A DNA stretch of 64,000 nt from Roseovarius sp. (GTDB lineage Bacteria > Pseudomonadota > Alphaproteobacteria > Rhodobacterales > Rhodobacteraceae), in assembly GCA_029212365.1 (NCBI GenBank), contig JARGOC010000006.1, positions 1 to 64,000 on the forward strand, in the 5' to 3' direction. The notes beneath the pieces were generated by a model. It worked only from the letters and a program-made list of their open reading frames with translations. It had not been told where the DNA came from and searched no databases. Position 1 is the first letter of the stretch, and every line of letters begins with the position of its first letter. The translations under genes and the position numbers were made by a program. This document shows positions 1-64,000 of this stretch, one piece after another.

Positions 1-1114
1 CAGAGACTCCAAAACTCAAAACGCTCCGATTAACCACTTCATATGACGACGGACATCCGAGCGCGTCAGTTGGACTGTCCAAAGCCAGCTCGCGACCATC
101 ATCAAGGGGATCCCCGTCACGATGATCCCCGTGATGATCCAAGGCGAGAACGTCATCCAATTCTTGATCAGTTCGATCCGTTCCTCGAACAAGTTCCTGT
201 TGTGAAACAGAAAGTGTGCCGTATCGTTCTTCATTGTAGTCTGCGCGTCGTTCAACATGGTCTGCGAGGTCTGCACGAAGGCTGTCATGTGAGATGCCAT
301 CAAGTCTTCTTGTTCGGTCTGCATCTGCGTCAGTTTCATACTCAGCCGCGATTTCTGCGTGTCGGGTTGTAGACCAGTTTTCATGTGTGAGGACGCCTTC
401 GAGTTCAAACGGTTTCGAAAATTCAGGATCGCGGACACTGATGGATTTTGCGGCTTGGCGCGTGACCTCAAAGCCCGTGTCCTCAAAGAACCCGACCATC
501 GACGCGCGGTCGGTGATCAAGCCCGCGTCGATCTGGTCATAGAGCGCGGAAACGATGACCTGCCGCGCCTCGGCGCGGTCGGCGCTCTCGCGCACAAGTT
601 TGAAATCACGTGCAAGGTTAGGTTCCATCGGGTCGGCCCAACCGTGGGTCTTGTTCAACACATCGCGCAACGTGCTGAATGCCGCCTCATGCCCCGGCGG
701 TGCGATGTTCAACGCCCTGCCCGTCGCTAGTTCCAAGCGCGGCGTACAAAAGTGCAGCTCGACATTACCTTCGTGCACATGGCGTACCCAAAGGCAGTCG
801 TATTGATCCGCCTCAAGCCCTGCAAAGGACAGAGCCTCAAATAGCTCAATGGCCTCTTGCTGGGCGTCCTCTGAGGGCTGGTCGCGGTCTGCAAAGCTGA
901 TCACGCCTGCGGTGTATCTCCACTTATTCCCGCTGGCGTCGATCAAACCCCGCGTCCGGTCTGGATTGCCGTGCAGCACTTCGGGCAGCGGCTGGCCGTT
1001 GTCGTCGCGGATCAGGTCGCGGTTTTCGTCATAGGCCAAAACTTCGCGTGCGGTCAGGTAGTCAACGGGGGCCGCACCGCCGCCCGTGCCGGACGAAAAG
1101 AACGAGATGATCAT
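1..1114 (-). CDS. MobA-type relaxase, N-terminal part (cut by window edge)
   Basis: This frame is open from the ATG at 1114 to the left edge, about 371 codons with no stop, so the C-terminus lies outside the window. Relaxases nick one strand at oriT and lead it into the recipient cell. The N-terminus has the strand-helix start MIISFFSSGTGGG. At residues 112-121 it shows the metal-binding pattern HVHEGNVELH (H112, H114, H121), typical of mobilization relaxases. The start overlaps the mobC stop as ATGA, so the two are co-translated. A second, shorter gene (16-384) lies inside it in another frame. Family placement (MOBP/MobA-like) is inferred from the His pattern and the mobC neighbour. Confidence 0.8.
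   Translation of the reverse strand, partial: MIISFFSSGTGGGAAPVDYLTAREVLAYDENRDLIRDDNGQPLPEVLHGNPDRTRGLIDASGNKWRYTAGVISFADRDQPSEDAQQEAIELFEALSFAGLEADQYDCLWVRHVHEGNVELHFCTPRLELATGRALNIAPPGHEAAFSTLRDVLNKTHGWADPMEPNLARDFKLVRESADRAEARQVIVSALYDQIDAGLITDRASMVGFFEDTGFEVTRQAAKSISVRDPEFSKPFELEGVLTHENWSTTRHAEIAAEYETDADADRTRRLDGISHDSLRADLADHVERRADYNEERYGTLSVSQQELVRGTDRTDQELDDVLALDHHGDHRDGDPLDDGRELALDSPTDALGCPSSYEVVNRSVLSFGVS
16..384 (-). CDS. MobB-like small membrane protein nested inside the relaxase gene
   Basis: This is a 122-residue frame from the ATG at 384 (in-frame sequence extends to 486) lying wholly inside the relaxase gene in a different frame. The N-terminal two thirds are polar and Gln/Met-rich (KLTQMQTEQEDL and following), as in a coiled coil. 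The C-terminal third has one clear hydrophobic segment (WIITGIIVTGIPLMMVASWL), then a short basic tail. In ColE1-type mobilization operons the mbeB and mbeD genes are likewise nested inside mbeA, and MobB proteins are membrane-associated accessories of the relaxase. The nested position plus a membrane segment makes this a better candidate than a chance frame, but there is no strong ribosome site (only GAAGGCG upstream). Confidence 0.5.
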   Translation of the reverse strand: MKTGLQPDTQKSRLSMKLTQMQTEQEDLMASHMTAFVQTSQTMLNDAQTTMKNDTAHFLFHNRNLFEERIELIKNWMTFSPWIITGIIVTGIPLMMVASWLWTVQLTRSDVRRHMKWLIGAF

Positions 1115-1581
1115 TGTTGGCGCTCGCTCTGCTGGCCAATGATCTGCGCAAGCTGGCGCTCAATCGCGACGAGGCGCACGCTGACCTTGAGGGCATCGAT
1201 GTTGCTTGCGCGGCCAGATTCGACGGCCCCGTTGATCCAGCGCGACAATTGGTTCAGGTTGCCGCCGACGCGGGCAACGGCCAAGGTCAGCGATGGGTCA
1301 ACGCGCGGCACGGGTTTGCGCCGCCGCGCTTGGACAAGCCCCAAGGCCTCACGCATCAGCGTGGCATTGGGCAGTCCAGCGGCGTCCGCCTTGGCGATAA
1401 GCGCGGCCTTCTCCGCAACGGTGCATCGAAAGATCACAGTTTCGGAAAGGCCTTCTTTGACGCGCTCCTCGCACGTCTGGTTGGGGTTTGAAGGGGAGGC
1501 ACGCCGCCCCTCACAAGTCCCACCGATGTAATCGGTGGGTAACCTTGCTGTCTGCTCTGTAGTCGGATCGGTTGCGGTCAT
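1111..1581 (-). CDS. mobC: MobC-like relaxosome accessory protein
   Basis: A 156-residue protein. Residues around 45-85 resemble a ribbon-helix-helix DNA-binding region (SETVIFRCTVAEKAALIAKA). The C-terminal half carries VGGNLNQLSRWIN, the hallmark of the MobC/relaxosome family, whose members help melt or bend oriT for the relaxase. The start overlaps the stop of the HTH gene upstream (ATGA at 1578-1581) and the end overlaps the relaxase start (ATGA at 1111-1114), so the three form one translationally coupled operon read leftward. Confidence 0.8.
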   Translation of the reverse strand: MTATDPTTEQTARLPTDYIGGTCEGRRASPSNPNQTCEERVKEGLSETVIFRCTVAEKAALIAKADAAGLPNATLMREALGLVQARRRKPVPRVDPSLTLAVARVGGNLNQLSRWINGAVESGRASNIDALKVSVRLVAIERQLAQIIGQQSERQQ

Positions 1582-2386
1582 GCTTTGAGGCCCGCGGCTT
1601 GGATTTGCGCCTGTGTTACCAACTTTGCGGCGAGCAAGGCGGTGACCTGAGGGGCCGTGATGTGTTTACACATTGGGCTGCGATCACTGATCCAGCAGGC
1701 CAGCCGTGCATGGTGATCAGTCGCCAACGCCGCTGATTTCTCTCGGTCTTTGGCTTGCTTCTCGACATACGCCTGCCAGCGCCGCGACTGGAACCAGTTG
1801 TCCGAGAAGCAGACCTTGGAGCGGGTGAAACCTGCACTGTCGGTAGCGTAGGCTTGGACCGCCTGCCGCAAGTCCTCAGGCCTGATCCCTTCCTTCATGG
1901 CTTCTTCGATCTGGACAATGCAGGCCGGTCTGCCCCTCAACCGGTCGAGTGGATAGGCTGCTAAAATCTTCTGAGCATCTTCATCCGCCGCCGCCTCGCG
2001 CTTGCGCGTAGGTGGTTTATGGGTGGTTTTAGGATGGTTTGGGGGCCAGACTGGACGGGGGCCACTGTGGACCCCGTCTCAATCTTGGGCTCTGCAGTCG
2101 GTTCAAGCGCCTCAACCTTGGCCAGATCGATCCGGTAAACGACGGTGAAGCCGTTCTTGCAGGTCCGTGCGCCGGTCTCGACGAGGATGCCTTCCTTGAG
2201 GAACTCGCGGACGGTTCGCTTGACCGTGGTCTCTCCCAGTTCGGTATGCCGCTGAATTGTCCCCTTGGAACACCAGATGCCTGAGCCATCGTCGCTCACC
2301 TTGTCAGCCAGAAACATGATGATCTGCTTGCGCGTGGCGCTGCCGAACTTCCGTTCCGCGCATGTATTCGCAACCCGCCAGCTCAT
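1578..2386 (-). pseudogene. Replication/HTH protein of the mobile element, split by a frameshift
   Basis: The 5' part (2386-1961, 141 codons) encodes a winged-helix domain of the HTH_36 kind (TRKQIIMFLADKVSDDGSGI then TIQRHTELGETTVKRTVREF), as in plasmid replication-initiator-like proteins. It runs into a junk tail ASARRRRMKMLRRF. The natural continuation lies in another frame: PTRKREAAADEDAQKILA, then DRLRGRPACIVQIEEAMKEG and a C-terminal domain ending at 1578 just before mobC. Adding one base near 2005-2020 would join PPINH to PTRKREAAADED and restore a protein of about 268 residues. The break could be a real mutation, a sequencing error or, less likely, programmed slippage. The downstream overlap with mobC is intact. 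Confidence 0.65.
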
Positions 2387-2419
2387 TGGAAGGCCCCCAA
2401 GTGCGCAAAGACGTGCGAA

Positions 2420-2441
2420 TTTTGTACAGGTTTTGTACGAG
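2420..2441. repeat. Tandem 11-bp direct repeats (TTTTGTAC core) upstream of the HTH gene
   Basis: Two adjacent 11-base units, TTTTGTACAGG and TTTTGTACGAG, share their first eight bases. They lie about 35-55 bases upstream of the leftward HTH gene start. A further GTACA occurs at 2501-2505. They could be an autoregulatory operator or short iterons for the HTH protein; this is inferred from position only. Confidence 0.4.
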
Positions 2442-2541
2442 ATTTCCGCCGTTTCAGCAGAATTCGGCCCGAAAGCTCACGGGAGTTTCCGCAAGCTTCT
2501 GTACAAAGCCCTGTAAATAAGTCATATTTTTCAGGTGTTTT

Positions 2542-2618
2542 TGGTGACCCCGGCAGGATTCGAACCTGCAACCTGCCCCTTAGGAGGGGGCTGCTCTATC
2601 CAGTTGAGCCACGGGACC
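2542..2618 (-). tRNA. tRNA-Arg(CCU)
   Basis: Read on the minus strand this forms a full cloverleaf. The acceptor arm GGTCCCG pairs with CGGGGTC (two G-U pairs). The D arm is GGCTCAACTGGATAGAGC, the anticodon loop CTCCTAA gives anticodon CCU, and the T arm is GCAGGTTCGAATCCTGC. The 3' CCA is encoded at 2544-2542. It decodes AGG. Its 3' end points at the mobilization genes to its left, and tRNA 3' ends are the usual integration site for such elements. No integrase is visible in the window. Confidence 0.96.
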
Positions 2619-2813
2619 ACTGCGGCGATTCTTAGCGTCCCAGCATGGCCTTGTCAGCCAGAAAGCTATCGGGCCGGGTGCAGAATGTATGTTTCTCGCC
2701 ATCTGCACTGGCATCAATGCAAAGACGTGGCACAAGAACCTGTGCTCTTATCGGGATAGAGCAACCAGCTGCGTGTCTCACGACGTGATTGCACCCCATT
2801 GCGCGCGGTTGAC

Positions 2814-2827
2814 TGATTGCGTTAACA
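2814..2827. promoter_or_regulatory. Candidate LacI/GntR-type operator upstream of the regulator at 2859
   Basis: TGATTGCGTTAACA is close to the imperfect palindrome bound by GntR-like LacI-family repressors (around a central CG, with TTA/TAA-type arms). It overlaps a TTGACT -35-like box at 2809-2814 and lies 32 bases before the start codon, where it could allow autorepression. Inferred from pattern only. Confidence 0.35.
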
Positions 2828-2858
2828 TCCTTCGTGACACTTCAAAGGATACCTCGCC

Positions 2859-3881
2859 GTGACACGCCCAACACACCGCCCTTTAACTTTGCGTGATGTC
2901 TCGGAGGCGTCGGGCGTCTCTGAGATGACAGTCAGCCGTGTCCTGCGCAATCGCGGTGATGTCTCGGATGCTACGCGCAAGCGTGTGCTGGAGACCGCCA
3001 AGAAGCTGGGTTATGTGCCCAACAAAATCGCAGGTGCTTTGGCATCCAACCGGGTTAATCTGGTGGCGGTGATTATTCCGTCGATGTCCAACATGGTGTT
3101 CCCCGAGGTGATGACCGGCATCACCCAAGTGCTGGAAGAAACCGAGCTGCAACCGGTGATCGGCATCACAGGATACCTGCCCGAAAAAGAAGAGAAGGTG
3201 CTGTACGAGATGCTGTCGTGGCGCCCATCTGGTGTGATCATTGCGGGCATTGAGCATACTGATGCGTCACGTGCGATGTTGCGTGCCTCGGGCATCCCGG
3301 TGGTTGAGATCATGGATGTGGATGGCACCCCGGTGGACAGCGTCGTGGGCATTTCGCACCGCCGCGCCGGGCAAAAGATGGCCGAAGCGATCCTGAAAGG
3401 CGGCTATAAGAAGATCGGATTTCTGGGCACCAAGATGGCGCTGGATCACCGCGCGCGTAAACGCTTTGAGGGCTTCACGGAAACACTGGCCAAGAATGGC
3501 GTCGAGATCGCCGACCGCGAGTTTTACACCGGCGGCTCGGCTTTGGCCAAGGGTCGTGAGATGACGCAGGTGTTGTTGGAACGTGAGCCCGAAATTGACT
3601 TCATTTATTATTCCAACGATCTGATCGGTGCGGGTGGATTGCTCTATGTGATGGAGCAGGGCATGGCCATTCCACAAGACATCGGACTATCGGGGTTCAA
3701 CGGGGTGAGCCTGTTGAAAGGCCTGCCAAAACAGCTGACCACCATGGACGCCTGCCGGTTAGAGATTGGGCGCAAAGCGGCCGAGATCATCGCTGCCAGC
3801 GCGGATGGTGCGGCCTCTGGCCCCGAGCGCGTGGTTCTGGAACCAATGATCAGCTACGGCGACACACTGCGACGGCCTTGA
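2859..3881 (+). CDS. LacI-family (GntR-like) transcriptional repressor
   Basis: A 340-residue regulator starting at a GTG with an AAAGGA ribosome site nine bases upstream. Residues 11-60 are the LacI helix-turn-helix and hinge (LRDVSEASGVSEMTVSRVLR; GYVPNKIAGALASNR). The rest is a periplasmic-binding-protein-like ligand domain beginning NLVAVIIPSMSNMVFPEVM. The sequence style is that of the gluconate repressor GntR branch, so a sugar acid is a plausible effector. No sugar-acid genes flank it here, so its targets lie elsewhere. It is a single-gene unit, convergent with the HdeD-like gene. Confidence 0.88.
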   Translation: MTRPTHRPLTLRDVSEASGVSEMTVSRVLRNRGDVSDATRKRVLETAKKLGYVPNKIAGALASNRVNLVAVIIPSMSNMVFPEVMTGITQVLEETELQPVIGITGYLPEKEEKVLYEMLSWRPSGVIIAGIEHTDASRAMLRASGIPVVEIMDVDGTPVDSVVGISHRRAGQKMAEAILKGGYKKIGFLGTKMALDHRARKRFEGFTETLAKNGVEIADREFYTGGSALAKGREMTQVLLEREPEIDFIYYSNDLIGAGGLLYVMEQGMAIPQDIGLSGFNGVSLLKGLPKQLTTMDACRLEIGRKAAEIIAASADGAASGPERVVLEPMISYGDTLRRP

Positions 3882-3997
3882 TGCTTTTCGAATTGGTTCC
3901 TTGAACTGTTTTGGCCCCCTTGCGGGATCATGCCACGTCTCCCTCGCCGGGCCGTGCATTTCTTCGAATTTCGCCTTCCAGAGGTAAAGAATTTGTA

Positions 3998-4564
3998 TCA
4001 GTGATACTGACTGTCGGATCGCGTCGACATAGCGATCAAAACCATGGATATGCCGGTGCTGACGAAGTCGATGCCGAACAGAATCCCAAGGAGTACCGCT
4101 GACGCTTCCGGTAGAGCCACAAGAACAAAGCCCCCCAATGCGATGCTGATGATGCCTGACGCGAGCATCCATCCCCAGCCTGACGCCGGGCGCACCCAGA
4201 ACGCGAAGGAGGATTGTGCAGCACCTGTCAGCAGGAAAACGCACCCCACCAGCACCGTCAACGCGATAAGACCTTGCGCTGGAAACACGAGCAAAAGGCC
4301 CCCTGCCACCAAGGGGACAAGGCCACCGATCAACTGCCAGCCGAACAGGCCAGTTCCGCGAAACGAGAATGCCGCGGCAACGGCAATGACACCACTGATG
4401 AACAAGAGCCAACCGATCAGGATGCCGATAATCAGCGAACTGAGGACCGGCATCAAAAGCGCAGCGACTCCAAGGATAATCATCACAATGCCGGTCCAGA
4501 GCCATATTTTTCTCATGCGGGCCATGACAGGTTCGGATTGAATGTTTTGGTGAGGTGATGCCAT
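3998..4564 (-). CDS. HdeD-family (DUF308) inner-membrane protein
   Basis: A 188-residue, very hydrophobic protein with about six membrane segments arranged as three hairpin pairs, starting WLWTGIVMIILGVAALLMP, each followed by a Gly-rich second helix. This is the HdeD/DUF308 pattern; E. coli HdeD supports acid resistance at high cell density. It is the last gene of a leftward stress-gene group. An AAGGAGG ribosome site lies 11 bases before the ATG. A role in acid or membrane stress is inferred from family and neighbours. Confidence 0.8.
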   Translation of the reverse strand: MASPHQNIQSEPVMARMRKIWLWTGIVMIILGVAALLMPVLSSLIIGILIGWLLFISGVIAVAAAFSFRGTGLFGWQLIGGLVPLVAGGLLLVFPAQGLIALTVLVGCVFLLTGAAQSSFAFWVRPASGWGWMLASGIISIALGGFVLVALPEASAVLLGILFGIDFVSTGISMVLIAMSTRSDSQYH

Positions 4565-4621
4565 TTTGATCTTGGCCTCCTTGGAAAAGCAGCGCGCTCG
4601 GCGCCGGTGTCTATTTGTTTT

Positions 4622-5104
4622 TCAGGCCGTCTCTGGCTGGCCGATTTGCATGGCGATAAAGGCCGGCTCGCCCATTCGCTGCAAGAGTGACACTTGCAGG
4701 TCTAGCCAGGCCATATGGCCTTCTTCGTCCATTGCAGTGCGCTCAAAAAGAGCACGCGTTCCGATGTCATTGGCCTCGTCCGCATCCTGCGCAGCCTGAG
4801 TATAAAAACGGATGGCATCTTTTTCGTCGGCAAGGTCAGCCTCAAACATATCCTGCAAGGACTGCGCTTGGGCCGGGACTTTTGCGGGTTTCATTTCCGG
4901 GACACCGCCAAGGAAAATCATGCGGCGCGCATATTCTTCGGCATGTCCAAGCTCTTCGAGCATCTCGGCCCGCATCTTCTCGGCCAGTTTGTTCAGGCCC
5001 CAATCCTCGGTTGTCAGGATATGAAGGAGATATTGGTTCACCGCTGCCAGTTCCATCGACAGGGCTGTTTGCAGGTTTTCCAACGTCCTGTTCTTGTCGC
5101 TCAT
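4622..5104 (-). CDS. Bacterioferritin-type iron storage protein lacking the heme Met
   Basis: A 160-residue four-helix-bundle ferritin. All six di-iron ferroxidase residues are at bacterioferritin numbering: E18, E51, H54, E94, E127 and H130 (seen in AEMLEELGHAEEY and MDEEGHMAWL). The residue that ligates heme in classic bacterioferritins, Met52, is Leu52 here, so this subunit is predicted not to bind heme between subunits. It may form heme-free shells or mix with a Met52 subunit encoded elsewhere. It lies in a leftward cluster of stress genes and has AAAGGA upstream of the ATG. Confidence 0.87.
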   Translation of the reverse strand: MSDKNRTLENLQTALSMELAAVNQYLLHILTTEDWGLNKLAEKMRAEMLEELGHAEEYARRMIFLGGVPEMKPAKVPAQAQSLQDMFEADLADEKDAIRFYTQAAQDADEANDIGTRALFERTAMDEEGHMAWLDLQVSLLQRMGEPAFIAMQIGQPETA

Positions 5105-5148
5105 GTCTGTGTCCTTTTCAGTTTGATGGGTTTACGAATGGCGATTTG

Positions 5149-5724
5149 CTATTCGCTCCAGCCGTGCACATGGACATCCCGGCCAGAGTGGCCTTTCAAA
5201 ATTTTGACGGCCAGCGTTTCGTGCTCTTTGTCGATTGCTCTGATCCAAAGGAGGATGCCGCCATTGCGGATTTGGTCGGCATAGTAATCCTTGTGATGCT
5301 GGCCTACCCGCCGCGCCAGAAGCGCGCCGATGACTGCGGAGGGGCCGCCCCCTATCGCTATCGCTGCAATTGAGGCGGCCAGCGTCGAAAGTGGTGTGAG
5401 CATTGCAGCCATTGCGATGTAAGACCCAAGGAAAAAGAAGCCACCAGCAATTGCACCTTGCAACTCTCCGATCGCCTCCTCGGATACGAAGGCGGCTCGT
5501 GGTGCATTTGGATTATCTTCCAAGTCCTCGGCGCGCCAATAGGCCGAACCTAGTTTTTCCGTCATCGCGTCTTTACTTCCAAGCATGCTGATGTCGGCGC
5601 GGCTGAACCCGGACATGCGTAGATCATATACCGCCTGCTGCAGTGTCTCGAAACTGTCGAAAACACCGACGGCTTCGGGGACGTTGATATATGTGGTCGG
5701 GTGGGCATTTTGTTTGTCAGTCAT
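5149..5724 (-). CDS. General stress protein 17M/YflT-like domain with glycine-rich membrane hairpin
   Basis: A 191-residue protein. Residues 15-50 (AVGVFDSFETLQQAVYDLRM, then SGFSRADISMLG) match the YflT/general-stress-protein-17M fold. Residues about 85-140 form a Gly/Ala-rich hydrophobic hairpin of the kind seen in glycine-zipper stress proteins (AIAGGFFFLGSYIAMAAM; IGGGPSAVIGALLARRVG). The tail RNGGILLWIRAIDKEHETLA again matches YflT-like ends. GGAGG precedes the ATG. Function is unknown beyond association with stress genes. Confidence 0.72.
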   Translation of the reverse strand: MTDKQNAHPTTYINVPEAVGVFDSFETLQQAVYDLRMSGFSRADISMLGSKDAMTEKLGSAYWRAEDLEDNPNAPRAAFVSEEAIGELQGAIAGGFFFLGSYIAMAAMLTPLSTLAASIAAIAIGGGPSAVIGALLARRVGQHHKDYYADQIRNGGILLWIRAIDKEHETLAVKILKGHSGRDVHVHGWSE

Positions 5725-5822
5725 GTCCAGCCTCCTGCAATTTCATCGCTGTCTAGTTGGTCGCGGTGCGATGTGATTGACGTTCATCAATCGTCGAACG
5801 CTGATCGGAGGCACGTGCGATG

Positions 5823-6167
5823 CTACCGATCCGGCCCTGATTGCCAGATAGGCAGTGTCGCTTCCTTGTCGAGCTGTGCCAGACGTCGCTTGAGGTCTGC
5901 GTTTTCTTCGACCAGCACCAGAACGACGGCGACACCGGCAAGGTTGAGCGACAAGTCCTTCTGAAGTCGCCGGACACGGCGCACCACGGAAATGCTTGCA
6001 CCATGGAACCGCCACTGAGAGGGGTCGGGCCCATTCGGTCCAAGAATGCCCTCGTCAACAAGCCGGACCACCCAATCCGCAGAGCACCCCCCGGCCCGAC
6101 ACAGCTCTTTCAACGTGACCGATGTTACCACTTCACCTGTCGGCACCAATTCATTGTCTGAAGCCAT
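5823..6167 (-). CDS. cbpM: CbpM-like chaperone modulator (MerR-like fold)
   Basis: A 114-residue protein starting two bases after the cbpA stop, with its ribosome site (GGAGGGG) inside the end of cbpA. It has the CbpM layout: an N-terminal winged-helix/MerR-like part (VTLKELCRAGGCSADWVVRL), the conserved FHGASISVVRRVRRLQKDLS, then a helix with LVEENADLKRRLAQL. CbpM binds the J-domain of CbpA and restrains it. Pairing with cbpA is the main support. Confidence 0.82.
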   Translation of the reverse strand: MASDNELVPTGEVVTSVTLKELCRAGGCSADWVVRLVDEGILGPNGPDPSQWRFHGASISVVRRVRRLQKDLSLNLAGVAVVLVLVEENADLKRRLAQLDKEATLPIWQSGPDR

Positions 6168-6169
6168 TC

Positions 6170-7129
6170 TTAACCCCTCCGTCCTGCGCGAGGATCATAA
6201 TCCATCTCGCGTGCCATCTGTTCGTAAAGCTCTCGCCCTTTCGCGGTTTCGGTCGGCGGTATGACGATCTTAACCACCGCAACCAGATTGCCCGGTGGAT
6301 TTCCCGGAATGCCGCGCCCCTTGAGGCGCATCTTCCGGCCAGATTGTGAATGCTTGGGCACGGTCAGTTGCACGGTTCCGCCGGGCGTTGCGTAGTCAAC
6401 CCGTGCACCAAGGGCCGCCTCCCATGGGGTCACGGGCAGATCCATGATAACGTCCTTGCCTTCAAGGCGGATTCCCGGCGCTGGTTTGATCGCCACTTCG
6501 AGATAGAGATCCCCCGCAGCCCCTTTACCGACACCCTGAGAGCCCTGCCCAGCCAATCGGATGTGCTGCCCATCAGACACGCCCTTGGGGATGGATACCC
6601 GGATGGTGCGTTCCTTTAGGACAACATGACCGGACGCATCAAGTTCTGGTTTTCTCAATCCGACATCCATTGACCCACCATTGTAAGCCGCATCCAGGTC
6701 AATTGTGATTTTTGCATGGTGATCCTGACCCGAAGCATGAAACTGTCCTGAGCCACGCAAATCAGGCCGAGCCTGTCCACGCCGGGCAAACAGTTCATCA
6801 AAGAACGCGCCGAATTGCTCAGGGTCGGCTTCGGTATATCCGCCCCCGGAAAACTCGAATCCTTCGTCCCAATCCGGCGGTGGCCGAAACGCCTGGCCTT
6901 CTTTCCAATCAGCGCCGAGGCGATCATAGGCCGCCCGCTTTTCGGGGTCTTGCAACACTTCGTAGGCTTCGCTGACGTCTTTGAACATCTGCTCTGCCGC
7001 AGCAGCGTCAGGGCCGGTGTTTACGTCCGGATGATACTTGCGTGCGAGTTTGCGATAGGCGCGCTTGATCTCATCCTGTGATGCGCTGCGTTTAACTCCG
7101 AGTGTCTTGTAGTAATTCTTAAATTCCAT
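6170..7129 (-). CDS. cbpA: CbpA-type DnaJ co-chaperone
   Basis: 319 residues from the ATG at 7129, which has an AAGGGAT ribosome site; an upstream in-frame extension is not J-domain-like and is rejected. Residues 3-70 are a J-domain ([20 protein letters not shown], with the HPD motif in KYHPDVNTG). A Gly/Phe-rich linker follows, then two substrate-binding beta domains ([36 protein letters not shown]). There is no zinc-finger domain, which separates CbpA from DnaJ. It stimulates DnaK and is followed by its modulator cbpM. Confidence 0.92.
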
Positions 7130-7179
7130 GGTCGACGATATCCCTTGGGTTTTAATGCGGCTCGATGTCCGGCACCCGG

Positions 7180-7410
7180 TCAGCCCATGCAAAGCCCAAG
7201 TGCATCCAGCCACCCTCGATCAGATTTCTCAGCGTCACTGACATGGTGCCCATGCGCCCCTGCATCGGCCAGTATGTCGCGATGTTGCAGGTCAGACCCC
7301 GTCTGCGCATGATCGTCTGACATCAGACCTTTGTCCTTCAGGCGGGTTTCATCCTTACGCATCTGCTGCTTCAGCACTTCGAGTCTGGTTTTGAGGCCTT
7401 GCGTGGACAT
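7180..7410 (-). CDS. Small hypothetical protein with N-terminal coiled coil
   Basis: 76 residues. The support is a strong AAGGAG site eight bases before the ATG and a plausible charged helix ([20 protein letters not shown]), then a polar His/Asp-rich tail. It is the first gene of the leftward stress group and may share a promoter with cbpA. The 3' half is uncertain: a second frame (7310-7152, 52 codons, containing [20 protein letters not shown]) also looks protein-like, so a frameshift or overlapping pair is possible. I do not recognise a family. Confidence 0.5.
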
Positions 7411-7858
7411 CCTAGCATCTCCTTATGTACTGGATGCCACGTTGCTCCGCTGCCGGATTGACAAAACGCAATTCACGGACAGGCCCAGACGGTCAAAGCG
7501 AAGCGGCGGCGCACGAGAACCATCTTATGAGGCGAAATGCGCAAGGGGATACGCTCGCCTGAATGCATCTCTCACAGAGGTTTGCAGATAGTTTTGCCTC
7601 TCAAAAGAGCGGGGTACTGAACTCCACCTCGTCCACTTCTGAGCGATCCAACATGGGCATCAATGAGATAACCCACGCCAGTTGACTATGAAATCCAACA
7701 CAGGAAATAGGCGAGGTAAATGTCGAGGAAACGAGGGGCATCTCATTTCACAGAGTCCTTGGTGTTAAATCTCTGGTGTTAGGCCATCATGTTGTCCATT
7801 GTCGTTCCCTGCAAGAAACGCCAGCGGCGCGAGGGTTGGCCCATAAAACAAGCTGACG
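7411..7858. other. 448-bp intergenic stretch without a recognisable gene
   Basis: This lies between the start of the leftward stress group and the 3' end of alkB. I see no reading frame with a family match, no clear hairpin and no repeat. It must hold the promoter of the small gene at 7410, but I could not place convincing -35/-10 or heat-shock sigma boxes. Confidence 0.5.
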
Positions 7859-8992
7859 TTATCGAGGCATCGGATTTCGTGCCTTATTGTATGGTTTCCA
7901 ATCGGCCACTTCAGGGTAATACATCTTGCGCCAACGGCGCACCCGAGGGTTCATCACCCGGCGCCACAGGGGGGGGACCATCGCGGCCATTGTCATGAGC
8001 GGATAGCCATGCGGCAGTTGTGGCGCGTCGGTTTCAGTGTGGTTTTGCAGCAATGGAAACCGGCGCGACGGTTTGTAATGATGGTCTGAGTGGCGTTGCA
8101 GGTTAATCAACAACCAGTTTGACGCCTTATGTGCCGCGTTCCAGCTGTGGCGGGGCAGGACATGTTCATATTTGCCCTCGCCCAGATGTTTGCGGGTCAG
8201 GCCATAATGCTCAACATAGTTTACCAGTTCCAACTGCCACACGGCGATAAAGGCCTGCCAGATAAACAAGAACAGACCGGCCCAACCGCCGATCAAAATG
8301 GCCAACAGCAACATAAACCCTTGCAGGCCCCAATAGCGCCAAAACGGGTTGCTGAGATCGCTCCAGGGTTTGCCTTTGCGTTCAAGCATCGCTGCTTCGG
8401 CCCGAAAGGCCGACAGAAAACTGGCCTTCAGAACACGCACAAAGAAGCGAAAGAACCCCTCATTATATCGCGCCGTCACCGGATCACGCGGGGTGCCGAC
8501 ATAGCGGTGATGGACCAGCAGATGCTCAGAGCGAAAGTGTGAATACAGTGTCATAGACAGCAAGATATCACCCAAAAACCGCTCGCCCTTGTCCTTTTGG
8601 TGCATCAATTCATGGCTATAGGTGATGCCAACTGTGCCAGTGATCACGCCCACACCAAAGAACAGCAATATGGCCTCGCCACCCGACAGATGATCGGTTG
8701 CGGTGGCATACCAGATCATCCAGTAGAGCATCAAAAACTGAATGGGTGTCCAGATCAGCGTGATAGCCTTGTGCCATGTCAGCTGGCTTTCATCGGTGTC
8801 AGGGTCTGCATTTGCAGTTTCCAGCCCTAGCAGGAAATCCAGCAAAGTGAACAAATACCAGGTCATCATAGGCACCAACAGCAAATACCAACCGCCATTG
8901 AGCGCCCCGATCAACGCCACCGGGATCAACAGTAATGTCATCCAGAATGGCAGCGCGTGAGACAGTGGAGACAGTTGCGGTGATGAGGGCAT
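7859..8992 (-). CDS. alkB: AlkB-type membrane alkane/fatty-acyl hydroxylase
   Basis: 377 residues from the ATG at 8992, which follows GGAG at seven bases; an upstream TTG is a weaker choice. It is an integral-membrane di-iron monooxygenase with about six membrane helices. The His boxes of alkane 1-monooxygenases are all present: HELMHQ, EHLLVHHRYVG and LQRHSDHHY, plus NYVEHYG, which is specific to the AlkB branch against fatty-acid desaturases. It oxidises terminal methyl groups using electrons from rubredoxin. No rubredoxin or rubredoxin reductase gene is nearby, so electrons must come from elsewhere. Substrate chain length cannot be read from the sequence. Confidence 0.9.
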   Translation of the reverse strand: MPSSPQLSPLSHALPFWMTLLLIPVALIGALNGGWYLLLVPMMTWYLFTLLDFLLGLETANADPDTDESQLTWHKAITLIWTPIQFLMLYWMIWYATATDHLSGGEAILLFFGVGVITGTVGITYSHELMHQKDKGERFLGDILLSMTLYSHFRSEHLLVHHRYVGTPRDPVTARYNEGFFRFFVRVLKASFLSAFRAEAAMLERKGKPWSDLSNPFWRYWGLQGFMLLLAILIGGWAGLFLFIWQAFIAVWQLELVNYVEHYGLTRKHLGEGKYEHVLPRHSWNAAHKASNWLLINLQRHSDHHYKPSRRFPLLQNHTETDAPQLPHGYPLMTMAAMVPPLWRRVMNPRVRRWRKMYYPEVADWKPYNKARNPMPR

Positions 8993-9117
8993 AGGGTGGC
9001 TCCAAACAACTAAAGTGACCTTGGGTTGCGCCAAGTTTACCAGAGAATACAGACATATTCATGATGCAAATTGTCTCGGGCCGCAACATCGTGGCACGTC
9101 GGGTTTATTTGCCTGGT

Positions 9118-10182
9118 CTAGGACTTCGAGCCAGCCAAAGCAGTTTGCGCAAGAGTGAACACTTTGCGCATCACGGTAGGCAGATCACTGGGCCGAAACT
9201 GCTGTGGGGGCAGAAATTCACCCGCATTGGGGGTGGCATCCGCACTCACTTCGGCCACGCGGATTTCGAGGCGCAGATGAAAGTGGGTAAAGGTGTGGCG
9301 CGCCTCTTCTGGCAGGGTGCGCCAATCCGCAGACATGGGTGGCGCGTCCAAGGGCACATCGCCCCACTCACCACCCGGCCAGCCCAGCATACCGCCCAGC
9401 AGGCCTTTGTCAGGGCGCCGTTCCAGCAGCCATGCCCCATCGGGCCTGCGTGCGACATAGGCGATACCCAAGCGTGTCGGCTTGGCTTTCTTGGGGGTTT
9501 TGCGCGGCAAATCAGCTGCGATGCCCCTCAGGCGTGCCTTGCAGGGCACGCGCCATGGACACCCCCCACAGGCCGGGGACTTTGGGGTGCAAATGGTGGC
9601 CCCCAGATCCATCACAGCCTGGGCATAGTCACCGGGGCGCATGGCGGGCGTCAGCTTGGCCGCTTCTGCCGTCAGCTCAGGCTTGGCTGCGGGCAGGGGT
9701 GTTTGGATTGCATGTAACCGCGCCATCACCCGTTCAACATTGCCATCCACCACCACCTCGGGATGATCAAAGGCAATGGCCGAAATTGCCGCTGCCGTAT
9801 AGGGCCCGATACCAGGCAGAGAGATCAGCGCCGCATGGGAATTAGGGAAAACCCCGCCGTGATCGGTGACCACCACACGCGCACATTTCAACAGATTGCG
9901 CGCGCGCGCATAATAGCCAAGCCCGGCCCATTCACCCATCACCTGCGCATCAGGGGCGGCGGCCAGATCATTCACCGAAGGCCAAAGCGCTGTGAACCGC
10001 TCAAAATAAGATTTCACAGCAGCCACTGCGGTTTGCTGCAACATCACCTCACTCAGCCAGACGCGGTAGGGGTCAGGCCACTCTCCGGCCTGCCTGCGTG
10101 CTGGCGCCATCCGCCAGGGCAATTCGCGTGCATGTCTGTCATACCAGTTTAGCAAATCCGTTGCTTTGACCTGCTCAGACAT
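9118..10182 (-). CDS. mutY: A/G-specific adenine DNA glycosylase MutY
   Basis: 354 residues from the ATG at 10182 (GAGG upstream; a GTG at 10194 is the alternative). The glycosylase domain has the catalytic Glu in WLSEVMLQQT, the helix-hairpin-helix LPGIGPYTAAAISA and the catalytic Asp in VVVDGNVERV. The iron-sulfur cluster is spaced C-x6-C-x2-C-x5-C (CTPKSPACGGCPWRVPC). The C-terminal NUDIX-like domain that reads 8-oxoG begins near GIAYVARRPDGAWLLERRP. It removes A opposite 8-oxoguanine. It is divergent from the DUF721 gene. Confidence 0.95.
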   Translation of the reverse strand: MSEQVKATDLLNWYDRHARELPWRMAPARRQAGEWPDPYRVWLSEVMLQQTAVAAVKSYFERFTALWPSVNDLAAAPDAQVMGEWAGLGYYARARNLLKCARVVVTDHGGVFPNSHAALISLPGIGPYTAAAISAIAFDHPEVVVDGNVERVMARLHAIQTPLPAAKPELTAEAAKLTPAMRPGDYAQAVMDLGATICTPKSPACGGCPWRVPCKARLRGIAADLPRKTPKKAKPTRLGIAYVARRPDGAWLLERRPDKGLLGGMLGWPGGEWGDVPLDAPPMSADWRTLPEEARHTFTHFHLRLEIRVAEVSADATPNAGEFLPPQQFRPSDLPTVMRKVFTLAQTALAGSKS

Positions 10183-10279
10183 CGCCAACCTCACGCATTC
10201 GTTAGCCCTGATTCAAGATTGGGGGCTGGTATGCCTGCGTACATGCCTTAAATAGAAGGTTAAAGACAGGATCGCATTT

Positions 10280-10789
10280 ATGGCAAGCACTCAGCCCGGC
10301 ACGCGTGGTTTCAAACGCACGTCACAGCTGTTGAAAGACCGCATCCGGCGCGCTTCGGAAAGCCGGGGCTTTGCCGTGTCGCGCCTGTTGACCCAGTGGG
10401 AAGAAGTGGCAGGCCCTGATATTGCCTCGATCGCCCGGCCTGTTGATGTGTCCTATGGGCGACAAGGTTTTGGCGCGACGCTGACAGTACTGACCACCGG
10501 CGCGCAGGCCCCCATGCTGGAAATGCAAAAGGAAAAACTGCGTGAACGCGTCAATGCTGTTTACGGCTATAATGCCATTTCGCGCATACGCCTGACCCAA
10601 ACCGCCCCCACCGGTTTTGCCGAGGGCAAAGCCAGCTTTGAGCATCGCCCCAAACAGGCACCTGCCAAAAAACCCGATCCCGCCACCCAAGCCGAAGCGG
10701 CGCAAATGGCAGCGCCTGTTGGCGATGGAAATTTGCGAGAAGCGCTTGAGGCGCTGGGGCAGAACGTATTATCCAAATCAAAACGCTGA
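10280..10789 (+). CDS. DUF721/DciA-like protein
   Basis: 169 residues. The first 100 match DUF721, the family of the replicative-helicase loader DciA (LTQWEEVAGPDIASIARPVD; GFGATLTVLTTGAQAPMLEM). The C-terminal 60 residues are Pro/Ala/Lys-rich and probably disordered, ending in a helix EALEALGQNVLSKSKR. It is followed after 15 bases by the DsbA-like gene. A role with DnaB is inferred from the family and not shown by context. Confidence 0.8.
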   Translation: MASTQPGTRGFKRTSQLLKDRIRRASESRGFAVSRLLTQWEEVAGPDIASIARPVDVSYGRQGFGATLTVLTTGAQAPMLEMQKEKLRERVNAVYGYNAISRIRLTQTAPTGFAEGKASFEHRPKQAPAKKPDPATQAEAAQMAAPVGDGNLREALEALGQNVLSKSKR

Positions 10790-10804
10790 TCTGAAAGGTT
10801 AGAC

Positions 10805-11479
10805 ATGAAACGATTGATCCTTATTGGGACCGCGAGCCTTGCGATTGTGGCCGCCGCCGCCCTCTGGCAAACCCGCAGCACACCGGCCTCCATGACAGAA
10901 ATACCTTTGGGTGCGGCAAACGCACAAGAAGCCGCTGAGGTGGATACCTCTTCAATCGTTGAAATGCGCCTTGGGTCTGAGGATGCCAAGGTGACGGTGA
11001 TGGAATACGCCTCGTTCACCTGTCCGCATTGCGCCAATTTCCACAAAGACCAGTTCAAGGAACTGAAGGCGGATTACATCGACACAGGCAAGATCAACTT
11101 TGTCTACCGCGATGTCTACTTTGACCGCTTCGGCCTTTGGGCATCAATGGTGGCGCGCTGTGATGGTCCTGATCGCTTCTTTGGCATGACCGATATGATT
11201 TACGCTCAGCAGCGCGACTGGATTGGCGATGGGCAGGATCCCGTGCAAATCGCCAACAACCTGCGCAAGATCGGCAAAGTGGCCGGCCTTAGCGATGATC
11301 AGCTTGACGCCTGCCTGAACGACAACGACAAAGCCAAAGCGCTGGTGGCTTGGTATCAGCAAAATGCCGAAGCCGATAATGTGCGCTCCACACCGACATT
11401 GATGATCAACGGCACCGTCTACCAGAATATGGCTTACGATGAGTTGAAGGCGGTCATCGACGAAAAGCTGGCCGAGTAA
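10805..11479 (+). CDS. DsbA/BdbD-like periplasmic thiol oxidoreductase
   Basis: 224 residues. The N-terminal hydrophobic stretch (LILIGTASLAIVAAAALW) is a signal peptide or anchor. The thioredoxin-fold domain starts near VEMRLGSEDAKVTVMEYASF and has the redox site CPHC in FTCPHCANFH. A cis-Pro loop is seen at STPTLMING near the end. This is the DsbA_4/BdbD type that oxidises exported proteins. AAAGG precedes the ATG, and the stop overlaps the start of the CoA transferase by one base. Confidence 0.88.
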   Translation: MKRLILIGTASLAIVAAAALWQTRSTPASMTEIPLGAANAQEAAEVDTSSIVEMRLGSEDAKVTVMEYASFTCPHCANFHKDQFKELKADYIDTGKINFVYRDVYFDRFGLWASMVARCDGPDRFFGMTDMIYAQQRDWIGDGQDPVQIANNLRKIGKVAGLSDDQLDACLNDNDKAKALVAWYQQNAEADNVRSTPTLMINGTVYQNMAYDELKAVIDEKLAE

Positions 11480-12591
11480 TGGCAACACCTCTGGCAGGCC
11501 TCAAGGTTATTGAACTGGCGCGTGTGCTGGCTGGCCCCTGGGCCGGTCAGACGCTGGCTGACCTGGGTGCGGATGTGATCAAAGTCGAAAGCCCGGCGGG
11601 CGATGACACCCGTAAATGGGGGCCGCCGTTTATTGATCGTGAAGACGACCACACTGCCGCATATTTTCACAGTTGTAACCGCGGCAAATCCAGCGTCACC
11701 GCTGATTTTCGCACCGAAGAAGGCCGGGCCAAGACGCTTGACCTGATCCGCGACGCTGACATCGTGATTGAGAACTTCAAGGTGGGTGGGCTGGCCAAAT
11801 ATGGCCTCGATTACGACAGCCTGAAGGCCATCAACCCCGGCCTGATCTATTGCTCGATTACCGGCTTTGGGCAGGATGGGCCATATGCGCACCGCGCGGG
11901 CTATGACTATATCATTCAGGGCATGAGCGGGCTGATGTCCATCACCGGCGAGCCGGACCGCCAACCGCTGAAGGTGGGGATGGCCCTTACCGATGTATTT
12001 ACCGGCGTCTATGGCGTGGTCGGCATTCTGGCCGCGCTGCACCAGCGACAAACCACAGGGATCGGGCAACATATTGATATGGCGCTGATGGATGTGGGCC
12101 TGTCTGTGACATCCAATCAGGCGATGAACTATCTCGCCACGGGCGTATCCCCCCAGCGCCTGGGCAACTTCCATCCCAATCTGAGCCCCTATCAGGTGTT
12201 CAACTGCGCTGACGGCCACCTTATCATCGCCACTGGCAATGATGGGCAATATCAACGGTTTTGTGATCTTCTGGGATGCCCCGAACTGGCCAGTGATCCG
12301 CGATACCTGACCAATGCCGATCGTGTGCAACACCGGCAAGAACTGTCAGATCTGCTGCACAACTACACGGAAACTTTCACCAAGGCCGATCTGCTGATCG
12401 CCTGCGAGGCCAAAGGCGTGCCCGCCGGTCAGATCAATGAAATGGCCGAAGTGTTTGCCGATCCTCAGATCAAGGCGCGCGGCATGGAAATCTCTCCCGA
12501 AGGCGTGCCGGGCGTACGCACCCCGATCAAATTCTCCGGGGCTGAATTGGCACTTGATCGCGCCTCCCCCAAACTGGGTGAGGACGACTGA
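11479..12591 (+). CDS. Class III (CaiB/BaiF) CoA transferase
   Basis: 370 residues. The start MATPLAGLKVIELARVLAGP and the segment LADLGADVIKVESPAGDDTR are typical of formyl-CoA transferase-like enzymes. The catalytic Asp is D172 in ALTDVFTGVYG, and the tail VPAGQINEMAEVFADPQ is conserved in the family. These enzymes swap CoA between two carboxylic acids through an enzyme-anhydride on that Asp. The substrate cannot be told. It is coupled to the DsbA-like gene by a TAATG overlap and converges on the aminotransferase gene. Confidence 0.9.
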   Translation: MATPLAGLKVIELARVLAGPWAGQTLADLGADVIKVESPAGDDTRKWGPPFIDREDDHTAAYFHSCNRGKSSVTADFRTEEGRAKTLDLIRDADIVIENFKVGGLAKYGLDYDSLKAINPGLIYCSITGFGQDGPYAHRAGYDYIIQGMSGLMSITGEPDRQPLKVGMALTDVFTGVYGVVGILAALHQRQTTGIGQHIDMALMDVGLSVTSNQAMNYLATGVSPQRLGNFHPNLSPYQVFNCADGHLIIATGNDGQYQRFCDLLGCPELASDPRYLTNADRVQHRQELSDLLHNYTETFTKADLLIACEAKGVPAGQINEMAEVFADPQIKARGMEISPEGVPGVRTPIKFSGAELALDRASPKLGEDD

Positions 12592-12595
12592 ACCA

Positions 12596-12629
12596 TCCCC
12601 ATCTTCTTGCTAAAAGTATCCCCGCCGGA
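12596..12629 (-). repeat. Intergenic element at convergent gene ends, copy 1
   Basis: Read on the minus strand it contains GGCGGGGATACTTTTAGC then AAGAAGATGGGG. The copy at 49054-49104 shares GGGATA-TTT-AGCAAGAAGATGG. Both lie between converging genes, so they probably act as or beside transcription terminators. Elements of this look are common in Rhodobacteraceae genomes. Confidence 0.55.
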
Positions 12630-12649
12630 GGCATAACAACCACTTAGCG

Positions 12650-13990
12650 CTACACCTCTGACGGGATCGCCGCCAATACAGTTTGTATGGCCCGCTCAAG
12701 CATGACCACGGCACCATCCAGATCGGCCTCGGTTGAAATGAACGGTGGCGCCAGCATGACATGATCCCCGATCTTGCCATCGCGTGTGCCGGGCATGGGA
12801 TAGCATACCAGCCCTTCGGCAAAGGCGGCCTTTTTTACCTTCCCGGCGATACCGTGTTTCTGTGCAAAAGGGCGTTTGCTGGTGCGGTCGGCGACAATCT
12901 CAACCCCCCAGAACAATCCGCGCCCGCGGATGTCTCCGATATGGGGATGTTGGCCAAAGGTGTCACGCAGGCGGGCCTCCAGATATGCCCCGCGCGCCTC
13001 AACCTGGGGCATCAGATCACGCTCCAGCAATTCACTGACCACAGCCAGCCCGGCCGCCGCAGCAACCGGATGGCCCACATAGGTGTGCCCATGCTGGAAA
13101 AAGCCTGATCCATTTTTGATGGCATCATAAATCTCTGACGTGCACAGCATCGCGCCAATCGGCTGATACCCCGCCCCCAATCCCTTGGCGATACACAGAA
13201 TATCCGGTGAAATGCCCTCGGCCTCGCAGGCAAACAAATGCCCGGTTCGCCCCATGCCACACATCACCTCATCCAGGATCAACAGCACCCCGTATTGATC
13301 GCAAATCTCGCGAATGCGGGTAAAATACCCTTCAACGGCTGGCACGGCCCCCAAGGTGGCCCCGACCACTGGTTCGGCCAGAAAGGCCATCACATTTTCA
13401 GGCCCAAGGCGCATAATTTCTTCTTCCAGCTCATTCGCCGCGCGCTGGCCATAGTCAGCCATGCTTTCGTCCTCACCGCGTTCGGCATATTCATAGCACG
13501 GCGCGATATGGCTGACCTCAATCAGCAGGGGCGAAAACTGCGCCTGACGCCATGCATTCCCGCCCGCGGCCAAGGCACCCAGTGTGTTGCCGTGATAGCT
13601 TTGGCGCCGAGAAATCAGATGGCGGCGCTGCGGCTGGCCTTGTTCAACAAAATACTGCCGCGCCAGTTTGATCGCTGCCTCCACGGCCTCGGATCCACCC
13701 GATACAAAATAAGCCCGGTCAATCTGCCCCGGTGCATTGGCAATCAACAGATCGGCCAATGCCTCGGCGGGTTGTGAGGTGAAAAACCCGGTATGGGCAA
13801 ATTCCAGCACCTCAAGCTGATCTCGGATGGCCTGTTTTACACGCGCGTTGGAATGGCCAAGGCATGATACCGCCGCCCCGCCCGAGCCATCAAAATACCG
13901 CTTGCCGGTGGAATCCACCAAATAACACCCATCACCTGCAACGGCGGTGGGAAAGTCGGAATTACAGTGGCGGGGAAAGACATGCGACAT
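12650..13990 (-). CDS. Class III PLP-dependent aminotransferase
   Basis: 446 residues of the omega-aminotransferase fold. The PLP Lys lies in ILCIAKGLGAGYQPIGAML, the Asp that binds the pyridine N in LLILDEVMCGMGRTG, and the phosphate-binding GGSEAVEAAIKLARQY is present. The ribosome site AGGAGG sits inside the end of the BKACE gene upstream (gap four bases), so the two are co-translated. With BKACE it may break down a beta- or omega-amino acid; the substrate is unknown. Confidence 0.9.
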   Translation of the reverse strand: MSHVFPRHCNSDFPTAVAGDGCYLVDSTGKRYFDGSGGAAVSCLGHSNARVKQAIRDQLEVLEFAHTGFFTSQPAEALADLLIANAPGQIDRAYFVSGGSEAVEAAIKLARQYFVEQGQPQRRHLISRRQSYHGNTLGALAAGGNAWRQAQFSPLLIEVSHIAPCYEYAERGEDESMADYGQRAANELEEEIMRLGPENVMAFLAEPVVGATLGAVPAVEGYFTRIREICDQYGVLLILDEVMCGMGRTGHLFACEAEGISPDILCIAKGLGAGYQPIGAMLCTSEIYDAIKNGSGFFQHGHTYVGHPVAAAAGLAVVSELLERDLMPQVEARGAYLEARLRDTFGQHPHIGDIRGRGLFWGVEIVADRTSKRPFAQKHGIAGKVKKAAFAEGLVCYPMPGTRDGKIGDHVMLAPPFISTEADLDGAVVMLERAIQTVLAAIPSEV

Positions 13991-13993
13991 GGG

Positions 13994-14788
13994 CTAACCT
14001 CCTATGGGCGGTGATTGAGGCCGCTGTGACACGCGAGCAGGCGAGTTGAGCGCCGAGACCAAAGCCGCCACAGACGCCGCGCAATCAGGCCAGGTCTGGT
14101 CGTCCGGCCCAACAAGGCTGTTTTCAAACCCGACGCGCAGATCCCCCCCTTGCTCAGCCGCATATCGCAGGCAATCATGCTCGCCCGCTCCGAAGGCGCA
14201 CAGCATCCAGCGGGCATCGCCCTTATGGCACGCCAGAAATGGATCGAGATCAGCAGGACGAGAGCTGCGATCCGTCAGGTAGCGCCCCAAAACAAACAGC
14301 ACATCGGTTTGTTCGGGGCGTATGATCCCTTGGGTTTGCCAGTCTTTCAGCAGGGCATAATCCGTGGTGTCATAAAGGATATGCTGCACTTTGGTGCCAT
14401 GTTCGGCGCAGGTGCCATAAATGTGGTTGGCCAGCTCTGGATCACGCGCGATTTCGCGTATGGAGAGAGAGGCCCATGCCGGGCGCACCTGTTGAAGACA
14501 GGCCAGTTGCGCAGGCACATCAAATATACCGGCCGCTTCTGTGGTGATCTGAATTTTGAAGGTCGGGAGGACGCGGTGCAATTCGCTCAGGGCCTCGCGG
14601 TACAATCCGCCATCAAGGGAATGTGCGCCGCTTTTGTCGCGGATATGCAGGTGCAAACCGTGCGCCCCTGCCTTTTGGCAATCTGATGCGGTGCGGACGA
14701 TCTCGGGCAGGGTCACGGGCAACGCTGGATGATCTGCCTTGCCGCGCCGCGCGCCGTTGGGGGCCACCATGATAAACGGGGGTCTCAT
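13994..14788 (-). CDS. BKACE-family beta-keto acid cleavage enzyme (DUF849)
   Basis: 264 residues from the ATG at 14788, seven bases after GGGAG (a GTG at 14794 is possible). It is a TIM barrel with the zinc-site motif GLHLHIRDKSGAHSLDGG and the start MVAPNGAR, both characteristic of BKACE, which cleaves a beta-keto acid with acetyl-CoA to acetoacetate and a new CoA ester. The conserved C-terminal RVGFENSLVGPD is present. At 264 residues it is a little shorter than most members. It is upstream of and coupled to the aminotransferase. Confidence 0.87.
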   Translation of the reverse strand: MRPPFIMVAPNGARRGKADHPALPVTLPEIVRTASDCQKAGAHGLHLHIRDKSGAHSLDGGLYREALSELHRVLPTFKIQITTEAAGIFDVPAQLACLQQVRPAWASLSIREIARDPELANHIYGTCAEHGTKVQHILYDTTDYALLKDWQTQGIIRPEQTDVLFVLGRYLTDRSSRPADLDPFLACHKGDARWMLCAFGAGEHDCLRYAAEQGGDLRVGFENSLVGPDDQTWPDCAASVAALVSALNSPARVSQRPQSPPIGG

Positions 14789-15017
14789 GCGCACGCTCCC
14801 TTGGGGCGGTCCGATAGAGGCTGCGGCAAATGCCCCCGATCACCGATGATGCGGGGGCATATCAAGGCTTGCTGGCGCAGTGTTTCACACATGTTTGCTT
14901 TCGGTTTTTGGTCTTGATGCAATGGGGCATAGATTGCTCAGGATTACAAATTCTGTCAATCTTGCCAGTAAATAATGTATGTTTTATTATGCCCTTGACC
15001 AAACAAGGCATGAGGCA

Positions 15018-15902
15018 ATGGACCCAGCACTGAGAACCCGAACGATTTCAGCACTTAAGCAAGCATTTCAAGAGTTTTCCCCACGCCTGAAAGCGGTGGC
15101 TAAGTATATCGTGGACCACCCATCTGACTTTGGTTTGGACCCAATTCGGGAAACTGCGCGCAAATGTGACGTCTCGACGTACACTCTTGTGCGCATGGCG
15201 CATCAAATGGGGTTTGCCGGCTACGAGGAGTTGCGCGCGCCGTTTCGTCACGCGCTTTTGTCCTCGGAGATGGGGGATCGGCCTGAATGGCTGGAGGGGC
15301 TGCGCGCGCACTCTGATCTGGGGCGCACGCAGGCTGATGCTGCCGCCAATACAATGGCCATTGTGCAGCGGTCTTTGGAACGCCAGACACCCGAGCAAAT
15401 GGAGCGTATCACGCACATGTTGTTAGGCGCGCGCAATGTGTACCTTACTGCGGTTCGGGCCAGTTACTCGCTCGCCTATTATTTCCACTATATCGGGCGC
15501 ATGGCCCTGCCCAGGTTGCAGTTAATCCCACGTCACATCAACTCGGCCATTGACGAGCTGCACCATGCAACGGGTGATGACGTGATGATTGCGATCACGT
15601 TTACGCCCTACTCCCGCGAGACGATTGAAGCCTGTAAATTCGCCCGTGACCGGGGTGTAAAACTGATCATGATATCAGACAGTGATGTGATTTCGCCCGA
15701 GTTTGAGCCCGATGAAACGCTTATCGCGTCAACCATCAGCACGCATCATTTTGGCTGCTATTCAGGGGGTATGGCAATCATTGAGACCCTCCTCGCCCTA
15801 TTGGTGCAGCAGGGTGGCGATGAGGTGAGATCACGAATCAAATCTTATGAAGACTTGCGAAAAGACACCAATGCCTATTGGGTGGCGCCAAAAAAACATT
15901 AG
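15018..15902 (+). CDS. MurR/RpiR-family transcriptional regulator
   Basis: 294 residues from the ATG at 15018, which follows GAGG; an upstream start at 14979 adds 13 residues of poor quality. The N-terminal HTH_6 domain spans about residues 10-80 (SPRLKAVAKYIVDHPSDFGL; CDVSTYTLVRMAHQMGF). The C-terminal SIS phosphosugar-type domain begins near ARNVYLTAVRASYSLAYYFH. It is divergent from the BKACE-aminotransferase pair, with 229 bases between, and is the obvious candidate to control it. Confidence 0.87.
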   Translation: MDPALRTRTISALKQAFQEFSPRLKAVAKYIVDHPSDFGLDPIRETARKCDVSTYTLVRMAHQMGFAGYEELRAPFRHALLSSEMGDRPEWLEGLRAHSDLGRTQADAAANTMAIVQRSLERQTPEQMERITHMLLGARNVYLTAVRASYSLAYYFHYIGRMALPRLQLIPRHINSAIDELHHATGDDVMIAITFTPYSRETIEACKFARDRGVKLIMISDSDVISPEFEPDETLIASTISTHHFGCYSGGMAIIETLLALLVQQGGDEVRSRIKSYEDLRKDTNAYWVAPKKH

Positions 15903-15943
15903 TTTTCAGGTCTGGGCCAAAGAACGGCGAATCTGCGCAGAAT

Positions 15944-16564
15944 TCAGATCAGGGCGCTGTCGATGCGGGCGGCCAAATCAATCAGCTCAGCGAGCGAATT
16001 GATCTCAAGCTTCTCAAGGATGCGGGCGCGGTGATGATCCACCGTACGAGGGCTGATTTCAAGTTCCCGGCCGATGTGCTTGCTGGTGGTGAACGACGGG
16101 TTGGTGATGATGAGATCGGCAATCTCGCGCTCTCTCAAGGTCAGCCGCTCAAACTTTTCCAGGGCCTGCACTTCTCCTGCTTCTCTCACCCGGTTGGCAG
16201 AATCAATTTCAAACGCATTTTCAATACATTTTATCAACTGCGCCTGCCGGAATGGTTTCTGGATGAAATCAACGGCACCACCTTTCATGGCCTGAACAGA
16301 TTCCGGCACACCTCCGTGCCCCGAAATAAAGATAACCGGAACACCGATGCCCCGATCATTAAGTTCGCTCTGCAATTGAAGGCCGTTCATTCCGGGCATG
16401 CCATAATCCAGCACCAGACAGCCGACATCATTTGTCTGATACGCATTCAGGAATTGTTCAGCTGTGGAAAAGGCCTTTACCTTGAAGCCGCGCATTTTCA
16501 GCGCTCGTGACAAGGTTGCCCGTACTTCTTCTTCGTCATCGACCAGAAAAATGATTGGTTCCAT
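15944..16564 (-). CDS. FixJ/DctR-type response regulator
   Basis: 206 residues. The receiver domain (residues 3-118) has the acidic pocket D9/D10, phospho-acceptor D53 in VLDYGMPGMNG, Ser/Gly switch FISGHGG, and Lys in FIQKPF. A LuxR-type HTH follows from about 135 (LTLREREIADLI; ISPRTVDHHRARILEKLEIN). It lies 35 bases downstream of the sensor kinase and is read with it. Together they face the TAXI-TRAP genes and probably control them, as DctBD-like pairs control TRAP uptake systems elsewhere. Confidence 0.9.
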   Translation of the reverse strand: MEPIIFLVDDEEEVRATLSRALKMRGFKVKAFSTAEQFLNAYQTNDVGCLVLDYGMPGMNGLQLQSELNDRGIGVPVIFISGHGGVPESVQAMKGGAVDFIQKPFRQAQLIKCIENAFEIDSANRVREAGEVQALEKFERLTLREREIADLIITNPSFTTSKHIGRELEISPRTVDHHRARILEKLEINSLAELIDLAARIDSALI

Positions 16565-16599
16565 ATTCCGGAGCCCGAATGGTTGTTCAGGGCGTTATC

Positions 16600-18564
16600 T
16601 CACGATTCCTGCCCGGTGGAAAGCAGGGGCAGAGTGAAACAAAAGCGGGAATTCACGTTGTCACTATGGTCATACCAAAGATGGCCACCGTTTGCTTCGA
16701 TGATTGTTTTGCTGATCGAAAGGCCAATTCCCATACCTTCGGCCTTACTTGTCTCAAAATGCCGAAACAGAGGCTGCTCGGGATCAACGCCGGGGCCAGT
16801 GTCATCAACACAGACTTTCAGAAATGCGCCCAAAGGATGGGTGGAAATCAAGATTTGGCGGGTTGGGCTTTGGGCCGCCGTCATCGCCTCAATCGCGTTG
16901 TGTATCAGATTGATCAAAACCTGCGCGATCTGCACCCGGTTCGCCACCACCTGATGATGTGCCACATTGGTTTTCACCAGCTCAACCGTGTTGGCGTCTG
17001 CTTCGTGTTGCACGATCTTCAGCGATTGATCCAACAGATCGCCAAAATCAAACTGCTCATACTCTCCTTCATCCTTGCGCACCAATCCACGTAGTGCTGC
17101 AATGATGTCACCGCCGCGATGGGCCTGATCATCAAGCTCTGACAGAATTTCCATCAGTTCAGGGTTGGCATCCTTATGCTTGGCGGCAGTGGATATCGCG
17201 GCATCCACATTTTGCGTAATGGCAGTGATTGGCTGGCTGAGCTCATGCGCCAATCCCGTCGCCAACTGCCCCATCATATCAACCCGCGAGAAATGAAACA
17301 GTTGCCTGCTGAGATCGCGCTGCTTGGCTTCGGATTCGCGCCGCTGTGAGATTTCATGGATCAGCGTTTCGTTGGCACGCTTAAGTTCCCGGTAGGTTTT
17401 TGGCAGTGGTATATCGGCGGGCAGTTCCCCCTGTGACACCAATGATGTGCGCACTGCAAATGCCCGAACTGGCCTTAGGATCACCTCCGCCAGCAATAGG
17501 CCGACAATCGCAGTGACAAGAGAGACAGCCGCCGCAATCCAAACATTGCGCCGCCGATTGTCCTTAATCCGCTGAATAAAATCATTCTCAGGCGCATGAA
17601 TGGCAATCGTCCATGGCAGATCATATTCCCCAATTGGGGCCAAAAGTGTCAGGTAAGATTTTTTGTTATACTCCAGCTCGGATCTGATTTCGCTTTCGAC
17701 CACAAGCGCGCCAGAATCTGCAAGCGCCCCAAAAGCTGTGCGCGCCACCGGGTCATTGATCTCATTGATGCTGGCAAACCGGATTGTTTTATCTTCGTTC
17801 TGAACAACAATCTGATCACTGTCAGGATGTGCGATGACCTCGCCGTTTTCGTTCAGAATAAGGGCCGTGCTGCCCGCACTGATGGTTAGGTCCGATAAAA
17901 ACTGGGAAATCGCATCAAGCTCAATATCAACGCCGACGACACCGCGCAAACTACCATCGGCAAGGATAACCGGCGTGGCGGCTGTTATCCCCGGTCTGCG
18001 CGATGAAAAGAAGACATATGGATCTGTCCAGATCGACTGCCTGGACTGAGCGGCCGATTGATACCAGGGGCGGCTGCGCGGATCGAATTGGTCCGTTGGG
18101 TCAATGGCCCGTGAAACGGCCTCAAAATCCTCCGCGCGCCAAATGTAATCCGTTGCCCGATCACCGTCTTGGTGTGAAATTATCTTGGTGCGTATGGGGC
18201 CGGGGCCATTGCTGCGCATAACATAGACAAAGTTCCCGTCCTCATCGCCAAAATAGACGCCCGCCACGTGTGGTGTGGCCAAAACCTGTTGAAACAACAA
18301 CAGCTCCAATGCCGCATGATCAGCAGGGTCAATGATCCCGCTGGAAATCAGACCCGTGGCTTGATCGGCCAGATCCTGAGCAGGTTTCAGAAACAAACGC
18401 GTATGTTCAGTTGCGTTGCTGCCGGCTTGGCTCATCAGGCCAAGGGCATGTTGTAAAATGGCGCGTTCGGACGTGACGAACGTCGTGGACACCACAATAA
18501 GAATAGCAAGAAACTGTAGCCCCGCGAGGCTAATCATCAAGATAAAGGCAAGGGATTGCCTCAT
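16600..18564 (-). CDS. Cache-domain sensor histidine kinase
   Basis: About 654 residues from the ATG at 18564; a GTG at 18696 would add 44 residues that do not look conserved. There is an N-terminal membrane helix, then a periplasmic double-Cache domain (DPRSRPWYQSAAQSRQSIWT is the diagnostic stretch), a second membrane helix, a short linker and a HisKA-like domain. The phospho-accepting His is at 17247-17245 in LAHELSQPITAI. The ATPase domain has the N box (LINLIHNAIEAM), DDTGPGVD and GIGLSISKTIIEANGG. It senses an extracellular small molecule, perhaps the TRAP substrate. Confidence 0.88.
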   Translation of the reverse strand: MRQSLAFILMISLAGLQFLAILIVVSTTFVTSERAILQHALGLMSQAGSNATEHTRLFLKPAQDLADQATGLISSGIIDPADHAALELLLFQQVLATPHVAGVYFGDEDGNFVYVMRSNGPGPIRTKIISHQDGDRATDYIWRAEDFEAVSRAIDPTDQFDPRSRPWYQSAAQSRQSIWTDPYVFFSSRRPGITAATPVILADGSLRGVVGVDIELDAISQFLSDLTISAGSTALILNENGEVIAHPDSDQIVVQNEDKTIRFASINEINDPVARTAFGALADSGALVVESEIRSELEYNKKSYLTLLAPIGEYDLPWTIAIHAPENDFIQRIKDNRRRNVWIAAAVSLVTAIVGLLLAEVILRPVRAFAVRTSLVSQGELPADIPLPKTYRELKRANETLIHEISQRRESEAKQRDLSRQLFHFSRVDMMGQLATGLAHELSQPITAITQNVDAAISTAAKHKDANPELMEILSELDDQAHRGGDIIAALRGLVRKDEGEYEQFDFGDLLDQSLKIVQHEADANTVELVKTNVAHHQVVANRVQIAQVLINLIHNAIEAMTAAQSPTRQILISTHPLGAFLKVCVDDTGPGVDPEQPLFRHFETSKAEGMGIGLSISKTIIEANGGHLWYDHSDNVNSRFCFTLPLLSTGQES

Positions 18565-18876
18565 ATCGCCCAGCGCCTGACAGCCCAAACAGATGGGATG
18601 GAACAGCACGGTATGATCTTGGAAAACTGGGAAAAGTGATTTGGAAAGACGCCACTCATCGTCTTGGACTCCAGCACAGCTTGCTGTGATTGTCACATAA
18701 GAATGTGGATTATGCTATAGGTAATTACGCGCATAGACTCTGCACGGCTGTGCTGAGACCCTACTGTGCATTCCGGGCGCGAAGAACCGGATGCAATAAC
18801 AGCCTCCGCACCCGCGACCAATTCACAGCAAGTGAAGCTGGGTGATCGGGGGTAAATCGAATATGGGAGATTTCAT

Positions 18877-19845
18877 ATGACACGTTACACTTCTTTTGCT
18901 GCCGTTTGTGCCACGGCACTGGCGCTGAGCGCCCCTCAGGCAAGCGCTGAAGAGTTCATCACCATCGGCACCGGCGGTGTTACTGGTGTGTATTACCCGA
19001 CTGGCGGCGCAATCTGCCGTCTGGTCAACAAAGGCCGCAAAGAGCACGGTATTCGCTGCTCAGTCGAATCCACAGGTGGTTCGGTTTACAACATCAACAC
19101 CATCCGCGAAGGCGAGCTTGAGTTTGGTGTGGCCCAATCTGACTGGCAGTACCACGCCTATCACGGCACATCGAAGTTTGCAGATGCTGGCCCGTTTGAA
19201 GGCCTGCGCGCCGTGTTTTCCGTACATGCCGAACCGTTCACAGTTGTGGCGCGTGCAGATGCGGGCATCAGCAGCTTTGAAGACCTCAAAGGCAAGCGCG
19301 TAAACATCGGCAACCCTGGTTCAGGCCAGCGTGGCACGATGGACGTTGTTCTTGAGGCGATGGGCTGGACGGTTGATGATTTCGCACTGGCCTCCGAGCT
19401 GAAGGCGGCTGAACAGTCAGCAGCCCTGTGTGACAACCAGATTGATGCGATGATCTATACGGTTGGTCACCCATCCGGTTCGATCCAGGAAGCCAGCACC
19501 GCGTGTGATTCCGTTCTGGTGAACGTCACAGGTGAAGCAATTGACGGTCTGATTGCCGACAATTCGTTCTATCGTACCGCCACCATTCCCGGCGGCATGT
19601 ATCGCGGTAGTGACAACGAAACCACGACCTTTGGTGTTGGTGCCACGTTTGTAGCCTCCGACAAAGTATCTGAGGATGCGGTCTATGCGGTTGTCAGCGC
19701 TGTTTTTGACAATTTCGATGACTTCAAAAAGCTGCACCCTGCATTCGCCAACCTGAAAGCCGAAGAAATGGCTTCTGCGGGTCTGTCGGCTCCTCTGCAT
19801 GCCGGTGCGGCCAAATACTATAAAGAAAAAGGCTGGATTGAATAA
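18877..19845 (+). CDS. TAXI-family TRAP transporter solute-binding protein
   Basis: 322 residues with a clear signal peptide cleaved near ASA-EE. The mature protein starts with the TAXI signature ([20 protein letters not shown]) and continues with [24 protein letters not shown] proteins deliver a carboxylate or amino-acid-like ligand to the fused permease. GGGAG precedes the ATG. It is divergent from the sensor kinase, and a strong stem-loop separates it from the permease gene. Confidence 0.93.
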
Positions 19846-19858
19846 TCCATCCAACTTT

Positions 19859-19884
19859 TGCGGGGGCGGCACGCTGCCCCCGCA
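19859..19884 (+). terminator. Perfect 9-bp stem-loop between solute-binding protein and permease genes
   Basis: TGCGGGGGC pairs exactly with GCCCCCGCA across an 8-base loop, 13 bases after the stop. There is no T-run after it, so it more likely protects the upstream transcript or causes partial termination, giving more binding protein than permease. Confidence 0.75.
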
Positions 19885-19960
19885 CGACACATTTACCTAA
19901 ACGGGCGCAAAAGCCCAATAAGCCGCGACCAACAAAGCGGCACTCAGGGAGACAGTGACA

Positions 19961-22567
19961 ATGGCCGACGATAAACAGGGCGGTCGCCCACTTAGCGAAG
20001 AAGAACTTCAGGATCTTGTTGCCTCATCCGATGCGGGCGCACGCAACCCGGTAGGGGCTGTGGGAACCATGCTGGCGATTATCGCTGTGGTATGGTCCAC
20101 GTTTCAGGTGATCCTGGCCTCACCAATGGCACCCTATATTCTACCCGGTGATCTGATCAACAACTCACGCCAGATCCACCTGGCCTTTGCTATTTTTCTG
20201 GCTTTCATGGCCTATCCTGCGCTGAAATCCAGCCCGCGCAATTATATCCCCATTCAGGATTGGGCGATGGGCCTGGTGGCTGCATTTATCGCGCTTTATG
20301 GCTATTGGTTTTATGACAAGATCGTCAATGCGGGCGGTCTGGCTGATGACACCGATAAATGGGTGGCTCTGATTGGCCTGATCCTGCTGTTTGAGGCCGC
20401 GCGCCGCGCGCTTGGGCCCGCCATGGCAATCATCGCCACGATCTTCTTGCTGTATGTGTTTTTCGGCTCGTCTGATATCGTGCCCGAAGTCATCCGCTGG
20501 AAAGGCGCCTCGCTGAAAAAAGCGATGAGCCATATGTGGATCACATCCGAGGGCGTGTTTGGTATCGCCTTGGGTGTTTCAACCAAATTCGTGTTCCTCT
20601 TCGTTCTGTTCGGCGCTTTGCTGGATAAGGCCGGGGCAGGGAACTACTTTATCAAAATGGCGTTTGGTGCGCTGGGCCATCTTCGTGGCGGCCCCGCAAA
20701 AGCAGCCGTTGTAGGTTCTGCGGCGACTGGCCTGATTTCAGGCTCGTCGATCGCAAACGTTGTCACCACTGGTACGTTTACGATTCCGTTGATGAAACGG
20801 GTTGGGTTTTCGAGTGAAAAAGCCGGTGCTGTGGAAGTCGCATCCTCCGTCAACGGGCAAATTATGCCGCCCGTGATGGGGGCTGCGGCGTTTCTTATGG
20901 TGGAATATGTCGGCATTTCCTATGTCGAGGTGATCACCCACGCCTTCCTGCCTGCGGCGATTTCCTATATCGCGCTGGTTTACATTGTTCACCTTGAAGC
21001 GGTGAAAAACAACATGCCGACACTGGGCAACCGGGTGGTCAGCATGGGTAAAACCATTGGCGGTATGGCGGTCTTCTTTGCCGGGTTCGCAGCGCTTTGT
21101 TATGGTGTGCAATACCCTGTACGCTGGATCACCAATGCTCTGCCGTCTTCGGGTATGGTTCTGTCGCTGCTGATCTTTGTGACCTATGCGGCATTGCTCT
21201 ATCTTGCCTCGGGTGTGCCTGATCTGGAACCTGATGATCCGAACGCCGAGGAAGTAGAATTGCCCGTGGTGGGCGAGATCTATAAATCTGGCCTTTACTA
21301 TCTGTTGCCCATCATCACGCTGGTCTACTTCTTGATGATCGAACAGAAATCACCGGGTTTGTCGGCCTTTTGGGCCACGATGCTCTTGTTCGTGATCCTG
21401 CTGACGCAACGCCCGCTTAAGGCCATCTTCCGTGGCCAAAGCGATACGGCAAATGCGATCAAAGCCGGTGTGAAAGATCTGTGGGACGGCCTGATTGATG
21501 GCGCCCGCAACATGATCGGTATCGGCCTGGCCACGGCCACCGCAGGTGTGATTGTGGGTACAGTCACCCTTACTGGTGTGGGTCAGGTTATGGCCGATCT
21601 GGTTGAGTTCCTATCTGGTGGTAACCTGATCCTGATGCTGATCATGGTGGGTCTGCTTAGCCTTGTCTTGGGCATGGGTCTGCCAACCACAGCCAACTAC
21701 ATTGTTGTCAGCTCGCTGATGGCCGGTGTTGTGGTGGAACTTGGCGCGCAGTCAGGCCTGATTGTGCCGCTGATCGCAGTGCACCTCTTTGTGTTCTACT
21801 TCGGGATCATGGCGGATGTGACGCCCCCTGTGGGGCTGGCCAGCTTTGCCGCTGCGGCCGTATCAGGCGGGGATGCCATCAAGACCGGCTTTGTCGCATT
21901 CTTCTACAGCTTGCGGACTGTGGCACTGCCGTTTGTGTTCATCTTCAACACCGATCTGTTGTTGATAGATGTGACGTGGATGCAAGGGATACTTGTCTTC
22001 ATAACGGCGACCATTGCGATATTGGTCTTTACCGCAGGCACAATGAACTACTTCCTGACCAAGAACCGCATCTACGAAAGCATCGCACTTGTGCTGGTGG
22101 CCTTCTTGTTGTTCCGGCCTGATTTCTTCATGGACCGCATTCAACCCCCGTTTGAGCAAATCGCCCCAGCCGACGTTGCGGCGATGCTGGATACAGCCGA
22201 GCCGGGACAAGAACTGCGCTTTGTGGTTTCCGGTCCTGATTACGACACCGGCGAGATGAAAGACCTGTCACTGGTTGTGCCCGTGGGCGAAGGCGCGGAT
22301 GGGGCCAGCCGCCTTGAGGCAATGGGCTTCATCACTCTTGAAGAAGACGGTCTGGTCAAGATGGATGAGCCCTTCCCAGGCACACCGATCTCGGCTCAGA
22401 TGGGCGGGTTTGATTTCTACGGTGACGACGCAGTGCGCATCGCCGAGGTCAAAGCCCCCGCAGACCAGATGCCCAAGGAATTGGTGTTTATCCCTGCGTT
22501 GGTTCTGCTGGCTCTGATCGCCTTCCTGCAACGCGCCCGCATGACCAAACAAGGAGAGCCGACATGA
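19961..22567 (+). CDS. TRAP transporter fused small/large permease (4TM-12TM) with DUF3394 tail
   Basis: 868 residues from the ATG at 19961 (GGGAG nine bases upstream; a GTG at 19955 is the alternative). The first ~190 residues are the small-subunit part. The DctM-like part follows, with GGPAKAAVVGSAATGLISGS and LVLGMGLPTTANYIVVSSL. The last ~150 residues (from about DFFMDRIQPPFEQI) are the DUF3394 domain found on TAXI-type fused permeases, ending with one more membrane helix and a basic tail. It uses an ion gradient for uptake. The stop overlaps the universal stress gene (ATGA). Confidence 0.92.
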   Translation: MADDKQGGRPLSEEELQDLVASSDAGARNPVGAVGTMLAIIAVVWSTFQVILASPMAPYILPGDLINNSRQIHLAFAIFLAFMAYPALKSSPRNYIPIQDWAMGLVAAFIALYGYWFYDKIVNAGGLADDTDKWVALIGLILLFEAARRALGPAMAIIATIFLLYVFFGSSDIVPEVIRWKGASLKKAMSHMWITSEGVFGIALGVSTKFVFLFVLFGALLDKAGAGNYFIKMAFGALGHLRGGPAKAAVVGSAATGLISGSSIANVVTTGTFTIPLMKRVGFSSEKAGAVEVASSVNGQIMPPVMGAAAFLMVEYVGISYVEVITHAFLPAAISYIALVYIVHLEAVKNNMPTLGNRVVSMGKTIGGMAVFFAGFAALCYGVQYPVRWITNALPSSGMVLSLLIFVTYAALLYLASGVPDLEPDDPNAEEVELPVVGEIYKSGLYYLLPIITLVYFLMIEQKSPGLSAFWATMLLFVILLTQRPLKAIFRGQSDTANAIKAGVKDLWDGLIDGARNMIGIGLATATAGVIVGTVTLTGVGQVMADLVEFLSGGNLILMLIMVGLLSLVLGMGLPTTANYIVVSSLMAGVVVELGAQSGLIVPLIAVHLFVFYFGIMADVTPPVGLASFAAAAVSGGDAIKTGFVAFFYSLRTVALPFVFIFNTDLLLIDVTWMQGILVFITATIAILVFTAGTMNYFLTKNRIYESIALVLVAFLLFRPDFFMDRIQPPFEQIAPADVAAMLDTAEPGQELRFVVSGPDYDTGEMKDLSLVVPVGEGADGASRLEAMGFITLEEDGLVKMDEPFPGTPISAQMGGFDFYGDDAVRIAEVKAPADQMPKELVFIPALVLLALIAFLQRARMTKQGEPT

Positions 22568-23001
22568 GTATGAAAACTATTCTTTGTGCTGTCGATATCA
22601 GCAATGAAAACCGCGATGTCGGCGTCCTAAAACAAGCGGCTCGCCTGGCCGAGATGGAAGGCGCGCAGCTGGATGTCATCACTGTTGTGCCTGATTTCGG
22701 GATGAGTGTGGTGGGGGCCTTCTTTGACAAAGGCCACCACGACAAGATGGTTGCCGAGGCGCGCGCGCGGTTGCACGAATTGGTCAACACAGCGTTGGGC
22801 GACGGGGCTTCGGATAATCAGCGCCATGTCGTGTCCACCGGCAGCGCCTATGAGGAAATCTTGAAAATAGCCGACGCCATCAAGGCCGAGCTGATCGTGA
22901 TCGGCGCACACAAGCCCGACTTTTCGGATTACCTGCTTGGCCCGAACGCCGCGCGCGTTGTGCGCCACTCCAGCTGCTCGGTGTATGTCGTTCGCAGTTA
23001 A
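22564..23001 (+). CDS. Universal stress protein (UspA family)
   Basis: 145 residues starting MSMKTILCAVDISNENRDVG, with the ATP-binding loop pattern GAHKPDFSDYLLGPNAARVV and RHSSCSVYVVRS at the end, as in ATP-binding UspA-type proteins. The start overlaps the permease stop (ATGA). Usp genes are often coupled to TRAP permeases and may gate or regulate the transporter; that link is an inference from the overlap. Confidence 0.9.
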   Translation: MSMKTILCAVDISNENRDVGVLKQAARLAEMEGAQLDVITVVPDFGMSVVGAFFDKGHHDKMVAEARARLHELVNTALGDGASDNQRHVVSTGSAYEEILKIADAIKAELIVIGAHKPDFSDYLLGPNAARVVRHSSCSVYVVRS

Positions 23002-23011
23002 ATCGGCCAAA

Positions 23012-23033
23012 GGGGCCGGTCACGACTGGCCCC
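23012..23033 (+). terminator. Hairpin after the TRAP-usp operon
   Basis: GGGGCC and GGCCCC close a hairpin with an inner GTC/GAC stem, eleven bases after the usp stop. An AT-rich stretch follows but no long T-run. Confidence 0.6.
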
Positions 23034-23199
23034 AATTTCGCAAAATATATCTGTTAAGCAAAAAATGCCCTTGGCCCAGCGCCGGGGGCATGACACTTAT
23101 TGTGCATAGTTTTATAGTGATAGATGGCACACTGCCCGATCTGGGTTTATGCTGTATCAAATACGGTATTGTGATGTTCAAAGATATTTGGAGAGTTAA

Positions 23200-24288
23200 G
23201 TGAGCAAACCCGCGTCAAATGAGCCTGCCTCAGCCGGGATTTCGGCCCGGCTGGCCCAATTAAAACAACTTGAGCGCTCCAAAGGTCCAGAAGAAGCCGA
23301 GCGCGCGTTGATCGCATTGATCCGCGAATTTCCCGATGCCCATCAGGCCTATTCTGCGCTGGCGCGCATATTGATGAAGCAAAAGAAAGGCGATTACGCC
23401 GCACGTGCCGCTGAAAAAGCCGCGGCCCTTGCCCCGCTAGAGGCCAAGCAACACACGTTGTTGGGGGTGGCGCGTATGCGCAACGATGATCTGCAAGGCG
23501 CCTCGGCGGCCTTTGCCCAGGCATTGCAATTGGACAAGAATTTCACCCAGGCCATCATGGGCGCTGCAGCGGTGAAAATGGCCGACGAAAACTATGATGA
23601 TGCTTTGGCGCTTTGTGATCGCGCGCTTGATATTGACCCGACACTTGAACGGGCCAGCGAATTGGTTGCGCGGATCAATATGAAACAGGGCAAACCCGAA
23701 GCCGCCGCAGAAGAGCTGCGCAATATCCTGACAAAGAACGGCGCAAACGACCGGGCGCTCAAGGCGTATCTGCGCCTGATGCGTAAAGAAGGCCACCTGG
23801 ATGAGGTGGTCGAACTCGCCCAGGAAAGCCTGACAACCGCGCCTGCCACGCCGCAATCCATCGCGCGCTATGCCCGCATGGTCTCCTTTGCCGGCAAACC
23901 TGATTTGGCCGTGGCCCAGTACCGCGCGCTGATTGAAACCGGCAATGCCCGCGAAGTGGACCGCGTGCGCTATGTGACAGCCCTCATCAGCGCAGGTGAA
24001 CTTGAAGAGGCGCGTCAGGCGATCACCACCCTGAATGATCGCCGCCCAATGCGCCCTTTGAAGGTCAAGCTGAATGGTGATGTGGACCTTGCCCTTGGCC
24101 AAGCTGACGCTGCGATTGAGCTGTACAAAGCCGCATGCAAAGGCGCGCGCACCGAAGGGCTTGACCCAACCGAAGCCGCCGGGCTTGAAGGGGCTGAGCT
24201 GGCCGCGGCATGGCAATCCCACACCTCAAAAGCGTTGCGCGCTGCCCTGCGTGAATTCCGAAGTGAAAAGGCCGGTAAAGCCGGTTAA
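23200..24288 (+). CDS. Tetratricopeptide-repeat protein
   Basis: 362 residues from a GTG with GGAGAG upstream. After about 25 residues the protein is a run of TPR helices to roughly residue 330 (ALARILMKQKKGDYAARAAE; DDALALCDRALDIDPTLERA; QGKPEAAAEELRNIL). No signal peptide is evident. Rhodobacterales often fuse TPR arrays to sulfotransferase domains; here the TPR protein stands alone, 57 bases ahead of a run containing two sulfotransferases, so it may be a separate scaffold. It is the first gene of the biosynthetic locus by position, though membership is inferred. Confidence 0.8.
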   Translation: MSKPASNEPASAGISARLAQLKQLERSKGPEEAERALIALIREFPDAHQAYSALARILMKQKKGDYAARAAEKAAALAPLEAKQHTLLGVARMRNDDLQGASAAFAQALQLDKNFTQAIMGAAAVKMADENYDDALALCDRALDIDPTLERASELVARINMKQGKPEAAAEELRNILTKNGANDRALKAYLRLMRKEGHLDEVVELAQESLTTAPATPQSIARYARMVSFAGKPDLAVAQYRALIETGNAREVDRVRYVTALISAGELEEARQAITTLNDRRPMRPLKVKLNGDVDLALGQADAAIELYKAACKGARTEGLDPTEAAGLEGAELAAAWQSHTSKALRAALREFRSEKAGKAG

Positions 24289-24345
24289 ATATCAGGTGCA
24301 CTCGGACTGAACACCCGGTCTGCGCCTTGTAATTGGACATAGAGA

Positions 24346-25176
24346 ATGCCCCGAAATTTCGTTTACATCATCATGGATAGCTGCCGTTATGACAGCTATG
24401 TTCGTGCCAAGACACCCAACATGGACCGTATTGCGCCAGGCCATCAACGCTGGAGCTACGCCTCCTGGACCGCGCCGTCGCATCACTCCATCTTCATGGG
24501 GCAGGTCGCCCACCAAAGCCCGAAACGGGAGTTGGCCTCTGAGGTTTACAAGAAAGAATTTGCCAAATGGGTGGATCGTCTTGATGTGCCTGATCTTTCC
24601 TTCACCAGCTTCGTGCCGGAACTCAGCCTTGCCAAGGTGCTCAGCACACATGGATATCGCACGACGGGTCGTGTCTCGATGCCGGTGTTGAACCCGTTCA
24701 CCGGCTTCAAGCGCTTCTTTGACGACTACAAGCTGATGTCGAACCACAATGATTTTGCCGGCATGGTCGATGAGATCGAGTTCTCCGACTCCCAGCCCTG
24801 CTATCACTTCATGAATCTGGGCGAAACGCATTACCCCTATATGCTCAAGGACGACAGCCTGCCCATCATCTCAGGCGTGCACGGCGTGGTCAAAGGCATG
24901 GATGCCGCGATTGCCCATAGCGGCGATCTGCCCGCAGAGAACGATGAGTTCTTTAGCCAGGAAGACATGACATCCCTGCACGAGCAACAAGTGCGTTGCG
25001 TCGAATATATTGACGAGCTTCTTGGCACACTGATCGAGAAAGCCCCCAAGGACACGCACTTTATTGTGACGTCAGATCACGGCGAATGCTTTGGCGAAGG
25101 TGACTATTTCGGGCATGGTCCGGTCATGCATGAAAAGGTCTTTGAAATACCGTTCCTTGAGGGCCGCAAACCATGA
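24346..25176 (+). CDS. Compact sulfatase-fold (alkaline phosphatase superfamily) enzyme with Thr nucleophile
   Basis: 276 residues, much shorter than ordinary sulfatases (400-550). Metal-site residues are seen at D11 (IIMDSCRYDSY), in TSDHGECFGEGDYFGHGP and in the HEKVFEIPF end. The catalytic loop reads WTAPSHHSIFMG: where sulfatases have C/S-x-P-S-R, this has T42-A-P-S-H. Thr cannot become formylglycine, so a true sulfatase is unlikely. A phosphodiesterase or a phospho-group transferase, as in LtaS/EptA relatives with Thr nucleophiles, fits better. No membrane anchor or signal is seen, so it is probably cytosolic. The stop overlaps the first sulfotransferase (ATGA). Confidence 0.78.
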   Translation: MPRNFVYIIMDSCRYDSYVRAKTPNMDRIAPGHQRWSYASWTAPSHHSIFMGQVAHQSPKRELASEVYKKEFAKWVDRLDVPDLSFTSFVPELSLAKVLSTHGYRTTGRVSMPVLNPFTGFKRFFDDYKLMSNHNDFAGMVDEIEFSDSQPCYHFMNLGETHYPYMLKDDSLPIISGVHGVVKGMDAAIAHSGDLPAENDEFFSQEDMTSLHEQQVRCVEYIDELLGTLIEKAPKDTHFIVTSDHGECFGEGDYFGHGPVMHEKVFEIPFLEGRKP

Positions 25177-26108
25177 GCGATGCCCCCTTTCCCGCGCCGG
25201 TTTTTGTGCTGGCCGGGCCACGGTCTTATTCCTCGCTTGCTGTGGGTATGATTGGCCAACATCCCGAGCTTTTCGGCGTTCCTGAACTGAACCTTTTTCA
25301 GTGTCTGGATATGGAAGAATTCAACACTGGCGAAAATCCCGACGGGTCCAGCAAATCCCCGTTCTGGAAATCCATGCGCCACGGATTGCTGCGTGCGCTG
25401 GCCGAAGTGTTCAGTGGCGAGCAGACCCCTGAAAGCATCCGCATGGCCGAGCGCTGGTTGCGCACCCGCGACCAGATGACCTCGGCCCAGGTGCTGCAAG
25501 AATTGGCCGAGGCCGTCGCCCCCCGCCGCATCGTTGAGAAAAGCCCCGGTATCCTGCGCAAAGCCGAATTCATGAACCGCATGCTGGCCGCGGCGCCCAA
25601 TGCGCGCTTCATCCATCTGGTGCGCAGCCCGATTGACCAATGCAAATCCGCCATGGCCGCAAAGGGTGGGATAGGTGTGTTGCTCTCGCTCAATTCTGTG
25701 GATCACCGGGATGAAGAAGCCCAGCTTGAGCCACAAATTCTGTGGCATGACACCCAAATCCAGATCCTGCGTTTTCTGGATCAATTGCCGGATGAGCAAT
25801 TCGTAACCCTCAAAGGCGAAGACCTGCTGAACGATACCGATGCCACGCTCAAGGCGTTGTGCAAATGGCTTGAAATTTCCGACGCACCCGAGGCAATTGA
25901 AGCGATGAAACGCCCCGAGGACAGCCCATTTGCCTGCATGGGCCCGGCCAATGCTCCCTTGGGCAATGATGTGAATTTCCTCAACTCTCCTGCTCTGCGC
26001 GAAGGCAAAGTCAAGTTCTCTGCGCTGGATGCCCCCCTGCCTTGGCGCGATGATAAAGAACAGCTGCATCCGCGTGTCATCGCCCTGGCCGAAGCATTGG
26101 GGTATTAA
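25173..26108 (+). CDS. PAPS-dependent sulfotransferase 1
   Basis: 311 residues, cytosolic. The N-terminal loop AGPRSYSSLAVGMIGQHP corresponds to the 5'-phosphosulfate-binding loop, and FIHLVRSPIDQCKSAM to the 3'-phosphate-binding segment of PAPS sulfotransferases. RIVEKSPGILRKAEFMNRML holds the usual KSP motif. It would move sulfate from PAPS to a hydroxyl or amine. It resembles the second sulfotransferase at 29011 in layout (both have FG-P-E near residue 35 and a shared C-terminal ending), suggesting duplication. It is translationally coupled to the gene before it. Confidence 0.85.
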   Translation: MSDAPFPAPVFVLAGPRSYSSLAVGMIGQHPELFGVPELNLFQCLDMEEFNTGENPDGSSKSPFWKSMRHGLLRALAEVFSGEQTPESIRMAERWLRTRDQMTSAQVLQELAEAVAPRRIVEKSPGILRKAEFMNRMLAAAPNARFIHLVRSPIDQCKSAMAAKGGIGVLLSLNSVDHRDEEAQLEPQILWHDTQIQILRFLDQLPDEQFVTLKGEDLLNDTDATLKALCKWLEISDAPEAIEAMKRPEDSPFACMGPANAPLGNDVNFLNSPALREGKVKFSALDAPLPWRDDKEQLHPRVIALAEALGY

Positions 26109-26111
26109 GCC

Positions 26112-26453
26112 ATGACCCAGCTATCCCCCCTTCGCGCGCCCGAACATCGTGCATTTATCGGCCCTGAATTTGGCGCTGGTAAAGATGGCCCAGACCCGCA
26201 AACGCTGAGCTATGTGCAGATCATGGGCAACCCCAAACTGGCGGTGTTGGCACGCCGCGTTTGGGAAGAGTTGCGCGAGCAATTTGCCCAACCCGATGAC
26301 GCAGCCTCCATGTCCTCAACCTCGCGCGAAGCTGAGGAATACCGCACTAAGCTGGAAGGATGGGCCGACATGTTGGAAATCCTTCTCGAAGAAACCCTCG
26401 CCGAGCTAGAGGCGATCAACGCCCAGCGCGCCGGTCCGGGCGCAGAGCTTTGA
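26112..26453 (+). CDS. Small unknown protein in the sulfotransferase operon
   Basis: 113 residues, three bases after the sulfotransferase stop. The N-terminal 40 residues are Pro/Gly-rich. The rest is a predicted pair of helices with strong acidic and Leu periodicity (EEYRTKLEGWADMLEILLEE), which may dimerise. No family was recognised. Its tight packing between a sulfotransferase and a propeller gene is the main evidence that it is real and part of the pathway. Confidence 0.65.
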   Translation: MTQLSPLRAPEHRAFIGPEFGAGKDGPDPQTLSYVQIMGNPKLAVLARRVWEELREQFAQPDDAASMSSTSREAEEYRTKLEGWADMLEILLEETLAELEAINAQRAGPGAEL

Positions 26454-26469
26454 TTGGGCGGATGATTTC

Positions 26470-27954
26470 ATGAAAGACGGATTGCCCAAGACCTTCAAAC
26501 CTGGCCTAGCCACCAAGGATTTTCAGCGCATTGCGATGAACGGTTTTGGCGACCAGCTGAACGCCTATCCACATTCCATGGCGTGGTTTCGTGATCGGCT
26601 GTATGTCGGCACCACCCGCTCGAACCTTTGCCTGTTTAAGGTTTCAAAGATTCAAAAGCGGCTGGACCGCTGGCCAGTGCAATGCCCGGAATACGTTTAT
26701 GATCAGGATATGCGGGCGCAAATCTGGTCGTTTGATCCGGCAGAGGCCAAGCCGGATACACCCAACTCCGGCTGGACCCTGCGCAGCCAATCCCCATGGA
26801 TTGACGCCGATGGCGAAAAGCTCCCGCGGGAATTGGGCTATCGTGGCATGTGCGTATTTCAGGGTGAAAGCGACGACCAAGAGTATCTCTATACGGCCAC
26901 CTACGCGCCCGCACGCGGGTTTGGCACACGCATTCTGCGCTCGGCTGATGGGGACACCTTTGATGAGGTGCCGATGCCTGATGGGTTTGATAAATCCATC
27001 ATCACCCTGCGCCTGATCGTGCCACACAAAGGCTGGCTGTTTACCAGCCCGACGGGCACGGCGGGCGGCAATCCCAATATATCGGGCAATGCGGTGATCT
27101 TTGGCAGCCCGGACCCGGCCAATGGCAAATGGCAGGTGATCAACCCGCCCGCATTTGGCGACCCCAAGAATATAGGCGTATTTGAGATGATCGGCTGTGG
27201 TGATTACCTTTATGCCGGGACGGCCAACACTGATGGCTATCAAATCTGGCGCACCAAGGTAGAAGGCAAACCGCCCTTCAACTGGGAATGTGTGGTGGAT
27301 CAGGGGGCGTTTCGCGGCAAGCTTAATCAAGGTGTCGCGTCCTTCACTGTGCACAACGGGTTGGTCTATGCCGGATCGGGCATTCAGCACGGCGGCATTG
27401 ACCGCGCCAATGGTGTGGGGCCTGCCGGGCCAGAACTGATCCGCATTCATGAGGATGGCCATTGGGATCTGGTGGTTGGCACAGAACGCGAAACACCCGT
27501 GGGGCACAAAGTGCCTTTGTCGGGGTATGCGCCCGGCTTTGACAACATTTTCAACGGCTATTTCTGGCAAATGGAGAGCCATGACGGCTGGATATATGTT
27601 GGCACGTTCGACTGGACAGTGATGGTGCGCTACTCTGAGCAGGAAAAATGGCCCGTGCCCTTCCGCAAAATGATTGAGCGGGTCGGTATGGAAAAACTGA
27701 TCAATTTGCGCGCGGGGGCTGAACTTTACCGCAGTCGCGACGGCGAAAACTGGCTACCAGTGACAACGCAGGGCTTCGGCAACGCGTTCAACTATGGTAT
27801 CCGGACATTGCAATCTACGCCCTATGGGCTGGCTACTGGGTTTGTTAACCCATTTGGCCCCAAAGTTGGTTTGGATATTGAAGATGAATTCCGCTATGTG
27901 GATAACCCAAATGGCGGATTGGAAGTCTGGCTTGGCAGCCACGACAAGGAGTAG
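26470..27954 (+). CDS. Predicted beta-propeller protein 1
   Basis: 494 residues with no signal peptide. Repeated Tyr-Val/Ala-Gly-Thr blade ends are visible: RDRLYVGTTRSNL, GDYLYAGTANTDGYQIWRT, NGLVYAGSGIQHGG, DGWIYVGTFDWTVM. Elements like LYRSRDGENWLPV recall BNR/Asp-box turns. The protein looks like a six- or seven-bladed propeller, probably binding or scaffolding rather than catalytic, since no catalytic motif is evident. It is followed after three bases by the lipoprotein esterase. A second propeller-like protein lies at 29892. Confidence 0.65.
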   Translation: MKDGLPKTFKPGLATKDFQRIAMNGFGDQLNAYPHSMAWFRDRLYVGTTRSNLCLFKVSKIQKRLDRWPVQCPEYVYDQDMRAQIWSFDPAEAKPDTPNSGWTLRSQSPWIDADGEKLPRELGYRGMCVFQGESDDQEYLYTATYAPARGFGTRILRSADGDTFDEVPMPDGFDKSIITLRLIVPHKGWLFTSPTGTAGGNPNISGNAVIFGSPDPANGKWQVINPPAFGDPKNIGVFEMIGCGDYLYAGTANTDGYQIWRTKVEGKPPFNWECVVDQGAFRGKLNQGVASFTVHNGLVYAGSGIQHGGIDRANGVGPAGPELIRIHEDGHWDLVVGTERETPVGHKVPLSGYAPGFDNIFNGYFWQMESHDGWIYVGTFDWTVMVRYSEQEKWPVPFRKMIERVGMEKLINLRAGAELYRSRDGENWLPVTTQGFGNAFNYGIRTLQSTPYGLATGFVNPFGPKVGLDIEDEFRYVDNPNGGLEVWLGSHDKE

Positions 27955-27957
27955 GTA

Positions 27958-28974
27958 ATGCGACGTAAATTGGTACTGGCTTTGGCCTTGATTGCCCTCG
28001 TGCCGATGATCGGCTGTCAACGGGTCTCGCGCTTGCCCGAGATTATCGCCAAACGTACTGGTTTGTCGTCATCCTCTCCGGTGCAGCAGATCGACAGTTC
28101 ACCAACTGCGTATTCCGGTGTCTCTGGGCAGTTGCAACAACGCAGCCTGTCATTCGGCGGCACCCAGCGTGACTATTTCGTCTACGCTCCACGTTCCGTT
28201 CAAAATGGCCAACCCGCGCCTATGGTTTTGGCCCTGCACGGGGGCGGGGCCAATGCGAGCCGCTTTGCCGATCGCATGGGCTTGGTGAACATGGCCGAAA
28301 AATATGGCATGATATTGGTTGTGCCACAGGCGCTGGGCCGCCCAGGTGCCAAGCGTGGCGGTGGGTCGTGGAATGCCAACAGCATCACACCATCGGGCTA
28401 TGCCGAAAACACCGGCATCAACGATATCGGCTTTGTGGACGCTCTTTTGCGCTCGGCCCAAGGCACCTATTCGGTTGATCCTTCGCGTGTCTATGCGATG
28501 GGCTTTTCCAAAGGCGGGATGATGGCATATCATGCGGCCTGTGTGCTGCCGGGCCGGATCAAGGCGATTGCGGCTGTCTCGGCTACTTTGTCCGCCCGGA
28601 ATTGCCCCAATCCGCAGGGTGTCAGCGTGCTGCATATCCATGGCACGAACGATCAAAATGTTCCGTTCAACGGCGGTGTCGGCGAATTCACCGGTGGCAA
28701 AGGCAACTGGCCCGCGGTTCAGCGCGGCCTTCAGATGTTCAGCAATGGCAATCAATGTTCCAGCCAACCCCAGTCGACACGCCTGTCCAGCGATACCAGC
28801 TGCACCATCAACACCTGTGGCAACAACCAAGAAGTGCAGCTATGTCTTGTGCAAGGGGGCGGTCATGCCTGGCCCGGTGCTCAACCGGCAAAATGGCAGA
28901 TCAATCGCAACGTCTATGTGACGCAAAGTTTTGACGCCACAGATTACATCGCGAATTTCCTTCTAAGCCATTGA
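27958..28974 (+). CDS. PHB-depolymerase/LpqC-family esterase, lipoprotein
   Basis: 338 residues. A lipoprotein signal peptide ends in the lipobox-like PMIGC, so the enzyme should be membrane-anchored on the periplasmic side. The alpha/beta hydrolase domain has the oxyanion loop LALHGGGANASRFADRMG, nucleophile Ser in GFSKGGMMAYH, Asp in HIHGTNDQNVP and His in GGGHAWPGA. Relatives cleave polyhydroxybutyrate or aryl esters. Within this locus it could cleave or transfer an acyl or sulfate-bearing ester outside the cytoplasm; that role is inferred from position. Two C-terminal Cys pairs may form disulfides. Confidence 0.85.
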   Translation: MRRKLVLALALIALVPMIGCQRVSRLPEIIAKRTGLSSSSPVQQIDSSPTAYSGVSGQLQQRSLSFGGTQRDYFVYAPRSVQNGQPAPMVLALHGGGANASRFADRMGLVNMAEKYGMILVVPQALGRPGAKRGGGSWNANSITPSGYAENTGINDIGFVDALLRSAQGTYSVDPSRVYAMGFSKGGMMAYHAACVLPGRIKAIAAVSATLSARNCPNPQGVSVLHIHGTNDQNVPFNGGVGEFTGGKGNWPAVQRGLQMFSNGNQCSSQPQSTRLSSDTSCTINTCGNNQEVQLCLVQGGGHAWPGAQPAKWQINRNVYVTQSFDATDYIANFLLSH

Positions 28975-29010
28975 CGACCCAGACCTAACTTCAGGATCGA
29001 ATGTTACCCC

Positions 29011-29895
29011 ATGCGTGACCCTCTTTTTATTCTGTGCCCGGGACGGTCTTTTTCGTCTGTGGTTTGTGCTGTTATCGGCCAGCATCCTGATGCCTTTGGC
29101 CTTCCCGAGGTGCATTTGTTTGCCGAACGCAAAGTTGGTGATCTTTTGGATCTGGATACGCCCATCTTTGGGTTGGTCGGGGCCACCAACGGGCTGAAAC
29201 GTGCCGTGGCCGAACTGGTCTTCAACGAGCAAAGCTTTGAGTCGGTTGAGCGGGCCAGCAAATGGTGCGAAGAGCGCCGCCATAAAACCGGCGCCGAGTT
29301 TTTCCGCGAATTATGTGAACGGGCCGGCGATCGTCTGGTGGTGGATAAAAGCCCCACCAACACCCATACCGATGGGGTTGAGCGGTTGTATAAGGCGTTT
29401 CCGAATGCCAAATTCCTGCACCTGTCACGTCACCCACGCGCTATGTGTCGATCCCAACACAAGGCTTATGCCCAACGCAAAGGCGCACGCGGGCTGAAGA
29501 AATTCGACCATGAAAACTATTGGCTTACCCGCCATCAGAGTATTCTGAAATTTAGTAAACGGCTTGATCCGGGACAGTACATGTTCCTGCATGGGGAATG
29601 GTTCTTTGAGTTCCCAGAGCTGTTCTTGACGCAAATATGTGAATGGCTTGATCTGTCCACCGCGCCCGATGCAATAGAGCAGATGATGCACCCCGAGCTG
29701 TCGCCCTTTGCAAAGCTTGGCCCTGACAATGCAAAATACGGCAATAATCTGGGCTTCATCGACAGCCCCCATCTGCGGGTTGGTAAAATCCCTTCGGAAA
29801 CCATAGATGGCCCTCTGGAATGGGTGACAGATCGCGAGGCGTATTTTTCCGATCAGACCCGTAGTCTGGCGTATCAATTGGGATACGATACATGA
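29011..29895 (+). CDS. PAPS-dependent sulfotransferase 2
   Basis: 294 residues. The 5'-phosphosulfate loop is FILCPGRSFSSVVCAVIGQH, the KSP motif VVDKSPTNTHTDG, and the 3'-phosphate segment FLHLSRHPRAMCRSQ. The C-terminus (SPFAKLGPDNAKYGNNLGFI) is clearly homologous to the matching stretch of sulfotransferase 1, whose version reads SPFACMGPANAPLGNDVNF. Two related enzymes in one run suggest two sulfation steps or two acceptors. The stop overlaps the next start (ATGA). Confidence 0.85.
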   Translation: MRDPLFILCPGRSFSSVVCAVIGQHPDAFGLPEVHLFAERKVGDLLDLDTPIFGLVGATNGLKRAVAELVFNEQSFESVERASKWCEERRHKTGAEFFRELCERAGDRLVVDKSPTNTHTDGVERLYKAFPNAKFLHLSRHPRAMCRSQHKAYAQRKGARGLKKFDHENYWLTRHQSILKFSKRLDPGQYMFLHGEWFFEFPELFLTQICEWLDLSTAPDAIEQMMHPELSPFAKLGPDNAKYGNNLGFIDSPHLRVGKIPSETIDGPLEWVTDREAYFSDQTRSLAYQLGYDT

Positions 29896-31076
29896 TGCCC
29901 CGCAACGATTTGGATCGCATCCTAGGCGGTGAAACCAACGCCGACACAGGGCCTCAGAATGCCAGCAGCACAATTGCGGCAGTGACCGACATGTCGTGGG
30001 TGGACGGCGCTGTGGTGGCAACGATTCAACGCACCGATGTGTTGACAGGCGGCGTGACGAGCGAACTGGCCCGCCTTGACCCTAAGGGTCATCGTCGTGC
30101 CTCTTTGATGTTGAACGCGCCAGCCGACACCACCGATCAGGCTATTGCGTATGCCATGGTCGGCCAGAATGGCCCCTGTTTGCTTCATCTGACTGGTGCT
30201 GATCTGCTGGCCCTGACACCTGCGGCAGCACCCTTGAGTAATGTCATCAACGGGCTTGGGTTGGGCCGCATTGATCTTCTTGTGCAAAGCTCGGACTGGT
30301 GCGCTGTATACGGTGTGACCGCAGCCGACGACCCTGTGCTTTATGCTATTTCGGGGGAAACGCCTGTTGGCCTGCCGCTTGATCCTTTGGCCTTGTCAGA
30401 TACCCGCCAACTGAACAACATCCAGATTATTGGCGATACACTTTATGCTGCGGTCGTCGATTCAATATCAGGATTTGACATCTATCATTGTGCATTGGGC
30501 AATGGCCCTGCGGCGTTTGAGCTGGTGTTGACCAAGGGCGCAAGACGCTTTGCGATCAATGCCGCCGTGTCTGGCATGATGCCCTGTGAACAGGGCCTGC
30601 TGATTGGCACCGCCGCCCTGGCAAACCCATCCCATCCGTTGGGGGATTGGGGACCGGAACTGTTGCTGATCACCCAAAGCGGTAGCTGGGATCTGATTGC
30701 CGGTCAGCCGCGATTTTCCCCAGAAGGGCTGTTGCTTCCCGCCGCCAGTCAGATGGCGGGCATGGGCCATACAGGCAATGCGGCCATTCGTGGTATGGCC
30801 CAGCATGGCACCTCAGTGGTCATCGCCGTGCAGGAATTTTCCGGGTCACCCCACGAAGATCGGCGGACTGTCGCGCTTGACCTCTCGGAGTATAGCGGTG
30901 CAGTGCGTTTGTATCTGTCCTCAAATCTTGAAGACTGGAAGCAAATTCCACATCGTTTGCCAAGTGACATCGGGGCGGTGAGCAGCCTGTGCATGACCCA
31001 AAACAGCATCTACGTTGGACATGAAGGGTTAGGCCCTGATGTGGTGCCGGTTCATGTGGTGGCGCTGGGGGATTAA
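29892..31076 (+). CDS. Predicted beta-propeller protein 2
   Basis: 394 residues, cytosolic. The sequence is a series of short beta strands with DGAVVATIQR, GDTLYAAVVDSISGFDIYH, EQGLLIGTAALAN and NSIYVGHEGLGPDV, like blade edges in propeller protein 1 (which has YLYAGTANTDGYQIW at a similar place). The C-terminal element LYLSSNLEDWKQI mirrors LYRSRDGENWLPV there. It is probably a diverged paralogue. The first 30 residues are unlike protein 1. It overlaps the stop codon of the convergent M50-HlyD gene by four bases. Confidence 0.6.
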   Translation: MMPRNDLDRILGGETNADTGPQNASSTIAAVTDMSWVDGAVVATIQRTDVLTGGVTSELARLDPKGHRRASLMLNAPADTTDQAIAYAMVGQNGPCLLHLTGADLLALTPAAAPLSNVINGLGLGRIDLLVQSSDWCAVYGVTAADDPVLYAISGETPVGLPLDPLALSDTRQLNNIQIIGDTLYAAVVDSISGFDIYHCALGNGPAAFELVLTKGARRFAINAAVSGMMPCEQGLLIGTAALANPSHPLGDWGPELLLITQSGSWDLIAGQPRFSPEGLLLPAASQMAGMGHTGNAAIRGMAQHGTSVVIAVQEFSGSPHEDRRTVALDLSEYSGAVRLYLSSNLEDWKQIPHRLPSDIGAVSSLCMTQNSIYVGHEGLGPDVVPVHVVALGD

Positions 31077-33430
31077 GGCAGCCAGCTCCAGATTTCGATT
31101 TTGAAAAACCGGATGAAGACACGGCTGAAGACTTCCCAAACGGGGCGATCTTCAACGATGATCTTGCCATAGCCCGTCAGGTTCCGGTTGATCCGGCCAT
31201 CGGGGTTGGGCACCTCAACAATGACGCGCACAACATAGCCAAATTCACGCTCTTCTGCCACTGGGGCGACGCGTTTGACGGTGCCCTTGATCACCTTATC
31301 GGGTGTGCGCCATAGCTTCATTACGACTTCAGCACCGATGACGGCCTCATCAATCTCGGTTTCTGGCACTTCGATTTCTGCCAACACAACGCGGCTGTCG
31401 GCCAGTTCCGCCAACAGATCGCCTTCGCGCAGGAACGCCCCGACCGAAATCTTCTGCATGGTTGAGACAACCTGGCCAGCAGCCGGCGCTCTGATTTCAG
31501 TGTGCCCCAAGCGCAGCTTGCTCAGGGCCAGCTCTTCCTGTTTGCGCAGGATATTGGCGCGTGCGGCTTCCACTTCACTTTCCGATACCGGCGATTGTAA
31601 CAGGTTCAGCCGTGCTTCGGCCTGCTCGCGCACATTGACCGCCAGGCTGTATGCCGTTTCCGCTTCCTCCAGTGACTTTTGCGTGGTTGCCCCAATCTCG
31701 GCCAAAGATTCTTTGCGAACCTTCTCGCCTTCGGCCAGTTTCTCGCGGAATTGCGCGGCTTGCAGCACCTGCTTGGCCAGTTCTATTTCTTCGGGCTTTG
31801 GATCAGCAATCAGCGTCTCAAGATTGGCCTCCAGCCGCACCAAATCGGCCTTCTCAATCTCAACATTGCTTTTTTCTTCCCAATTCGACAGTAACGCCAA
31901 AACCTGGTTTTCGCTCACCCAATCGCCTTCATTCACGTTGACCTGGATAATTTCCCCATTGGTGCGTGCGCGCACCTGGGTACGCTCCAGCGGGCGGACA
32001 AAGAAATCGCCGCCAACCGTGAAGGGGTAGGGTTGTATCGCCACAAAATAGAGCACGCTCAGAATTAACACCCAAATGGCCAGCCTGCGCAGCCGGCTGC
32101 TTTTGGTGCGCCGGGCTTTGTCCAGTTTCAACACCGTATCAAGATGGTCAGACGGCCGCGCCTGTCTTTTGGGCGGTGGTGTCGTTTCGGGTGTGGACAC
32201 AGGCGCAGAAGTTGCCTCGGATTTGGAGTCAGCCTGCGTGCTCAGTGCCGCATCCAGTATTTCGTCAAACTCATCCTTTGGCTTGGGGTTGTGGGGCACA
32301 GGCCCAAGGATGTCCTCCAGATCGACGTCTACAGAAGCCGTTTCAGGCGGCTGTGACGGGCCATCGCCCAGAATCGCATCCAGATCCGAGTTTGGCACAT
32401 CGGATTCACTGGTGATCTCGCTCCGTTGACGGGGCTCGTGCGTGCCTGCTTTTTGACGTGCCATTTGTTCAGAACCTTTTGGTTCTGCCTCGTCTGCAAT
32501 AACTTTAGGCGCTTTGTAGCACGAAACATCTGAGCGATGCGAGGTTTCAACTGTGCGGTGTGGTTTCTTTTGTGTTGGTTTGCCTTTGCCGCTATTTCGC
32601 CGGTTGATCAGCCAGGCCAGACTCATCGACAAAATAGCTGCAAACATCACCACGCCCGTGCCGCGAAACTGCTCTTCCAGGGCAAAGGCAACCGCACTAA
32701 AAACCAGCAACACCAATGCCGTGGTAAAGCCAATCGACATGACCGCATAAAACAGCAATCCACGAATGGCGCGGGCCGACAGCATTTCAGGGATAGGTTT
32801 GCCGCGCAGGATCAGCCCAAGCAGACGGTACGATTGCTCGCGCAGGTCCGGCATGCGAAACCACGCCGCCATCCAGTGATAGCCATCTGCGCGCCACATC
32901 GGATTCAGGGTGAACAGGAAGGCGCCCAGCCCCGTCGAACCCAAAACCAGGGCTGCATCAGCGGCGCCGGTACCGCCGCGCCGCGTCAACACCCAAAACA
33001 AAGTGCCAAAGGCAAACAACGCCAGCCGCGCCAACAATGGCGCCGCATAGCAGATGCGTTGTTGCGGATAATCCAGCCTGCGGATCTGACCGGTTGAGAC
33101 ATAAAACCGCGGGATCACTCCAAAAAGCAGCCGCATGCCAAATTCAGGTGGCGCAATGCCCAGATAAGCCATTGTCATCCCCATCACCAACCGGCTCAGC
33201 AAGTTGGCCGTCAGCATGGAAATCACCAGGTTTTGCACAAAGCTGAACGTGCTCAGCGCCAGATCCAGGTTTTCCTTCAATTCATACCAGTTGAAGTACC
33301 CCGCAATCAGCGCAAACAGGGCTAACGGCAAGATCAGATGCCGCAAACCTTTGATCGGTGACAGCAGATCACCCGCAAACGTCAACACCCGCGACGGGTT
33401 GGCAAATGTGACACTAAAAGGAGAGCTCAT
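31073..33430 (-). CDS. Fusion of an M50-like membrane domain (no HExxH) and an HlyD-type adaptor
   Basis: 785 residues. Residues 1-290 are a multi-pass membrane domain with the pattern LNPMWRADGYHWMAAWFR then MPDLREQSYRLL, which matches the NPxxxxDGY-to-PNLR stretch of M50 peptidase-like proteins. The HExxH site expected near residues 70-100 is absent (TANLLSRLVMGMTMAYLG there), so no protease activity is expected. An acidic, disordered linker follows to about 445, then a membrane helix (LAIWVLILSVLYFVAIQPYP). The HlyD domain has the lipoyl-like halves VRARTNGEIIQVNVNEGDWV and TEIRAPAAGQVVSTMQ flanking a long coiled coil. It is the only leftward gene in the locus and probably takes part in export. 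Confidence 0.75.
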   Translation of the reverse strand: MSSPFSVTFANPSRVLTFAGDLLSPIKGLRHLILPLALFALIAGYFNWYELKENLDLALSTFSFVQNLVISMLTANLLSRLVMGMTMAYLGIAPPEFGMRLLFGVIPRFYVSTGQIRRLDYPQQRICYAAPLLARLALFAFGTLFWVLTRRGGTGAADAALVLGSTGLGAFLFTLNPMWRADGYHWMAAWFRMPDLREQSYRLLGLILRGKPIPEMLSARAIRGLLFYAVMSIGFTTALVLLVFSAVAFALEEQFRGTGVVMFAAILSMSLAWLINRRNSGKGKPTQKKPHRTVETSHRSDVSCYKAPKVIADEAEPKGSEQMARQKAGTHEPRQRSEITSESDVPNSDLDAILGDGPSQPPETASVDVDLEDILGPVPHNPKPKDEFDEILDAALSTQADSKSEATSAPVSTPETTPPPKRQARPSDHLDTVLKLDKARRTKSSRLRRLAIWVLILSVLYFVAIQPYPFTVGGDFFVRPLERTQVRARTNGEIIQVNVNEGDWVSENQVLALLSNWEEKSNVEIEKADLVRLEANLETLIADPKPEEIELAKQVLQAAQFREKLAEGEKVRKESLAEIGATTQKSLEEAETAYSLAVNVREQAEARLNLLQSPVSESEVEAARANILRKQEELALSKLRLGHTEIRAPAAGQVVSTMQKISVGAFLREGDLLAELADSRVVLAEIEVPETEIDEAVIGAEVVMKLWRTPDKVIKGTVKRVAPVAEEREFGYVVRVIVEVPNPDGRINRNLTGYGKIIVEDRPVWEVFSRVFIRFFKIEIWSWLP

Positions 33431-33585
33431 TGCAGGGTCTGTGATCCAAAATCGTTTGTGCGAAGTGCTTGAAAAACTTGGCTTCGCGCTGTTATAATGT
33501 GTTCTCGCGGAAATTACATTATTCTTGTCCGCACTTTATGTGCTGAGTTATGATTGACTATGTTTTTGAACCCTTTAACTGATGT

Positions 33586-34080
33586 GTGAACATAATGACT
33601 AAAAACGCGGACACCTCGGAGCAGGAAACCAGCGAGCTGCGCAAACGGCGCGAGCGCCTGGAAGCTTTGAAATCCAAACGTTCTGATACTGCAGCGGCTC
33701 CTGTGGCACCGGCGGCTGGGGCCGGAGCGGCAATCGGCGCGGGCGGCGGCATTGGTGATGGCGGGCCCAAACGTGGACGTCAACGCAAGATGCTGATGAA
33801 AGTATACAAGGTGTTGACCCAAACGCCGGCTGATGCAGGTGGACATGTGGCTGATACGCCCTTCACCGAAACGGGTGTTGCCCGGTTGATGGAACTGCTG
33901 CGTGCACGCACGTCTGATCCTTCCGCACAGGGGGCCAAAGTCGCCGGCGGTTTGCTGAATTTTATCAGCCCCAGCGAAGGCGAAAGCGCCACACCCAGCG
34001 GTGCCAGTGTTGAAAAGCTGCAGATGCTGGCACGTCGGATCGAATCCATGCGCGGAAAAGGCGCTCGAGTTGGCCGTTAA
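33586..34080 (+). CDS. Small unknown protein upstream of the megasynthase
   Basis: About 164 residues; the start may be GTG 33586 or ATG 33595. The N-terminus is a basic helix (SELRKRRERLEALKSKRSD), then an Ala/Pro/Gly-rich low-complexity stretch ending GPKRGRQRKMLMKVYKVLTQ. The C-terminal half is helical (FTETGVARLMELLRARTSDP; EKLQMLARRIESMRGKG). No family was recognised. The two basic helices could bind an acidic partner such as an ACP or nucleic acid, which is a guess. It is divergent from the M50-HlyD gene and 104 bases before the PKS. Confidence 0.6.
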   Translation: MNIMTKNADTSEQETSELRKRRERLEALKSKRSDTAAAPVAPAAGAGAAIGAGGGIGDGGPKRGRQRKMLMKVYKVLTQTPADAGGHVADTPFTETGVARLMELLRARTSDPSAQGAKVAGGLLNFISPSEGESATPSGASVEKLQMLARRIESMRGKGARVGR

Positions 34081-34184
34081 CGCAATTGATAGGATGGCCT
34101 TGATAAGGGCCATTGTTTAAGCTGTTTTACGTACCTAGGGGGCCAGATTTACGGATTTATGTGAGTCTGGTCGGATACAATTAA

Positions 34185-37100
34185 ATGACTGCCAGTGATG
34201 TATCAAACAACATAGCCGATATGGCTTGCTTTGTGTTGGCACCAAACGGGTTGGCCCCGGCTGCCTGCCTGCGCGCCTCTGAGAAATCGGGCGCAACGGG
34301 CCTATGGCAGCTTCCGTCTGGTATCGACGCCGCAGGTTTCTCTGAAGAGCTGGCCCGTTTGACCTCAGCGGGCATATCCCGGTTTGGGGTTTGCGTTGCT
34401 GATCTGTCGGTCCTGCCCCTGTTGAAATCTGTGCCGGAGGGTTTGATCACCCATGTGATTGCCCCTGTCGCCCTTTTGCAGGGCGCGGCTACCCGCCTGC
34501 GCAGCTTGCCCAAAGACGCCAAATTGCTGGCCGAAGTCACCCGCTGGAGCGATGATCTGACGGACCTGCCCAAGCGGGTCTCGGGGTTTGTTCTGAAAGG
34601 CCACGAATGCGCCGGGGCTGTCAGTGAGCAAACCACGTTTGTGCTGTTGCAGGAATTCCGCCGCAAGACCTCGCTGCCGCTGATCACACGCGGGGGTATC
34701 ACCCCCGGCACGGCGGCCGCCTCTGGCGTGGCTGGTGCTGCGGGTGTCATGCTGGATGATCAGATTATTCTGCTGCCTGAAATCGGCCTGAAGGACACCA
34801 CCTTGCGTCAACGTATCGCAGGTCTGTCCGGTTCTGAAACTGTTCAGGTCGAAGACTTGCGTGGCGGGGCCTATCTGCGCGGCTTTGCAACTCAGCCGCG
34901 CGAGGTGGAGCCCGATCTGATCGCGCGTATGCTGGCTGATCCCGATGCGGTGCTGTCTGAGGGCGCGCACCTGTCATGGACATCAGGCACCCTGAAACCA
35001 GGTGGCCAAGGGTTGGCTTTGGCAGCTGGTGTTTTGCGCCGCCATAGCACTTTGGGTCGTTTCATCAACGCCCTTCGCAAGGCATGGGACACTCTGCCCG
35101 CACAGGCGGCCAAACGTGCAATCCTGAGCGAAGACAGCCCGTTGGCGCGTTCCAACGGCACCCGCTTTCCGATCTTTCAGGGGCCCATGACCCGCGTGTC
35201 TGATGTGTCTGATTTCTTTGTGCGGGTGGCAGATGGCGGCGGCTTGCCGTTTGCGGCTCTGGCTTTGCTCAAGGGCGAACAGGTGGAAACCCTGCTGGCC
35301 CAGACCGAAACCCAGATGGCCGGTAAACCATGGGGCGTCGGCTTGCTGGGCTTTGCCGGGTCCAAAGTGCTTGCCCCGCAATTTGCGGCCATTGAAAAAC
35401 ACAAACCCGATTTCGCCATTGTTGCCGGTGCGCGTATCGACCAGTTGCAAAACCTGGAAACCCAAGGCATCCGCGCCTATGCCCATGTCGCCTCGGCCTC
35501 GCTGCTGACGCATTACATGGACGAGGGCATCACCCGGTTTATCATCGAGGGGCGTGAATGTGGCGGCCACATCGGCCCGATGTCCAGCTTCGTGTTGTGG
35601 AGCGCCATTCTGGATGCGATGGACCAGCACACCATCACCCAAAAGACGCCGCAGAAAATCCAGCTGATCTTTGCGGGCGGCATCCATGATGATGTCTCGG
35701 CTGCTATGGTCGCCACCCTGGCAGAGCCTTTTGCCGCGCGTGGGGTGCAGATTGGGGTGCTGATGGGCACGGCCTATCTGTTTACCTCTGAGATCGTGGA
35801 TTCGGGGGCCATTGTGCCTGACTATCAGGATGTTGCCCTTGGCACGGACACCACACAGGCCCTGTGGGAAGGCCCCGGTTTTGCCAGCCGCTGTGCTGTG
35901 ACCCCCATTGCCAATGAGTTCCGTGCCAAGCGGGCTGAAATGCAATCTGGCGGGGCCACCATTACCGAGATCAAGGACGCGCTGGAGCATTATACGTTGG
36001 GCCGATTGCGCATGGCCACCAAGGGCATTGCCCGCACCGGCCCGGATGGCACGCTGACAGACATTCCTGAGGACCAGCGCCGCGCGCAGGGGATGTATAT
36101 GATTGGCCAGGTCGCCGCCTTGCAAAACAAGGTACAGAGCATTGCCGACCTGCATGACACTGTCGCAAACGGCTCGGCCCGGCATCTACAGGCCTTTGCG
36201 CCTGTTGCGCATGTGCCTGCCCAAGCCAGCCCGCCAAAGCCAGCAGATATTGCCATCGTTGGCATGTCCACCTTGCTGCCCGGATCAGACACGCTGGAGG
36301 GCTACTGGCGGCGCATCACCAGTGGCAAAAGCGCCATTCGAGAAATCCCCAAGGATCGCTGGTCTTTGACCGGTTACTTTTCGGATGATCCCAAAGAGCG
36401 TGACAAAATCTATTCGATGCGGGGCGGCTTTTTGCCCGACATCGCCTTTAATCCGCTGAACTACGGCATTCCGCCTATGTCGATCCCGTCGGTCGATCCA
36501 ATGCAGCTTCTGACGCTCGAAGTTGTTTCGGACGCGCTGAATGATGCGGCCATGGGCGGTGATCACACGATCGACCGCGAACGCATGTCAGTGGTCTTTG
36601 GGTTTTCCGGTGGCTTGGGCGAAGTGGGCGCCAAATATGCCACCCGCGCGGAACTGACCCGCCTGATGGGTAAGGTGCCCGAGGAAATGCTGGCGCGCCT
36701 GCCCGAATGGACCGAGGACAGTTTTGCCGGCCTTTTGCCCAACGTTGCAGCCGGGCGCGTGGCCAACCGGTTTGATCTGGGGGGCACCAATCAGGTTGTT
36801 GATGCCGCCTGTGCGTCATCTCTTGCTGCGCTTTATTCGGCTGTGCTTGAGCTGGAAACAGGCCGGGCCGACGCGGTGATCGCAGGTGGTGTTGATACGC
36901 TGCAATCTCCCTTTGGCTATCTGTGTTTTGCCAAAACCACAGCCCTCAGCCCGCGCGGTGTGTGCAACACCTTTGACAAGGATGCCGACGGTATCGTGAT
37001 TTCCGAAGGCCTGGCGGCTGTGGTGCTCAAGCGCCTGTCGGATGCCGAACGTGACGGCGACCGCATTTATGCAGTAATCAAAGGTGTCGGCGCCTCATCG

Positions 37101-40100
37101 GATGGGCGCGCCAAAGGCCTGACGGCCCCCCTGCCCAAAGGCCAGCGACGTGCGTTGCGCCGCGCCTATGATCAGGCCGGATTTGCGCCCTCGTCCGTGC
37201 AGTTGTTTGAGGCCCATGGCACCGGCACCGTTGCAGGCGACAAGGCCGAACTGGAAACCGTCAGTGGCATTCTGGCGGACAGCGATGTGCCAAATCGCTC
37301 GGTTGCCATCGGCTCGGTCAAAACGCTGATCGGCCACACCAAGGCGTCTGCCGGGATTGCCGGTCTGATCAAAGTGGCGCTTGGGTTGCACAACCGCACC
37401 CTGCCGCCGCATGCTCTGGTCAAAGCGCCGAACGCCGTGTTTCAGGCCGAAGATACGCCCCTGTTTCTGTCGCAGTCTCCGCGCCCGTGGATCGTGCCCG
37501 AGGATCAGCCGCGCCGCGCTGGTGTCAGTGCATTTGGCTTTGGCGGCACCAATGTCCACGTCGCCCTTCAGGACTACGCCGACGCCGCACAACCCGCGCC
37601 GCTGGCCGAAGCGGGCGGCGATGTCGTGCCTTTCGCCATAGCGGCAGACAACCGCGAGGGATTGGGCAAGACCCTCACTCGCTTGGCAGCGGAAATGGCC
37701 AAATCACCCGGCGCAACTCTGGCTGATCTGGCGCAGATCGTGTTTTCCTCCAATGGCAATCACCGGCTCGGCTTTGTTGTGCAGACCCGCGATGAGTTGG
37801 CCGAAAGTGTTAAAACCGCCCAAGCCTTTCTTGGCGGCGATAGTGCTGCACCCGAAGGCATTTACTTCTCTGACAGGCCCGCCCTGCTGAACGGTGGCAA
37901 ACTGGCCTTTCTGTTTTCGGGCCAAGGTGCGCAATATCCGGATATGCACCGGCAAACGACCTTGTTGTCCCAGCCGCTGCTGGACTGTCTGTGCCGCGCT
38001 GAAACCCTGCTTGCTAAGACGCCAACATTCAAAAAACTGGGCCGTCCGCTGGCACGGCTGATCTTTCCGGGGGATGTGTTCACCCCTGAAGATCGCAAAC
38101 GCCAGATGGCCGCTCTGACAGCAACCGATGTTGCGCAACCCGCCCTTGGTGCTATTGAAATTGGCCTGGCCCGAATGCTGGCTGATCTTGGTGTCACACC
38201 TGATCTTGCCGCCGGGCATAGCTATGGTGAATTCGCGGCCCTTTGTGCGACTGGCGTCATCTCTTTTGATGATCTGATCCACCTGTCCGAGGCCCGTGGC
38301 CGTGCCATGGTTGAAAACGCCGACCCGGACCAGCCCGGTGCGATGATCGCCGTCAAGGCCGATCAAGCTGCCACCGCCGCTGCCGTGGGCCAGCTCAAGG
38401 ATGTCACCATTGCCAACCTCAACAGCCCTGTTCAAACCGTGATCGCGGGCAGTGAACAGGCGATGGAGCGTACCGCAGAGGTGCTGAAAGAGGCCGGGTT
38501 AAGCGCTGTGCGCGTGCCGGTATCTCAGGCCTTCCATTCGCCTCTTATGGCCCCAGCACAAAAGCAATTCGCCAAAGCCATCGCCGAGGCCACATGGGCC
38601 GACCCGAGCGTGCCGATCTATTCCAACGTCACCACCGAGCCGCACGACCCGTCCAAGATTGCAACATCCATGGCCGATCATCTGATCAGCCCAGTCGATT
38701 TCGTCACGCAGACCCGGCATATGGTGCGTGACGGTGCGCGCGTGTTTGTCGAGGTTGGCCCAAAATCTATCCTCGCGGATCGCGTGGGCGAGATTGTGGA
38801 TGATCCCGGCGTCACGGCCATTGCCCTTGATGCGGGCAAAGGGGATGCACTGGCCTTTATGGCAGGTCTTGCCCAGCTCTTTGTGGCGGGTGCATCTGTT
38901 GATCTGCCGATATTGCTGAACAACCTTGCCCGCCCCGGCCCGCGTGACACTGGCGCGCAAACCCCGAATACCTGGTATCTGAACGGCGCATATGCGCGGC
39001 GTGCTGATGCCCCGCTACAGGATGTGGAACCCCCCGCGCCCGGAACTTTTGGCCTTGGCAGCACATCTGCCACAACGGCCCCAAATGATGAGGAGTTGGA
39101 GTTTATGGATCTAAAACCCGATATGGTCTTCCCCCCCGGTGGCACGCCTGCCGTTGGACAGGGTGGTGACATGATGACCAGTTATCACGCGATGATGACC
39201 GAGTTTTTGCGCGTGCAGGAAAGCGTGATGCGCGCCTATCTGCAAAATGGCGGTGCTGCCTTGCCTGCAACGTCGATGCCACAGATGCCCGTTCCTGTAT
39301 CGTCTCCGGTGTCTGCTCCTGTGCCCCAAGCGATGCCCGCACCAGTGCCAGTGGCCCAGCCTGTTCCAGCGCCTGTTGCTGCTCCGGTCGCAGCACCGAT
39401 GGTTGAGGCACCAGCACCAGCACCCATTGCTGAGCCGGCACCCACAGCTGCCCCGGCAGCCATGAGCCAGGACGACACATTAAGTGCCTTTGTTCAGATC
39501 GTAGCCGACAAAACAGGCTATCCGGCAGATGCGCTTGACCCGGATCAGGCGCTAGAAGCCGATCTTGGTGTTGATTCAATCAAGCGGATGGAAATCCTGT
39601 CCACCATGCAAAAATCGCTGCCCGATGATCTGGCTCAGGCCATGCGCGGGGATATGGATGCGATTTCACAACTCGCCACCCTGCGCGAGATTGTGGAGTT
39701 TGTTTTTGCCAATGCCGGCACTGGTGGCGGCGACAATAAAAAGCCCGAGGGCACAGACCCTTTTGAGTTTGCCGGGGAGGCCGAGACATCCGCTCATGCG
39801 GTGCTTCCCCGGTATATTCAGGTGCCTTTCGCAGAGGATGCCAGCCACGTTCCCTGGGATCTGGCCGAGGGCACTGTGGCTGTTATCACTGAGGCCGAGG
39901 ATGGCTTTCATACCACCATGGCTGCGGCACTCACGGACAAGGGTATCGCCTGCACGGTCATGCCCGGCGACGTTCTGACAAAGACAGATGCGCTGTCTAC
40001 GTGGTTCGATGATCTGGCCCTTGAGGGCAAGCCCCTCGCCCTTGTTCATTGTGCTGGCCGGGCATTGCTGTCCGAGGCAACGCTGGCCTCGCTTGAGGAT

Positions 40101-42287
40101 TGGCACGCAGCCCATGAGGCGGGCACCAAATCCGTTTTCCACCTGTTGCAAGCGGCCCAGCCACATCTGCAAAATGGTGGCCGGTTTATTTCAGTGATGC
40201 AAAGCGGCGGCAGTTTTGGGCGCGGCGCTGATGCCCCCATGCCCGCACAAGCCGGAGTGGTGGGGCTGGTCAAGGCGCTTTCACTGGAATGGCAGGGATG
40301 CAGCCTGAAGGTGGTGGATCTTGACCCGGATCAGGACCACGTCAGTCAGGCCAGCCATGTTCTGCGCGAGATGTCGATGTTGGCGGGCCGCCGTGAGGCT
40401 GGCTATCCGGCAGGCAAACGCACCATCTTTCGCACCGAAGCGGCCGCGACTGAGCCACCAATGGAGCCCACCACACTGCCCGACAAAGACTGGGTTATCC
40501 TGGCATCTGGCGGCGCGCGGGGGATCACTGCGGAATGCCTGCGTACCCTGGCACCTTCCGGCGCAACGCTGGTGCTTTTGGGCCGCTCACCGCAACCAGA
40601 GCCCGAGCCCGATGACATGCGCGCACTGGACCTTGCCGGTCTGCGTGCACATTTCCTTGGGCTTGCCCGTGCGGCCGGTGACAAGGTCAAACCCGCCGAG
40701 ATCGAAGCCCGCGTAAACCGCCACCTTGGCCTGCGTGATATGGACACCAATCTGCGCGATTTTGCCGCCATGGGTGCCAGAGTTGATTACCGTGCTGTGG
40801 ATGTATGTGACGCAGCGGCCGTTCAAGCGCTTTGTGCCGATCTGCTTGGCAGATATGGCCGGATTGACATGCTGGTGCATGGCGCCGGGCTGATCGAAGA
40901 TACCCAGTTTGAAAAGAAAACAACCGAGAGCTTCAACCGCGTATTTGACACCAAGGTTGATAGCGCGCTGACGCTGGTAAATGCGGTGCAAAATCCGGCC
41001 CTCAAGGCCATCTGCTTTTTCACTTCGGTGGCCGGGCGATATGGCAATCCCGGCCAGTCTGATTATGCTGCCGCCAATGAAACGTTGAATTTCTATGCCC
41101 GCCATCTGGCCCAGACAATGCCCGACACACGCATTGCCGCCATCAATTGGGGGCCGTGGGATGCCACCACCACCGGGGCAGGTATGGTCACTGACAGCAC
41201 GCGCGCGCAGTTCTTGTCGCGCGGCATTGGCATGGTTGAGGCGGTGCCGGGGCGCGAGTATTTCTGGCGCGAGATGTTCTGGGCTGACCCCAGCCAGGTG
41301 GAAACCAGCGGCTGGGTGGCTGATGGCGAAACCATGGAAGCCGCGATTTGTGATCTGCCGCCCAATCCCGATGCGCCGGACAAACCTGCCGGGTTGTTGC
41401 TGCTGAATGGCGCGCAACGGGCTGATAGCCACCTCAATTGGCGGCTCGATATGGTCAGCGCACCTTTTGTGGATGATCACCGCTTTGATCGCCATGCGGT
41501 GATGCCCATGGCCGGTATGATGCAATTGCTCAGCGAAATACCCGCCGCATTCGGCGATACGCGCCCCGTGGTTGAGCTGCAAAACCTGTCCATGCTGCAA
41601 GGGCTGACGCTAAAAGACGGCCCCCTGAATGTGCGAGTAGAAATGCACGACGGGGCAACACCCGACATCAGGCAAGCCCGTGTTCTGTCTACAGGTGATA
41701 AACCTCGGGTGTTGTATCAGGCCGATCTGGTGCTGGCTGACGCTTTGCCGCTGTCCGGGCTTGCACCCACTGGTGGCGATGGCATTGCACCCTGGTCCGG
41801 GCCCAGCCTTGATTACATGTACCGTCGGTGGCTGTCACACGGGCCGCGGTTCCATGTGTTGGATCAGATGGCGGCCCTTGATACTACGCGCATTCGCGCC
41901 CATGCCCATGCCACCAAGCCGGTGCAGTTTGTCGCGCATGGGGGCAATCATGACTGGGCGTATGACCCCGGCCTGATTGATGGCATATTGCAACTGCTGT
42001 GGATCTGGACCCGCTCGGTCCATGACATTTCGGGCCTGCCTTTGGGGGCGGCCTCGGTGAAACGCTTTGCGCCTGCCACCGGCCCGATCTGGCTTGAGGT
42101 AGACAGCCTGGCGCTGAGTGACACCAATGAGCTGACCGCCAATGCCCGTGCTTTTGATGCGTCGGGGCGGCTGTGTTACCAACTGGACGGCATCCGCATT
42201 CAATGTGCCCGTGCCCTCAACCGTCTGGGGGGGGGCTGGCCACATGGCGAGCGGTCCAACCCCGACATGCGCAAGGTGGCCGAATGA
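34185..42287 (+). CDS. Iterative PKS/PUFA-synthase-like megasynthase: NPD'-NPD(ER)-KS-AT-ACP-KR-DH
   Basis: 2700 residues. Domains in order: (1) a degenerate nitronate-monooxygenase-like barrel, about 1-205, with GHECAGAVSEQ where the catalytic His is lost; (2) a full NPD barrel, about 320-660, with FQGPMTRVSD and GRECGGHIG (H462), the PfaD-type enoyl reductase family; (3) KS, about 686-1130, with C876, H1011, H1051; (4) AT, about 1240-1570, with S1346 in GHSYGE and H1451 in AFHSP, the malonyl pattern; (5) a PUFA-type pre-ACP helix at ~1663 and a Pro/Ala linker; (6) one ACP with S1798 in LGVDSIKRMEIL; (7) KR, about 1870-2400, with SGGARGITAE, S2281, Y2294, N2298; (8) DH, about 2415-2680, with H2432 and D2599. 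It has everything for full reductive cycles. No strong ribosome site is visible. Confidence 0.92.
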   Translation: MTASDVSNNIADMACFVLAPNGLAPAACLRASEKSGATGLWQLPSGIDAAGFSEELARLTSAGISRFGVCVADLSVLPLLKSVPEGLITHVIAPVALLQGAATRLRSLPKDAKLLAEVTRWSDDLTDLPKRVSGFVLKGHECAGAVSEQTTFVLLQEFRRKTSLPLITRGGITPGTAAASGVAGAAGVMLDDQIILLPEIGLKDTTLRQRIAGLSGSETVQVEDLRGGAYLRGFATQPREVEPDLIARMLADPDAVLSEGAHLSWTSGTLKPGGQGLALAAGVLRRHSTLGRFINALRKAWDTLPAQAAKRAILSEDSPLARSNGTRFPIFQGPMTRVSDVSDFFVRVADGGGLPFAALALLKGEQVETLLAQTETQMAGKPWGVGLLGFAGSKVLAPQFAAIEKHKPDFAIVAGARIDQLQNLETQGIRAYAHVASASLLTHYMDEGITRFIIEGRECGGHIGPMSSFVLWSAILDAMDQHTITQKTPQKIQLIFAGGIHDDVSAAMVATLAEPFAARGVQIGVLMGTAYLFTSEIVDSGAIVPDYQDVALGTDTTQALWEGPGFASRCAVTPIANEFRAKRAEMQSGGATITEIKDALEHYTLGRLRMATKGIARTGPDGTLTDIPEDQRRAQGMYMIGQVAALQNKVQSIADLHDTVANGSARHLQAFAPVAHVPAQASPPKPADIAIVGMSTLLPGSDTLEGYWRRITSGKSAIREIPKDRWSLTGYFSDDPKERDKIYSMRGGFLPDIAFNPLNYGIPPMSIPSVDPMQLLTLEVVSDALNDAAMGGDHTIDRERMSVVFGFSGGLGEVGAKYATRAELTRLMGKVPEEMLARLPEWTEDSFAGLLPNVAAGRVANRFDLGGTNQVVDAACASSLAALYSAVLELETGRADAVIAGGVDTLQSPFGYLCFAKTTALSPRGVCNTFDKDADGIVISEGLAAVVLKRLSDAERDGDRIYAVIKGVGASSDGRAKGLTAPLPKGQRRALRRAYDQAGFAPSSVQLFEAHGTGTVAGDKAELETVSGILADSDVPNRSVAIGSVKTLIGHTKASAGIAGLIKVALGLHNRTLPPHALVKAPNAVFQAEDTPLFLSQSPRPWIVPEDQPRRAGVSAFGFGGTNVHVALQDYADAAQPAPLAEAGGDVVPFAIAADNREGLGKTLTRLAAEMAKSPGATLADLAQIVFSSNGNHRLGFVVQTRDELAESVKTAQAFLGGDSAAPEGIYFSDRPALLNGGKLAFLFSGQGAQYPDMHRQTTLLSQPLLDCLCRAETLLAKTPTFKKLGRPLARLIFPGDVFTPEDRKRQMAALTATDVAQPALGAIEIGLARMLADLGVTPDLAAGHSYGEFAALCATGVISFDDLIHLSEARGRAMVENADPDQPGAMIAVKADQAATAAAVGQLKDVTIANLNSPVQTVIAGSEQAMERTAEVLKEAGLSAVRVPVSQAFHSPLMAPAQKQFAKAIAEATWADPSVPIYSNVTTEPHDPSKIATSMADHLISPVDFVTQTRHMVRDGARVFVEVGPKSILADRVGEIVDDPGVTAIALDAGKGDALAFMAGLAQLFVAGASVDLPILLNNLARPGPRDTGAQTPNTWYLNGAYARRADAPLQDVEPPAPGTFGLGSTSATTAPNDEELEFMDLKPDMVFPPGGTPAVGQGGDMMTSYHAMMTEFLRVQESVMRAYLQNGGAALPATSMPQMPVPVSSPVSAPVPQAMPAPVPVAQPVPAPVAAPVAAPMVEAPAPAPIAEPAPTAAPAAMSQDDTLSAFVQIVADKTGYPADALDPDQALEADLGVDSIKRMEILSTMQKSLPDDLAQAMRGDMDAISQLATLREIVEFVFANAGTGGGDNKKPEGTDPFEFAGEAETSAHAVLPRYIQVPFAEDASHVPWDLAEGTVAVITEAEDGFHTTMAAALTDKGIACTVMPGDVLTKTDALSTWFDDLALEGKPLALVHCAGRALLSEATLASLEDWHAAHEAGTKSVFHLLQAAQPHLQNGGRFISVMQSGGSFGRGADAPMPAQAGVVGLVKALSLEWQGCSLKVVDLDPDQDHVSQASHVLREMSMLAGRREAGYPAGKRTIFRTEAAATEPPMEPTTLPDKDWVILASGGARGITAECLRTLAPSGATLVLLGRSPQPEPEPDDMRALDLAGLRAHFLGLARAAGDKVKPAEIEARVNRHLGLRDMDTNLRDFAAMGARVDYRAVDVCDAAAVQALCADLLGRYGRIDMLVHGAGLIEDTQFEKKTTESFNRVFDTKVDSALTLVNAVQNPALKAICFFTSVAGRYGNPGQSDYAAANETLNFYARHLAQTMPDTRIAAINWGPWDATTTGAGMVTDSTRAQFLSRGIGMVEAVPGREYFWREMFWADPSQVETSGWVADGETMEAAICDLPPNPDAPDKPAGLLLLNGAQRADSHLNWRLDMVSAPFVDDHRFDRHAVMPMAGMMQLLSEIPAAFGDTRPVVELQNLSMLQGLTLKDGPLNVRVEMHDGATPDIRQARVLSTGDKPRVLYQADLVLADALPLSGLAPTGGDGIAPWSGPSLDYMYRRWLSHGPRFHVLDQMAALDTTRIRAHAHATKPVQFVAHGGNHDWAYDPGLIDGILQLLWIWTRSVHDISGLPLGAASVKRFAPATGPIWLEVDSLALSDTNELTANARAFDASGRLCYQLDGIRIQCARALNRLGGGWPHGERSNPDMRKVAE

Positions 42288-45200
42288 CTGAATATTCAGG
42301 CGATATCGCCATTGTTGGCATGGCCGGTGTCTATCCCGATGCCGAAAATATTGACGCCTACTGGGCCAATATCCTGGCCAAACATGATGCGGTCTCCGAG
42401 GCCCCTGCCAGCTGGCTTGGCCCCTCTGATCTGCTGGATCCCACATCGGATGACCTGCTGAGCATCTACACCAATCGCGGTGGATTTCTGGGCGATCTTT
42501 CGCGGTTTAACCCGGCCGAGTTTGGCACCATGCCGCTATCCGTCGATGGCGCACAGCCGGATCAGTTCATGGCTCTGCAAATCTGCAATGATGCTCTGGT
42601 TGATGCCGGGTACCGCGCGGGTGAGAACGATCACACCAACACAGGCGTGATCCTGGGCCATTCGGTGCATGCCCACCGCGCCAATGCCAATGGTGTGCAA
42701 CAGGCCTGGTATCACAGCCAGTTGCGCCATTTCCTGCAGGGGCTGTTCCCTGATACAGACCCCGCCCGTTTGCGCGAAGCAACTGATCTGCTGCAATCCA
42801 AAATGCCCAATATTTCGGCCGAGGCCGTGCCGGGGCTGGTGCCCAACGTCATGACGGGCCGTGTGGCCAACCGGCTTGATCTGATGGGGCCAAATTACAT
42901 CATTGATGCGGCGTGTTCTTCGGCGTTGATCGCGCTTGAACTGGCCTCGGGTGAATTGCGTGCGGGCAATGCAGACCTCATGCTGGCAGGCGGCGTCAAC
43001 ACCACCACATCTCCACTGGTTTATTCGGTTTTCTGCTCGGTTGATGCCCTGTCACCCAGCGGTTCCATCCGGCCATTCAGCAATGCCGCCAACGGCACAG
43101 TGCTGGGCGAAGGCGCCGGGGCGGTGGTGCTCAAACGCCTAGAAGACGCCTTGCGCGACGAAGATCGCATCTATGCGGTGGTCAAAGCCGTTGGTCAGTC
43201 GTCTGATGGCAAATCCTCCGGCCTTATGGCGCCTCGGCTTGAGGGCGAAGTGCTGGCGATGAAGCGCGCCTATGAGATCAGCGGGTTGAACCCATCCAGC
43301 ATCGGGCTGGTCGAGGCCCATGGCACCGGCATCCCCCTTGGGGACCGCACCGAGGTGACGGCCCTGCGTCATATCTTTGGTGATCGCCAGGGCGATGTTC
43401 CGTCCACGCCCATTGGCTCGGTCAAATCCATGATCGGCCATTGCATCCCCGCAGCCGGGTCGGCGGCGGTGATCAAACAGGCATTGGCCCTGACCCACCG
43501 TATCATTCCGCCCACTCTGTGTGACGAGGTGAACGATGATCTGGGCCTGTCCGAGACGCCATTTTATGTGTCCACCGAGGCACGCCCATGGATCAACTCT
43601 GCCCCCACGCCCCGCCGCGCTGCGATCAATGCGTTTGGGTTTGGCGGCATCAATGCCCACCTCATATTAGAGGAATCTCCGGTCGGGCGAGAGGCCGATG
43701 CCACCGCCGCCTTCCTGCCCCGCAGACCGGATGCGGCCCCGATTGAACAAGTCTTTGTGCTGAGCGCCACGCCCGATACCATGGCCGGCGCGATAGAGAC
43801 GCTACGAGAGCAATGCGACGGTGCTGAGGGCGGTGCTTTCGCCACTCTGGCCCGCGACTCTTGGGCCGCCAAAGGCGATGGTCCCGCACGCCTGGCCGTG
43901 ATCGCCACTGATCCCGCCGATCTGTCCAAGAAATTGGGTGCCACCGAAAAGCACCTTGCAAAAGATGCCACCGCCTCGCTGCAAACCCGCAACGGGCTTT
44001 ATTACGAACCGGCCCCGATGGATGGCAAAACTGCCTTCCTGTTTCCTGGTGAAATGGCCCAATATCCCGGCATGATGGCCGAGGCCGTCATGGCCTTTCC
44101 GCAGGTCCGTGCATGGTTTGATCTGGTCGCCTCGCTGTGTGAGGGCAAACGTGATGTGCGGTTGCAGGATGTCGCCTTTCCTCCACCGTCTTGTGTGAAT
44201 GACGCGGGGCAAAGCCGCCTGACTGATCTGTTGCACAGCGTTGATTACGGCTCGGAAATGGTCTTTGCCGCCGATCAGGCCGTGTTTGGCTTGCTGAGTG
44301 ATCTGGGCGTCAAACCCGATGCTCTGTTGGGCCATTCCACAGGCGAAAATGCCGCCATTGTTGCCAGCAACTGGTTTGACATGAGCCGCGTGCAAGTGGG
44401 GGATCTGATCGCCCGGATGAACGATGTGTTCAATTCCGTCAACACCTCTGGCGAAATCCCCGAAGGTCAGCTTTTGACCATTGCGGGCCTTGCGCGTGAT
44501 GAGTTTCTCAGCGCCTTTGCCAACCACGAGGGGCTGCATTTCACCATGGATAATTGCCCCAATCAGGCGATTGTCTTTGGCCCGGCGGATACGGTCGCTG
44601 CCATGCAGCGCGACGTGGTGGAAATGGGCGCTGTCTGCACCACTCTGCCGATTTCATGGGGCTATCACACGGAATATGTGGCCCCTATGGCCCAGGGCTT
44701 TGGCGAGTTGTTTGCTGATCTCAAATTGGTGCCCAAGCCCGTTCAGATATACTCCTGCGCCACGGCGCAGCCGTTTCCGACGGATCAGGCACAGTTCATG
44801 GACACGTCGATCGCGCAATATGTGTCTCGCGTGGCCTTCCGCGAGGCGATTGAAAACATGTATGACGCGGGGTACCGCCGGTTTGTGGAATGTGGCCCCA
44901 ACGCCACGCTGACCGCCTTTGTGCGCGATACGCTGCCGGGTAAACCCATCGTTGTGGTCTCGGCCGATAATCGGCGCCGGGGCATGGTGGCGCAACTGCG
45001 CCATCTGGTGGCACAGCTGTTCACCTCGGGGCTGGATCTGGATCATCCGACCCTTCTGGATCCGCAACAAACCGCCGACACCCAGCGCCGCGAGGAACTG
45101 GCCGTGAAACGCCGCAAAGCGCCGGCACTGCCATCCAATCTGCCTTTCCCTGATCTGGACGAAGCTGAGCGTCAGCAGATGCGTGATCTGGTGGGCGCTG

Positions 45201-46057
45201 GCCCAACGGCCGCACCTTTGGCCAGCCCTGCTGTCGCCTCGCCCACTCAGGCGGGCGCGGTGCACCAACATCTGTCGATGATGAACCAGTTTTTGTCCGG
45301 GCAAGAGCGTGTTGCCCATGCTGCTCTGGGTGTTGATGCGCCCAAGGCGCGGCAAATTCAGGTGCTGGACCTGACCGCGCAATTCCGTTTGCCAATGGAC
45401 TATCGCGCCATACTGATGCGCGGCGCGCCTACGCCCGGTGCCATGGCCCGCCATTTGGCTGATGATGAACAGGCGCAAGCGGCCCAAATGGCCGAGTATG
45501 GTGCTGATGCAGATCGCTGGAAGCATTGGAGCCTTGGCCGATTGGCCGTGAAACGTGCTGCACGGGATTACTTTGCCGATCATGCTATCACGCTGCAAAA
45601 CTCAGATATCAGCGTGGCAAAAACCGAAAACGGCGCGCCGTTCATCCATCTGCCTGCCCAAGGGATGCAATTGGCGGGCACCTCAATTGCCCATTCGGGC
45701 GGAGTGGCCATTGGCGCGGTTGCCGCAGCCCCATGGCGCATCGGTGTGGACTTTGAATTGCCTGAGCGCATCCGCGAGCCGGCCAATTTTATTGACGCCA
45801 TCCTGTCCGAGCGAGAGGGCGCGCAATTGCCCGTGCGCCCCGACGCGGACACTGCCGTTATGCTGTGGTCGATCAAAGAGGCCGCTGCCAAAACACTGGG
45901 CATTGGCCTCCAAGGGCGCCCGCAAGAGTTTGAAATCGTGGAATTTGACCCCGCAACAGCGGCAGCGAGGGTTGCAAATTCAGGGTTTACAGTTGATACA
46001 TGCTCGGGCCGCGTGGGGGGCGGGGTTTGTAGTATTGGGTACTTGCTGTCTGCTTAG
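42284..46057 (+). CDS. KS-AT protein with a C-terminal phosphopantetheinyl transferase domain
   Basis: 1257 residues; the true ATG at 42284 overlaps the previous stop (ATGA). KS, about 5-450, has an intact triad: C211 (DAACSSALIAL), H346 (EAHGTGIPLGD), H386 (GHCIPAAG), so it is not a chain-length-factor dead KS. AT, about 580-900, has S685 in GHSTGE but WGYHTEY (H795) instead of the usual AFHS. Around 995-1015 lies MMNQFLSGQERV, echoing the pre-ACP helix of the first PKS. The last ~160 residues are Sfp-like PPTase: SIAHSGGVAIGAVA, IGVDFE (D1156, E1158) and WSIKEAAAK (K1198, E1199). The enzyme may load the ACPs of its own pathway. Confidence 0.9.
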   Translation: MTEYSGDIAIVGMAGVYPDAENIDAYWANILAKHDAVSEAPASWLGPSDLLDPTSDDLLSIYTNRGGFLGDLSRFNPAEFGTMPLSVDGAQPDQFMALQICNDALVDAGYRAGENDHTNTGVILGHSVHAHRANANGVQQAWYHSQLRHFLQGLFPDTDPARLREATDLLQSKMPNISAEAVPGLVPNVMTGRVANRLDLMGPNYIIDAACSSALIALELASGELRAGNADLMLAGGVNTTTSPLVYSVFCSVDALSPSGSIRPFSNAANGTVLGEGAGAVVLKRLEDALRDEDRIYAVVKAVGQSSDGKSSGLMAPRLEGEVLAMKRAYEISGLNPSSIGLVEAHGTGIPLGDRTEVTALRHIFGDRQGDVPSTPIGSVKSMIGHCIPAAGSAAVIKQALALTHRIIPPTLCDEVNDDLGLSETPFYVSTEARPWINSAPTPRRAAINAFGFGGINAHLILEESPVGREADATAAFLPRRPDAAPIEQVFVLSATPDTMAGAIETLREQCDGAEGGAFATLARDSWAAKGDGPARLAVIATDPADLSKKLGATEKHLAKDATASLQTRNGLYYEPAPMDGKTAFLFPGEMAQYPGMMAEAVMAFPQVRAWFDLVASLCEGKRDVRLQDVAFPPPSCVNDAGQSRLTDLLHSVDYGSEMVFAADQAVFGLLSDLGVKPDALLGHSTGENAAIVASNWFDMSRVQVGDLIARMNDVFNSVNTSGEIPEGQLLTIAGLARDEFLSAFANHEGLHFTMDNCPNQAIVFGPADTVAAMQRDVVEMGAVCTTLPISWGYHTEYVAPMAQGFGELFADLKLVPKPVQIYSCATAQPFPTDQAQFMDTSIAQYVSRVAFREAIENMYDAGYRRFVECGPNATLTAFVRDTLPGKPIVVVSADNRRRGMVAQLRHLVAQLFTSGLDLDHPTLLDPQQTADTQRREELAVKRRKAPALPSNLPFPDLDEAERQQMRDLVGAGPTAAPLASPAVASPTQAGAVHQHLSMMNQFLSGQERVAHAALGVDAPKARQIQVLDLTAQFRLPMDYRAILMRGAPTPGAMARHLADDEQAQAAQMAEYGADADRWKHWSLGRLAVKRAARDYFADHAITLQNSDISVAKTENGAPFIHLPAQGMQLAGTSIAHSGGVAIGAVAAAPWRIGVDFELPERIREPANFIDAILSEREGAQLPVRPDADTAVMLWSIKEAAAKTLGIGLQGRPQEFEIVEFDPATAAARVANSGFTVDTCSGRVGGGVCSIGYLLSA

Positions 46058-46159
46058 TCCCTTACGCAATTTTTGACCGCTGATGGGCCAATTTGCCGCC
46101 ATGCCTTCAGCTCAGTTTTAGTATATAACCCGCCTCGCCGGACAAGTTGAGAGACACCA

Positions 46160-46438
46160 ATGAACAAAGACTCGATACAGGATCAGGTCATTTCTACCCT
46201 CAAGGATTTTATCACTGATTGGGGGCTGGATGCCGATATTACCCCGTCCACGACACTCGTAGAAGATCTGGAATTTGATTCCATCGACGTGATCCAATTC
46301 ACCGTTGAGCTGGAGAAAACCTTTGGCAACCGCAAGTTGGGGTTCCAGGAATTGCTCATGAAAGATGGCCGCTATGTCGATGATCTGTCCGTCAGCGAAT
46401 TTGCGGTGTTTCTGACTGGCAAACTGACCACGGCCTGA
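46160..46438 (+). CDS. Discrete acyl carrier protein
   Basis: 92 residues. The phosphopantetheine Ser is S41 in LEFDSIDVIQFTVELE, with four helices as usual. It lacks the DSL motif of fatty-acid AcpP (DSI here). GAGAG precedes the ATG. It follows the KS-AT-PPTase gene by 102 bases, so it probably carries a starter, an extender or the finished chain between the PKS proteins and the tailoring enzymes. Confidence 0.9.
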   Translation: MNKDSIQDQVISTLKDFITDWGLDADITPSTTLVEDLEFDSIDVIQFTVELEKTFGNRKLGFQELLMKDGRYVDDLSVSEFAVFLTGKLTTA

Positions 46439-46468
46439 GCGTATTTACTAATTTCTGGGGGTTTTCTC

Positions 46469-48076
46469 ATGACCAAGACACTTCTGATCGGCCTTGATGG
46501 CGCCACCTTTACTGTGTTGCAACCTATGTTGGATGGCACCTGCGACGAAGGTGTTGTGATGCCGTTTTTGGCCGGCATGATCAAGGGCGGCTATTCGGCC
46601 AACCTCAGATCCACCAATCATCCGTTGACGCCACCCGCATGGACATCTGTTTGCACAGGGCGCACCCCCGGCCATCACGGCATTTATGATTTCGTTCGCT
46701 TCGAGGACATGGGCAACGAGATGTTTTTTACCCTCTATGACGCCCGTGACATCCGTACCGAAACCCTGTGGCATGTGGCCGGGCGCGAAGACAAAACAGT
46801 TGTCTCGCTGAATTTCCCGATGATGGCCCCGCCCGAACAGGTGAACGGCTCGCTTGTGCCCGGCTTTGTGTCCTGGAAGCACCTGCGGCGTAACACCTAT
46901 CCCGATACGCTGTTTGACCGGATTGCCGCGATTGAGGGATTTGATCCCAAAGAACTGAGCTGGGATTTTGAACGCGAAAGCCAAATCGGCGAGGCGATGC
47001 CCGACGATGAGCTGTATTCCTGGGTGGCCAACCACCTGCCGCGTGACAAACAATGGTACAACATCGGCCACGCCCTGCTGAGCGAAGACAACCCTGATTT
47101 GTTTGCGCTGATGCTGGATGGCACTGACAAAATCCAACACCAGGCCTGGCATGTATTGGACCCCGAGATTTGGGACACTGACGTTCCGGAAAGTCGGCGC
47201 AAGGTGCGTGAACTGGTGGTCGAATATTTCCGTCAGGTTGATGGGTATCTGGCCGGCCTGCATGCCGCAGCGGGCGATGATTGTCATATGGTGATCGTAT
47301 CTGACCACGGGTTTACCGGGTCTGACAAAGTGGTGCGCGTCAACAAGTATCTGGAATCAATGGGTTATCTCAAGTACCGCACGCATGATGGATCAGACGC
47401 GGCCAAGCGCAGGGATATGGCCAATTTTGCCAATCTGGATTGGGAAACCTCACGCGCCTTTTGCCCAACACCATCATCGAATGGCATTGTGATCCGCAAA
47501 CAATCAACAAAGAACCCCAACGGCGTGGCCGAGGACGAATATGAATGGTTCCGCGACAAGCTGATCGCCGATCTGTTGGCGATGACAGACCCCGACACCG
47601 GTGAGAAAGTCATCACACAAGTCCTCAAGCGCGAGGATGCTTTCCCCGGTGAAGCAATGGAAAACGCGCCTGACCTGACGCTGATCCTGTGCGATCATGG
47701 CTTTGTCTCAGTGCGCAATCTGGAGCCTCAGGTGGTCACACGGCCTACGCCCATTGGCACGCATCATCCCGACGGAATTTTCATCATGTCCGGCCCCGGC
47801 GTTGCGGCCAAGCGTGGCGATGAAATGTCGATCGTGGATACAACTGCCATCGTTTCACATGCGATGGGCATGGATATTCCCGAAGAATTTGAAGGCAGTG
47901 TTCCCGGCGATCTCTACTCGGCTGAATGGCTCAAGGATCATCCTGTGCAGGTTGCAGGCCACACCGATGCCCAAGCCGCGCCCAAGGCCAGTTCGAACGA
48001 TGAGACAGAAATCTCAGGCGACCAACGCGAAGAAATGCTCGCTCAGCTGCGCCTTTTGGGATACCTCGAAGACTGA
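46469..48076 (+). CDS. Type I phosphodiesterase/nucleotide pyrophosphatase-like enzyme (alkaline phosphatase superfamily)
   Basis: 535 residues, no signal peptide. It begins TLLIGLDGATF (D10, first metal ligand). The nucleophile loop NHPLTPPAWTSVCTG aligns T54 with the NPP catalytic Thr. Further metal residues are in LMLDGTDKIQHQAWH, VIVSDHGFTG and GTHHPDGIFIMSGPG. It resembles the smaller Thr-nucleophile protein at 24346 in chemistry but is a different branch. In a lipid pathway it could move or remove a phosphodiester-linked group; the substrate is unknown. The C-terminal 40 residues are polar and end in a helix. Confidence 0.82.
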   Translation: MTKTLLIGLDGATFTVLQPMLDGTCDEGVVMPFLAGMIKGGYSANLRSTNHPLTPPAWTSVCTGRTPGHHGIYDFVRFEDMGNEMFFTLYDARDIRTETLWHVAGREDKTVVSLNFPMMAPPEQVNGSLVPGFVSWKHLRRNTYPDTLFDRIAAIEGFDPKELSWDFERESQIGEAMPDDELYSWVANHLPRDKQWYNIGHALLSEDNPDLFALMLDGTDKIQHQAWHVLDPEIWDTDVPESRRKVRELVVEYFRQVDGYLAGLHAAAGDDCHMVIVSDHGFTGSDKVVRVNKYLESMGYLKYRTHDGSDAAKRRDMANFANLDWETSRAFCPTPSSNGIVIRKQSTKNPNGVAEDEYEWFRDKLIADLLAMTDPDTGEKVITQVLKREDAFPGEAMENAPDLTLILCDHGFVSVRNLEPQVVTRPTPIGTHHPDGIFIMSGPGVAAKRGDEMSIVDTTAIVSHAMGMDIPEEFEGSVPGDLYSAEWLKDHPVQVAGHTDAQAAPKASSNDETEISGDQREEMLAQLRLLGYLED

Positions 48077-48105
48077 TTTCCCTAGGCTGACGAAGGCCAT
48101 ACCCT

Positions 48106-49014
48106 ATGCCCCGCCTCGACGTGAACGGTATCACATTGAACGTCACGCACCTGCCGCAAAGCCGGGGCCAGGGGGGAACACCTTTATTGTTTGTTCATGG
48201 GTTGGCCGCATCATCTGCGTTTTGGTACATGGCCGGGGCGCCATTATTGGCGCGACTGGGCGATTGCACCCTGTATGATCTGCGCGGTCATGGCAAAAGC
48301 GGCGTGCCGGACACGGGCTTTGGTGTGACCACGATGGCAAATGATCTTTTGGGCCTGATGGACAAGATGGACATAGGGCGCGCCCATCTGGTGGCACATT
48401 CTTTTGGCGGCATGATTGCATTGCTGGCGGCATTGAAGGCGCCTGAGCGTGTGGCCTCGATGATCCTGGCCGATGTACGCGTGCGCCCTTTGCAGCAAAA
48501 GCTGGAGTTGCCCGCGCGCAAAATCCCGGCCCGACTGGCAGACCGATTGGACAAAATTGGTGTGTCCATTCAAACGATTAACAATCAGGATGACGGAATT
48601 GACTATCTCAAAACGGTGGCCAAAATTCAACTGGCCGCCGGGGATGAAGCAAATGAATTGCTCAAAGAGATTTACCACCATCCACAGCTTTTTCGATCCC
48701 GCAAGAACGCCGAAAAATGGATCGCTCTGACTGAGCGTGCATCGTTTGTCGAAGACCTCAAGAATGGCGAAAGTTTTGCACCCAAAGATCTGTCACGCCT
48801 GACACAGCCGATGCTGGTGATGTATGGCACAAAGTCCACCACCGGGCCTTCTGCTCAGGCAGTGACGCGGCTGTGCCCCAACGCAATCCTGCATGAAATC
48901 CCGGATGTGGGGCATTTCTTTCCGATGTCACAACCACGGCTTTTCCTCAAACCAGCGGCGCGGTTTTTGCGGGCTGTTAACGCTGGGCGCACTTCTTTTC
49001 CTAAGAAGGTGTGA
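48106..49014 (+). CDS. Alpha/beta hydrolase, possible releasing enzyme of the PKS
   Basis: 302 residues of the alpha/beta hydrolase fold: oxyanion HGLAASSAFW, nucleophile Ser in LVAHSFGGMIALLAA, and the C-terminal His in IPDVGHFFPMSQP. No signal peptide. It is the last gene of the biosynthetic run, 29 bases after the phosphodiesterase. The megasynthase has no thioesterase domain, so this enzyme is a candidate for releasing the chain from the ACP; that is inferred from position and fold. A hairpin and a repeat element follow. Confidence 0.8.
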   Translation: MPRLDVNGITLNVTHLPQSRGQGGTPLLFVHGLAASSAFWYMAGAPLLARLGDCTLYDLRGHGKSGVPDTGFGVTTMANDLLGLMDKMDIGRAHLVAHSFGGMIALLAALKAPERVASMILADVRVRPLQQKLELPARKIPARLADRLDKIGVSIQTINNQDDGIDYLKTVAKIQLAAGDEANELLKEIYHHPQLFRSRKNAEKWIALTERASFVEDLKNGESFAPKDLSRLTQPMLVMYGTKSTTGPSAQAVTRLCPNAILHEIPDVGHFFPMSQPRLFLKPAARFLRAVNAGRTSFPKKV

Positions 49015-49053
49015 TCCAAAGGAATGGCTTGCGCCATGCTGGATGCAATTGAT

Positions 49054-49104
49054 GAGGGGCGCTGCCCCTCAAACTCCCTGGGATATTTGAAGCAAGAAGA
49101 TGGA
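49054..49104 (+). terminator. Hairpin plus intergenic element, copy 2
   Basis: GAGGGGC pairs with GCCCCTC around a three-base loop (49054-49070), followed by CTCCCTGGGATATTTGAAGC and AAGAAGATGG. The second part matches the inverted copy at 12596-12629. It lies between converging genes (alpha/beta hydrolase and zapE), as expected for a terminator. Confidence 0.65.
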
Positions 49105-49184
49105 ATAGGCGCCCTGTTTTCTTATCGTTGGAATCTGCCGCGCAAATGGCATGCACAGTTTCTTGACACGAAAGCCTAGTCAGC

Positions 49185-50243
49185 TCAGCCGAGGGCCCAA
49201 TCCTCGGATTGCATTTCGCGCAGGCGGCTGGCGGTGCGTTCAAATTCAAACGTGCCTTCGCCCTCAACATAGAGGAATTCAGGCACAGCCGCCGCCGAAC
49301 AGATCAGGCGAACACGGGCCTCGTAGAGGGCATCGATCAGAGTGACAAAGCGTTTGGCCTCGTTGAAGTTGGAGCGGCTGAGTTGCGGGATGTTTTCAAG
49401 CACCAGAACACGTGCGGCCTTGGCCAGAGCCAGGAAATCAGCAGGCCCAAGGGGTTTGCCGCACAGATCATAGAAACTGGCACGCGCCACACCGTTGTGA
49501 AAGCCGGGGATCGTGACCTCACGTTTATTGACGATGAGGGTCAGAGGGGCTGCGTGGCGATCTGTCAGGTCCTGCCAGACGGCTTCGATCTGGGCGCGCG
49601 CGGCGTCGTTTACCGGTGTGAAATAAACCGGGCTGCCAGCCAGTTTGTCTTGCCGGTAATCCGTGGGGCTGGCCATCTCGTGCACGACCATCTGTTGTTT
49701 TAGCAGGTCAATAAACGGAAGGAACAACTGCCGGTTTAACCCATGTTTATAAAGCTCATCCGGCACCCGGTTTGATGTGGTCACTACCACGACACCGGCC
49801 TCAAACAAGGCCTCAAACAGCCGCCCCACGATCATAGCGTCGGTGATGTCGGTGATCTGCATTTCGTCAAATGCCAGCAAGCGTACGGATTGCGCCACAT
49901 CTGCGGCCACCGGGGCCAGAGCATCCTCGACACCTTGTTGGCGGGCGGCGTGCATGCCTTTGTGAATTTCCTGCATAAAGGCATGAAAGTGCACCCGGCG
50001 GCTGGGCACATCCAATGTTTCAACAAACATATCCATAATCATCGACTTGCCGCGCCCGACACCGCCCCAAAGGTACAGCCCCCTGGGGGCCGCAGCCGTC
50101 TTGCGGAACCAGCCCTTTTTGACCGGGTGCAACAGCCCCGCGCGGATACGCTCAAATTCGGGCAGCACGGCCTCTTGTGCGGCATCGGGCGTCAATGCAC
50201 CTGATGCCACGGACTGGGCATATATCTGTGGCAACGTATCCAT
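49185..50243 (-). CDS. zapE: AFG1-family ATPase ZapE
   Basis: 352 residues from the ATG at 50243 (AGGACA upstream); an in-frame extension to 50342 is not conserved-looking. Walker A is LWGGVGRGKSMIMDMF and Walker B LLAFDEMQITD. Also typical are VVVTTSNRVPDELYKHGLNR and the C-terminal LIDALYEARVRLICSA. ZapE relatives act with FtsZ at division under stress and in membrane-protein quality control. Confidence 0.93.
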   Translation of the reverse strand: MDTLPQIYAQSVASGALTPDAAQEAVLPEFERIRAGLLHPVKKGWFRKTAAAPRGLYLWGGVGRGKSMIMDMFVETLDVPSRRVHFHAFMQEIHKGMHAARQQGVEDALAPVAADVAQSVRLLAFDEMQITDITDAMIVGRLFEALFEAGVVVVTTSNRVPDELYKHGLNRQLFLPFIDLLKQQMVVHEMASPTDYRQDKLAGSPVYFTPVNDAARAQIEAVWQDLTDRHAAPLTLIVNKREVTIPGFHNGVARASFYDLCGKPLGPADFLALAKAARVLVLENIPQLSRSNFNEAKRFVTLIDALYEARVRLICSAAAVPEFLYVEGEGTFEFERTASRLREMQSEDWALG

Positions 50244-50377
50244 GTTTTGTGTCCTAGCCCGAGGATCGGATGAGGGAAAGTGCCCAGGCGCACGAATGGT
50301 GATTGTAATCATCACAAAGGCTGTGTTGACGCCACTCGCCAATCCTCGCAGTTTGGGCGAGGTAAAGGACCTTCACC

Positions 50378-51613
50378 ATGGATAAACCCACCCCCCTGTT
50401 CACGCCAGTTCTGATGGTTGGTTGTGCTATCATCCTTGTGTCCTTTGCGATCCGGGCGTCCTTTGGCGTATTCCAGATTCCGATTGCGGACGAATTTGGT
50501 TGGCTGAGGGCTGAATTCTCATTGGCCATCGCTATCCAAAACCTTGCCTGGGGCATCGGACAGCCGATTTTTGGCGCATTGGCAGAGCGGATTGGGGATC
50601 GCAAAGCGATTGTACTGGGCGCGCTGACCTATGCGGCGGGGCTGGTGGCATCGTCTTATTCCATCACGCCCGGCGCGCATCAGTTTTTTGAGATCTTCGT
50701 GGGCTTTGGCATCGCGGGCACTGGCTTTGGTGTGATCCTTGCTGTGGTGGGGCGGGCCAGCTCGGCCAAGAACCGCTCGATGAGTCTGGCCATCGCCACG
50801 GCAGCGGGATCAGCCGGGCAAGTTTTTGGCGCGCCATTGGCGGAGTTCCTGCTGACGCTGATGAATTGGCAAATGGTGTTTATGATATTCGCCGCGGCCA
50901 TCCTGGCCTCACTGTTGATGCTACCGCTGATGCGCGCGCCTCAGACCGTTGACAAGGCCGAGCTGGAGGAAAGCATCGGTGCTTTGCTCAAACGCGCGTT
51001 TCGTGACCCGTCGTATACGCTGATCTTCCTTGGGTTCTTTTCTTGCGGGTATCAGCTGGCTTTTATCACGGCGCATTTCCCGGCGTTCGTGACTGAAATG
51101 TGTGGGCCAATTGCCCCTGGTGGGGCGCTGCACAACATCGGGATCACCACGACATCGGCGCTGGGGGCTGTGGCGATATCCCTGATCGGTCTGGCCAATA
51201 TCGCAGGCACTCTGACGGCTGGCTGGCTGGGCAATCGCTACTCCAAGAAATACCTGCTGGCGGCCATCTATACCGGACGCACGATCATTGCAGCGGCGTT
51301 CATCATGTTTCCGATCACACCCACAACAGTGCTGTTGTTTTCGGTTGGGATGGGGTCTTTGTGGCTGGCCACAGTGCCGCTGACCAGCGGGCTGATCGCG
51401 CATATTTATGGGCTGCGGTATATGGGCACCTTGTATGGTATCGTTTTCTTCAGCCACCAGTTGGGCAGCTTTATGGGTGTCTGGCTGGGGGGGCGGATGT
51501 ATGACGCTTATGGCGATTACACCACCGTCTGGTGGATCGGTGTGGGTGTGGGGGCATTCAGTGCCATCGTGCATCTGCCTGTGCGGGAAAACCGTGCACA
51601 GATCGCAGCGTAA
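50378..51613 (+). CDS. Major facilitator superfamily transporter
   Basis: 411 residues with about 12 membrane helices. The MFS cytoplasmic loop appears as GALAERIGDRKAIVLG, and its second-half counterpart as GWLGNRYSKKYLLAA. The overall look (SFAIRASFGVFQIPIADEFG) is that of the oxalate/formate or monocarboxylate-like MFS branch often found in Rhodobacteraceae. AAAGGA precedes the ATG. The substrate is unknown. Confidence 0.87.
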   Translation: MDKPTPLFTPVLMVGCAIILVSFAIRASFGVFQIPIADEFGWLRAEFSLAIAIQNLAWGIGQPIFGALAERIGDRKAIVLGALTYAAGLVASSYSITPGAHQFFEIFVGFGIAGTGFGVILAVVGRASSAKNRSMSLAIATAAGSAGQVFGAPLAEFLLTLMNWQMVFMIFAAAILASLLMLPLMRAPQTVDKAELEESIGALLKRAFRDPSYTLIFLGFFSCGYQLAFITAHFPAFVTEMCGPIAPGGALHNIGITTTSALGAVAISLIGLANIAGTLTAGWLGNRYSKKYLLAAIYTGRTIIAAAFIMFPITPTTVLLFSVGMGSLWLATVPLTSGLIAHIYGLRYMGTLYGIVFFSHQLGSFMGVWLGGRMYDAYGDYTTVWWIGVGVGAFSAIVHLPVRENRAQIAA

Positions 51614-51626
51614 AGCACAAAGCAGA

Positions 51627-51755
51627 ATGTGGTATATCGGGCGCGACAACAAACCGGTAGATAAAAGAACAGGCCAGTTTGTAACCTACCATCAGGGCGA
51701 GATCGCAGCTGAACGCCACAGCCCCCATATGCCGGGCCATCCCAAAGGGGAATGA
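51627..51755 (+). CDS. Possible 42-residue protein
   Basis: A short frame just after the MFS gene: starts MWYIGRDNKPVDKRTG and ends PHMPGHPKGE. It is polar, has no signal or membrane segment, and composition looks protein-like rather than random. There is no clear ribosome site, and I recognise no family. It sits in the 208-base gap between the MFS gene and the convergent dnaE2. Confidence 0.35.
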   Translation: MWYIGRDNKPVDKRTGQFVTYHQGEIAAERHSPHMPGHPKGE

Positions 51756-51821
51756 CCAGATCACTACCTTGCTCACCACATTTGGGGTGGATCGCTCAAT
51801 CTGTCCGGCGTTTGTGACGCG

Positions 51822-54800
51822 TTAGTGAAAATCCCGACTTGGGAACAACCGTTTGGCCTGTTCGCGTGGATGACGCGCGCGGGGCGGGGGTTTGTGGCGA
51901 CGTGGTGCATCATCGGCCTGGGGTTGGGTGATACCAATCGCCTCGTCCAGCGGGTGACCAAGCTCGGACAGCCTGTGCGACATATCAGAAATATCCTGCG
52001 CAATCAGATGCAACACGATCCCTTCACGTTGCAGATAGCCGGTGACGCGCAACAACCGCCCGCCCATCACGATGCGGCGAAACTGTTCATACACCTTAGG
52101 CCAGACCACCACATTGCTGACACCTGTTTCATCCTCCAGCGTCAGAAAAATTACACCCGATGCCGTGCCGGGGCGCTGACGGGTGATCACCAGCCCGCAA
52201 ACGCTATAGCGGCCAATCGGCACTGTAACCAAGGCATCATGCGCGGTCAGACCATCAATCGAGGGGCGCAACAGCTCCATCGGGTGGGCGCGCAGGGTAA
52301 GGCGGGTTGAGACATAATCCTCCACCACCTCCTCGCCCAGATGCATCACCGGCAGTTCCATTTCTGGTTCCGTAATGCTTTCGCCATCAATTGGGTCATT
52401 GAACAGCGGCAGCGGGGTCTGACTGCGGATCGCCTTGACTTGCCACAGTGCTGCACGGCGGGTCAGCCCCATGTCTGAAAACGCATCCGCCTCGGCCAGA
52501 CGCTCCAGTACGCCGGGCATCAGACCTGCACGCAGCCACAGGCTTTGCGGGTCAGGGTAGCCATTGCCACGCGCCGCAACGATCCAGCCTGCGTCGTCTT
52601 CTCTCAGCCCCTTGATCTGGCGGAACCCAAGGCGCAGGGCCAATGCACCATCCGCCCGGCGCTCCAACGTATTGTCCCAGCCGCTGCTGTTCACGCAGAT
52701 CGGGCGCACTTCTACGCTATGCTCACGGGCGTCACGCACAATCTGGGCGGGGGCGTAAAACCCCATTGGCTGAGAATTCAAAAGCGCGCAGGCAAAGACC
52801 GCCGGGTGGTGGCATTTCAACCAGGCCGAAACATAGGCCAGCATCGCAAAGGCCGCGGCATGGCTTTCGGGAAATCCGTAATCAGCGAAGCCCTCGATCT
52901 GGCTGAAACAGCGCTCGGCAAACTCGGGATCGTACTTGTTTCTCAGCATCCCGGCGATGAACTTGTCCCGGAACGTCCCAATCGTGCCCATCCGGCGAAA
53001 TGAGGCCAGCGACCGGCGCAGGTGGTCGGCCTCTTCGGGGGTGAAACCCGCGGCGACAACGGCGACCTGCATCGCCTGTTCCTGAAACAACGGCACGCCA
53101 AGGGTCTTGTCCAAAACCGCTTTCAAGGCTTCGGACGGATAGCTGACTGTTTCCAGCCCTTGACGGCGTTTGATATAGGGCTGCACCATCCCACCCTGAA
53201 TAGGACCAGGGCGAACGATGGCGACTTCGATCACCAGATCATAGAATTCACGCGGCTTCATACGCGGCAGGAAATTCATCTGCGCGCGGCTTTCCACCTG
53301 AAACACACCAACCGCATCAGCAGCACACAGCATGTCATAGGTCGCGCTATCCTCTTGGGGGACTGTATCAATGGTCAGGGTCTGATGCGCGTGCTCTTGC
53401 AACAGGCCAAACGCCTTGCGAATGCAACTGAGCATGCCCAACCCCAATATATCAACCTTGAGAATACCCAGGGTGTCGATGTCGTCCTTATCCCATTCGA
53501 TGATCGTGCGGTCCTCCATCGCAGCATTCTCGATCGGGCAGATTTCATCCAGACGCCCTTTGGTGATGACAAACCCGCCCACATGTTGCGACAGATGGCG
53601 CGGAAACCCGATGATCTCGCCGATCAGGCGGATGGTTTGGCTCAGGCGGCGATCTGTGGGATCCAGGCCAAGCTCTTTGATGCGCTCGGGATCTGCGCCA
53701 CCGTTGGACATGCCCCAGATCTGCCCTGATAGACCGGCCGTCACATCCTGAGACAGGCCCATCACCTTGCCGACCTCGCGGATGGCTGCGCGGCTGCGGA
53801 AATGGATCACCGTGGCACACAGGCCCGCCCGGTGGCGGCCGTATTTTTCATAGATGTGCTGAATAACCTCTTCTCGGCGCTCGTGCTCAAAATCAACATC
53901 AATATCAGGCGGCTCGCCTCGGTGCTCAGAGACAAAGCGCTCCACCATCATCGTGATGACCTCGGGGCTGACGTCGGTGATCCCCAGCAGATAACACAAG
54001 ATAGAATTCGCCGCTGAACCACGCCCCTGACACAGAATGCCCTGCGAGCGCGCAAATTGGACAATGTCATGCACGGTCAGGAAATAGGCCGGGAATTTCA
54101 GCTTTTCGACCAAGGCCAGCTCTTTTGCCATCTGGGCACGGGCCTTGTCCGTGGCCCCGTTTGGATAGCGCCGTTTCATACCTTCCTGTGCCAACCGGGT
54201 CAGGCGTTCCTGGGGGTGTTCGTCTTTTGAAATCTCGTCGGGGTATTCATAAGACAGCTCGCTGAGGCAAAAGCTGCACCTGTCGGCAATTTCCACGGTG
54301 CGGCGCAGGGCGGCGGGATATGTGTGAAACAGACGTGCCATATCGGCGCGCCCTTTCAGGCGTCGTTCGGCATTGGGCAAGGCGCGGGTGCCGATCTGAT
54401 CAATCGTGATATGCTCGCGCAGGCAGGTCAGCACATCGGCCAATTGCCGACGATTGCCCCGGTGCATCAGCACATCCCCCACCGCCACCATCGGGGCGCA
54501 GGTTTTCTGGGCCAGCACCGCACAAGCGGCCAGATAGGCCTGATCCGATCCATCATAGTGCGGCGCGGCCCCCAAAAAAACATGGGCCGGAAAGCGCCGT
54601 TGCATTTTCTGAATGTCACGGGTTGCACGCCTCAGACCACCCTGTGGCTCATGTGCTTCTCCCTGTGGCAAGGCAATCAGGATCATGCCTTTGCAGGCGT
54701 CCAACATGTCCGCGAGGTCCAGATGGCACGCGCCTTTCCCGGCCCGCCGCTTGCCCAAAGTCAGCAACCGGGTCAGCCGTTGATAGGCGGCACGGTCACG

Positions 54801-55118
54801 CGGCAGCGCAACCCAATCCACGGGACTGTCGCGCAAAACCAGACGGCAGCCCACAATCAGCCTTGGCAGGCGGGTGACGTCGTGCCTGGCAATCGGCTGC
54901 GGGTGGCCAACGCCTTGGTGTGACATAGCCTCCTCAGCCTCGCGCCGCAGTTCCCTGAGCGCGGCATAGGCCCGCACCACACCGGCCAGCGAATTGCGAT
55001 CAGTGATGGCAATGGCAGACAGACCCAACTCTGCGGCGCGGGTGATCATTTCTTCGGGATGGGATGCGCCGGTCAGAAAGGTGAAATTGGTGGTCACGCA
55101 TAGTTCGCTGTAGCTCAT
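51822..55118 (-). CDS. dnaE2: Error-prone DNA polymerase DnaE2 (ImuC)
   Basis: 1098 residues from the ATG at 55118, which overlaps the imuB stop (ATGA); an in-frame extension to 55205 lies inside imuB. An N-terminal PHP domain is followed by the alpha-subunit core: GRGSAANSILCYLLG, catalytic Asp pair in PDIDVDFEHERREE, and LGVPLFQEQAMQVAVVAAGF. A C-terminal OB fold reads YSVCGLVITRQRPGTASGV. DnaE2 is the catalytic polymerase of the alphaproteobacterial mutasome that copies past DNA damage. It is the last gene of the imuA-imuB-dnaE2 operon. Confidence 0.95.
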   Translation of the reverse strand: MSYSELCVTTNFTFLTGASHPEEMITRAAELGLSAIAITDRNSLAGVVRAYAALRELRREAEEAMSHQGVGHPQPIARHDVTRLPRLIVGCRLVLRDSPVDWVALPRDRAAYQRLTRLLTLGKRRAGKGACHLDLADMLDACKGMILIALPQGEAHEPQGGLRRATRDIQKMQRRFPAHVFLGAAPHYDGSDQAYLAACAVLAQKTCAPMVAVGDVLMHRGNRRQLADVLTCLREHITIDQIGTRALPNAERRLKGRADMARLFHTYPAALRRTVEIADRCSFCLSELSYEYPDEISKDEHPQERLTRLAQEGMKRRYPNGATDKARAQMAKELALVEKLKFPAYFLTVHDIVQFARSQGILCQGRGSAANSILCYLLGITDVSPEVITMMVERFVSEHRGEPPDIDVDFEHERREEVIQHIYEKYGRHRAGLCATVIHFRSRAAIREVGKVMGLSQDVTAGLSGQIWGMSNGGADPERIKELGLDPTDRRLSQTIRLIGEIIGFPRHLSQHVGGFVITKGRLDEICPIENAAMEDRTIIEWDKDDIDTLGILKVDILGLGMLSCIRKAFGLLQEHAHQTLTIDTVPQEDSATYDMLCAADAVGVFQVESRAQMNFLPRMKPREFYDLVIEVAIVRPGPIQGGMVQPYIKRRQGLETVSYPSEALKAVLDKTLGVPLFQEQAMQVAVVAAGFTPEEADHLRRSLASFRRMGTIGTFRDKFIAGMLRNKYDPEFAERCFSQIEGFADYGFPESHAAAFAMLAYVSAWLKCHHPAVFACALLNSQPMGFYAPAQIVRDAREHSVEVRPICVNSSGWDNTLERRADGALALRLGFRQIKGLREDDAGWIVAARGNGYPDPQSLWLRAGLMPGVLERLAEADAFSDMGLTRRAALWQVKAIRSQTPLPLFNDPIDGESITEPEMELPVMHLGEEVVEDYVSTRLTLRAHPMELLRPSIDGLTAHDALVTVPIGRYSVCGLVITRQRPGTASGVIFLTLEDETGVSNVVVWPKVYEQFRRIVMGGRLLRVTGYLQREGIVLHLIAQDISDMSHRLSELGHPLDEAIGITQPQADDAPRRHKPPPRARHPREQAKRLFPSRDFH

Positions 55119-56593
55119 GCAAATTCCCCCTGCACAAACCAGCCGGGGTTTTGCGGGGTATAATACAGCCACAGCCGCCGCCCTTGCCGGGTTTCCACCA
55201 GCCAATAATCACGCACACCGCTGCGCCAGTTGTCATCAACCAGCCACCATTCCGGGGCAATGCGTTCTGGCCCTGTGGCGCGCGCAGTGGACAAGGGCAT
55301 CCGCCGCCAGCGAAACCGGGCCGGCGGGCGCGCACCGGTGGCCGCTATCGGCTCTGGTGGGAACAGGCGTATGGGGCGTGATCGCGGGATGATCCATGCG
55401 CCTTCCGGTTCTGAATAAGCCGCCGGGGCGATGATAAAGCTACGATCAGGGATATGGCTGTCAGCAGGCAGAAACCGCTGGACGTTTTCCAGCCCGATGC
55501 GCGTGCCGATACGGGTGATCAGATCATCCAGCTGATCCTTGCGTCCGGCCGACACATGGCTGATCTGACGCACGGGCAAGGGCTCAACCAACGTGACCTC
55601 TAGGCGTATCTGGTCAATGCCGTACCCTGCGTCAATCCCATCTAGCCCACGTTCAAACAGGGGCAGGATACGCCCCGCATCACGCAGGGGGCGGGCAAGG
55701 CGCAGTTCAACCTGTTGATGGTCCTGGTCCACGCGGCGCAGAGTCAGGCGCAGCATTCGCGCCCCGGCATTCTGCGCTTTCAACCTGTCGCAAAGCTGCT
55801 GCAACAGCCGTTGTGTTCCCGCCATCACATCCCCCCTCAGCCCGATTGGGTCGGGCAAGGTCAGGCGCGCACCATAATGTGGCGGGTCCGTTTGTGGTGT
55901 GATCTGTTCGGGCTGTGCCCCCAATGCCTGATCCAGCCGCATCAGCAGGCCGGGGCCAAACCGCCGGGTCAGAGGCGCACGCGGGGCAGCGGCCAGATCA
56001 GCGACCTTGCGCAGCCCCAGCCGTTGCAAGGCAATGTTGATGTTGTCCTCTAATCGCAGCGCCGCCACAGGTAGCCCCTGCAGCGCGCCCAGCATATCGC
56101 CGGTATCCGCCACGCCTTGTGCATAATGTGCCAATGCCCAGGCGGCCCCGCGCGTGTCCGCAATCCCGATCTGCGCTGACAACCCGGCCCGCGCCAGCCG
56201 CGCCCGCATATCCGCCAGCAGGCCTGCCTCGCCGCCAAAGATATGCGCGGACCCGGTGATATCCAGCACCAGCCCATCCTCACCTTCCGGCCCGACCCAA
56301 GGGCAATACCGCGTGGCCCAGCGCCGCAGCACATGCAAAAACCGCTGGTCGCCCTGTGGGTCAGCAAGGCGGCTTTGCAGATCAGGGCAAAAGGCCCGCG
56401 CATCCGCATAGGGCATCCCGCGGTGCAGGCCTTGCTGTTCGGCCTGTGCATTCAGGCAATAAAGACGGTTGGCATTGTTCTGTTGCAGCGTCAGCGCAAA
56501 TGGCCCCTCAATCGGGCGCACCCGCAGAACCCGTTCGCTGGCCAGCCGGGGAAACCATAGCGAGACGACGCGACGTTGCGTCCCATCGAACAT
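55115..56593 (-). CDS. imuB: ImuB, inactive Y-family polymerase of the mutasome
   Basis: 492 residues. The start (VVSLWFPRLASERVLR) is where an active Y-family polymerase has the catalytic Asp in its DMDAFFA motif; the acidic residue is gone, as known for ImuB. The middle keeps the Y-family architecture (GLVLDITGSAHIFGGEAGL; LARAGLSAQIGIADTRGAAW), and the C-terminal 110 residues are ImuB-specific. ImuB acts as the hub linking ImuA, the clamp and DnaE2. It overlaps imuA by 86 bases and dnaE2 by four. Confidence 0.93.
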   Translation of the reverse strand: MFDGTQRRVVSLWFPRLASERVLRVRPIEGPFALTLQQNNANRLYCLNAQAEQQGLHRGMPYADARAFCPDLQSRLADPQGDQRFLHVLRRWATRYCPWVGPEGEDGLVLDITGSAHIFGGEAGLLADMRARLARAGLSAQIGIADTRGAAWALAHYAQGVADTGDMLGALQGLPVAALRLEDNINIALQRLGLRKVADLAAAPRAPLTRRFGPGLLMRLDQALGAQPEQITPQTDPPHYGARLTLPDPIGLRGDVMAGTQRLLQQLCDRLKAQNAGARMLRLTLRRVDQDHQQVELRLARPLRDAGRILPLFERGLDGIDAGYGIDQIRLEVTLVEPLPVRQISHVSAGRKDQLDDLITRIGTRIGLENVQRFLPADSHIPDRSFIIAPAAYSEPEGAWIIPRSRPIRLFPPEPIAATGARPPARFRWRRMPLSTARATGPERIAPEWWLVDDNWRSGVRDYWLVETRQGRRLWLYYTPQNPGWFVQGEFA

Positions 56594-57089
56594 ACCAGCC
56601 CCCTAATGTTCCTGATTTGTTCTTTGTAAGTGTCCAACGCTGCAGAGTCGAGTCACCTGGATCAAAAACCGGATCACATTGCCAGCGGGTTTCGGCGGCA
56701 TTGCTTCCCATGCCCTCAGGAATAATCCCCAATGCGGTGGATTTTCCGTCGCGCGCCGCCAGTTGCAGCCGACGCCCTGCGGTCAGGCTCATGGGCTTGC
56801 TCAGCTCCATGACGACCACGCTCACAGCGCCAGAGCGTAACGCCTCTTCGGCAACGGCCAGCACCTCGGTCTGATCCTTTGCCGTGGCAACCAGCAATGC
56901 ACGCGGATCAAGGATTTCGGCAAACCCTGCTGGGTTTATCAGCTCAGATTGCCACGCCTCACGGACCCACAAGATGGACCCGCCAACTTGCCCGGCCAAA
57001 GCAAACGCAAAGAAAGACGCACCCGCGCCGCACACGTCATGCGCACGGCCCTTTGTCAGGGGGAAGCTGGGTATCGTTTGAATCTCCAT
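56508..57089 (-). CDS. imuA: ImuA-like RecA-fold mutasome protein
   Basis: 193 residues from the ATG at 57089 (a TTG two codons upstream is possible). It is a short RecA-like domain: GRAHDVCGAGASFFAFALAG, ALLVATAKDQTEVLAVAEEA and SVVVMELSKPMSLTAGRRLQ, ending GGWYVRWDATSRRLAM. ImuA-type proteins recruit the mutasome and interact with RecA. No match to the alphaproteobacterial LexA box (GTTC-N7-GTTC) was found directly upstream, but a four-tract GGGG motif sits 35-60 bases before the start. Confidence 0.85.
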   Translation of the reverse strand: MEIQTIPSFPLTKGRAHDVCGAGASFFAFALAGQVGGSILWVREAWQSELINPAGFAEILDPRALLVATAKDQTEVLAVAEEALRSGAVSVVVMELSKPMSLTAGRRLQLAARDGKSTALGIIPEGMGSNAAETRWQCDPVFDPGDSTLQRWTLTKNKSGTLGGWYVRWDATSRRLAMVSPAGQRTGSAGAPD

Positions 57090-57120
57090 GGGCAATTCAT
57101 ATCACAAAGGAATTCTATGG

Positions 57121-57148
57121 CGAGGGGAGAGGGGCGAGGGGAGAGGGG
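57121..57148. repeat. Two perfect 14-bp tandem units forming a four-tract GGGG motif
   Basis: The unit CGAGGGGAGAGGGG occurs twice in a row, with a partial third copy after it. From 57124 to 57148 the plus strand reads GGGG-AGA-GGGG-CGA-GGGG-AGA-GGGG, an ideal G-quadruplex pattern. It lies just upstream of imuA on that gene's template strand and about 50 bases past the end of the neighbouring hydrolase gene. Confidence 0.85.
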
Positions 57149-57196
57149 CGAAGGGCAGCAATAACCACGTGGCGGACCGCCTGCTCTTCATCCAAC

Positions 57197-58120
57197 TCAA
57201 TCCCGCATGAGATCCCGCATCGCATGCATCACCTCATCGGTGTGGGTATAGGCCAACCCGTGGCCGGCGCCCTCGATCACCTCGTGGCGTGCAACCCGGT
57301 TCCACTCGGCCAGCTTGCCCATGCCAGTGATCGGGATCACCTCATCGTCGCGGGCCCAGATCGCCAACACCTGAATGCCTTCACGGCTAACTTCGCGGTG
57401 ATCTTCCTCTTGATCTTCGTCAAGGATACCGCGCATAGACGACAAAACTGCGGGTACAAAACCACGCATGGTTAATTCGTCCTGTTGCAGATCAACGATA
57501 TTCTCAATGCTGCTGGGATGGCCGCGCTCGGCTTCGGTTGCTTGCCGGTGCGAACGCCCATAAAGCGCCAGCATCAGCCAACGGCCCAGCGTGTCATGGT
57601 TTTGCACCAACCGGGCCACCGGCCCCAGATTGTGCCCCATACCAGCCGAGGCGATCAGCACCAACTGACGCAGCTTTTCGGGATAGGTTGTCGCAAACGA
57701 AGTGGCAATGGCCCCGCCCATAGAATAGCCCAGCAGGGTGATGTCCTCTTCCACCCCCAGTTCATCCAGCAGGTCGGCCAATTGCGCCACAAAGAACGGC
57801 GCATCCTGTGGCCCGCTTGGCCGATCAGAATACCCGCGCCCATAAAGGTCATAGACCAGCACCCGAAACCCAAGGCGGCCCAGCCCGTGGGCAATCGGCC
57901 CCCAGACATAAGATGGTGTGGTCAGCCCATGTACACATACAGCCACCGGCCCGCGCGAGGCCCCCAACCATTGATAGTGGGTTACTCCGCGCGACAGCGT
58001 GACAAACTCCCCCGGAGCACTGCGCCGCGCCTGTGCATTCATCGCCGGTTTGCGGGCCTCACGGATAAACGGCCAGGCGATCCCCAAGCCAATCAATGCC
58101 ACTAAAATCCATCCGATCAT
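57197..58120 (-). CDS. Alpha/beta hydrolase with N-terminal membrane anchor
   Basis: 307 residues from the ATG at 58120, which overlaps the stop of the upstream gene (ATGA). The first 20 residues (MIGWILVALIGLGIAWPF) are a membrane anchor. The hydrolase domain has HGLTTPSYVW, the nucleophile in LLGYSMGGAIATSFA, Asp in AIWARDDEVIPI and His in EGAGHGLAYTHTDE. It looks like the esterase/haloalkane-dehalogenase-like branch. The substrate is unknown. It is the third gene of a coupled leftward operon. Confidence 0.85.
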   Translation of the reverse strand: MIGWILVALIGLGIAWPFIREARKPAMNAQARRSAPGEFVTLSRGVTHYQWLGASRGPVAVCVHGLTTPSYVWGPIAHGLGRLGFRVLVYDLYGRGYSDRPSGPQDAPFFVAQLADLLDELGVEEDITLLGYSMGGAIATSFATTYPEKLRQLVLIASAGMGHNLGPVARLVQNHDTLGRWLMLALYGRSHRQATEAERGHPSSIENIVDLQQDELTMRGFVPAVLSSMRGILDEDQEEDHREVSREGIQVLAIWARDDEVIPITGMGKLAEWNRVARHEVIEGAGHGLAYTHTDEVMHAMRDLMRD

Positions 58121-59034
58121 GCCGCCTCCGTCCATACATCCAGAATATATCGCGAGGTCATCAAATCCAGATGCGCCCCACCGCCGTTTTTGAACAGTGT
58201 GATTTCGTCGTCCGAGTGACGCTTGAACATATCAGCCTCATAATGATCTGCTTGCAGATCACTGCGCTGTATCGCACCTGCCTCAAGCGGGATCTTGATC
58301 TCTCCGATATGGTCGACGGTGGTGTCGTAGCTGTCAACAAACACCCGTGCACGCATCATTGCCTCGTCATCGACCTCGCGCATGTCTGGGCGATAGGCGC
58401 CGATCAGATCAATGTGCTGACCCGGTTGAAACCAGGCCCCCTTCAACAAAGGTTCGCTCGACATAGTCGCGGAAGTGACGATATCTGCGGCCCCAACGGC
58501 CGTTTCCAGATCATCCGCCACAACCATGCCTGAACACTCGGCTGCCATGGCCTCGGCATTGGCGCGCGTGCGATTCCAGATGCTAAACTTCGCCTTCGGG
58601 AAGGCCGCGCTATAGGCCTGAAACAGGCTGCGCCCCACTGTACCTGCCCCCACGATCAGGATGTTCCGGCTATCGGGGCGGGCCAACCGGGTGGCGGCAA
58701 GCAAACTGTCTCCGGCAGTTTTCCATTTGGTGACCAGATGGAAATCCACAAACGCCTCAAGCGTGCCGTTTTGGTCAGAAAAAAGGCTGACAGCCCCCCC
58801 AACCATCGGATCACCCCGGCCCGGATTATCCGGAAAGATCGTGGCAGATTTCACCGCCAACCCCATCCCGTCAATCCAGGCCGCGCGGCTTAGCAGGGTA
58901 TCCTTGCCGCGATAGAGGAAGCTGTCGGCAATCTCGGCCTTGGGCAGTTGATGGCCCGCTTCAAACGCCTTGCACAGGCCCAGCCAATCCAGATTGGCCT
59001 CGCCCTCAGCAAAGGGGATCATGGTCATGCTCAT
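58117..59034 (-). CDS. Ornithine cyclodeaminase/mu-crystallin family protein
   Basis: 305 residues from the ATG at 59034 (ATGA overlap with the HAD gene). The NAD-binding motif is ILIVGAGTVGRSL and the family stretch HLVTKWKTAGDSLLAATRLA is present, as is the late DLIGAYRPDMREVDDE. Members include ornithine cyclodeaminase, alanine dehydrogenase of the archaeal type and ketimine reductases, so the exact reaction cannot be fixed. Confidence 0.87.
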   Translation of the reverse strand: MSMTMIPFAEGEANLDWLGLCKAFEAGHQLPKAEIADSFLYRGKDTLLSRAAWIDGMGLAVKSATIFPDNPGRGDPMVGGAVSLFSDQNGTLEAFVDFHLVTKWKTAGDSLLAATRLARPDSRNILIVGAGTVGRSLFQAYSAAFPKAKFSIWNRTRANAEAMAAECSGMVVADDLETAVGAADIVTSATMSSEPLLKGAWFQPGQHIDLIGAYRPDMREVDDEAMMRARVFVDSYDTTVDHIGEIKIPLEAGAIQRSDLQADHYEADMFKRHSDDEITLFKNGGGAHLDLMTSRYILDVWTEAA

Positions 59035-59651
59035 CGCGCGTCTTCCTCGCTTAACAGCCCGGATTTGATCAGAGTTTGTGCCCAATCGCCCGGTGCGTCA
59101 AACAAATGTGTCTGCCAGCCCCTCGCTTGCGCTGCTTTAATGTTTTCCGGGCGATCGTCGGTAAACAACAAATTCTGTGGCGCGACACCACAATCGGCCT
59201 CCAACCTGGCGTAAATCTCTGGTTCAGGTTTGATCACCCCCATGTGCCCGGAAATATAGCTACGGTCAAATTTGCTCAGAAACGGATAGGTCCTACAGGC
59301 CACATCAAATGTGCCAATGCCAAAGTTGCTAAGCGCAAACACCGGCACGCCGCGCCGTTGCAACGCCTGCATCAAACGCACCGAGTGATCAATCGCGGGG
59401 CTGGCCAGCTGGATCCATTGATCGTGCCACACCATGACCTCATCATGCCAATCAGGATGCGCGCGCGCCAGCGCCTGCACCGACCCAAGGAAATCAGCGC
59501 CACGATCCACCTCAAGGTTCATCGCATGTATGTCTGTCTCGTCAAAGAAACGTCGCCGCTTCGCAACACCCAATCGGGCATCATAAATGCGTTCGGGGTT
59601 CCAATGGATCAGCACATTGCCAATATCCAGGACCACGGCCTCAATCGTCAT
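59031..59651 (-). CDS. HAD-superfamily hydrolase
   Basis: 206 residues from the ATG at 59651, seven bases after GGAGGAAAC; an extension to 59804 is unlikely. HAD motif I is VVLDIGNVLIHW (the second motif Asp is Asn, and the general acid is not the usual DxD, as in some haloacid-dehalogenase/YihX-like members). Motif II is FALSNFG, with Lys in GVIKPEPEIY and motif IV LLFTDDRPENIKAA. It resembles YihX-like sugar phosphatases. It is first of the HAD-OCD-hydrolase operon. Confidence 0.87.
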   Translation of the reverse strand: MTIEAVVLDIGNVLIHWNPERIYDARLGVAKRRRFFDETDIHAMNLEVDRGADFLGSVQALARAHPDWHDEVMVWHDQWIQLASPAIDHSVRLMQALQRRGVPVFALSNFGIGTFDVACRTYPFLSKFDRSYISGHMGVIKPEPEIYARLEADCGVAPQNLLFTDDRPENIKAAQARGWQTHLFDAPGDWAQTLIKSGLLSEEDAR

Positions 59652-59831
59652 GTTTCCTCCAGTGCCTGTTGCGGTTTGATTGTTAAACCATTGAACAAAA
59701 GAAAAATGCCGCTGCCATTGCGCAAAGCGCACCCTGCAAGTTGGCCCGTGATGGCGTGGCGGGAGGCATAAGGGGGCCGGTGAAACTACCCAGTCACAAG
59801 ACATGCGAGTGGGTGCGCTGTAAAGCCTGAG

Positions 59832-60281
59832 TTAACCGGCCTGTGCCTTGCGCAAAGCCCTCTCCAGGGCATCCAAGAAGCGCGAACGATCCGCTTTGGT
59901 AAACCCCTTGCCGCCGCCCTGGCGGAACGGATCAGCCGCCCGCAAGTCGCTCATCAGATCGCGCGTGGCCAGAACATTGCCGATATTGGCCGCCGTTAAC
60001 GGCTCGCCATTGTGTTTCAGAACCTGCGCACCGGCCTCAACACATTTGGCGGCCAGCGGGATGTCTCCGGTGATCACCACATCGCCCACGCCTGCACGCT
60101 CGGCAATCCACATATCGGCCACATCCGGACCATCGGGCACGATCACCGTTTCAACCAACGGGTTTTGCGATGGACGCAAGCCCCCGTTTGAGACAACAAA
60201 CATCTTTGCGCGGTGGCGCGTGCCAACTTTTTCGACCTCCGGTTTCACCGGGCAGGCATCGGCATCAACATAGATCGACAT
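59832..60281 (-). CDS. YaiI/YqxD family (DUF188) protein
   Basis: 149 residues from the ATG at 60281 (AAAGGAG upstream; GTG 60287 possible). It starts [20 protein letters not shown] and includes [20 protein letters not shown] and the C-terminal [20 protein letters not shown], all hallmarks of the family. The fold is PIN-like; the biological role is not established. Confidence 0.92.
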
Positions 60282-60305
60282 CTTCACCGCTCCTTTCGGG
60301 ATATC

Positions 60306-60354
60306 AGAAAATTCGCACGAATTTTCTTAACTTATTTTCTTCGGCGAAGAAAAT
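60306..60354 (-). terminator. Two adjacent perfect hairpins after sthA
   Basis: AGAAAATTC-GCAC-GAATTTTCT (60306-60327) and ATTTTCTTC-GGC-GAAGAAAAT (60334-60354) are each perfect nine-base stems. They lie between sthA and the DUF188 gene, both leftward, and should end or weaken transcription from sthA. Confidence 0.7.
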
Positions 60355-60364
60355 GGCCGCAACG

Positions 60365-61804
60365 TCAGGTCGACGTTTTCTTACTCTTACCCTTGGGCTT
60401 CACCTTGAATTCTTCAGGGATCGGCATCCGGTTAAACGCATCGAGGCCCGCAATTTTATAGGCCTCTGCCAGAGTGGGATAGTTGAACGTGTTCTGCACA
60501 AAATAATCCACTGTGCCTTTCAGGTTCAACACAGCTTGGGCAATGTGGATCAACTCTGTTGCACCTTCCCCAACAATTTGCACGCCCAACACACGCCGGG
60601 TTTTCAGGCTAAACAGCATCTTCAACATGCCATGCTCCAGCCCCATGATATGTCCACGGCTGGTCTCGCGGAACCGGGCGATGCCCACTTCATAAGGAAT
60701 ACCGCGCTCCTGCATTTCCTCCTCGGACATGCCGCAGGTAGAAATCTCCGGCACCGAATATATGCCGTAAGGATACCAGGGGCTTTCCTCCAGTGTCGGG
60801 ACTTCCAGCGCATGACAGGCCGCGACCCGCCCCTGCTGGATTGAAGTGGACGCCAGGCTGGGATGCCCGATCACATCACCCGCAGCATAGATATGGGGCA
60901 CAGAGGTTTGATAGGTCTTGCGATCCACATCAATGCGCCCGCGGTGGTCTGTCTCGACCCCGATCGCCTCAAGGTTCAGCCTGGTGGTGGCCCCCATGCG
61001 CCCGGCAGCAAACAACAGCATTTCACTGCGCACATGACGCCCGTTGGCCATGGTCACTTCAACATGTTCACCCGCATCTTCAATCTTTTCAATCGCCGAC
61101 CCAAGGCGCAGATCAACACCATTTTCACGAATTTGATATGTGAACTCGCGGATCGTCATCTGATCGATGAAATCGAGGAAACTTTCGCGCGGTTCGATCA
61201 AAGTGACCCGCACATCCAGCGCCGAAAACATCGTGGCATATTCCACCCCGATCACACCCGCGCCCACAACCACCAGGCTGCGCGGGATTTTGGCCAGTTC
61301 CAGAAATTCGTCACTGTCTACGACTGTCTGGCCATTGAACGGCACATAATCCGGGCGATAGGTCTGTGTCCCGGTTGAGATCAAGAAGTTGTCGGCGCTC
61401 AGCGTGGTCACATCACCTGCCTCGGTCTCCACCTCAATGGTGTTGGCATCCTTAAAGCTGGCCAGCCCGTGCAACGTATCCACATGATTGCGGTTGAACT
61501 GGTGTTCCAGAACATCCACCTCATGATCCAGTGTCTTGTGAAGCCGCCCCTTCAGGTCATCTGCGTGGATGTCGTCTTTCACCCGATACGACCGTCCATA
61601 AAAACTGCGCTCGCGCCAACCCGACAGGTTCAACACGGTTTCGCGCAGGGTTTTTGACGGGATCGTTCCGGTATGCACCGAAACACCGCCCAGACGGTCC
61701 TTGCGATCAATCACCAGAACACGGCGTTTCAGCTTGCCTGCCTGAATGGCCGCAGATCGCCCCGAAGGGCCTGAGCCGATGACAATAAGATCGTAGTGGC
61801 TCAT
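60365..61804 (-). CDS. sthA: Si-specific soluble NAD(P)+ transhydrogenase
   Basis: 479 residues of the flavin disulfide reductase fold: FAD loop IGSGPSGRSAAIQAGK, NAD-binding VVGAGVIGVEYATMF and FAD-binding IYAAGDVIGHPSLAS. The usual redox-active CxxxxC is replaced (GGVSVHTGTIPSKTLRE has Thr at both positions), which separates SthA from lipoamide dehydrogenase and glutathione reductase. It moves hydride between NADPH and NAD+. The start lies three bases after the fghA stop. Confidence 0.93.
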   Translation of the reverse strand: MSHYDLIVIGSGPSGRSAAIQAGKLKRRVLVIDRKDRLGGVSVHTGTIPSKTLRETVLNLSGWRERSFYGRSYRVKDDIHADDLKGRLHKTLDHEVDVLEHQFNRNHVDTLHGLASFKDANTIEVETEAGDVTTLSADNFLISTGTQTYRPDYVPFNGQTVVDSDEFLELAKIPRSLVVVGAGVIGVEYATMFSALDVRVTLIEPRESFLDFIDQMTIREFTYQIRENGVDLRLGSAIEKIEDAGEHVEVTMANGRHVRSEMLLFAAGRMGATTRLNLEAIGVETDHRGRIDVDRKTYQTSVPHIYAAGDVIGHPSLASTSIQQGRVAACHALEVPTLEESPWYPYGIYSVPEISTCGMSEEEMQERGIPYEVGIARFRETSRGHIMGLEHGMLKMLFSLKTRRVLGVQIVGEGATELIHIAQAVLNLKGTVDYFVQNTFNYPTLAEAYKIAGLDAFNRMPIPEEFKVKPKGKSKKTST

Positions 61805-61807
61805 GAT

Positions 61808-62641
61808 TTACCTCGCATAAAGCGCCTCAGCGTGGAAGGCGACATGGTCTTCCATGAAGGTTGAAACAAAGAAATAACTGTGGTCATAGCCCGGCTGCAT
61901 CCTGAGCGTGGCCTCCTGGCGACGTGCCGCGCAAGCCTCAGCCAGGGCTTCGGGTCTGAGCAGATCCACGAACTGATCATGTGTGCCGGTGTCGGTCAGC
62001 ACGGGGCCGTCAAATCCAGTCTCGCGCATCATCAGGGTGGCATCATGCGGGGCCCATGTGCTGTCGTCCGCCCCCAGATAAGCGCCCAGTTGCTTGCGCC
62101 CCCAATCACTGGCCGATGGGTTCGATATCGGCGCAAAGGCCGAGACGGACCGGTAACGGCCGGAGAGGTTCATTGCCAAGGTCAACGCGCCGTGCCCGCC
62201 CATGGAATGGCCGGTGATTGACTGGCGGTCTTCGTCCACCGCAAAATTGCCGGTGATCAACGCGGGCAGCTCTTCGGCCACATAATCCCACATCTGAAAA
62301 TGCGGTGTCCAGGGATTTTGGGTGGCGTTCACATAAAACCCGGCCCCCTGTCCCAGATCATAAGCTTCATCATCTGCCACAGCTTCGCCGCGTGGGCTGG
62401 TATCGGGAAACACCAGCGCGATGCCCTGCTCTGCCGCCCAGCCCTGTGCGCCGGCCTTGGACATGGCGTTTTCGTGGGTGCAGGTCAGCCCCGACAAATA
62501 CCACAGTACCGGCACCGGGCCATCGCGGGCCTCTTCGGGCAGGAACAGGCCAAAGGTCATGTCACATGCACAGACCTTGGAGGCATGGGTGTAAACCCCC
62601 TGCACACCGCCGAAACATGCGTTCTCTGATACGGTTTCCAT
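61808..62641 (-). CDS. fghA: S-formylglutathione hydrolase
   Basis: 277 residues, full length for the family. It has LWYLSGLTCTHENAMSKAG, the nucleophile Ser in ITGHSMGGHGALTLAM, Asp in DTGTHDQF and His in GYDHSYFFVSTF. It cleaves S-formylglutathione to formate and glutathione, the second step of glutathione-dependent formaldehyde oxidation. GGGAGAGG precedes the ATG. No glutathione-dependent formaldehyde dehydrogenase gene is adjacent in the window. Confidence 0.94.
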   Translation of the reverse strand: METVSENACFGGVQGVYTHASKVCACDMTFGLFLPEEARDGPVPVLWYLSGLTCTHENAMSKAGAQGWAAEQGIALVFPDTSPRGEAVADDEAYDLGQGAGFYVNATQNPWTPHFQMWDYVAEELPALITGNFAVDEDRQSITGHSMGGHGALTLAMNLSGRYRSVSAFAPISNPSASDWGRKQLGAYLGADDSTWAPHDATLMMRETGFDGPVLTDTGTHDQFVDLLRPEALAEACAARRQEATLRMQPGYDHSYFFVSTFMEDHVAFHAEALYAR

Positions 62642-62836
62642 GGGCCTCTCCCTTGTGAGTATTGTTTAGTTTCCAAAATGATGTATCAGCGCTTGCCTCT
62701 GAACAAAACGTCAATTCGTGGCGATTGACTCTGCAAACGTGCCGGGACGGCTCCATTTACTTATCAAGGTATCGTCCCGATTTTGCCATGATTGCCCTGC
62801 ATCAATTGGAGGGCCGCAACCAAAAGGCGAGTTTTC

Positions 62837-64000
62837 ATGCTGCTTTTCATCTGCGCCATTTTTCTCTGCATTGCCACATCCGTGGCGGCCTCTGACAAAT
62901 CCGTCGACCACATCAACCGTGATGCTCTGCGCCAAGCCATCTACGATGGCCACGTCCACAAGGTCGAAGCCATTTACGACACGGCGCAGTCGCAATTTCT
63001 TGCGGGCGACATCACCGCCTCTGAAATGCGAGAGCTGTTTGAGATTTTTGTAATGTCGGACCCCAGAGTTAGCGCCTTTTCCTAGGCCTGGTTGCGAGAG
63101 TTCCCCAATTCGGCTTATGCCCACGCGGCGCAGGCCTGGGTGAAAAACACGACCGCTTGGAATATTCGCGGCGAGCTCGTTGTGAGCAAAACCTACCACC
63201 GCGCCCTACATGAGTTTTCAGACCTCATAAATATCGCGGTAAACCATGCGACGGTTGCTTATGAAACAAAACCCCGCTTTATCCCCGCCTCTGACGCGAT
63301 GATCTCTTTCGGCAACGGGTCAAGCAAGCGGGCTACATCCTTTGAAGTGCTGGATCAGGTGATGACTACCGATCCAAATATGGGAACGGTGTTACGTGCG
63401 TTGGCACTGTCCTTACGTGGCTGGGGCGGCACTTATGCACAAGCCGAAGACATGTGTAACTCCTATGCGCCGGGTCTTGAATATAGGTATGATCCGCTCA
63501 CACGGTGCCGCTTGGCAATTTGGCAAAGTTATTACCCCAAGGAGCTCTCTCAATGGGCCTATGAATTGCTGAGCGATACCAATATTCCGCATCTGGAAGA
63601 ATACCGGATGCGCGGGATCGTGAAACAATGGGGCTGGCGCGGGGAGCAAGACGCGGAATTTTCTTATGCGTATCTGACGCGTGACGATATTGTATGGAGC
63701 TATGCCGCCGAAGCATTTGATCTCAATATTCCGCACAAGTATGGCTACCCTCACATTTATGAGAGCCACCTTCACAAATCCATTGCGGTGAACCAGGAGC
63801 GGCTGAAAACAGATCCGTTTAACCCCGGCCTTATTGACCTTATCCGCAATAAAACCAGCCCCGGTTTGCGCATTAACTATACCGGAAGGCCACTTGCGAA
63901 AGAGATATCTCTTCTAACCCTTGAAGACGACAAAGAACTGGTGCGCCGTCAGTTGGTATCATCGCCCTATCAATCCAGTCATTGGTGGGCCATGACGGAT
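62837..64000 (+). pseudogene. Exported protein gene interrupted by an in-frame amber codon, runs off right edge
   Basis: The gene starts at ATG 62837 (GGCGAG upstream) with a signal peptide (MLLFICAIFLCIATSVAASD). It is open until TAG at 63083-63085 (VSAFS-stop-AWLREFPNSA). The same frame then runs on without any stop for about 305 codons to the window end, in protein-like sequence (YAHAAQAWVKNTTAWNIRGE; LRALALSLRGWGGTYAQAED). The pattern recalls DUF4034/TPR-like exported proteins. It is either a recent nonsense pseudogene, a readthrough case or a base-call error. Family assignment is weak. Confidence 0.65.

Follow-up and report, generated by a model that had tools for sequence, protein, structure and literature searches.

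A locus joining a Pfa-like synthase to CurM/olefin synthase-related sulfotransferases and beta-propeller proteins in a marine roseobacter-type genome

Introduction

What would a compact PKS of the PUFA or heterocyst glycolipid kind make in the company of sulfotransferases, phosphatase-fold enzymes, and proteins of beta-propeller fold? The question is raised by a locus at 23.2–49.0 kb of a 64,000-nucleotide stretch of a marine roseobacter-type genome (hereafter, the window). The original prediction for this DNA was an undescribed system producing a sulfated, possibly phospho-modified, long-chain lipid that is exported to the envelope.

Results

The locus comprises a set of 14 cluster genes, for which ORFs were verified and families checked. 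The predicted content—a PKS pair, ACP, PPTase, sulfotransferases, alkaline phosphatase (AP)-type enzymes, propellers, an esterase, a hydrolase, and a membrane fusion protein—was confirmed with small corrections. A gene for a 113-aa protein (26112–26453, plus strand) between the first sulfotransferase and the first propeller had been missing from the earlier gene list; searches of Pfam and PHROGs returned no match for it, and it is present in one of 13 relatives as well as in loci L043 and L045. The ORF at 33514–34113 (minus strand) matches neither Pfam nor NCBIfam, its GC pattern by codon position is flat, and it is probably non-coding.

The synthase core consists of PKS-A (34185–42287, plus; 2700 aa, with FabK-like ER, KS, AT, ACP, KR, and DH), PKS-B (42284–46057, plus; 1257 aa, with KS, AT, and a fused PPTase recognized by PF01648), and a discrete acyl carrier protein (46160–46438, plus; PF00550, with a DSID motif). 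PKS-A scored 1052.4 bits against the PfaA model TIGR02813, above the cut-off of 1010.1, and is the PfaA-type KS-AT-ACP-KR protein that marks a Pfa-like secondary-lipid synthase in the broad sense. Its N-terminal 325 residues are perhaps a degenerate second ER. The KS Cys, AT Ser, ACP Ser, KR, and PPTase motifs were all found in the cluster proteins, the PPTase motif of PKS-B reading SIAHS. Canonical EPA/DHA PUFA synthases include a PfaC-like protein with dehydratase domains of the FabA type; no FabA family appears among the cluster Pfam matches at E ≤ 0.001, and the DH located in PKS-A is of PKS type (PF21089, PF14765). The best plasmid record among the matches listed for PKS-B reached 35%.

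Both PAPS sulfotransferases, ST1 (25173–26108, plus; 85.4 bits) and ST2 (29011–29895, plus; 77.4 bits), belong to PF13469, a broad family. Querying the PDB at E ≤ 0.01 with ST1 returned only the sulfotransferases of CurM (1.1e-16) and olefin synthase (OLS; 4.2e-8), and ST2 likewise returned only those of OLS (1.2e-14) and CurM (2.4e-13). A profile of the cluster family scored OLS ST at 133.0 bits and CurM ST at 129.9, vs at most 42.5 for the other 28 PDB sequences listed, and gave 93–148 bits on cyanobacterial ST domains located in PKS frames (145 genomes). Conversely, a model built from nine PKS-embedded ST domains scored 52–121 bits on 23 cluster STs and 22.8 bits on another PF13469 protein of the same genome. 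By sequence, the cluster STs are closer to CurM and OLS ST than to other sulfotransferases, and their closest relatives among solved structures are these ACP-dependent enzymes. An APS kinase gene is present in the genome.

Near the STs are two proteins without any Pfam match even at E ≤ 10. The first, prop1 (26470–27954, plus), serves as a marker of the cluster and is a beta-propeller according to its AlphaFold model (pLDDT 93.2); prop2 (29892–31076, plus), whose gene overlaps that of ST2 by four bases, is a prop1 paralogue (28% identity over query residues 224–377, E 4.1e-10). PHROGs returned no match to prop1 and one marginal match to prop2 (E 0.0099), and plasmid records held no match to prop1. 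The prop1 model resembles CylK (7ron; Z 27.3, 335 residues, 3.8 A), but unrelated propellers score equally (Ski8, Z 28.3; virginiamycin B lyase, Z 28.4) and searching PDB sequences with profiles built from 9 and 42 sequences yields nothing above noise, so that kinship with CylK was rejected. An arylsulfotransferase (AssT) propeller was likewise rejected, with no Pfam support at E ≤ 10; AssT is absent among the fold matches listed for prop1, an absence that excludes nothing.

The pairing of STs with propellers recurs elsewhere. A prop1-type ORF lies at most 600 bases away from 30 of 54 ST ORFs, the remaining 24 having none within that distance, and the ST family is present in 27 of 28 chosen genomes carrying prop1; the L113 genome has a propeller and no ST match. 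Two STs carry a PQQ_2-like domain fused at the C-terminus, although the PQQ_2 match of one is weak (E 0.062).

Three further enzymes may act on the product or its intermediates. PDE (46469–48076, plus; PF01663, 142.1 bits) has the fold of an NPP-type phosphodiesterase with Thr at the nucleophile position: its model (pLDDT 88.6) matches ENPP1 (Z 27.0, 363 residues, 3.7 A), and T54, D217, H224, D279, H280, and H432 are invariant in 19 of 19 sequences. With the conserved Thr and metal-ligand set, PDE fits the NPP/type I phosphodiesterases; by analogy with NPP, the invariant residues presumably hold the corresponding ligand roles. The smaller AP-superfamily enzyme (24346–25176, plus; PF00884, 50.5 bits) also has Thr at the nucleophile position, and T42, D244, and H245 are invariant in 11 of 11 aligned sequences. 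The alpha/beta-hydrolase, ABH (48106–49014, plus), contains a Ser99-Asp123(beta6)-His270 triad retained in 20 of 20 homologues.

The predicted fusion of an M50 protease with an HlyD-type protein (31073–33430, minus) held for its HlyD half, which matches HlyD families. In the M50 half the HExxH zinc motif of site-2 proteases is absent, as it is in 28 of 28 homologues; this half is therefore a pseudo-protease membrane domain. A PHB-depolymerase-like esterase (27958–28974, plus; NF050058, 158.8 bits, cut-off 150), a lipoprotein judging by its N-terminus, has a counterpart in nine of 13 relatives. The families found in 23.2–49.0 kb include no dedicated exporter of the ABC or MFS type. The proposed export to the envelope has as its basis the HlyD half, the lipoprotein, and TolC-like neighbours at seven of 80 loci.

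Across 394 genomes of the window's family, PKS-B occurs in 14; 12 of these are among the 15 genomes with the ST family, and 13 are among the 14 with a prop1-type propeller (Fisher p 1.7e-18 and 2.7e-22, respectively, for genomes that are not independent). The ST lies on the PKS contig in 11 of the 12 genomes having both, and on a different contig in G112. This co-occurrence indicates that the PKS and tailoring genes act as one unit, and the scenario named beforehand as fatal to the prediction—a PKS travelling without the tailoring genes in most relatives—therefore does not hold. In related genomes the PKS is again surrounded by most of these genes, so their assembly at 23.2–49.0 kb is not due to chance. 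The AP-like enzyme (counterpart in five of 13 relatives), prop2 (one of 13), and a TPR-family protein (23200–24288, plus; TPR match within the cluster DNA of five of 13) are optional partners.

Related clusters appear in Proteobacteria, Cyanobacteria, Planctomycetota, and Verrucomicrobiota, and the order PKS-B, ACP, PDE, ABH, prop1 recurs in loci of several groups. Carriers are scattered, including phototrophs, Competibacteraceae, an anammox-type planctomycete, and marine heterotrophs. In a prop1 tree of 42 rows the phyla are intermixed, though mixing alone is no proof of transfer; the cluster has probably spread horizontally.

Discussion

The PKS class cannot be called undescribed, because Dinoroseobacter shibae is—with Parvularcula bermudensis and Gloeobacter violaceus—a listed carrier of Type O secondary-lipid synthases (Shulse and Allen, 2011, PMC3098273). 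As presented there, the Type O synthase is defined on the synthase alone, has an uncharacterised product, and has a PPTase of the hShxH motif class, which SIAHS fits; the main text mentions neither sulfotransferase nor phosphodiesterase. D. shibae (G035) has relatives of PKS-A and PKS-B, both 42% identical to the window proteins, along with PDE, ABH, propeller, ST, esterase, and HlyD counterparts. Its genome contains one PKS-B relative at E ≤ 1e-150, and the putative Type O likeness runs via this carrier genome and the PPTase motif. Among the open-licence PMC papers that searches listed, judged by titles and abstract starts, none described the present gene set or the ST–propeller pairing, and none combined three of sulfotransferase, olefin synthase, PUFA synthase, beta-propeller, and hglE; six queried terms had zero occurrences in PMC13291983.

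We favour, at about even confidence, a secondary-lipid pathway in which trans-acting STs sulfonate an ACP-bound chain and the sulfate is kept, yielding a sulfated long-chain envelope lipid. PKS-A and PKS-B, an iterative Pfa-like synthase with its own PPTase, would build a long hydroxylated acyl chain that is completed on, or handed to, the discrete ACP. ST1 and ST2 could then sulfonate hydroxyls on the bound chain with PAPS as the donor, prop1 being the putative partner of ST1 and prop2 of ST2, before the chain is set free by ABH. Phospho- or sulfo-ester intermediates may be processed by PDE and the AP-like enzyme, and the pseudo-M50–HlyD protein and lipoprotein esterase would move the product into the envelope or through it. 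The sulfated long-chain product of the original prediction is an economical reading; for its phospho-modification the evidence is limited to the two AP-superfamily enzymes.

The kinship of the STs to those of OLS and CurM also admits an opposite fate for the sulfate, which would then serve only to be eliminated. In this scheme the ST would act on a beta-hydroxyacyl-ACP, and ABH would release the chain, decarboxylate it, and eliminate sulfate, giving a long-chain terminal alkene by a split-up version of OLS/CurM (for the OLS mechanism, see PMC3903477). ABH is indeed thioesterase (TE)-like, with its acid at beta6 and S or T at beta7, where six OLS-type TE domains have Glu and Ser. However, the beta6 acid of ABH is Asp, and the FNR motif present in 6/6 OLS-type TEs is missing in 20/20 ABH sequences, which led us to reject ABH as a true OLS/CurM thioesterase; other PDB esterases also score well with its profile (127 bits for the best), vs 70–83 bits for the OLS-type TEs. 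In olefin synthases the ST and TE are fused in one PKS module accompanied by FAAL, whereas in the window the ST, the ACP, and the hydrolase are each encoded by a gene of their own and no FAAL/AMP-binding family occurs in the cluster. An alkene would also leave the HlyD protein and lipoprotein esterase without a role, and the presence of several STs per cluster speaks against it. A retained, exported sulfate fits better than a single elimination step because at least two different STs and an HlyD protein are present, and we regard the alkene as unlikely.

Other readings separate the STs from the PKS. The breadth of PF13469, together with STs lacking PKS-B in G038 and G133 and an ST–propeller pair lacking it in G018, could mean that the STs act on a cell-surface sugar or other soluble acceptor, the PKS making a separate lipid anchor and the activities meeting only at the envelope. 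Three of 23 STs do match the nodulation sulfotransferase NoeE, weakly (best E 8e-5), but the closest solved relatives are polyketide STs, co-occurrence with the PKS is strong, and the window cluster proteins include no glycosyltransferase family; this reading seems decidedly improbable. Heterocyst glycolipid (hgl) islands have a Pfa-related PKS in common with the cluster and carry hgd ABC exporter and glycosyltransferase genes. Pfam assigned neither family to any of the 14 cluster genes. That the locus is an ordinary PUFA or hgl-type synthase with unrelated neighbours is suggested by the PfaA score of PKS-A and by Aphanocapsa lilacina HA4352-LM1 (L076), where PKS, ACP, PDE, and propeller occur together; the product of its deep-branching hgl island is unknown, and the main text of the source mentions neither sulfotransferase nor propeller (PMC11804610). 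Against this, the co-occurrence statistics, the recurring gene order, and the lack of FabA-type dehydratase, ABC exporter, and glycosyltransferase families in the cluster make such a coincidence very unlikely. By analogy with the alkylating enzymes CylK and BrtB, which act on alkyl chlorides, the ST might instead make an alkyl sulfate from a chain hydroxyl and the propeller use a nucleophilic carbon or oxygen to displace that sulfate. The products, in at least four phyla, would be long-chain lipids that are coupled or branched. Prop1 shares with CylK and BrtB a beta-propeller fold and a setting among natural-product genes, but has no sequence match to these enzymes and aligns only to CylK residues 249–651; it lacks the CylK N-terminal domain, which, outside the propeller, supplies the catalytic Arg105 (PMC8916777). 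We consider this the most improbable of the readings.

Returning to the favoured sulfated lipid, the PKS core was already known, with a relative in a Type O carrier listed in 2011 (PMC3098273). What is new is a conserved accessory set in which STs of CurM/OLS kinship often lie beside, and are sometimes fused to, beta-propellers, a pairing that may be a new enzyme partnership. The Type O synthase would now have conserved partner enzymes and with them a prediction, sulfonation of the ACP-bound chain, for a group in which deletion mutants of D. shibae have previously been made (PMC5398030). Similar gene sets are found in scattered bacteria of several phyla, and the lipid is therefore probably widespread; its occurrence across such distant carriers points to a useful one.

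Locus structure

The locus (23200–49014) lies on a contig of 185,912 bases in an assembly of 4.03 Mb, and gene order and overlaps divide it into three blocks: 23200–31076 (+), a single gene at 31073–33430 (−), and 34185–49014 (+). Four-base overlaps join the alkaline-phosphatase-superfamily gene (AP-like) to the first PAPS sulfotransferase (ST1), the second (ST2) to the second propeller gene (prop2), and the 2700-aa PKS (PKS-A) to the 1257-aa PKS with fused PPTase (PKS-B). The GC content of the locus (0.579) is near that of its flanks (0.568) and so gives no compositional hint of recent import. ORF and family checks confirmed the genes listed in the original prediction, and PKS, ACP, and PPTase motifs were all found in the window proteins. 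Residues 1–325 of PKS-A (34185–35160) align weakly with its FabK-like ER (23% identity) and have an ExC/ECxG...FVL stretch in common with it; by sequence, this region is perhaps a second FabK-like ER that has degenerated. Elsewhere in the source genome, outside the window, lies another PKS frame, 2172 aa long (G000:C6:21527-23620).

A Roseovarius MAG (L042) contains the same locus, with proteins 95–99% identical over the stretch that runs from two upstream genes (322 and 870 aa) through the first propeller gene (prop1). In the part that follows (L042:11489-13438 vs. window 27958-29895), its esterase is just 76% identical, and the gene that follows is a different sulfotransferase, 37% identical to ST2; both sulfotransferases are present in loci L043 and L044. 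The tailoring part of the locus looks mosaic at the sequence level.

Linkage within the family and reach across phyla

Across 394 genomes of the family, PKS-B was detected in 14 (E ≤ 1e-150), the sulfotransferase in 15 (profile A2, E ≤ 1e-30), and the propeller in 14 (profile A3, E ≤ 1e-30). PKS-B and sulfotransferase share 12 genomes, PKS-B and propeller 13, and sulfotransferase and propeller 13 (Fisher p = 1.7e-18, 2.7e-22, and 2.0e-21, respectively, over genomes that are not independent). The sulfotransferase is on the PKS contig in 11 of the 12 genomes with both, the exception (G112) having it on another contig. The two PKS-B genomes without a sulfotransferase, G142 (where the propeller is missing too) and G216, have PKS contigs of just 10.5 and 4.9 kb. 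Contrary cases are G018, with a sulfotransferase–propeller pair and no PKS-B, and G038 and G133, with a sulfotransferase alone (weak in G133, 1.4e-32); in G278, of the same genus, none of the three was found at the survey cut-offs. The adjoining pair in G018 (L122:17113-19387; 40% identical to ST2 and 34% to prop1) is perhaps a module acting on another substrate.

In cluster DNA of 13 relatives, best-hit tblastn, contig ends included, gave as lower bounds PKS-A and PKS-B in 13 each, prop1 in 11, ST1- or ST2-like genes, the PF01663 phosphodiesterase (PDE), and the alpha/beta-hydrolase (ABH) in 10 each, a PHB-depolymerase-like gene in 9, the M50-HlyD fusion in 7, TPR, AP-like, and ACP in 5 each, and prop2 and hyp113 (a 113-aa protein) in 1 each. 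Gene order is reshuffled between genomes, and the linkage thus exceeds common ancestry of one fixed block. The predicted co-travel of the PKS genes with those at 24.3–31.1 kb therefore holds in relatives for sulfotransferase, propeller, and esterase; as a unit, the tailoring set survives for these three, with hyp113, prop2, TPR, and AP-like optional.

Running the prop1 profile on one genome per species gave 92 relatives, of which 80 were kept, from Alpha-, Beta-, and Gammaproteobacteria, Cyanobacteria, Planctomycetota (Scalindua), and Verrucomicrobiota, with distant ones in Poribacteria and Hydrogenedentota. Within ≤10 kb, ORFs in these 80 loci encode PDE (46), sulfotransferase (37), PKS-B (36), M50-HlyD (32), ABH (30), PKS-A (26), and PHB-depolymerase-like proteins (26), lower bounds since many loci stop at contig ends. 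PKS-B, ACP, PDE, ABH, and prop1 form a recurring string (e.g., in Rubrivivax and Trichocoleus), and the sulfotransferase family is present in 27/28 whole genomes behind chosen prop1 loci (E ≤ 1e-15). Eight of the 80 loci have no ORF for PKS, PDE, sulfotransferase, HlyD, or ABH within ≤10 kb. All four loci from Poribacteria and Hydrogenedentota are among them, as are L114, with matches to TPR and AP-like, and L067, where tblastn finds a piece of ABH. In the prop1 tree, Rhodovulum adriaticum groups with Lamprocystis (100/100) and Scalindua with Halioglobus (100/99), pairings that are consistent with horizontal spread but do not prove it. A TauD-family dioxygenase (PF02668, family X1) recurs in 7/80 loci, including L072:4263-5216. 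Clusters L036/L037 (G165) and L023/L024 (G366) have several neighbor genes in common (families F23–F27) that resemble capsule-export and sugar-mutase genes, judged from sequence starts only.

Sulfotransferases and propellers

For ST1 and ST2 alike, the only PDB sequence matches at E ≤ 0.01 are the sulfotransferases of CurM, a polyketide synthase, and olefin synthase. A profile of 23 cluster sulfotransferases scored the olefin-synthase enzyme at 133.0 and the CurM enzyme at 129.9 bits, versus ≤42.5 for the other 28 listed. Among 145 cyanobacterial genomes, with ≤16 candidates scored per genome, it found at least 32 matches (E ≤ 1e-12): 18 stand-alone ORFs (312–385 aa, 280–421 bits), 12 domains in frames of 1213–3020 aa (93–148 bits), plus a pair of lower-scoring ORFs, one of 462 aa (91 bits) and one of 372 aa (52 bits). 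Nine of the 12 long-frame loci were retrieved; six have a TE-type domain after the sulfotransferase and are thus called olefin-synthase-type. A model of the sulfotransferase domains from the nine retrieved loci gave 52–121 bits to the 23 cluster proteins versus 22.8 to another PF13469 protein of the source genome. From these comparisons we conclude that the cluster enzymes are relatives of ACP-dependent polyketide sulfotransferases; by analogy, they would use acyl-ACP. An APS kinase encoded in the genome makes a PAPS supply available.

Prop1 has no Pfam match, and its model is a confident beta-propeller (pLDDT 93.2, pTM 0.93). Foldseek placed the Diels-Alderases EupfF and PycR1 at ranks 1 and 27; VIA-align gave Z 27.3 to CylK (7ron; 3.8 Å, 335 residues) and Z 28.4 to 2z2p (2.4 Å, 288 residues). 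Ordinary propellers score the same as CylK, so these matches speak to fold alone. The sulfotransferase–propeller functional link is genomic: the window contains the neighbors ST1–hyp113–prop1 and ST2–prop2, and a prop1-type ORF lies ≤600 bases from a sulfotransferase ORF in 30/54 cases and ≤1500 bases in 36/54. Sulfotransferases of Actibacterium mucosum (G112) and Roseivivax lentus (41% identical mutually) carry fused C-terminal domains matching PQQ_2 propellers (E = 3.6e-7 and 0.062). The prop1 protein of G307 continues into an NAD-dependent epimerase-type domain (L033:7579-10230; PF01370, E = 7.3e-32), and further epimerase/SDR genes adjoin this fusion.

Hydrolase, phospho-enzymes, and export

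Alkene formation instead of a sulfated lipid is the main rival reading, though an improbable one. ABH retains Ser99, Asp123, and His270 in 20/20 homologs, with its acid at beta6 and Ser (18) or Thr (2) at beta7; the six olefin-synthase-type TEs likewise place their acid (Glu) at beta6 and have Ser at beta7. However, these TEs carry an FNR motif after beta7 that ABH lacks, and the ABH profile gives the best ordinary esterase 127 bits versus 70–83 bits for the TEs. By profile score, ABH is closer to some ordinary esterases than to olefin-synthase-type TEs.

The Thr residues predicted as nucleophiles are conserved: Thr54 and metal-ligand-type residues of PDE are invariant among homologs, and Thr42 of AP-like is kept in 11/11. 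The PDE model has an NPP-type fold (ENPP1, Z 27.0, 363 residues, 3.7 Å; phosphonoacetate hydrolase, Z 24.5, 355 residues, 3.0 Å). Inspection of both sequences by eye revealed no signal peptide. The M50-like half of the HlyD fusion lacks the HExxH protease motif in the window copy and in 28/28 homologs. Families X10 and X31, which look like TolC-type outer-membrane factors from their sequence starts, occur in 7/80 loci.

Relation to known systems and proposed product

One of the relatives, G035, is Dinoroseobacter shibae DFL 12: the first 4,000 bases of its 190,506-base contig are identical to a plasmid of equal length from that organism. Dinoroseobacter shibae is placed in PMC3098273 under Type O, a secondary-lipid synthase class, with its product uncharacterized; Type O is assigned the hShxH PPTase class there, and the PPTase of the window carries SIAHS. 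The main text of that paper mentions neither sulfotransferase nor phosphodiesterase. Deep-branching hgl islands with product unknown, including those of Gloeobacter violaceus and Aphanocapsa lilacina HA4352-LM1, are described in the main text of PMC11804610, where sulfotransferase and propeller are not mentioned; our A. lilacina locus (L076) has PKS, ACP, PDE, and propeller. PMC8319176 describes roseobacter aminolipids containing sulfur. Of the undescribed system originally predicted, the core synthase is thus of a known type; the novelty lies in the accessory genes conserved around it and in the chemistry that they suggest.

The locus is a real, conserved, widespread secondary-lipid cluster. 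We give an even chance to the most probable reading, in which trans-acting CurM/olefin-synthase-related sulfotransferases, with propeller partners, would sulfonate an ACP-bound long chain, whose product would be a sulfated envelope lipid.
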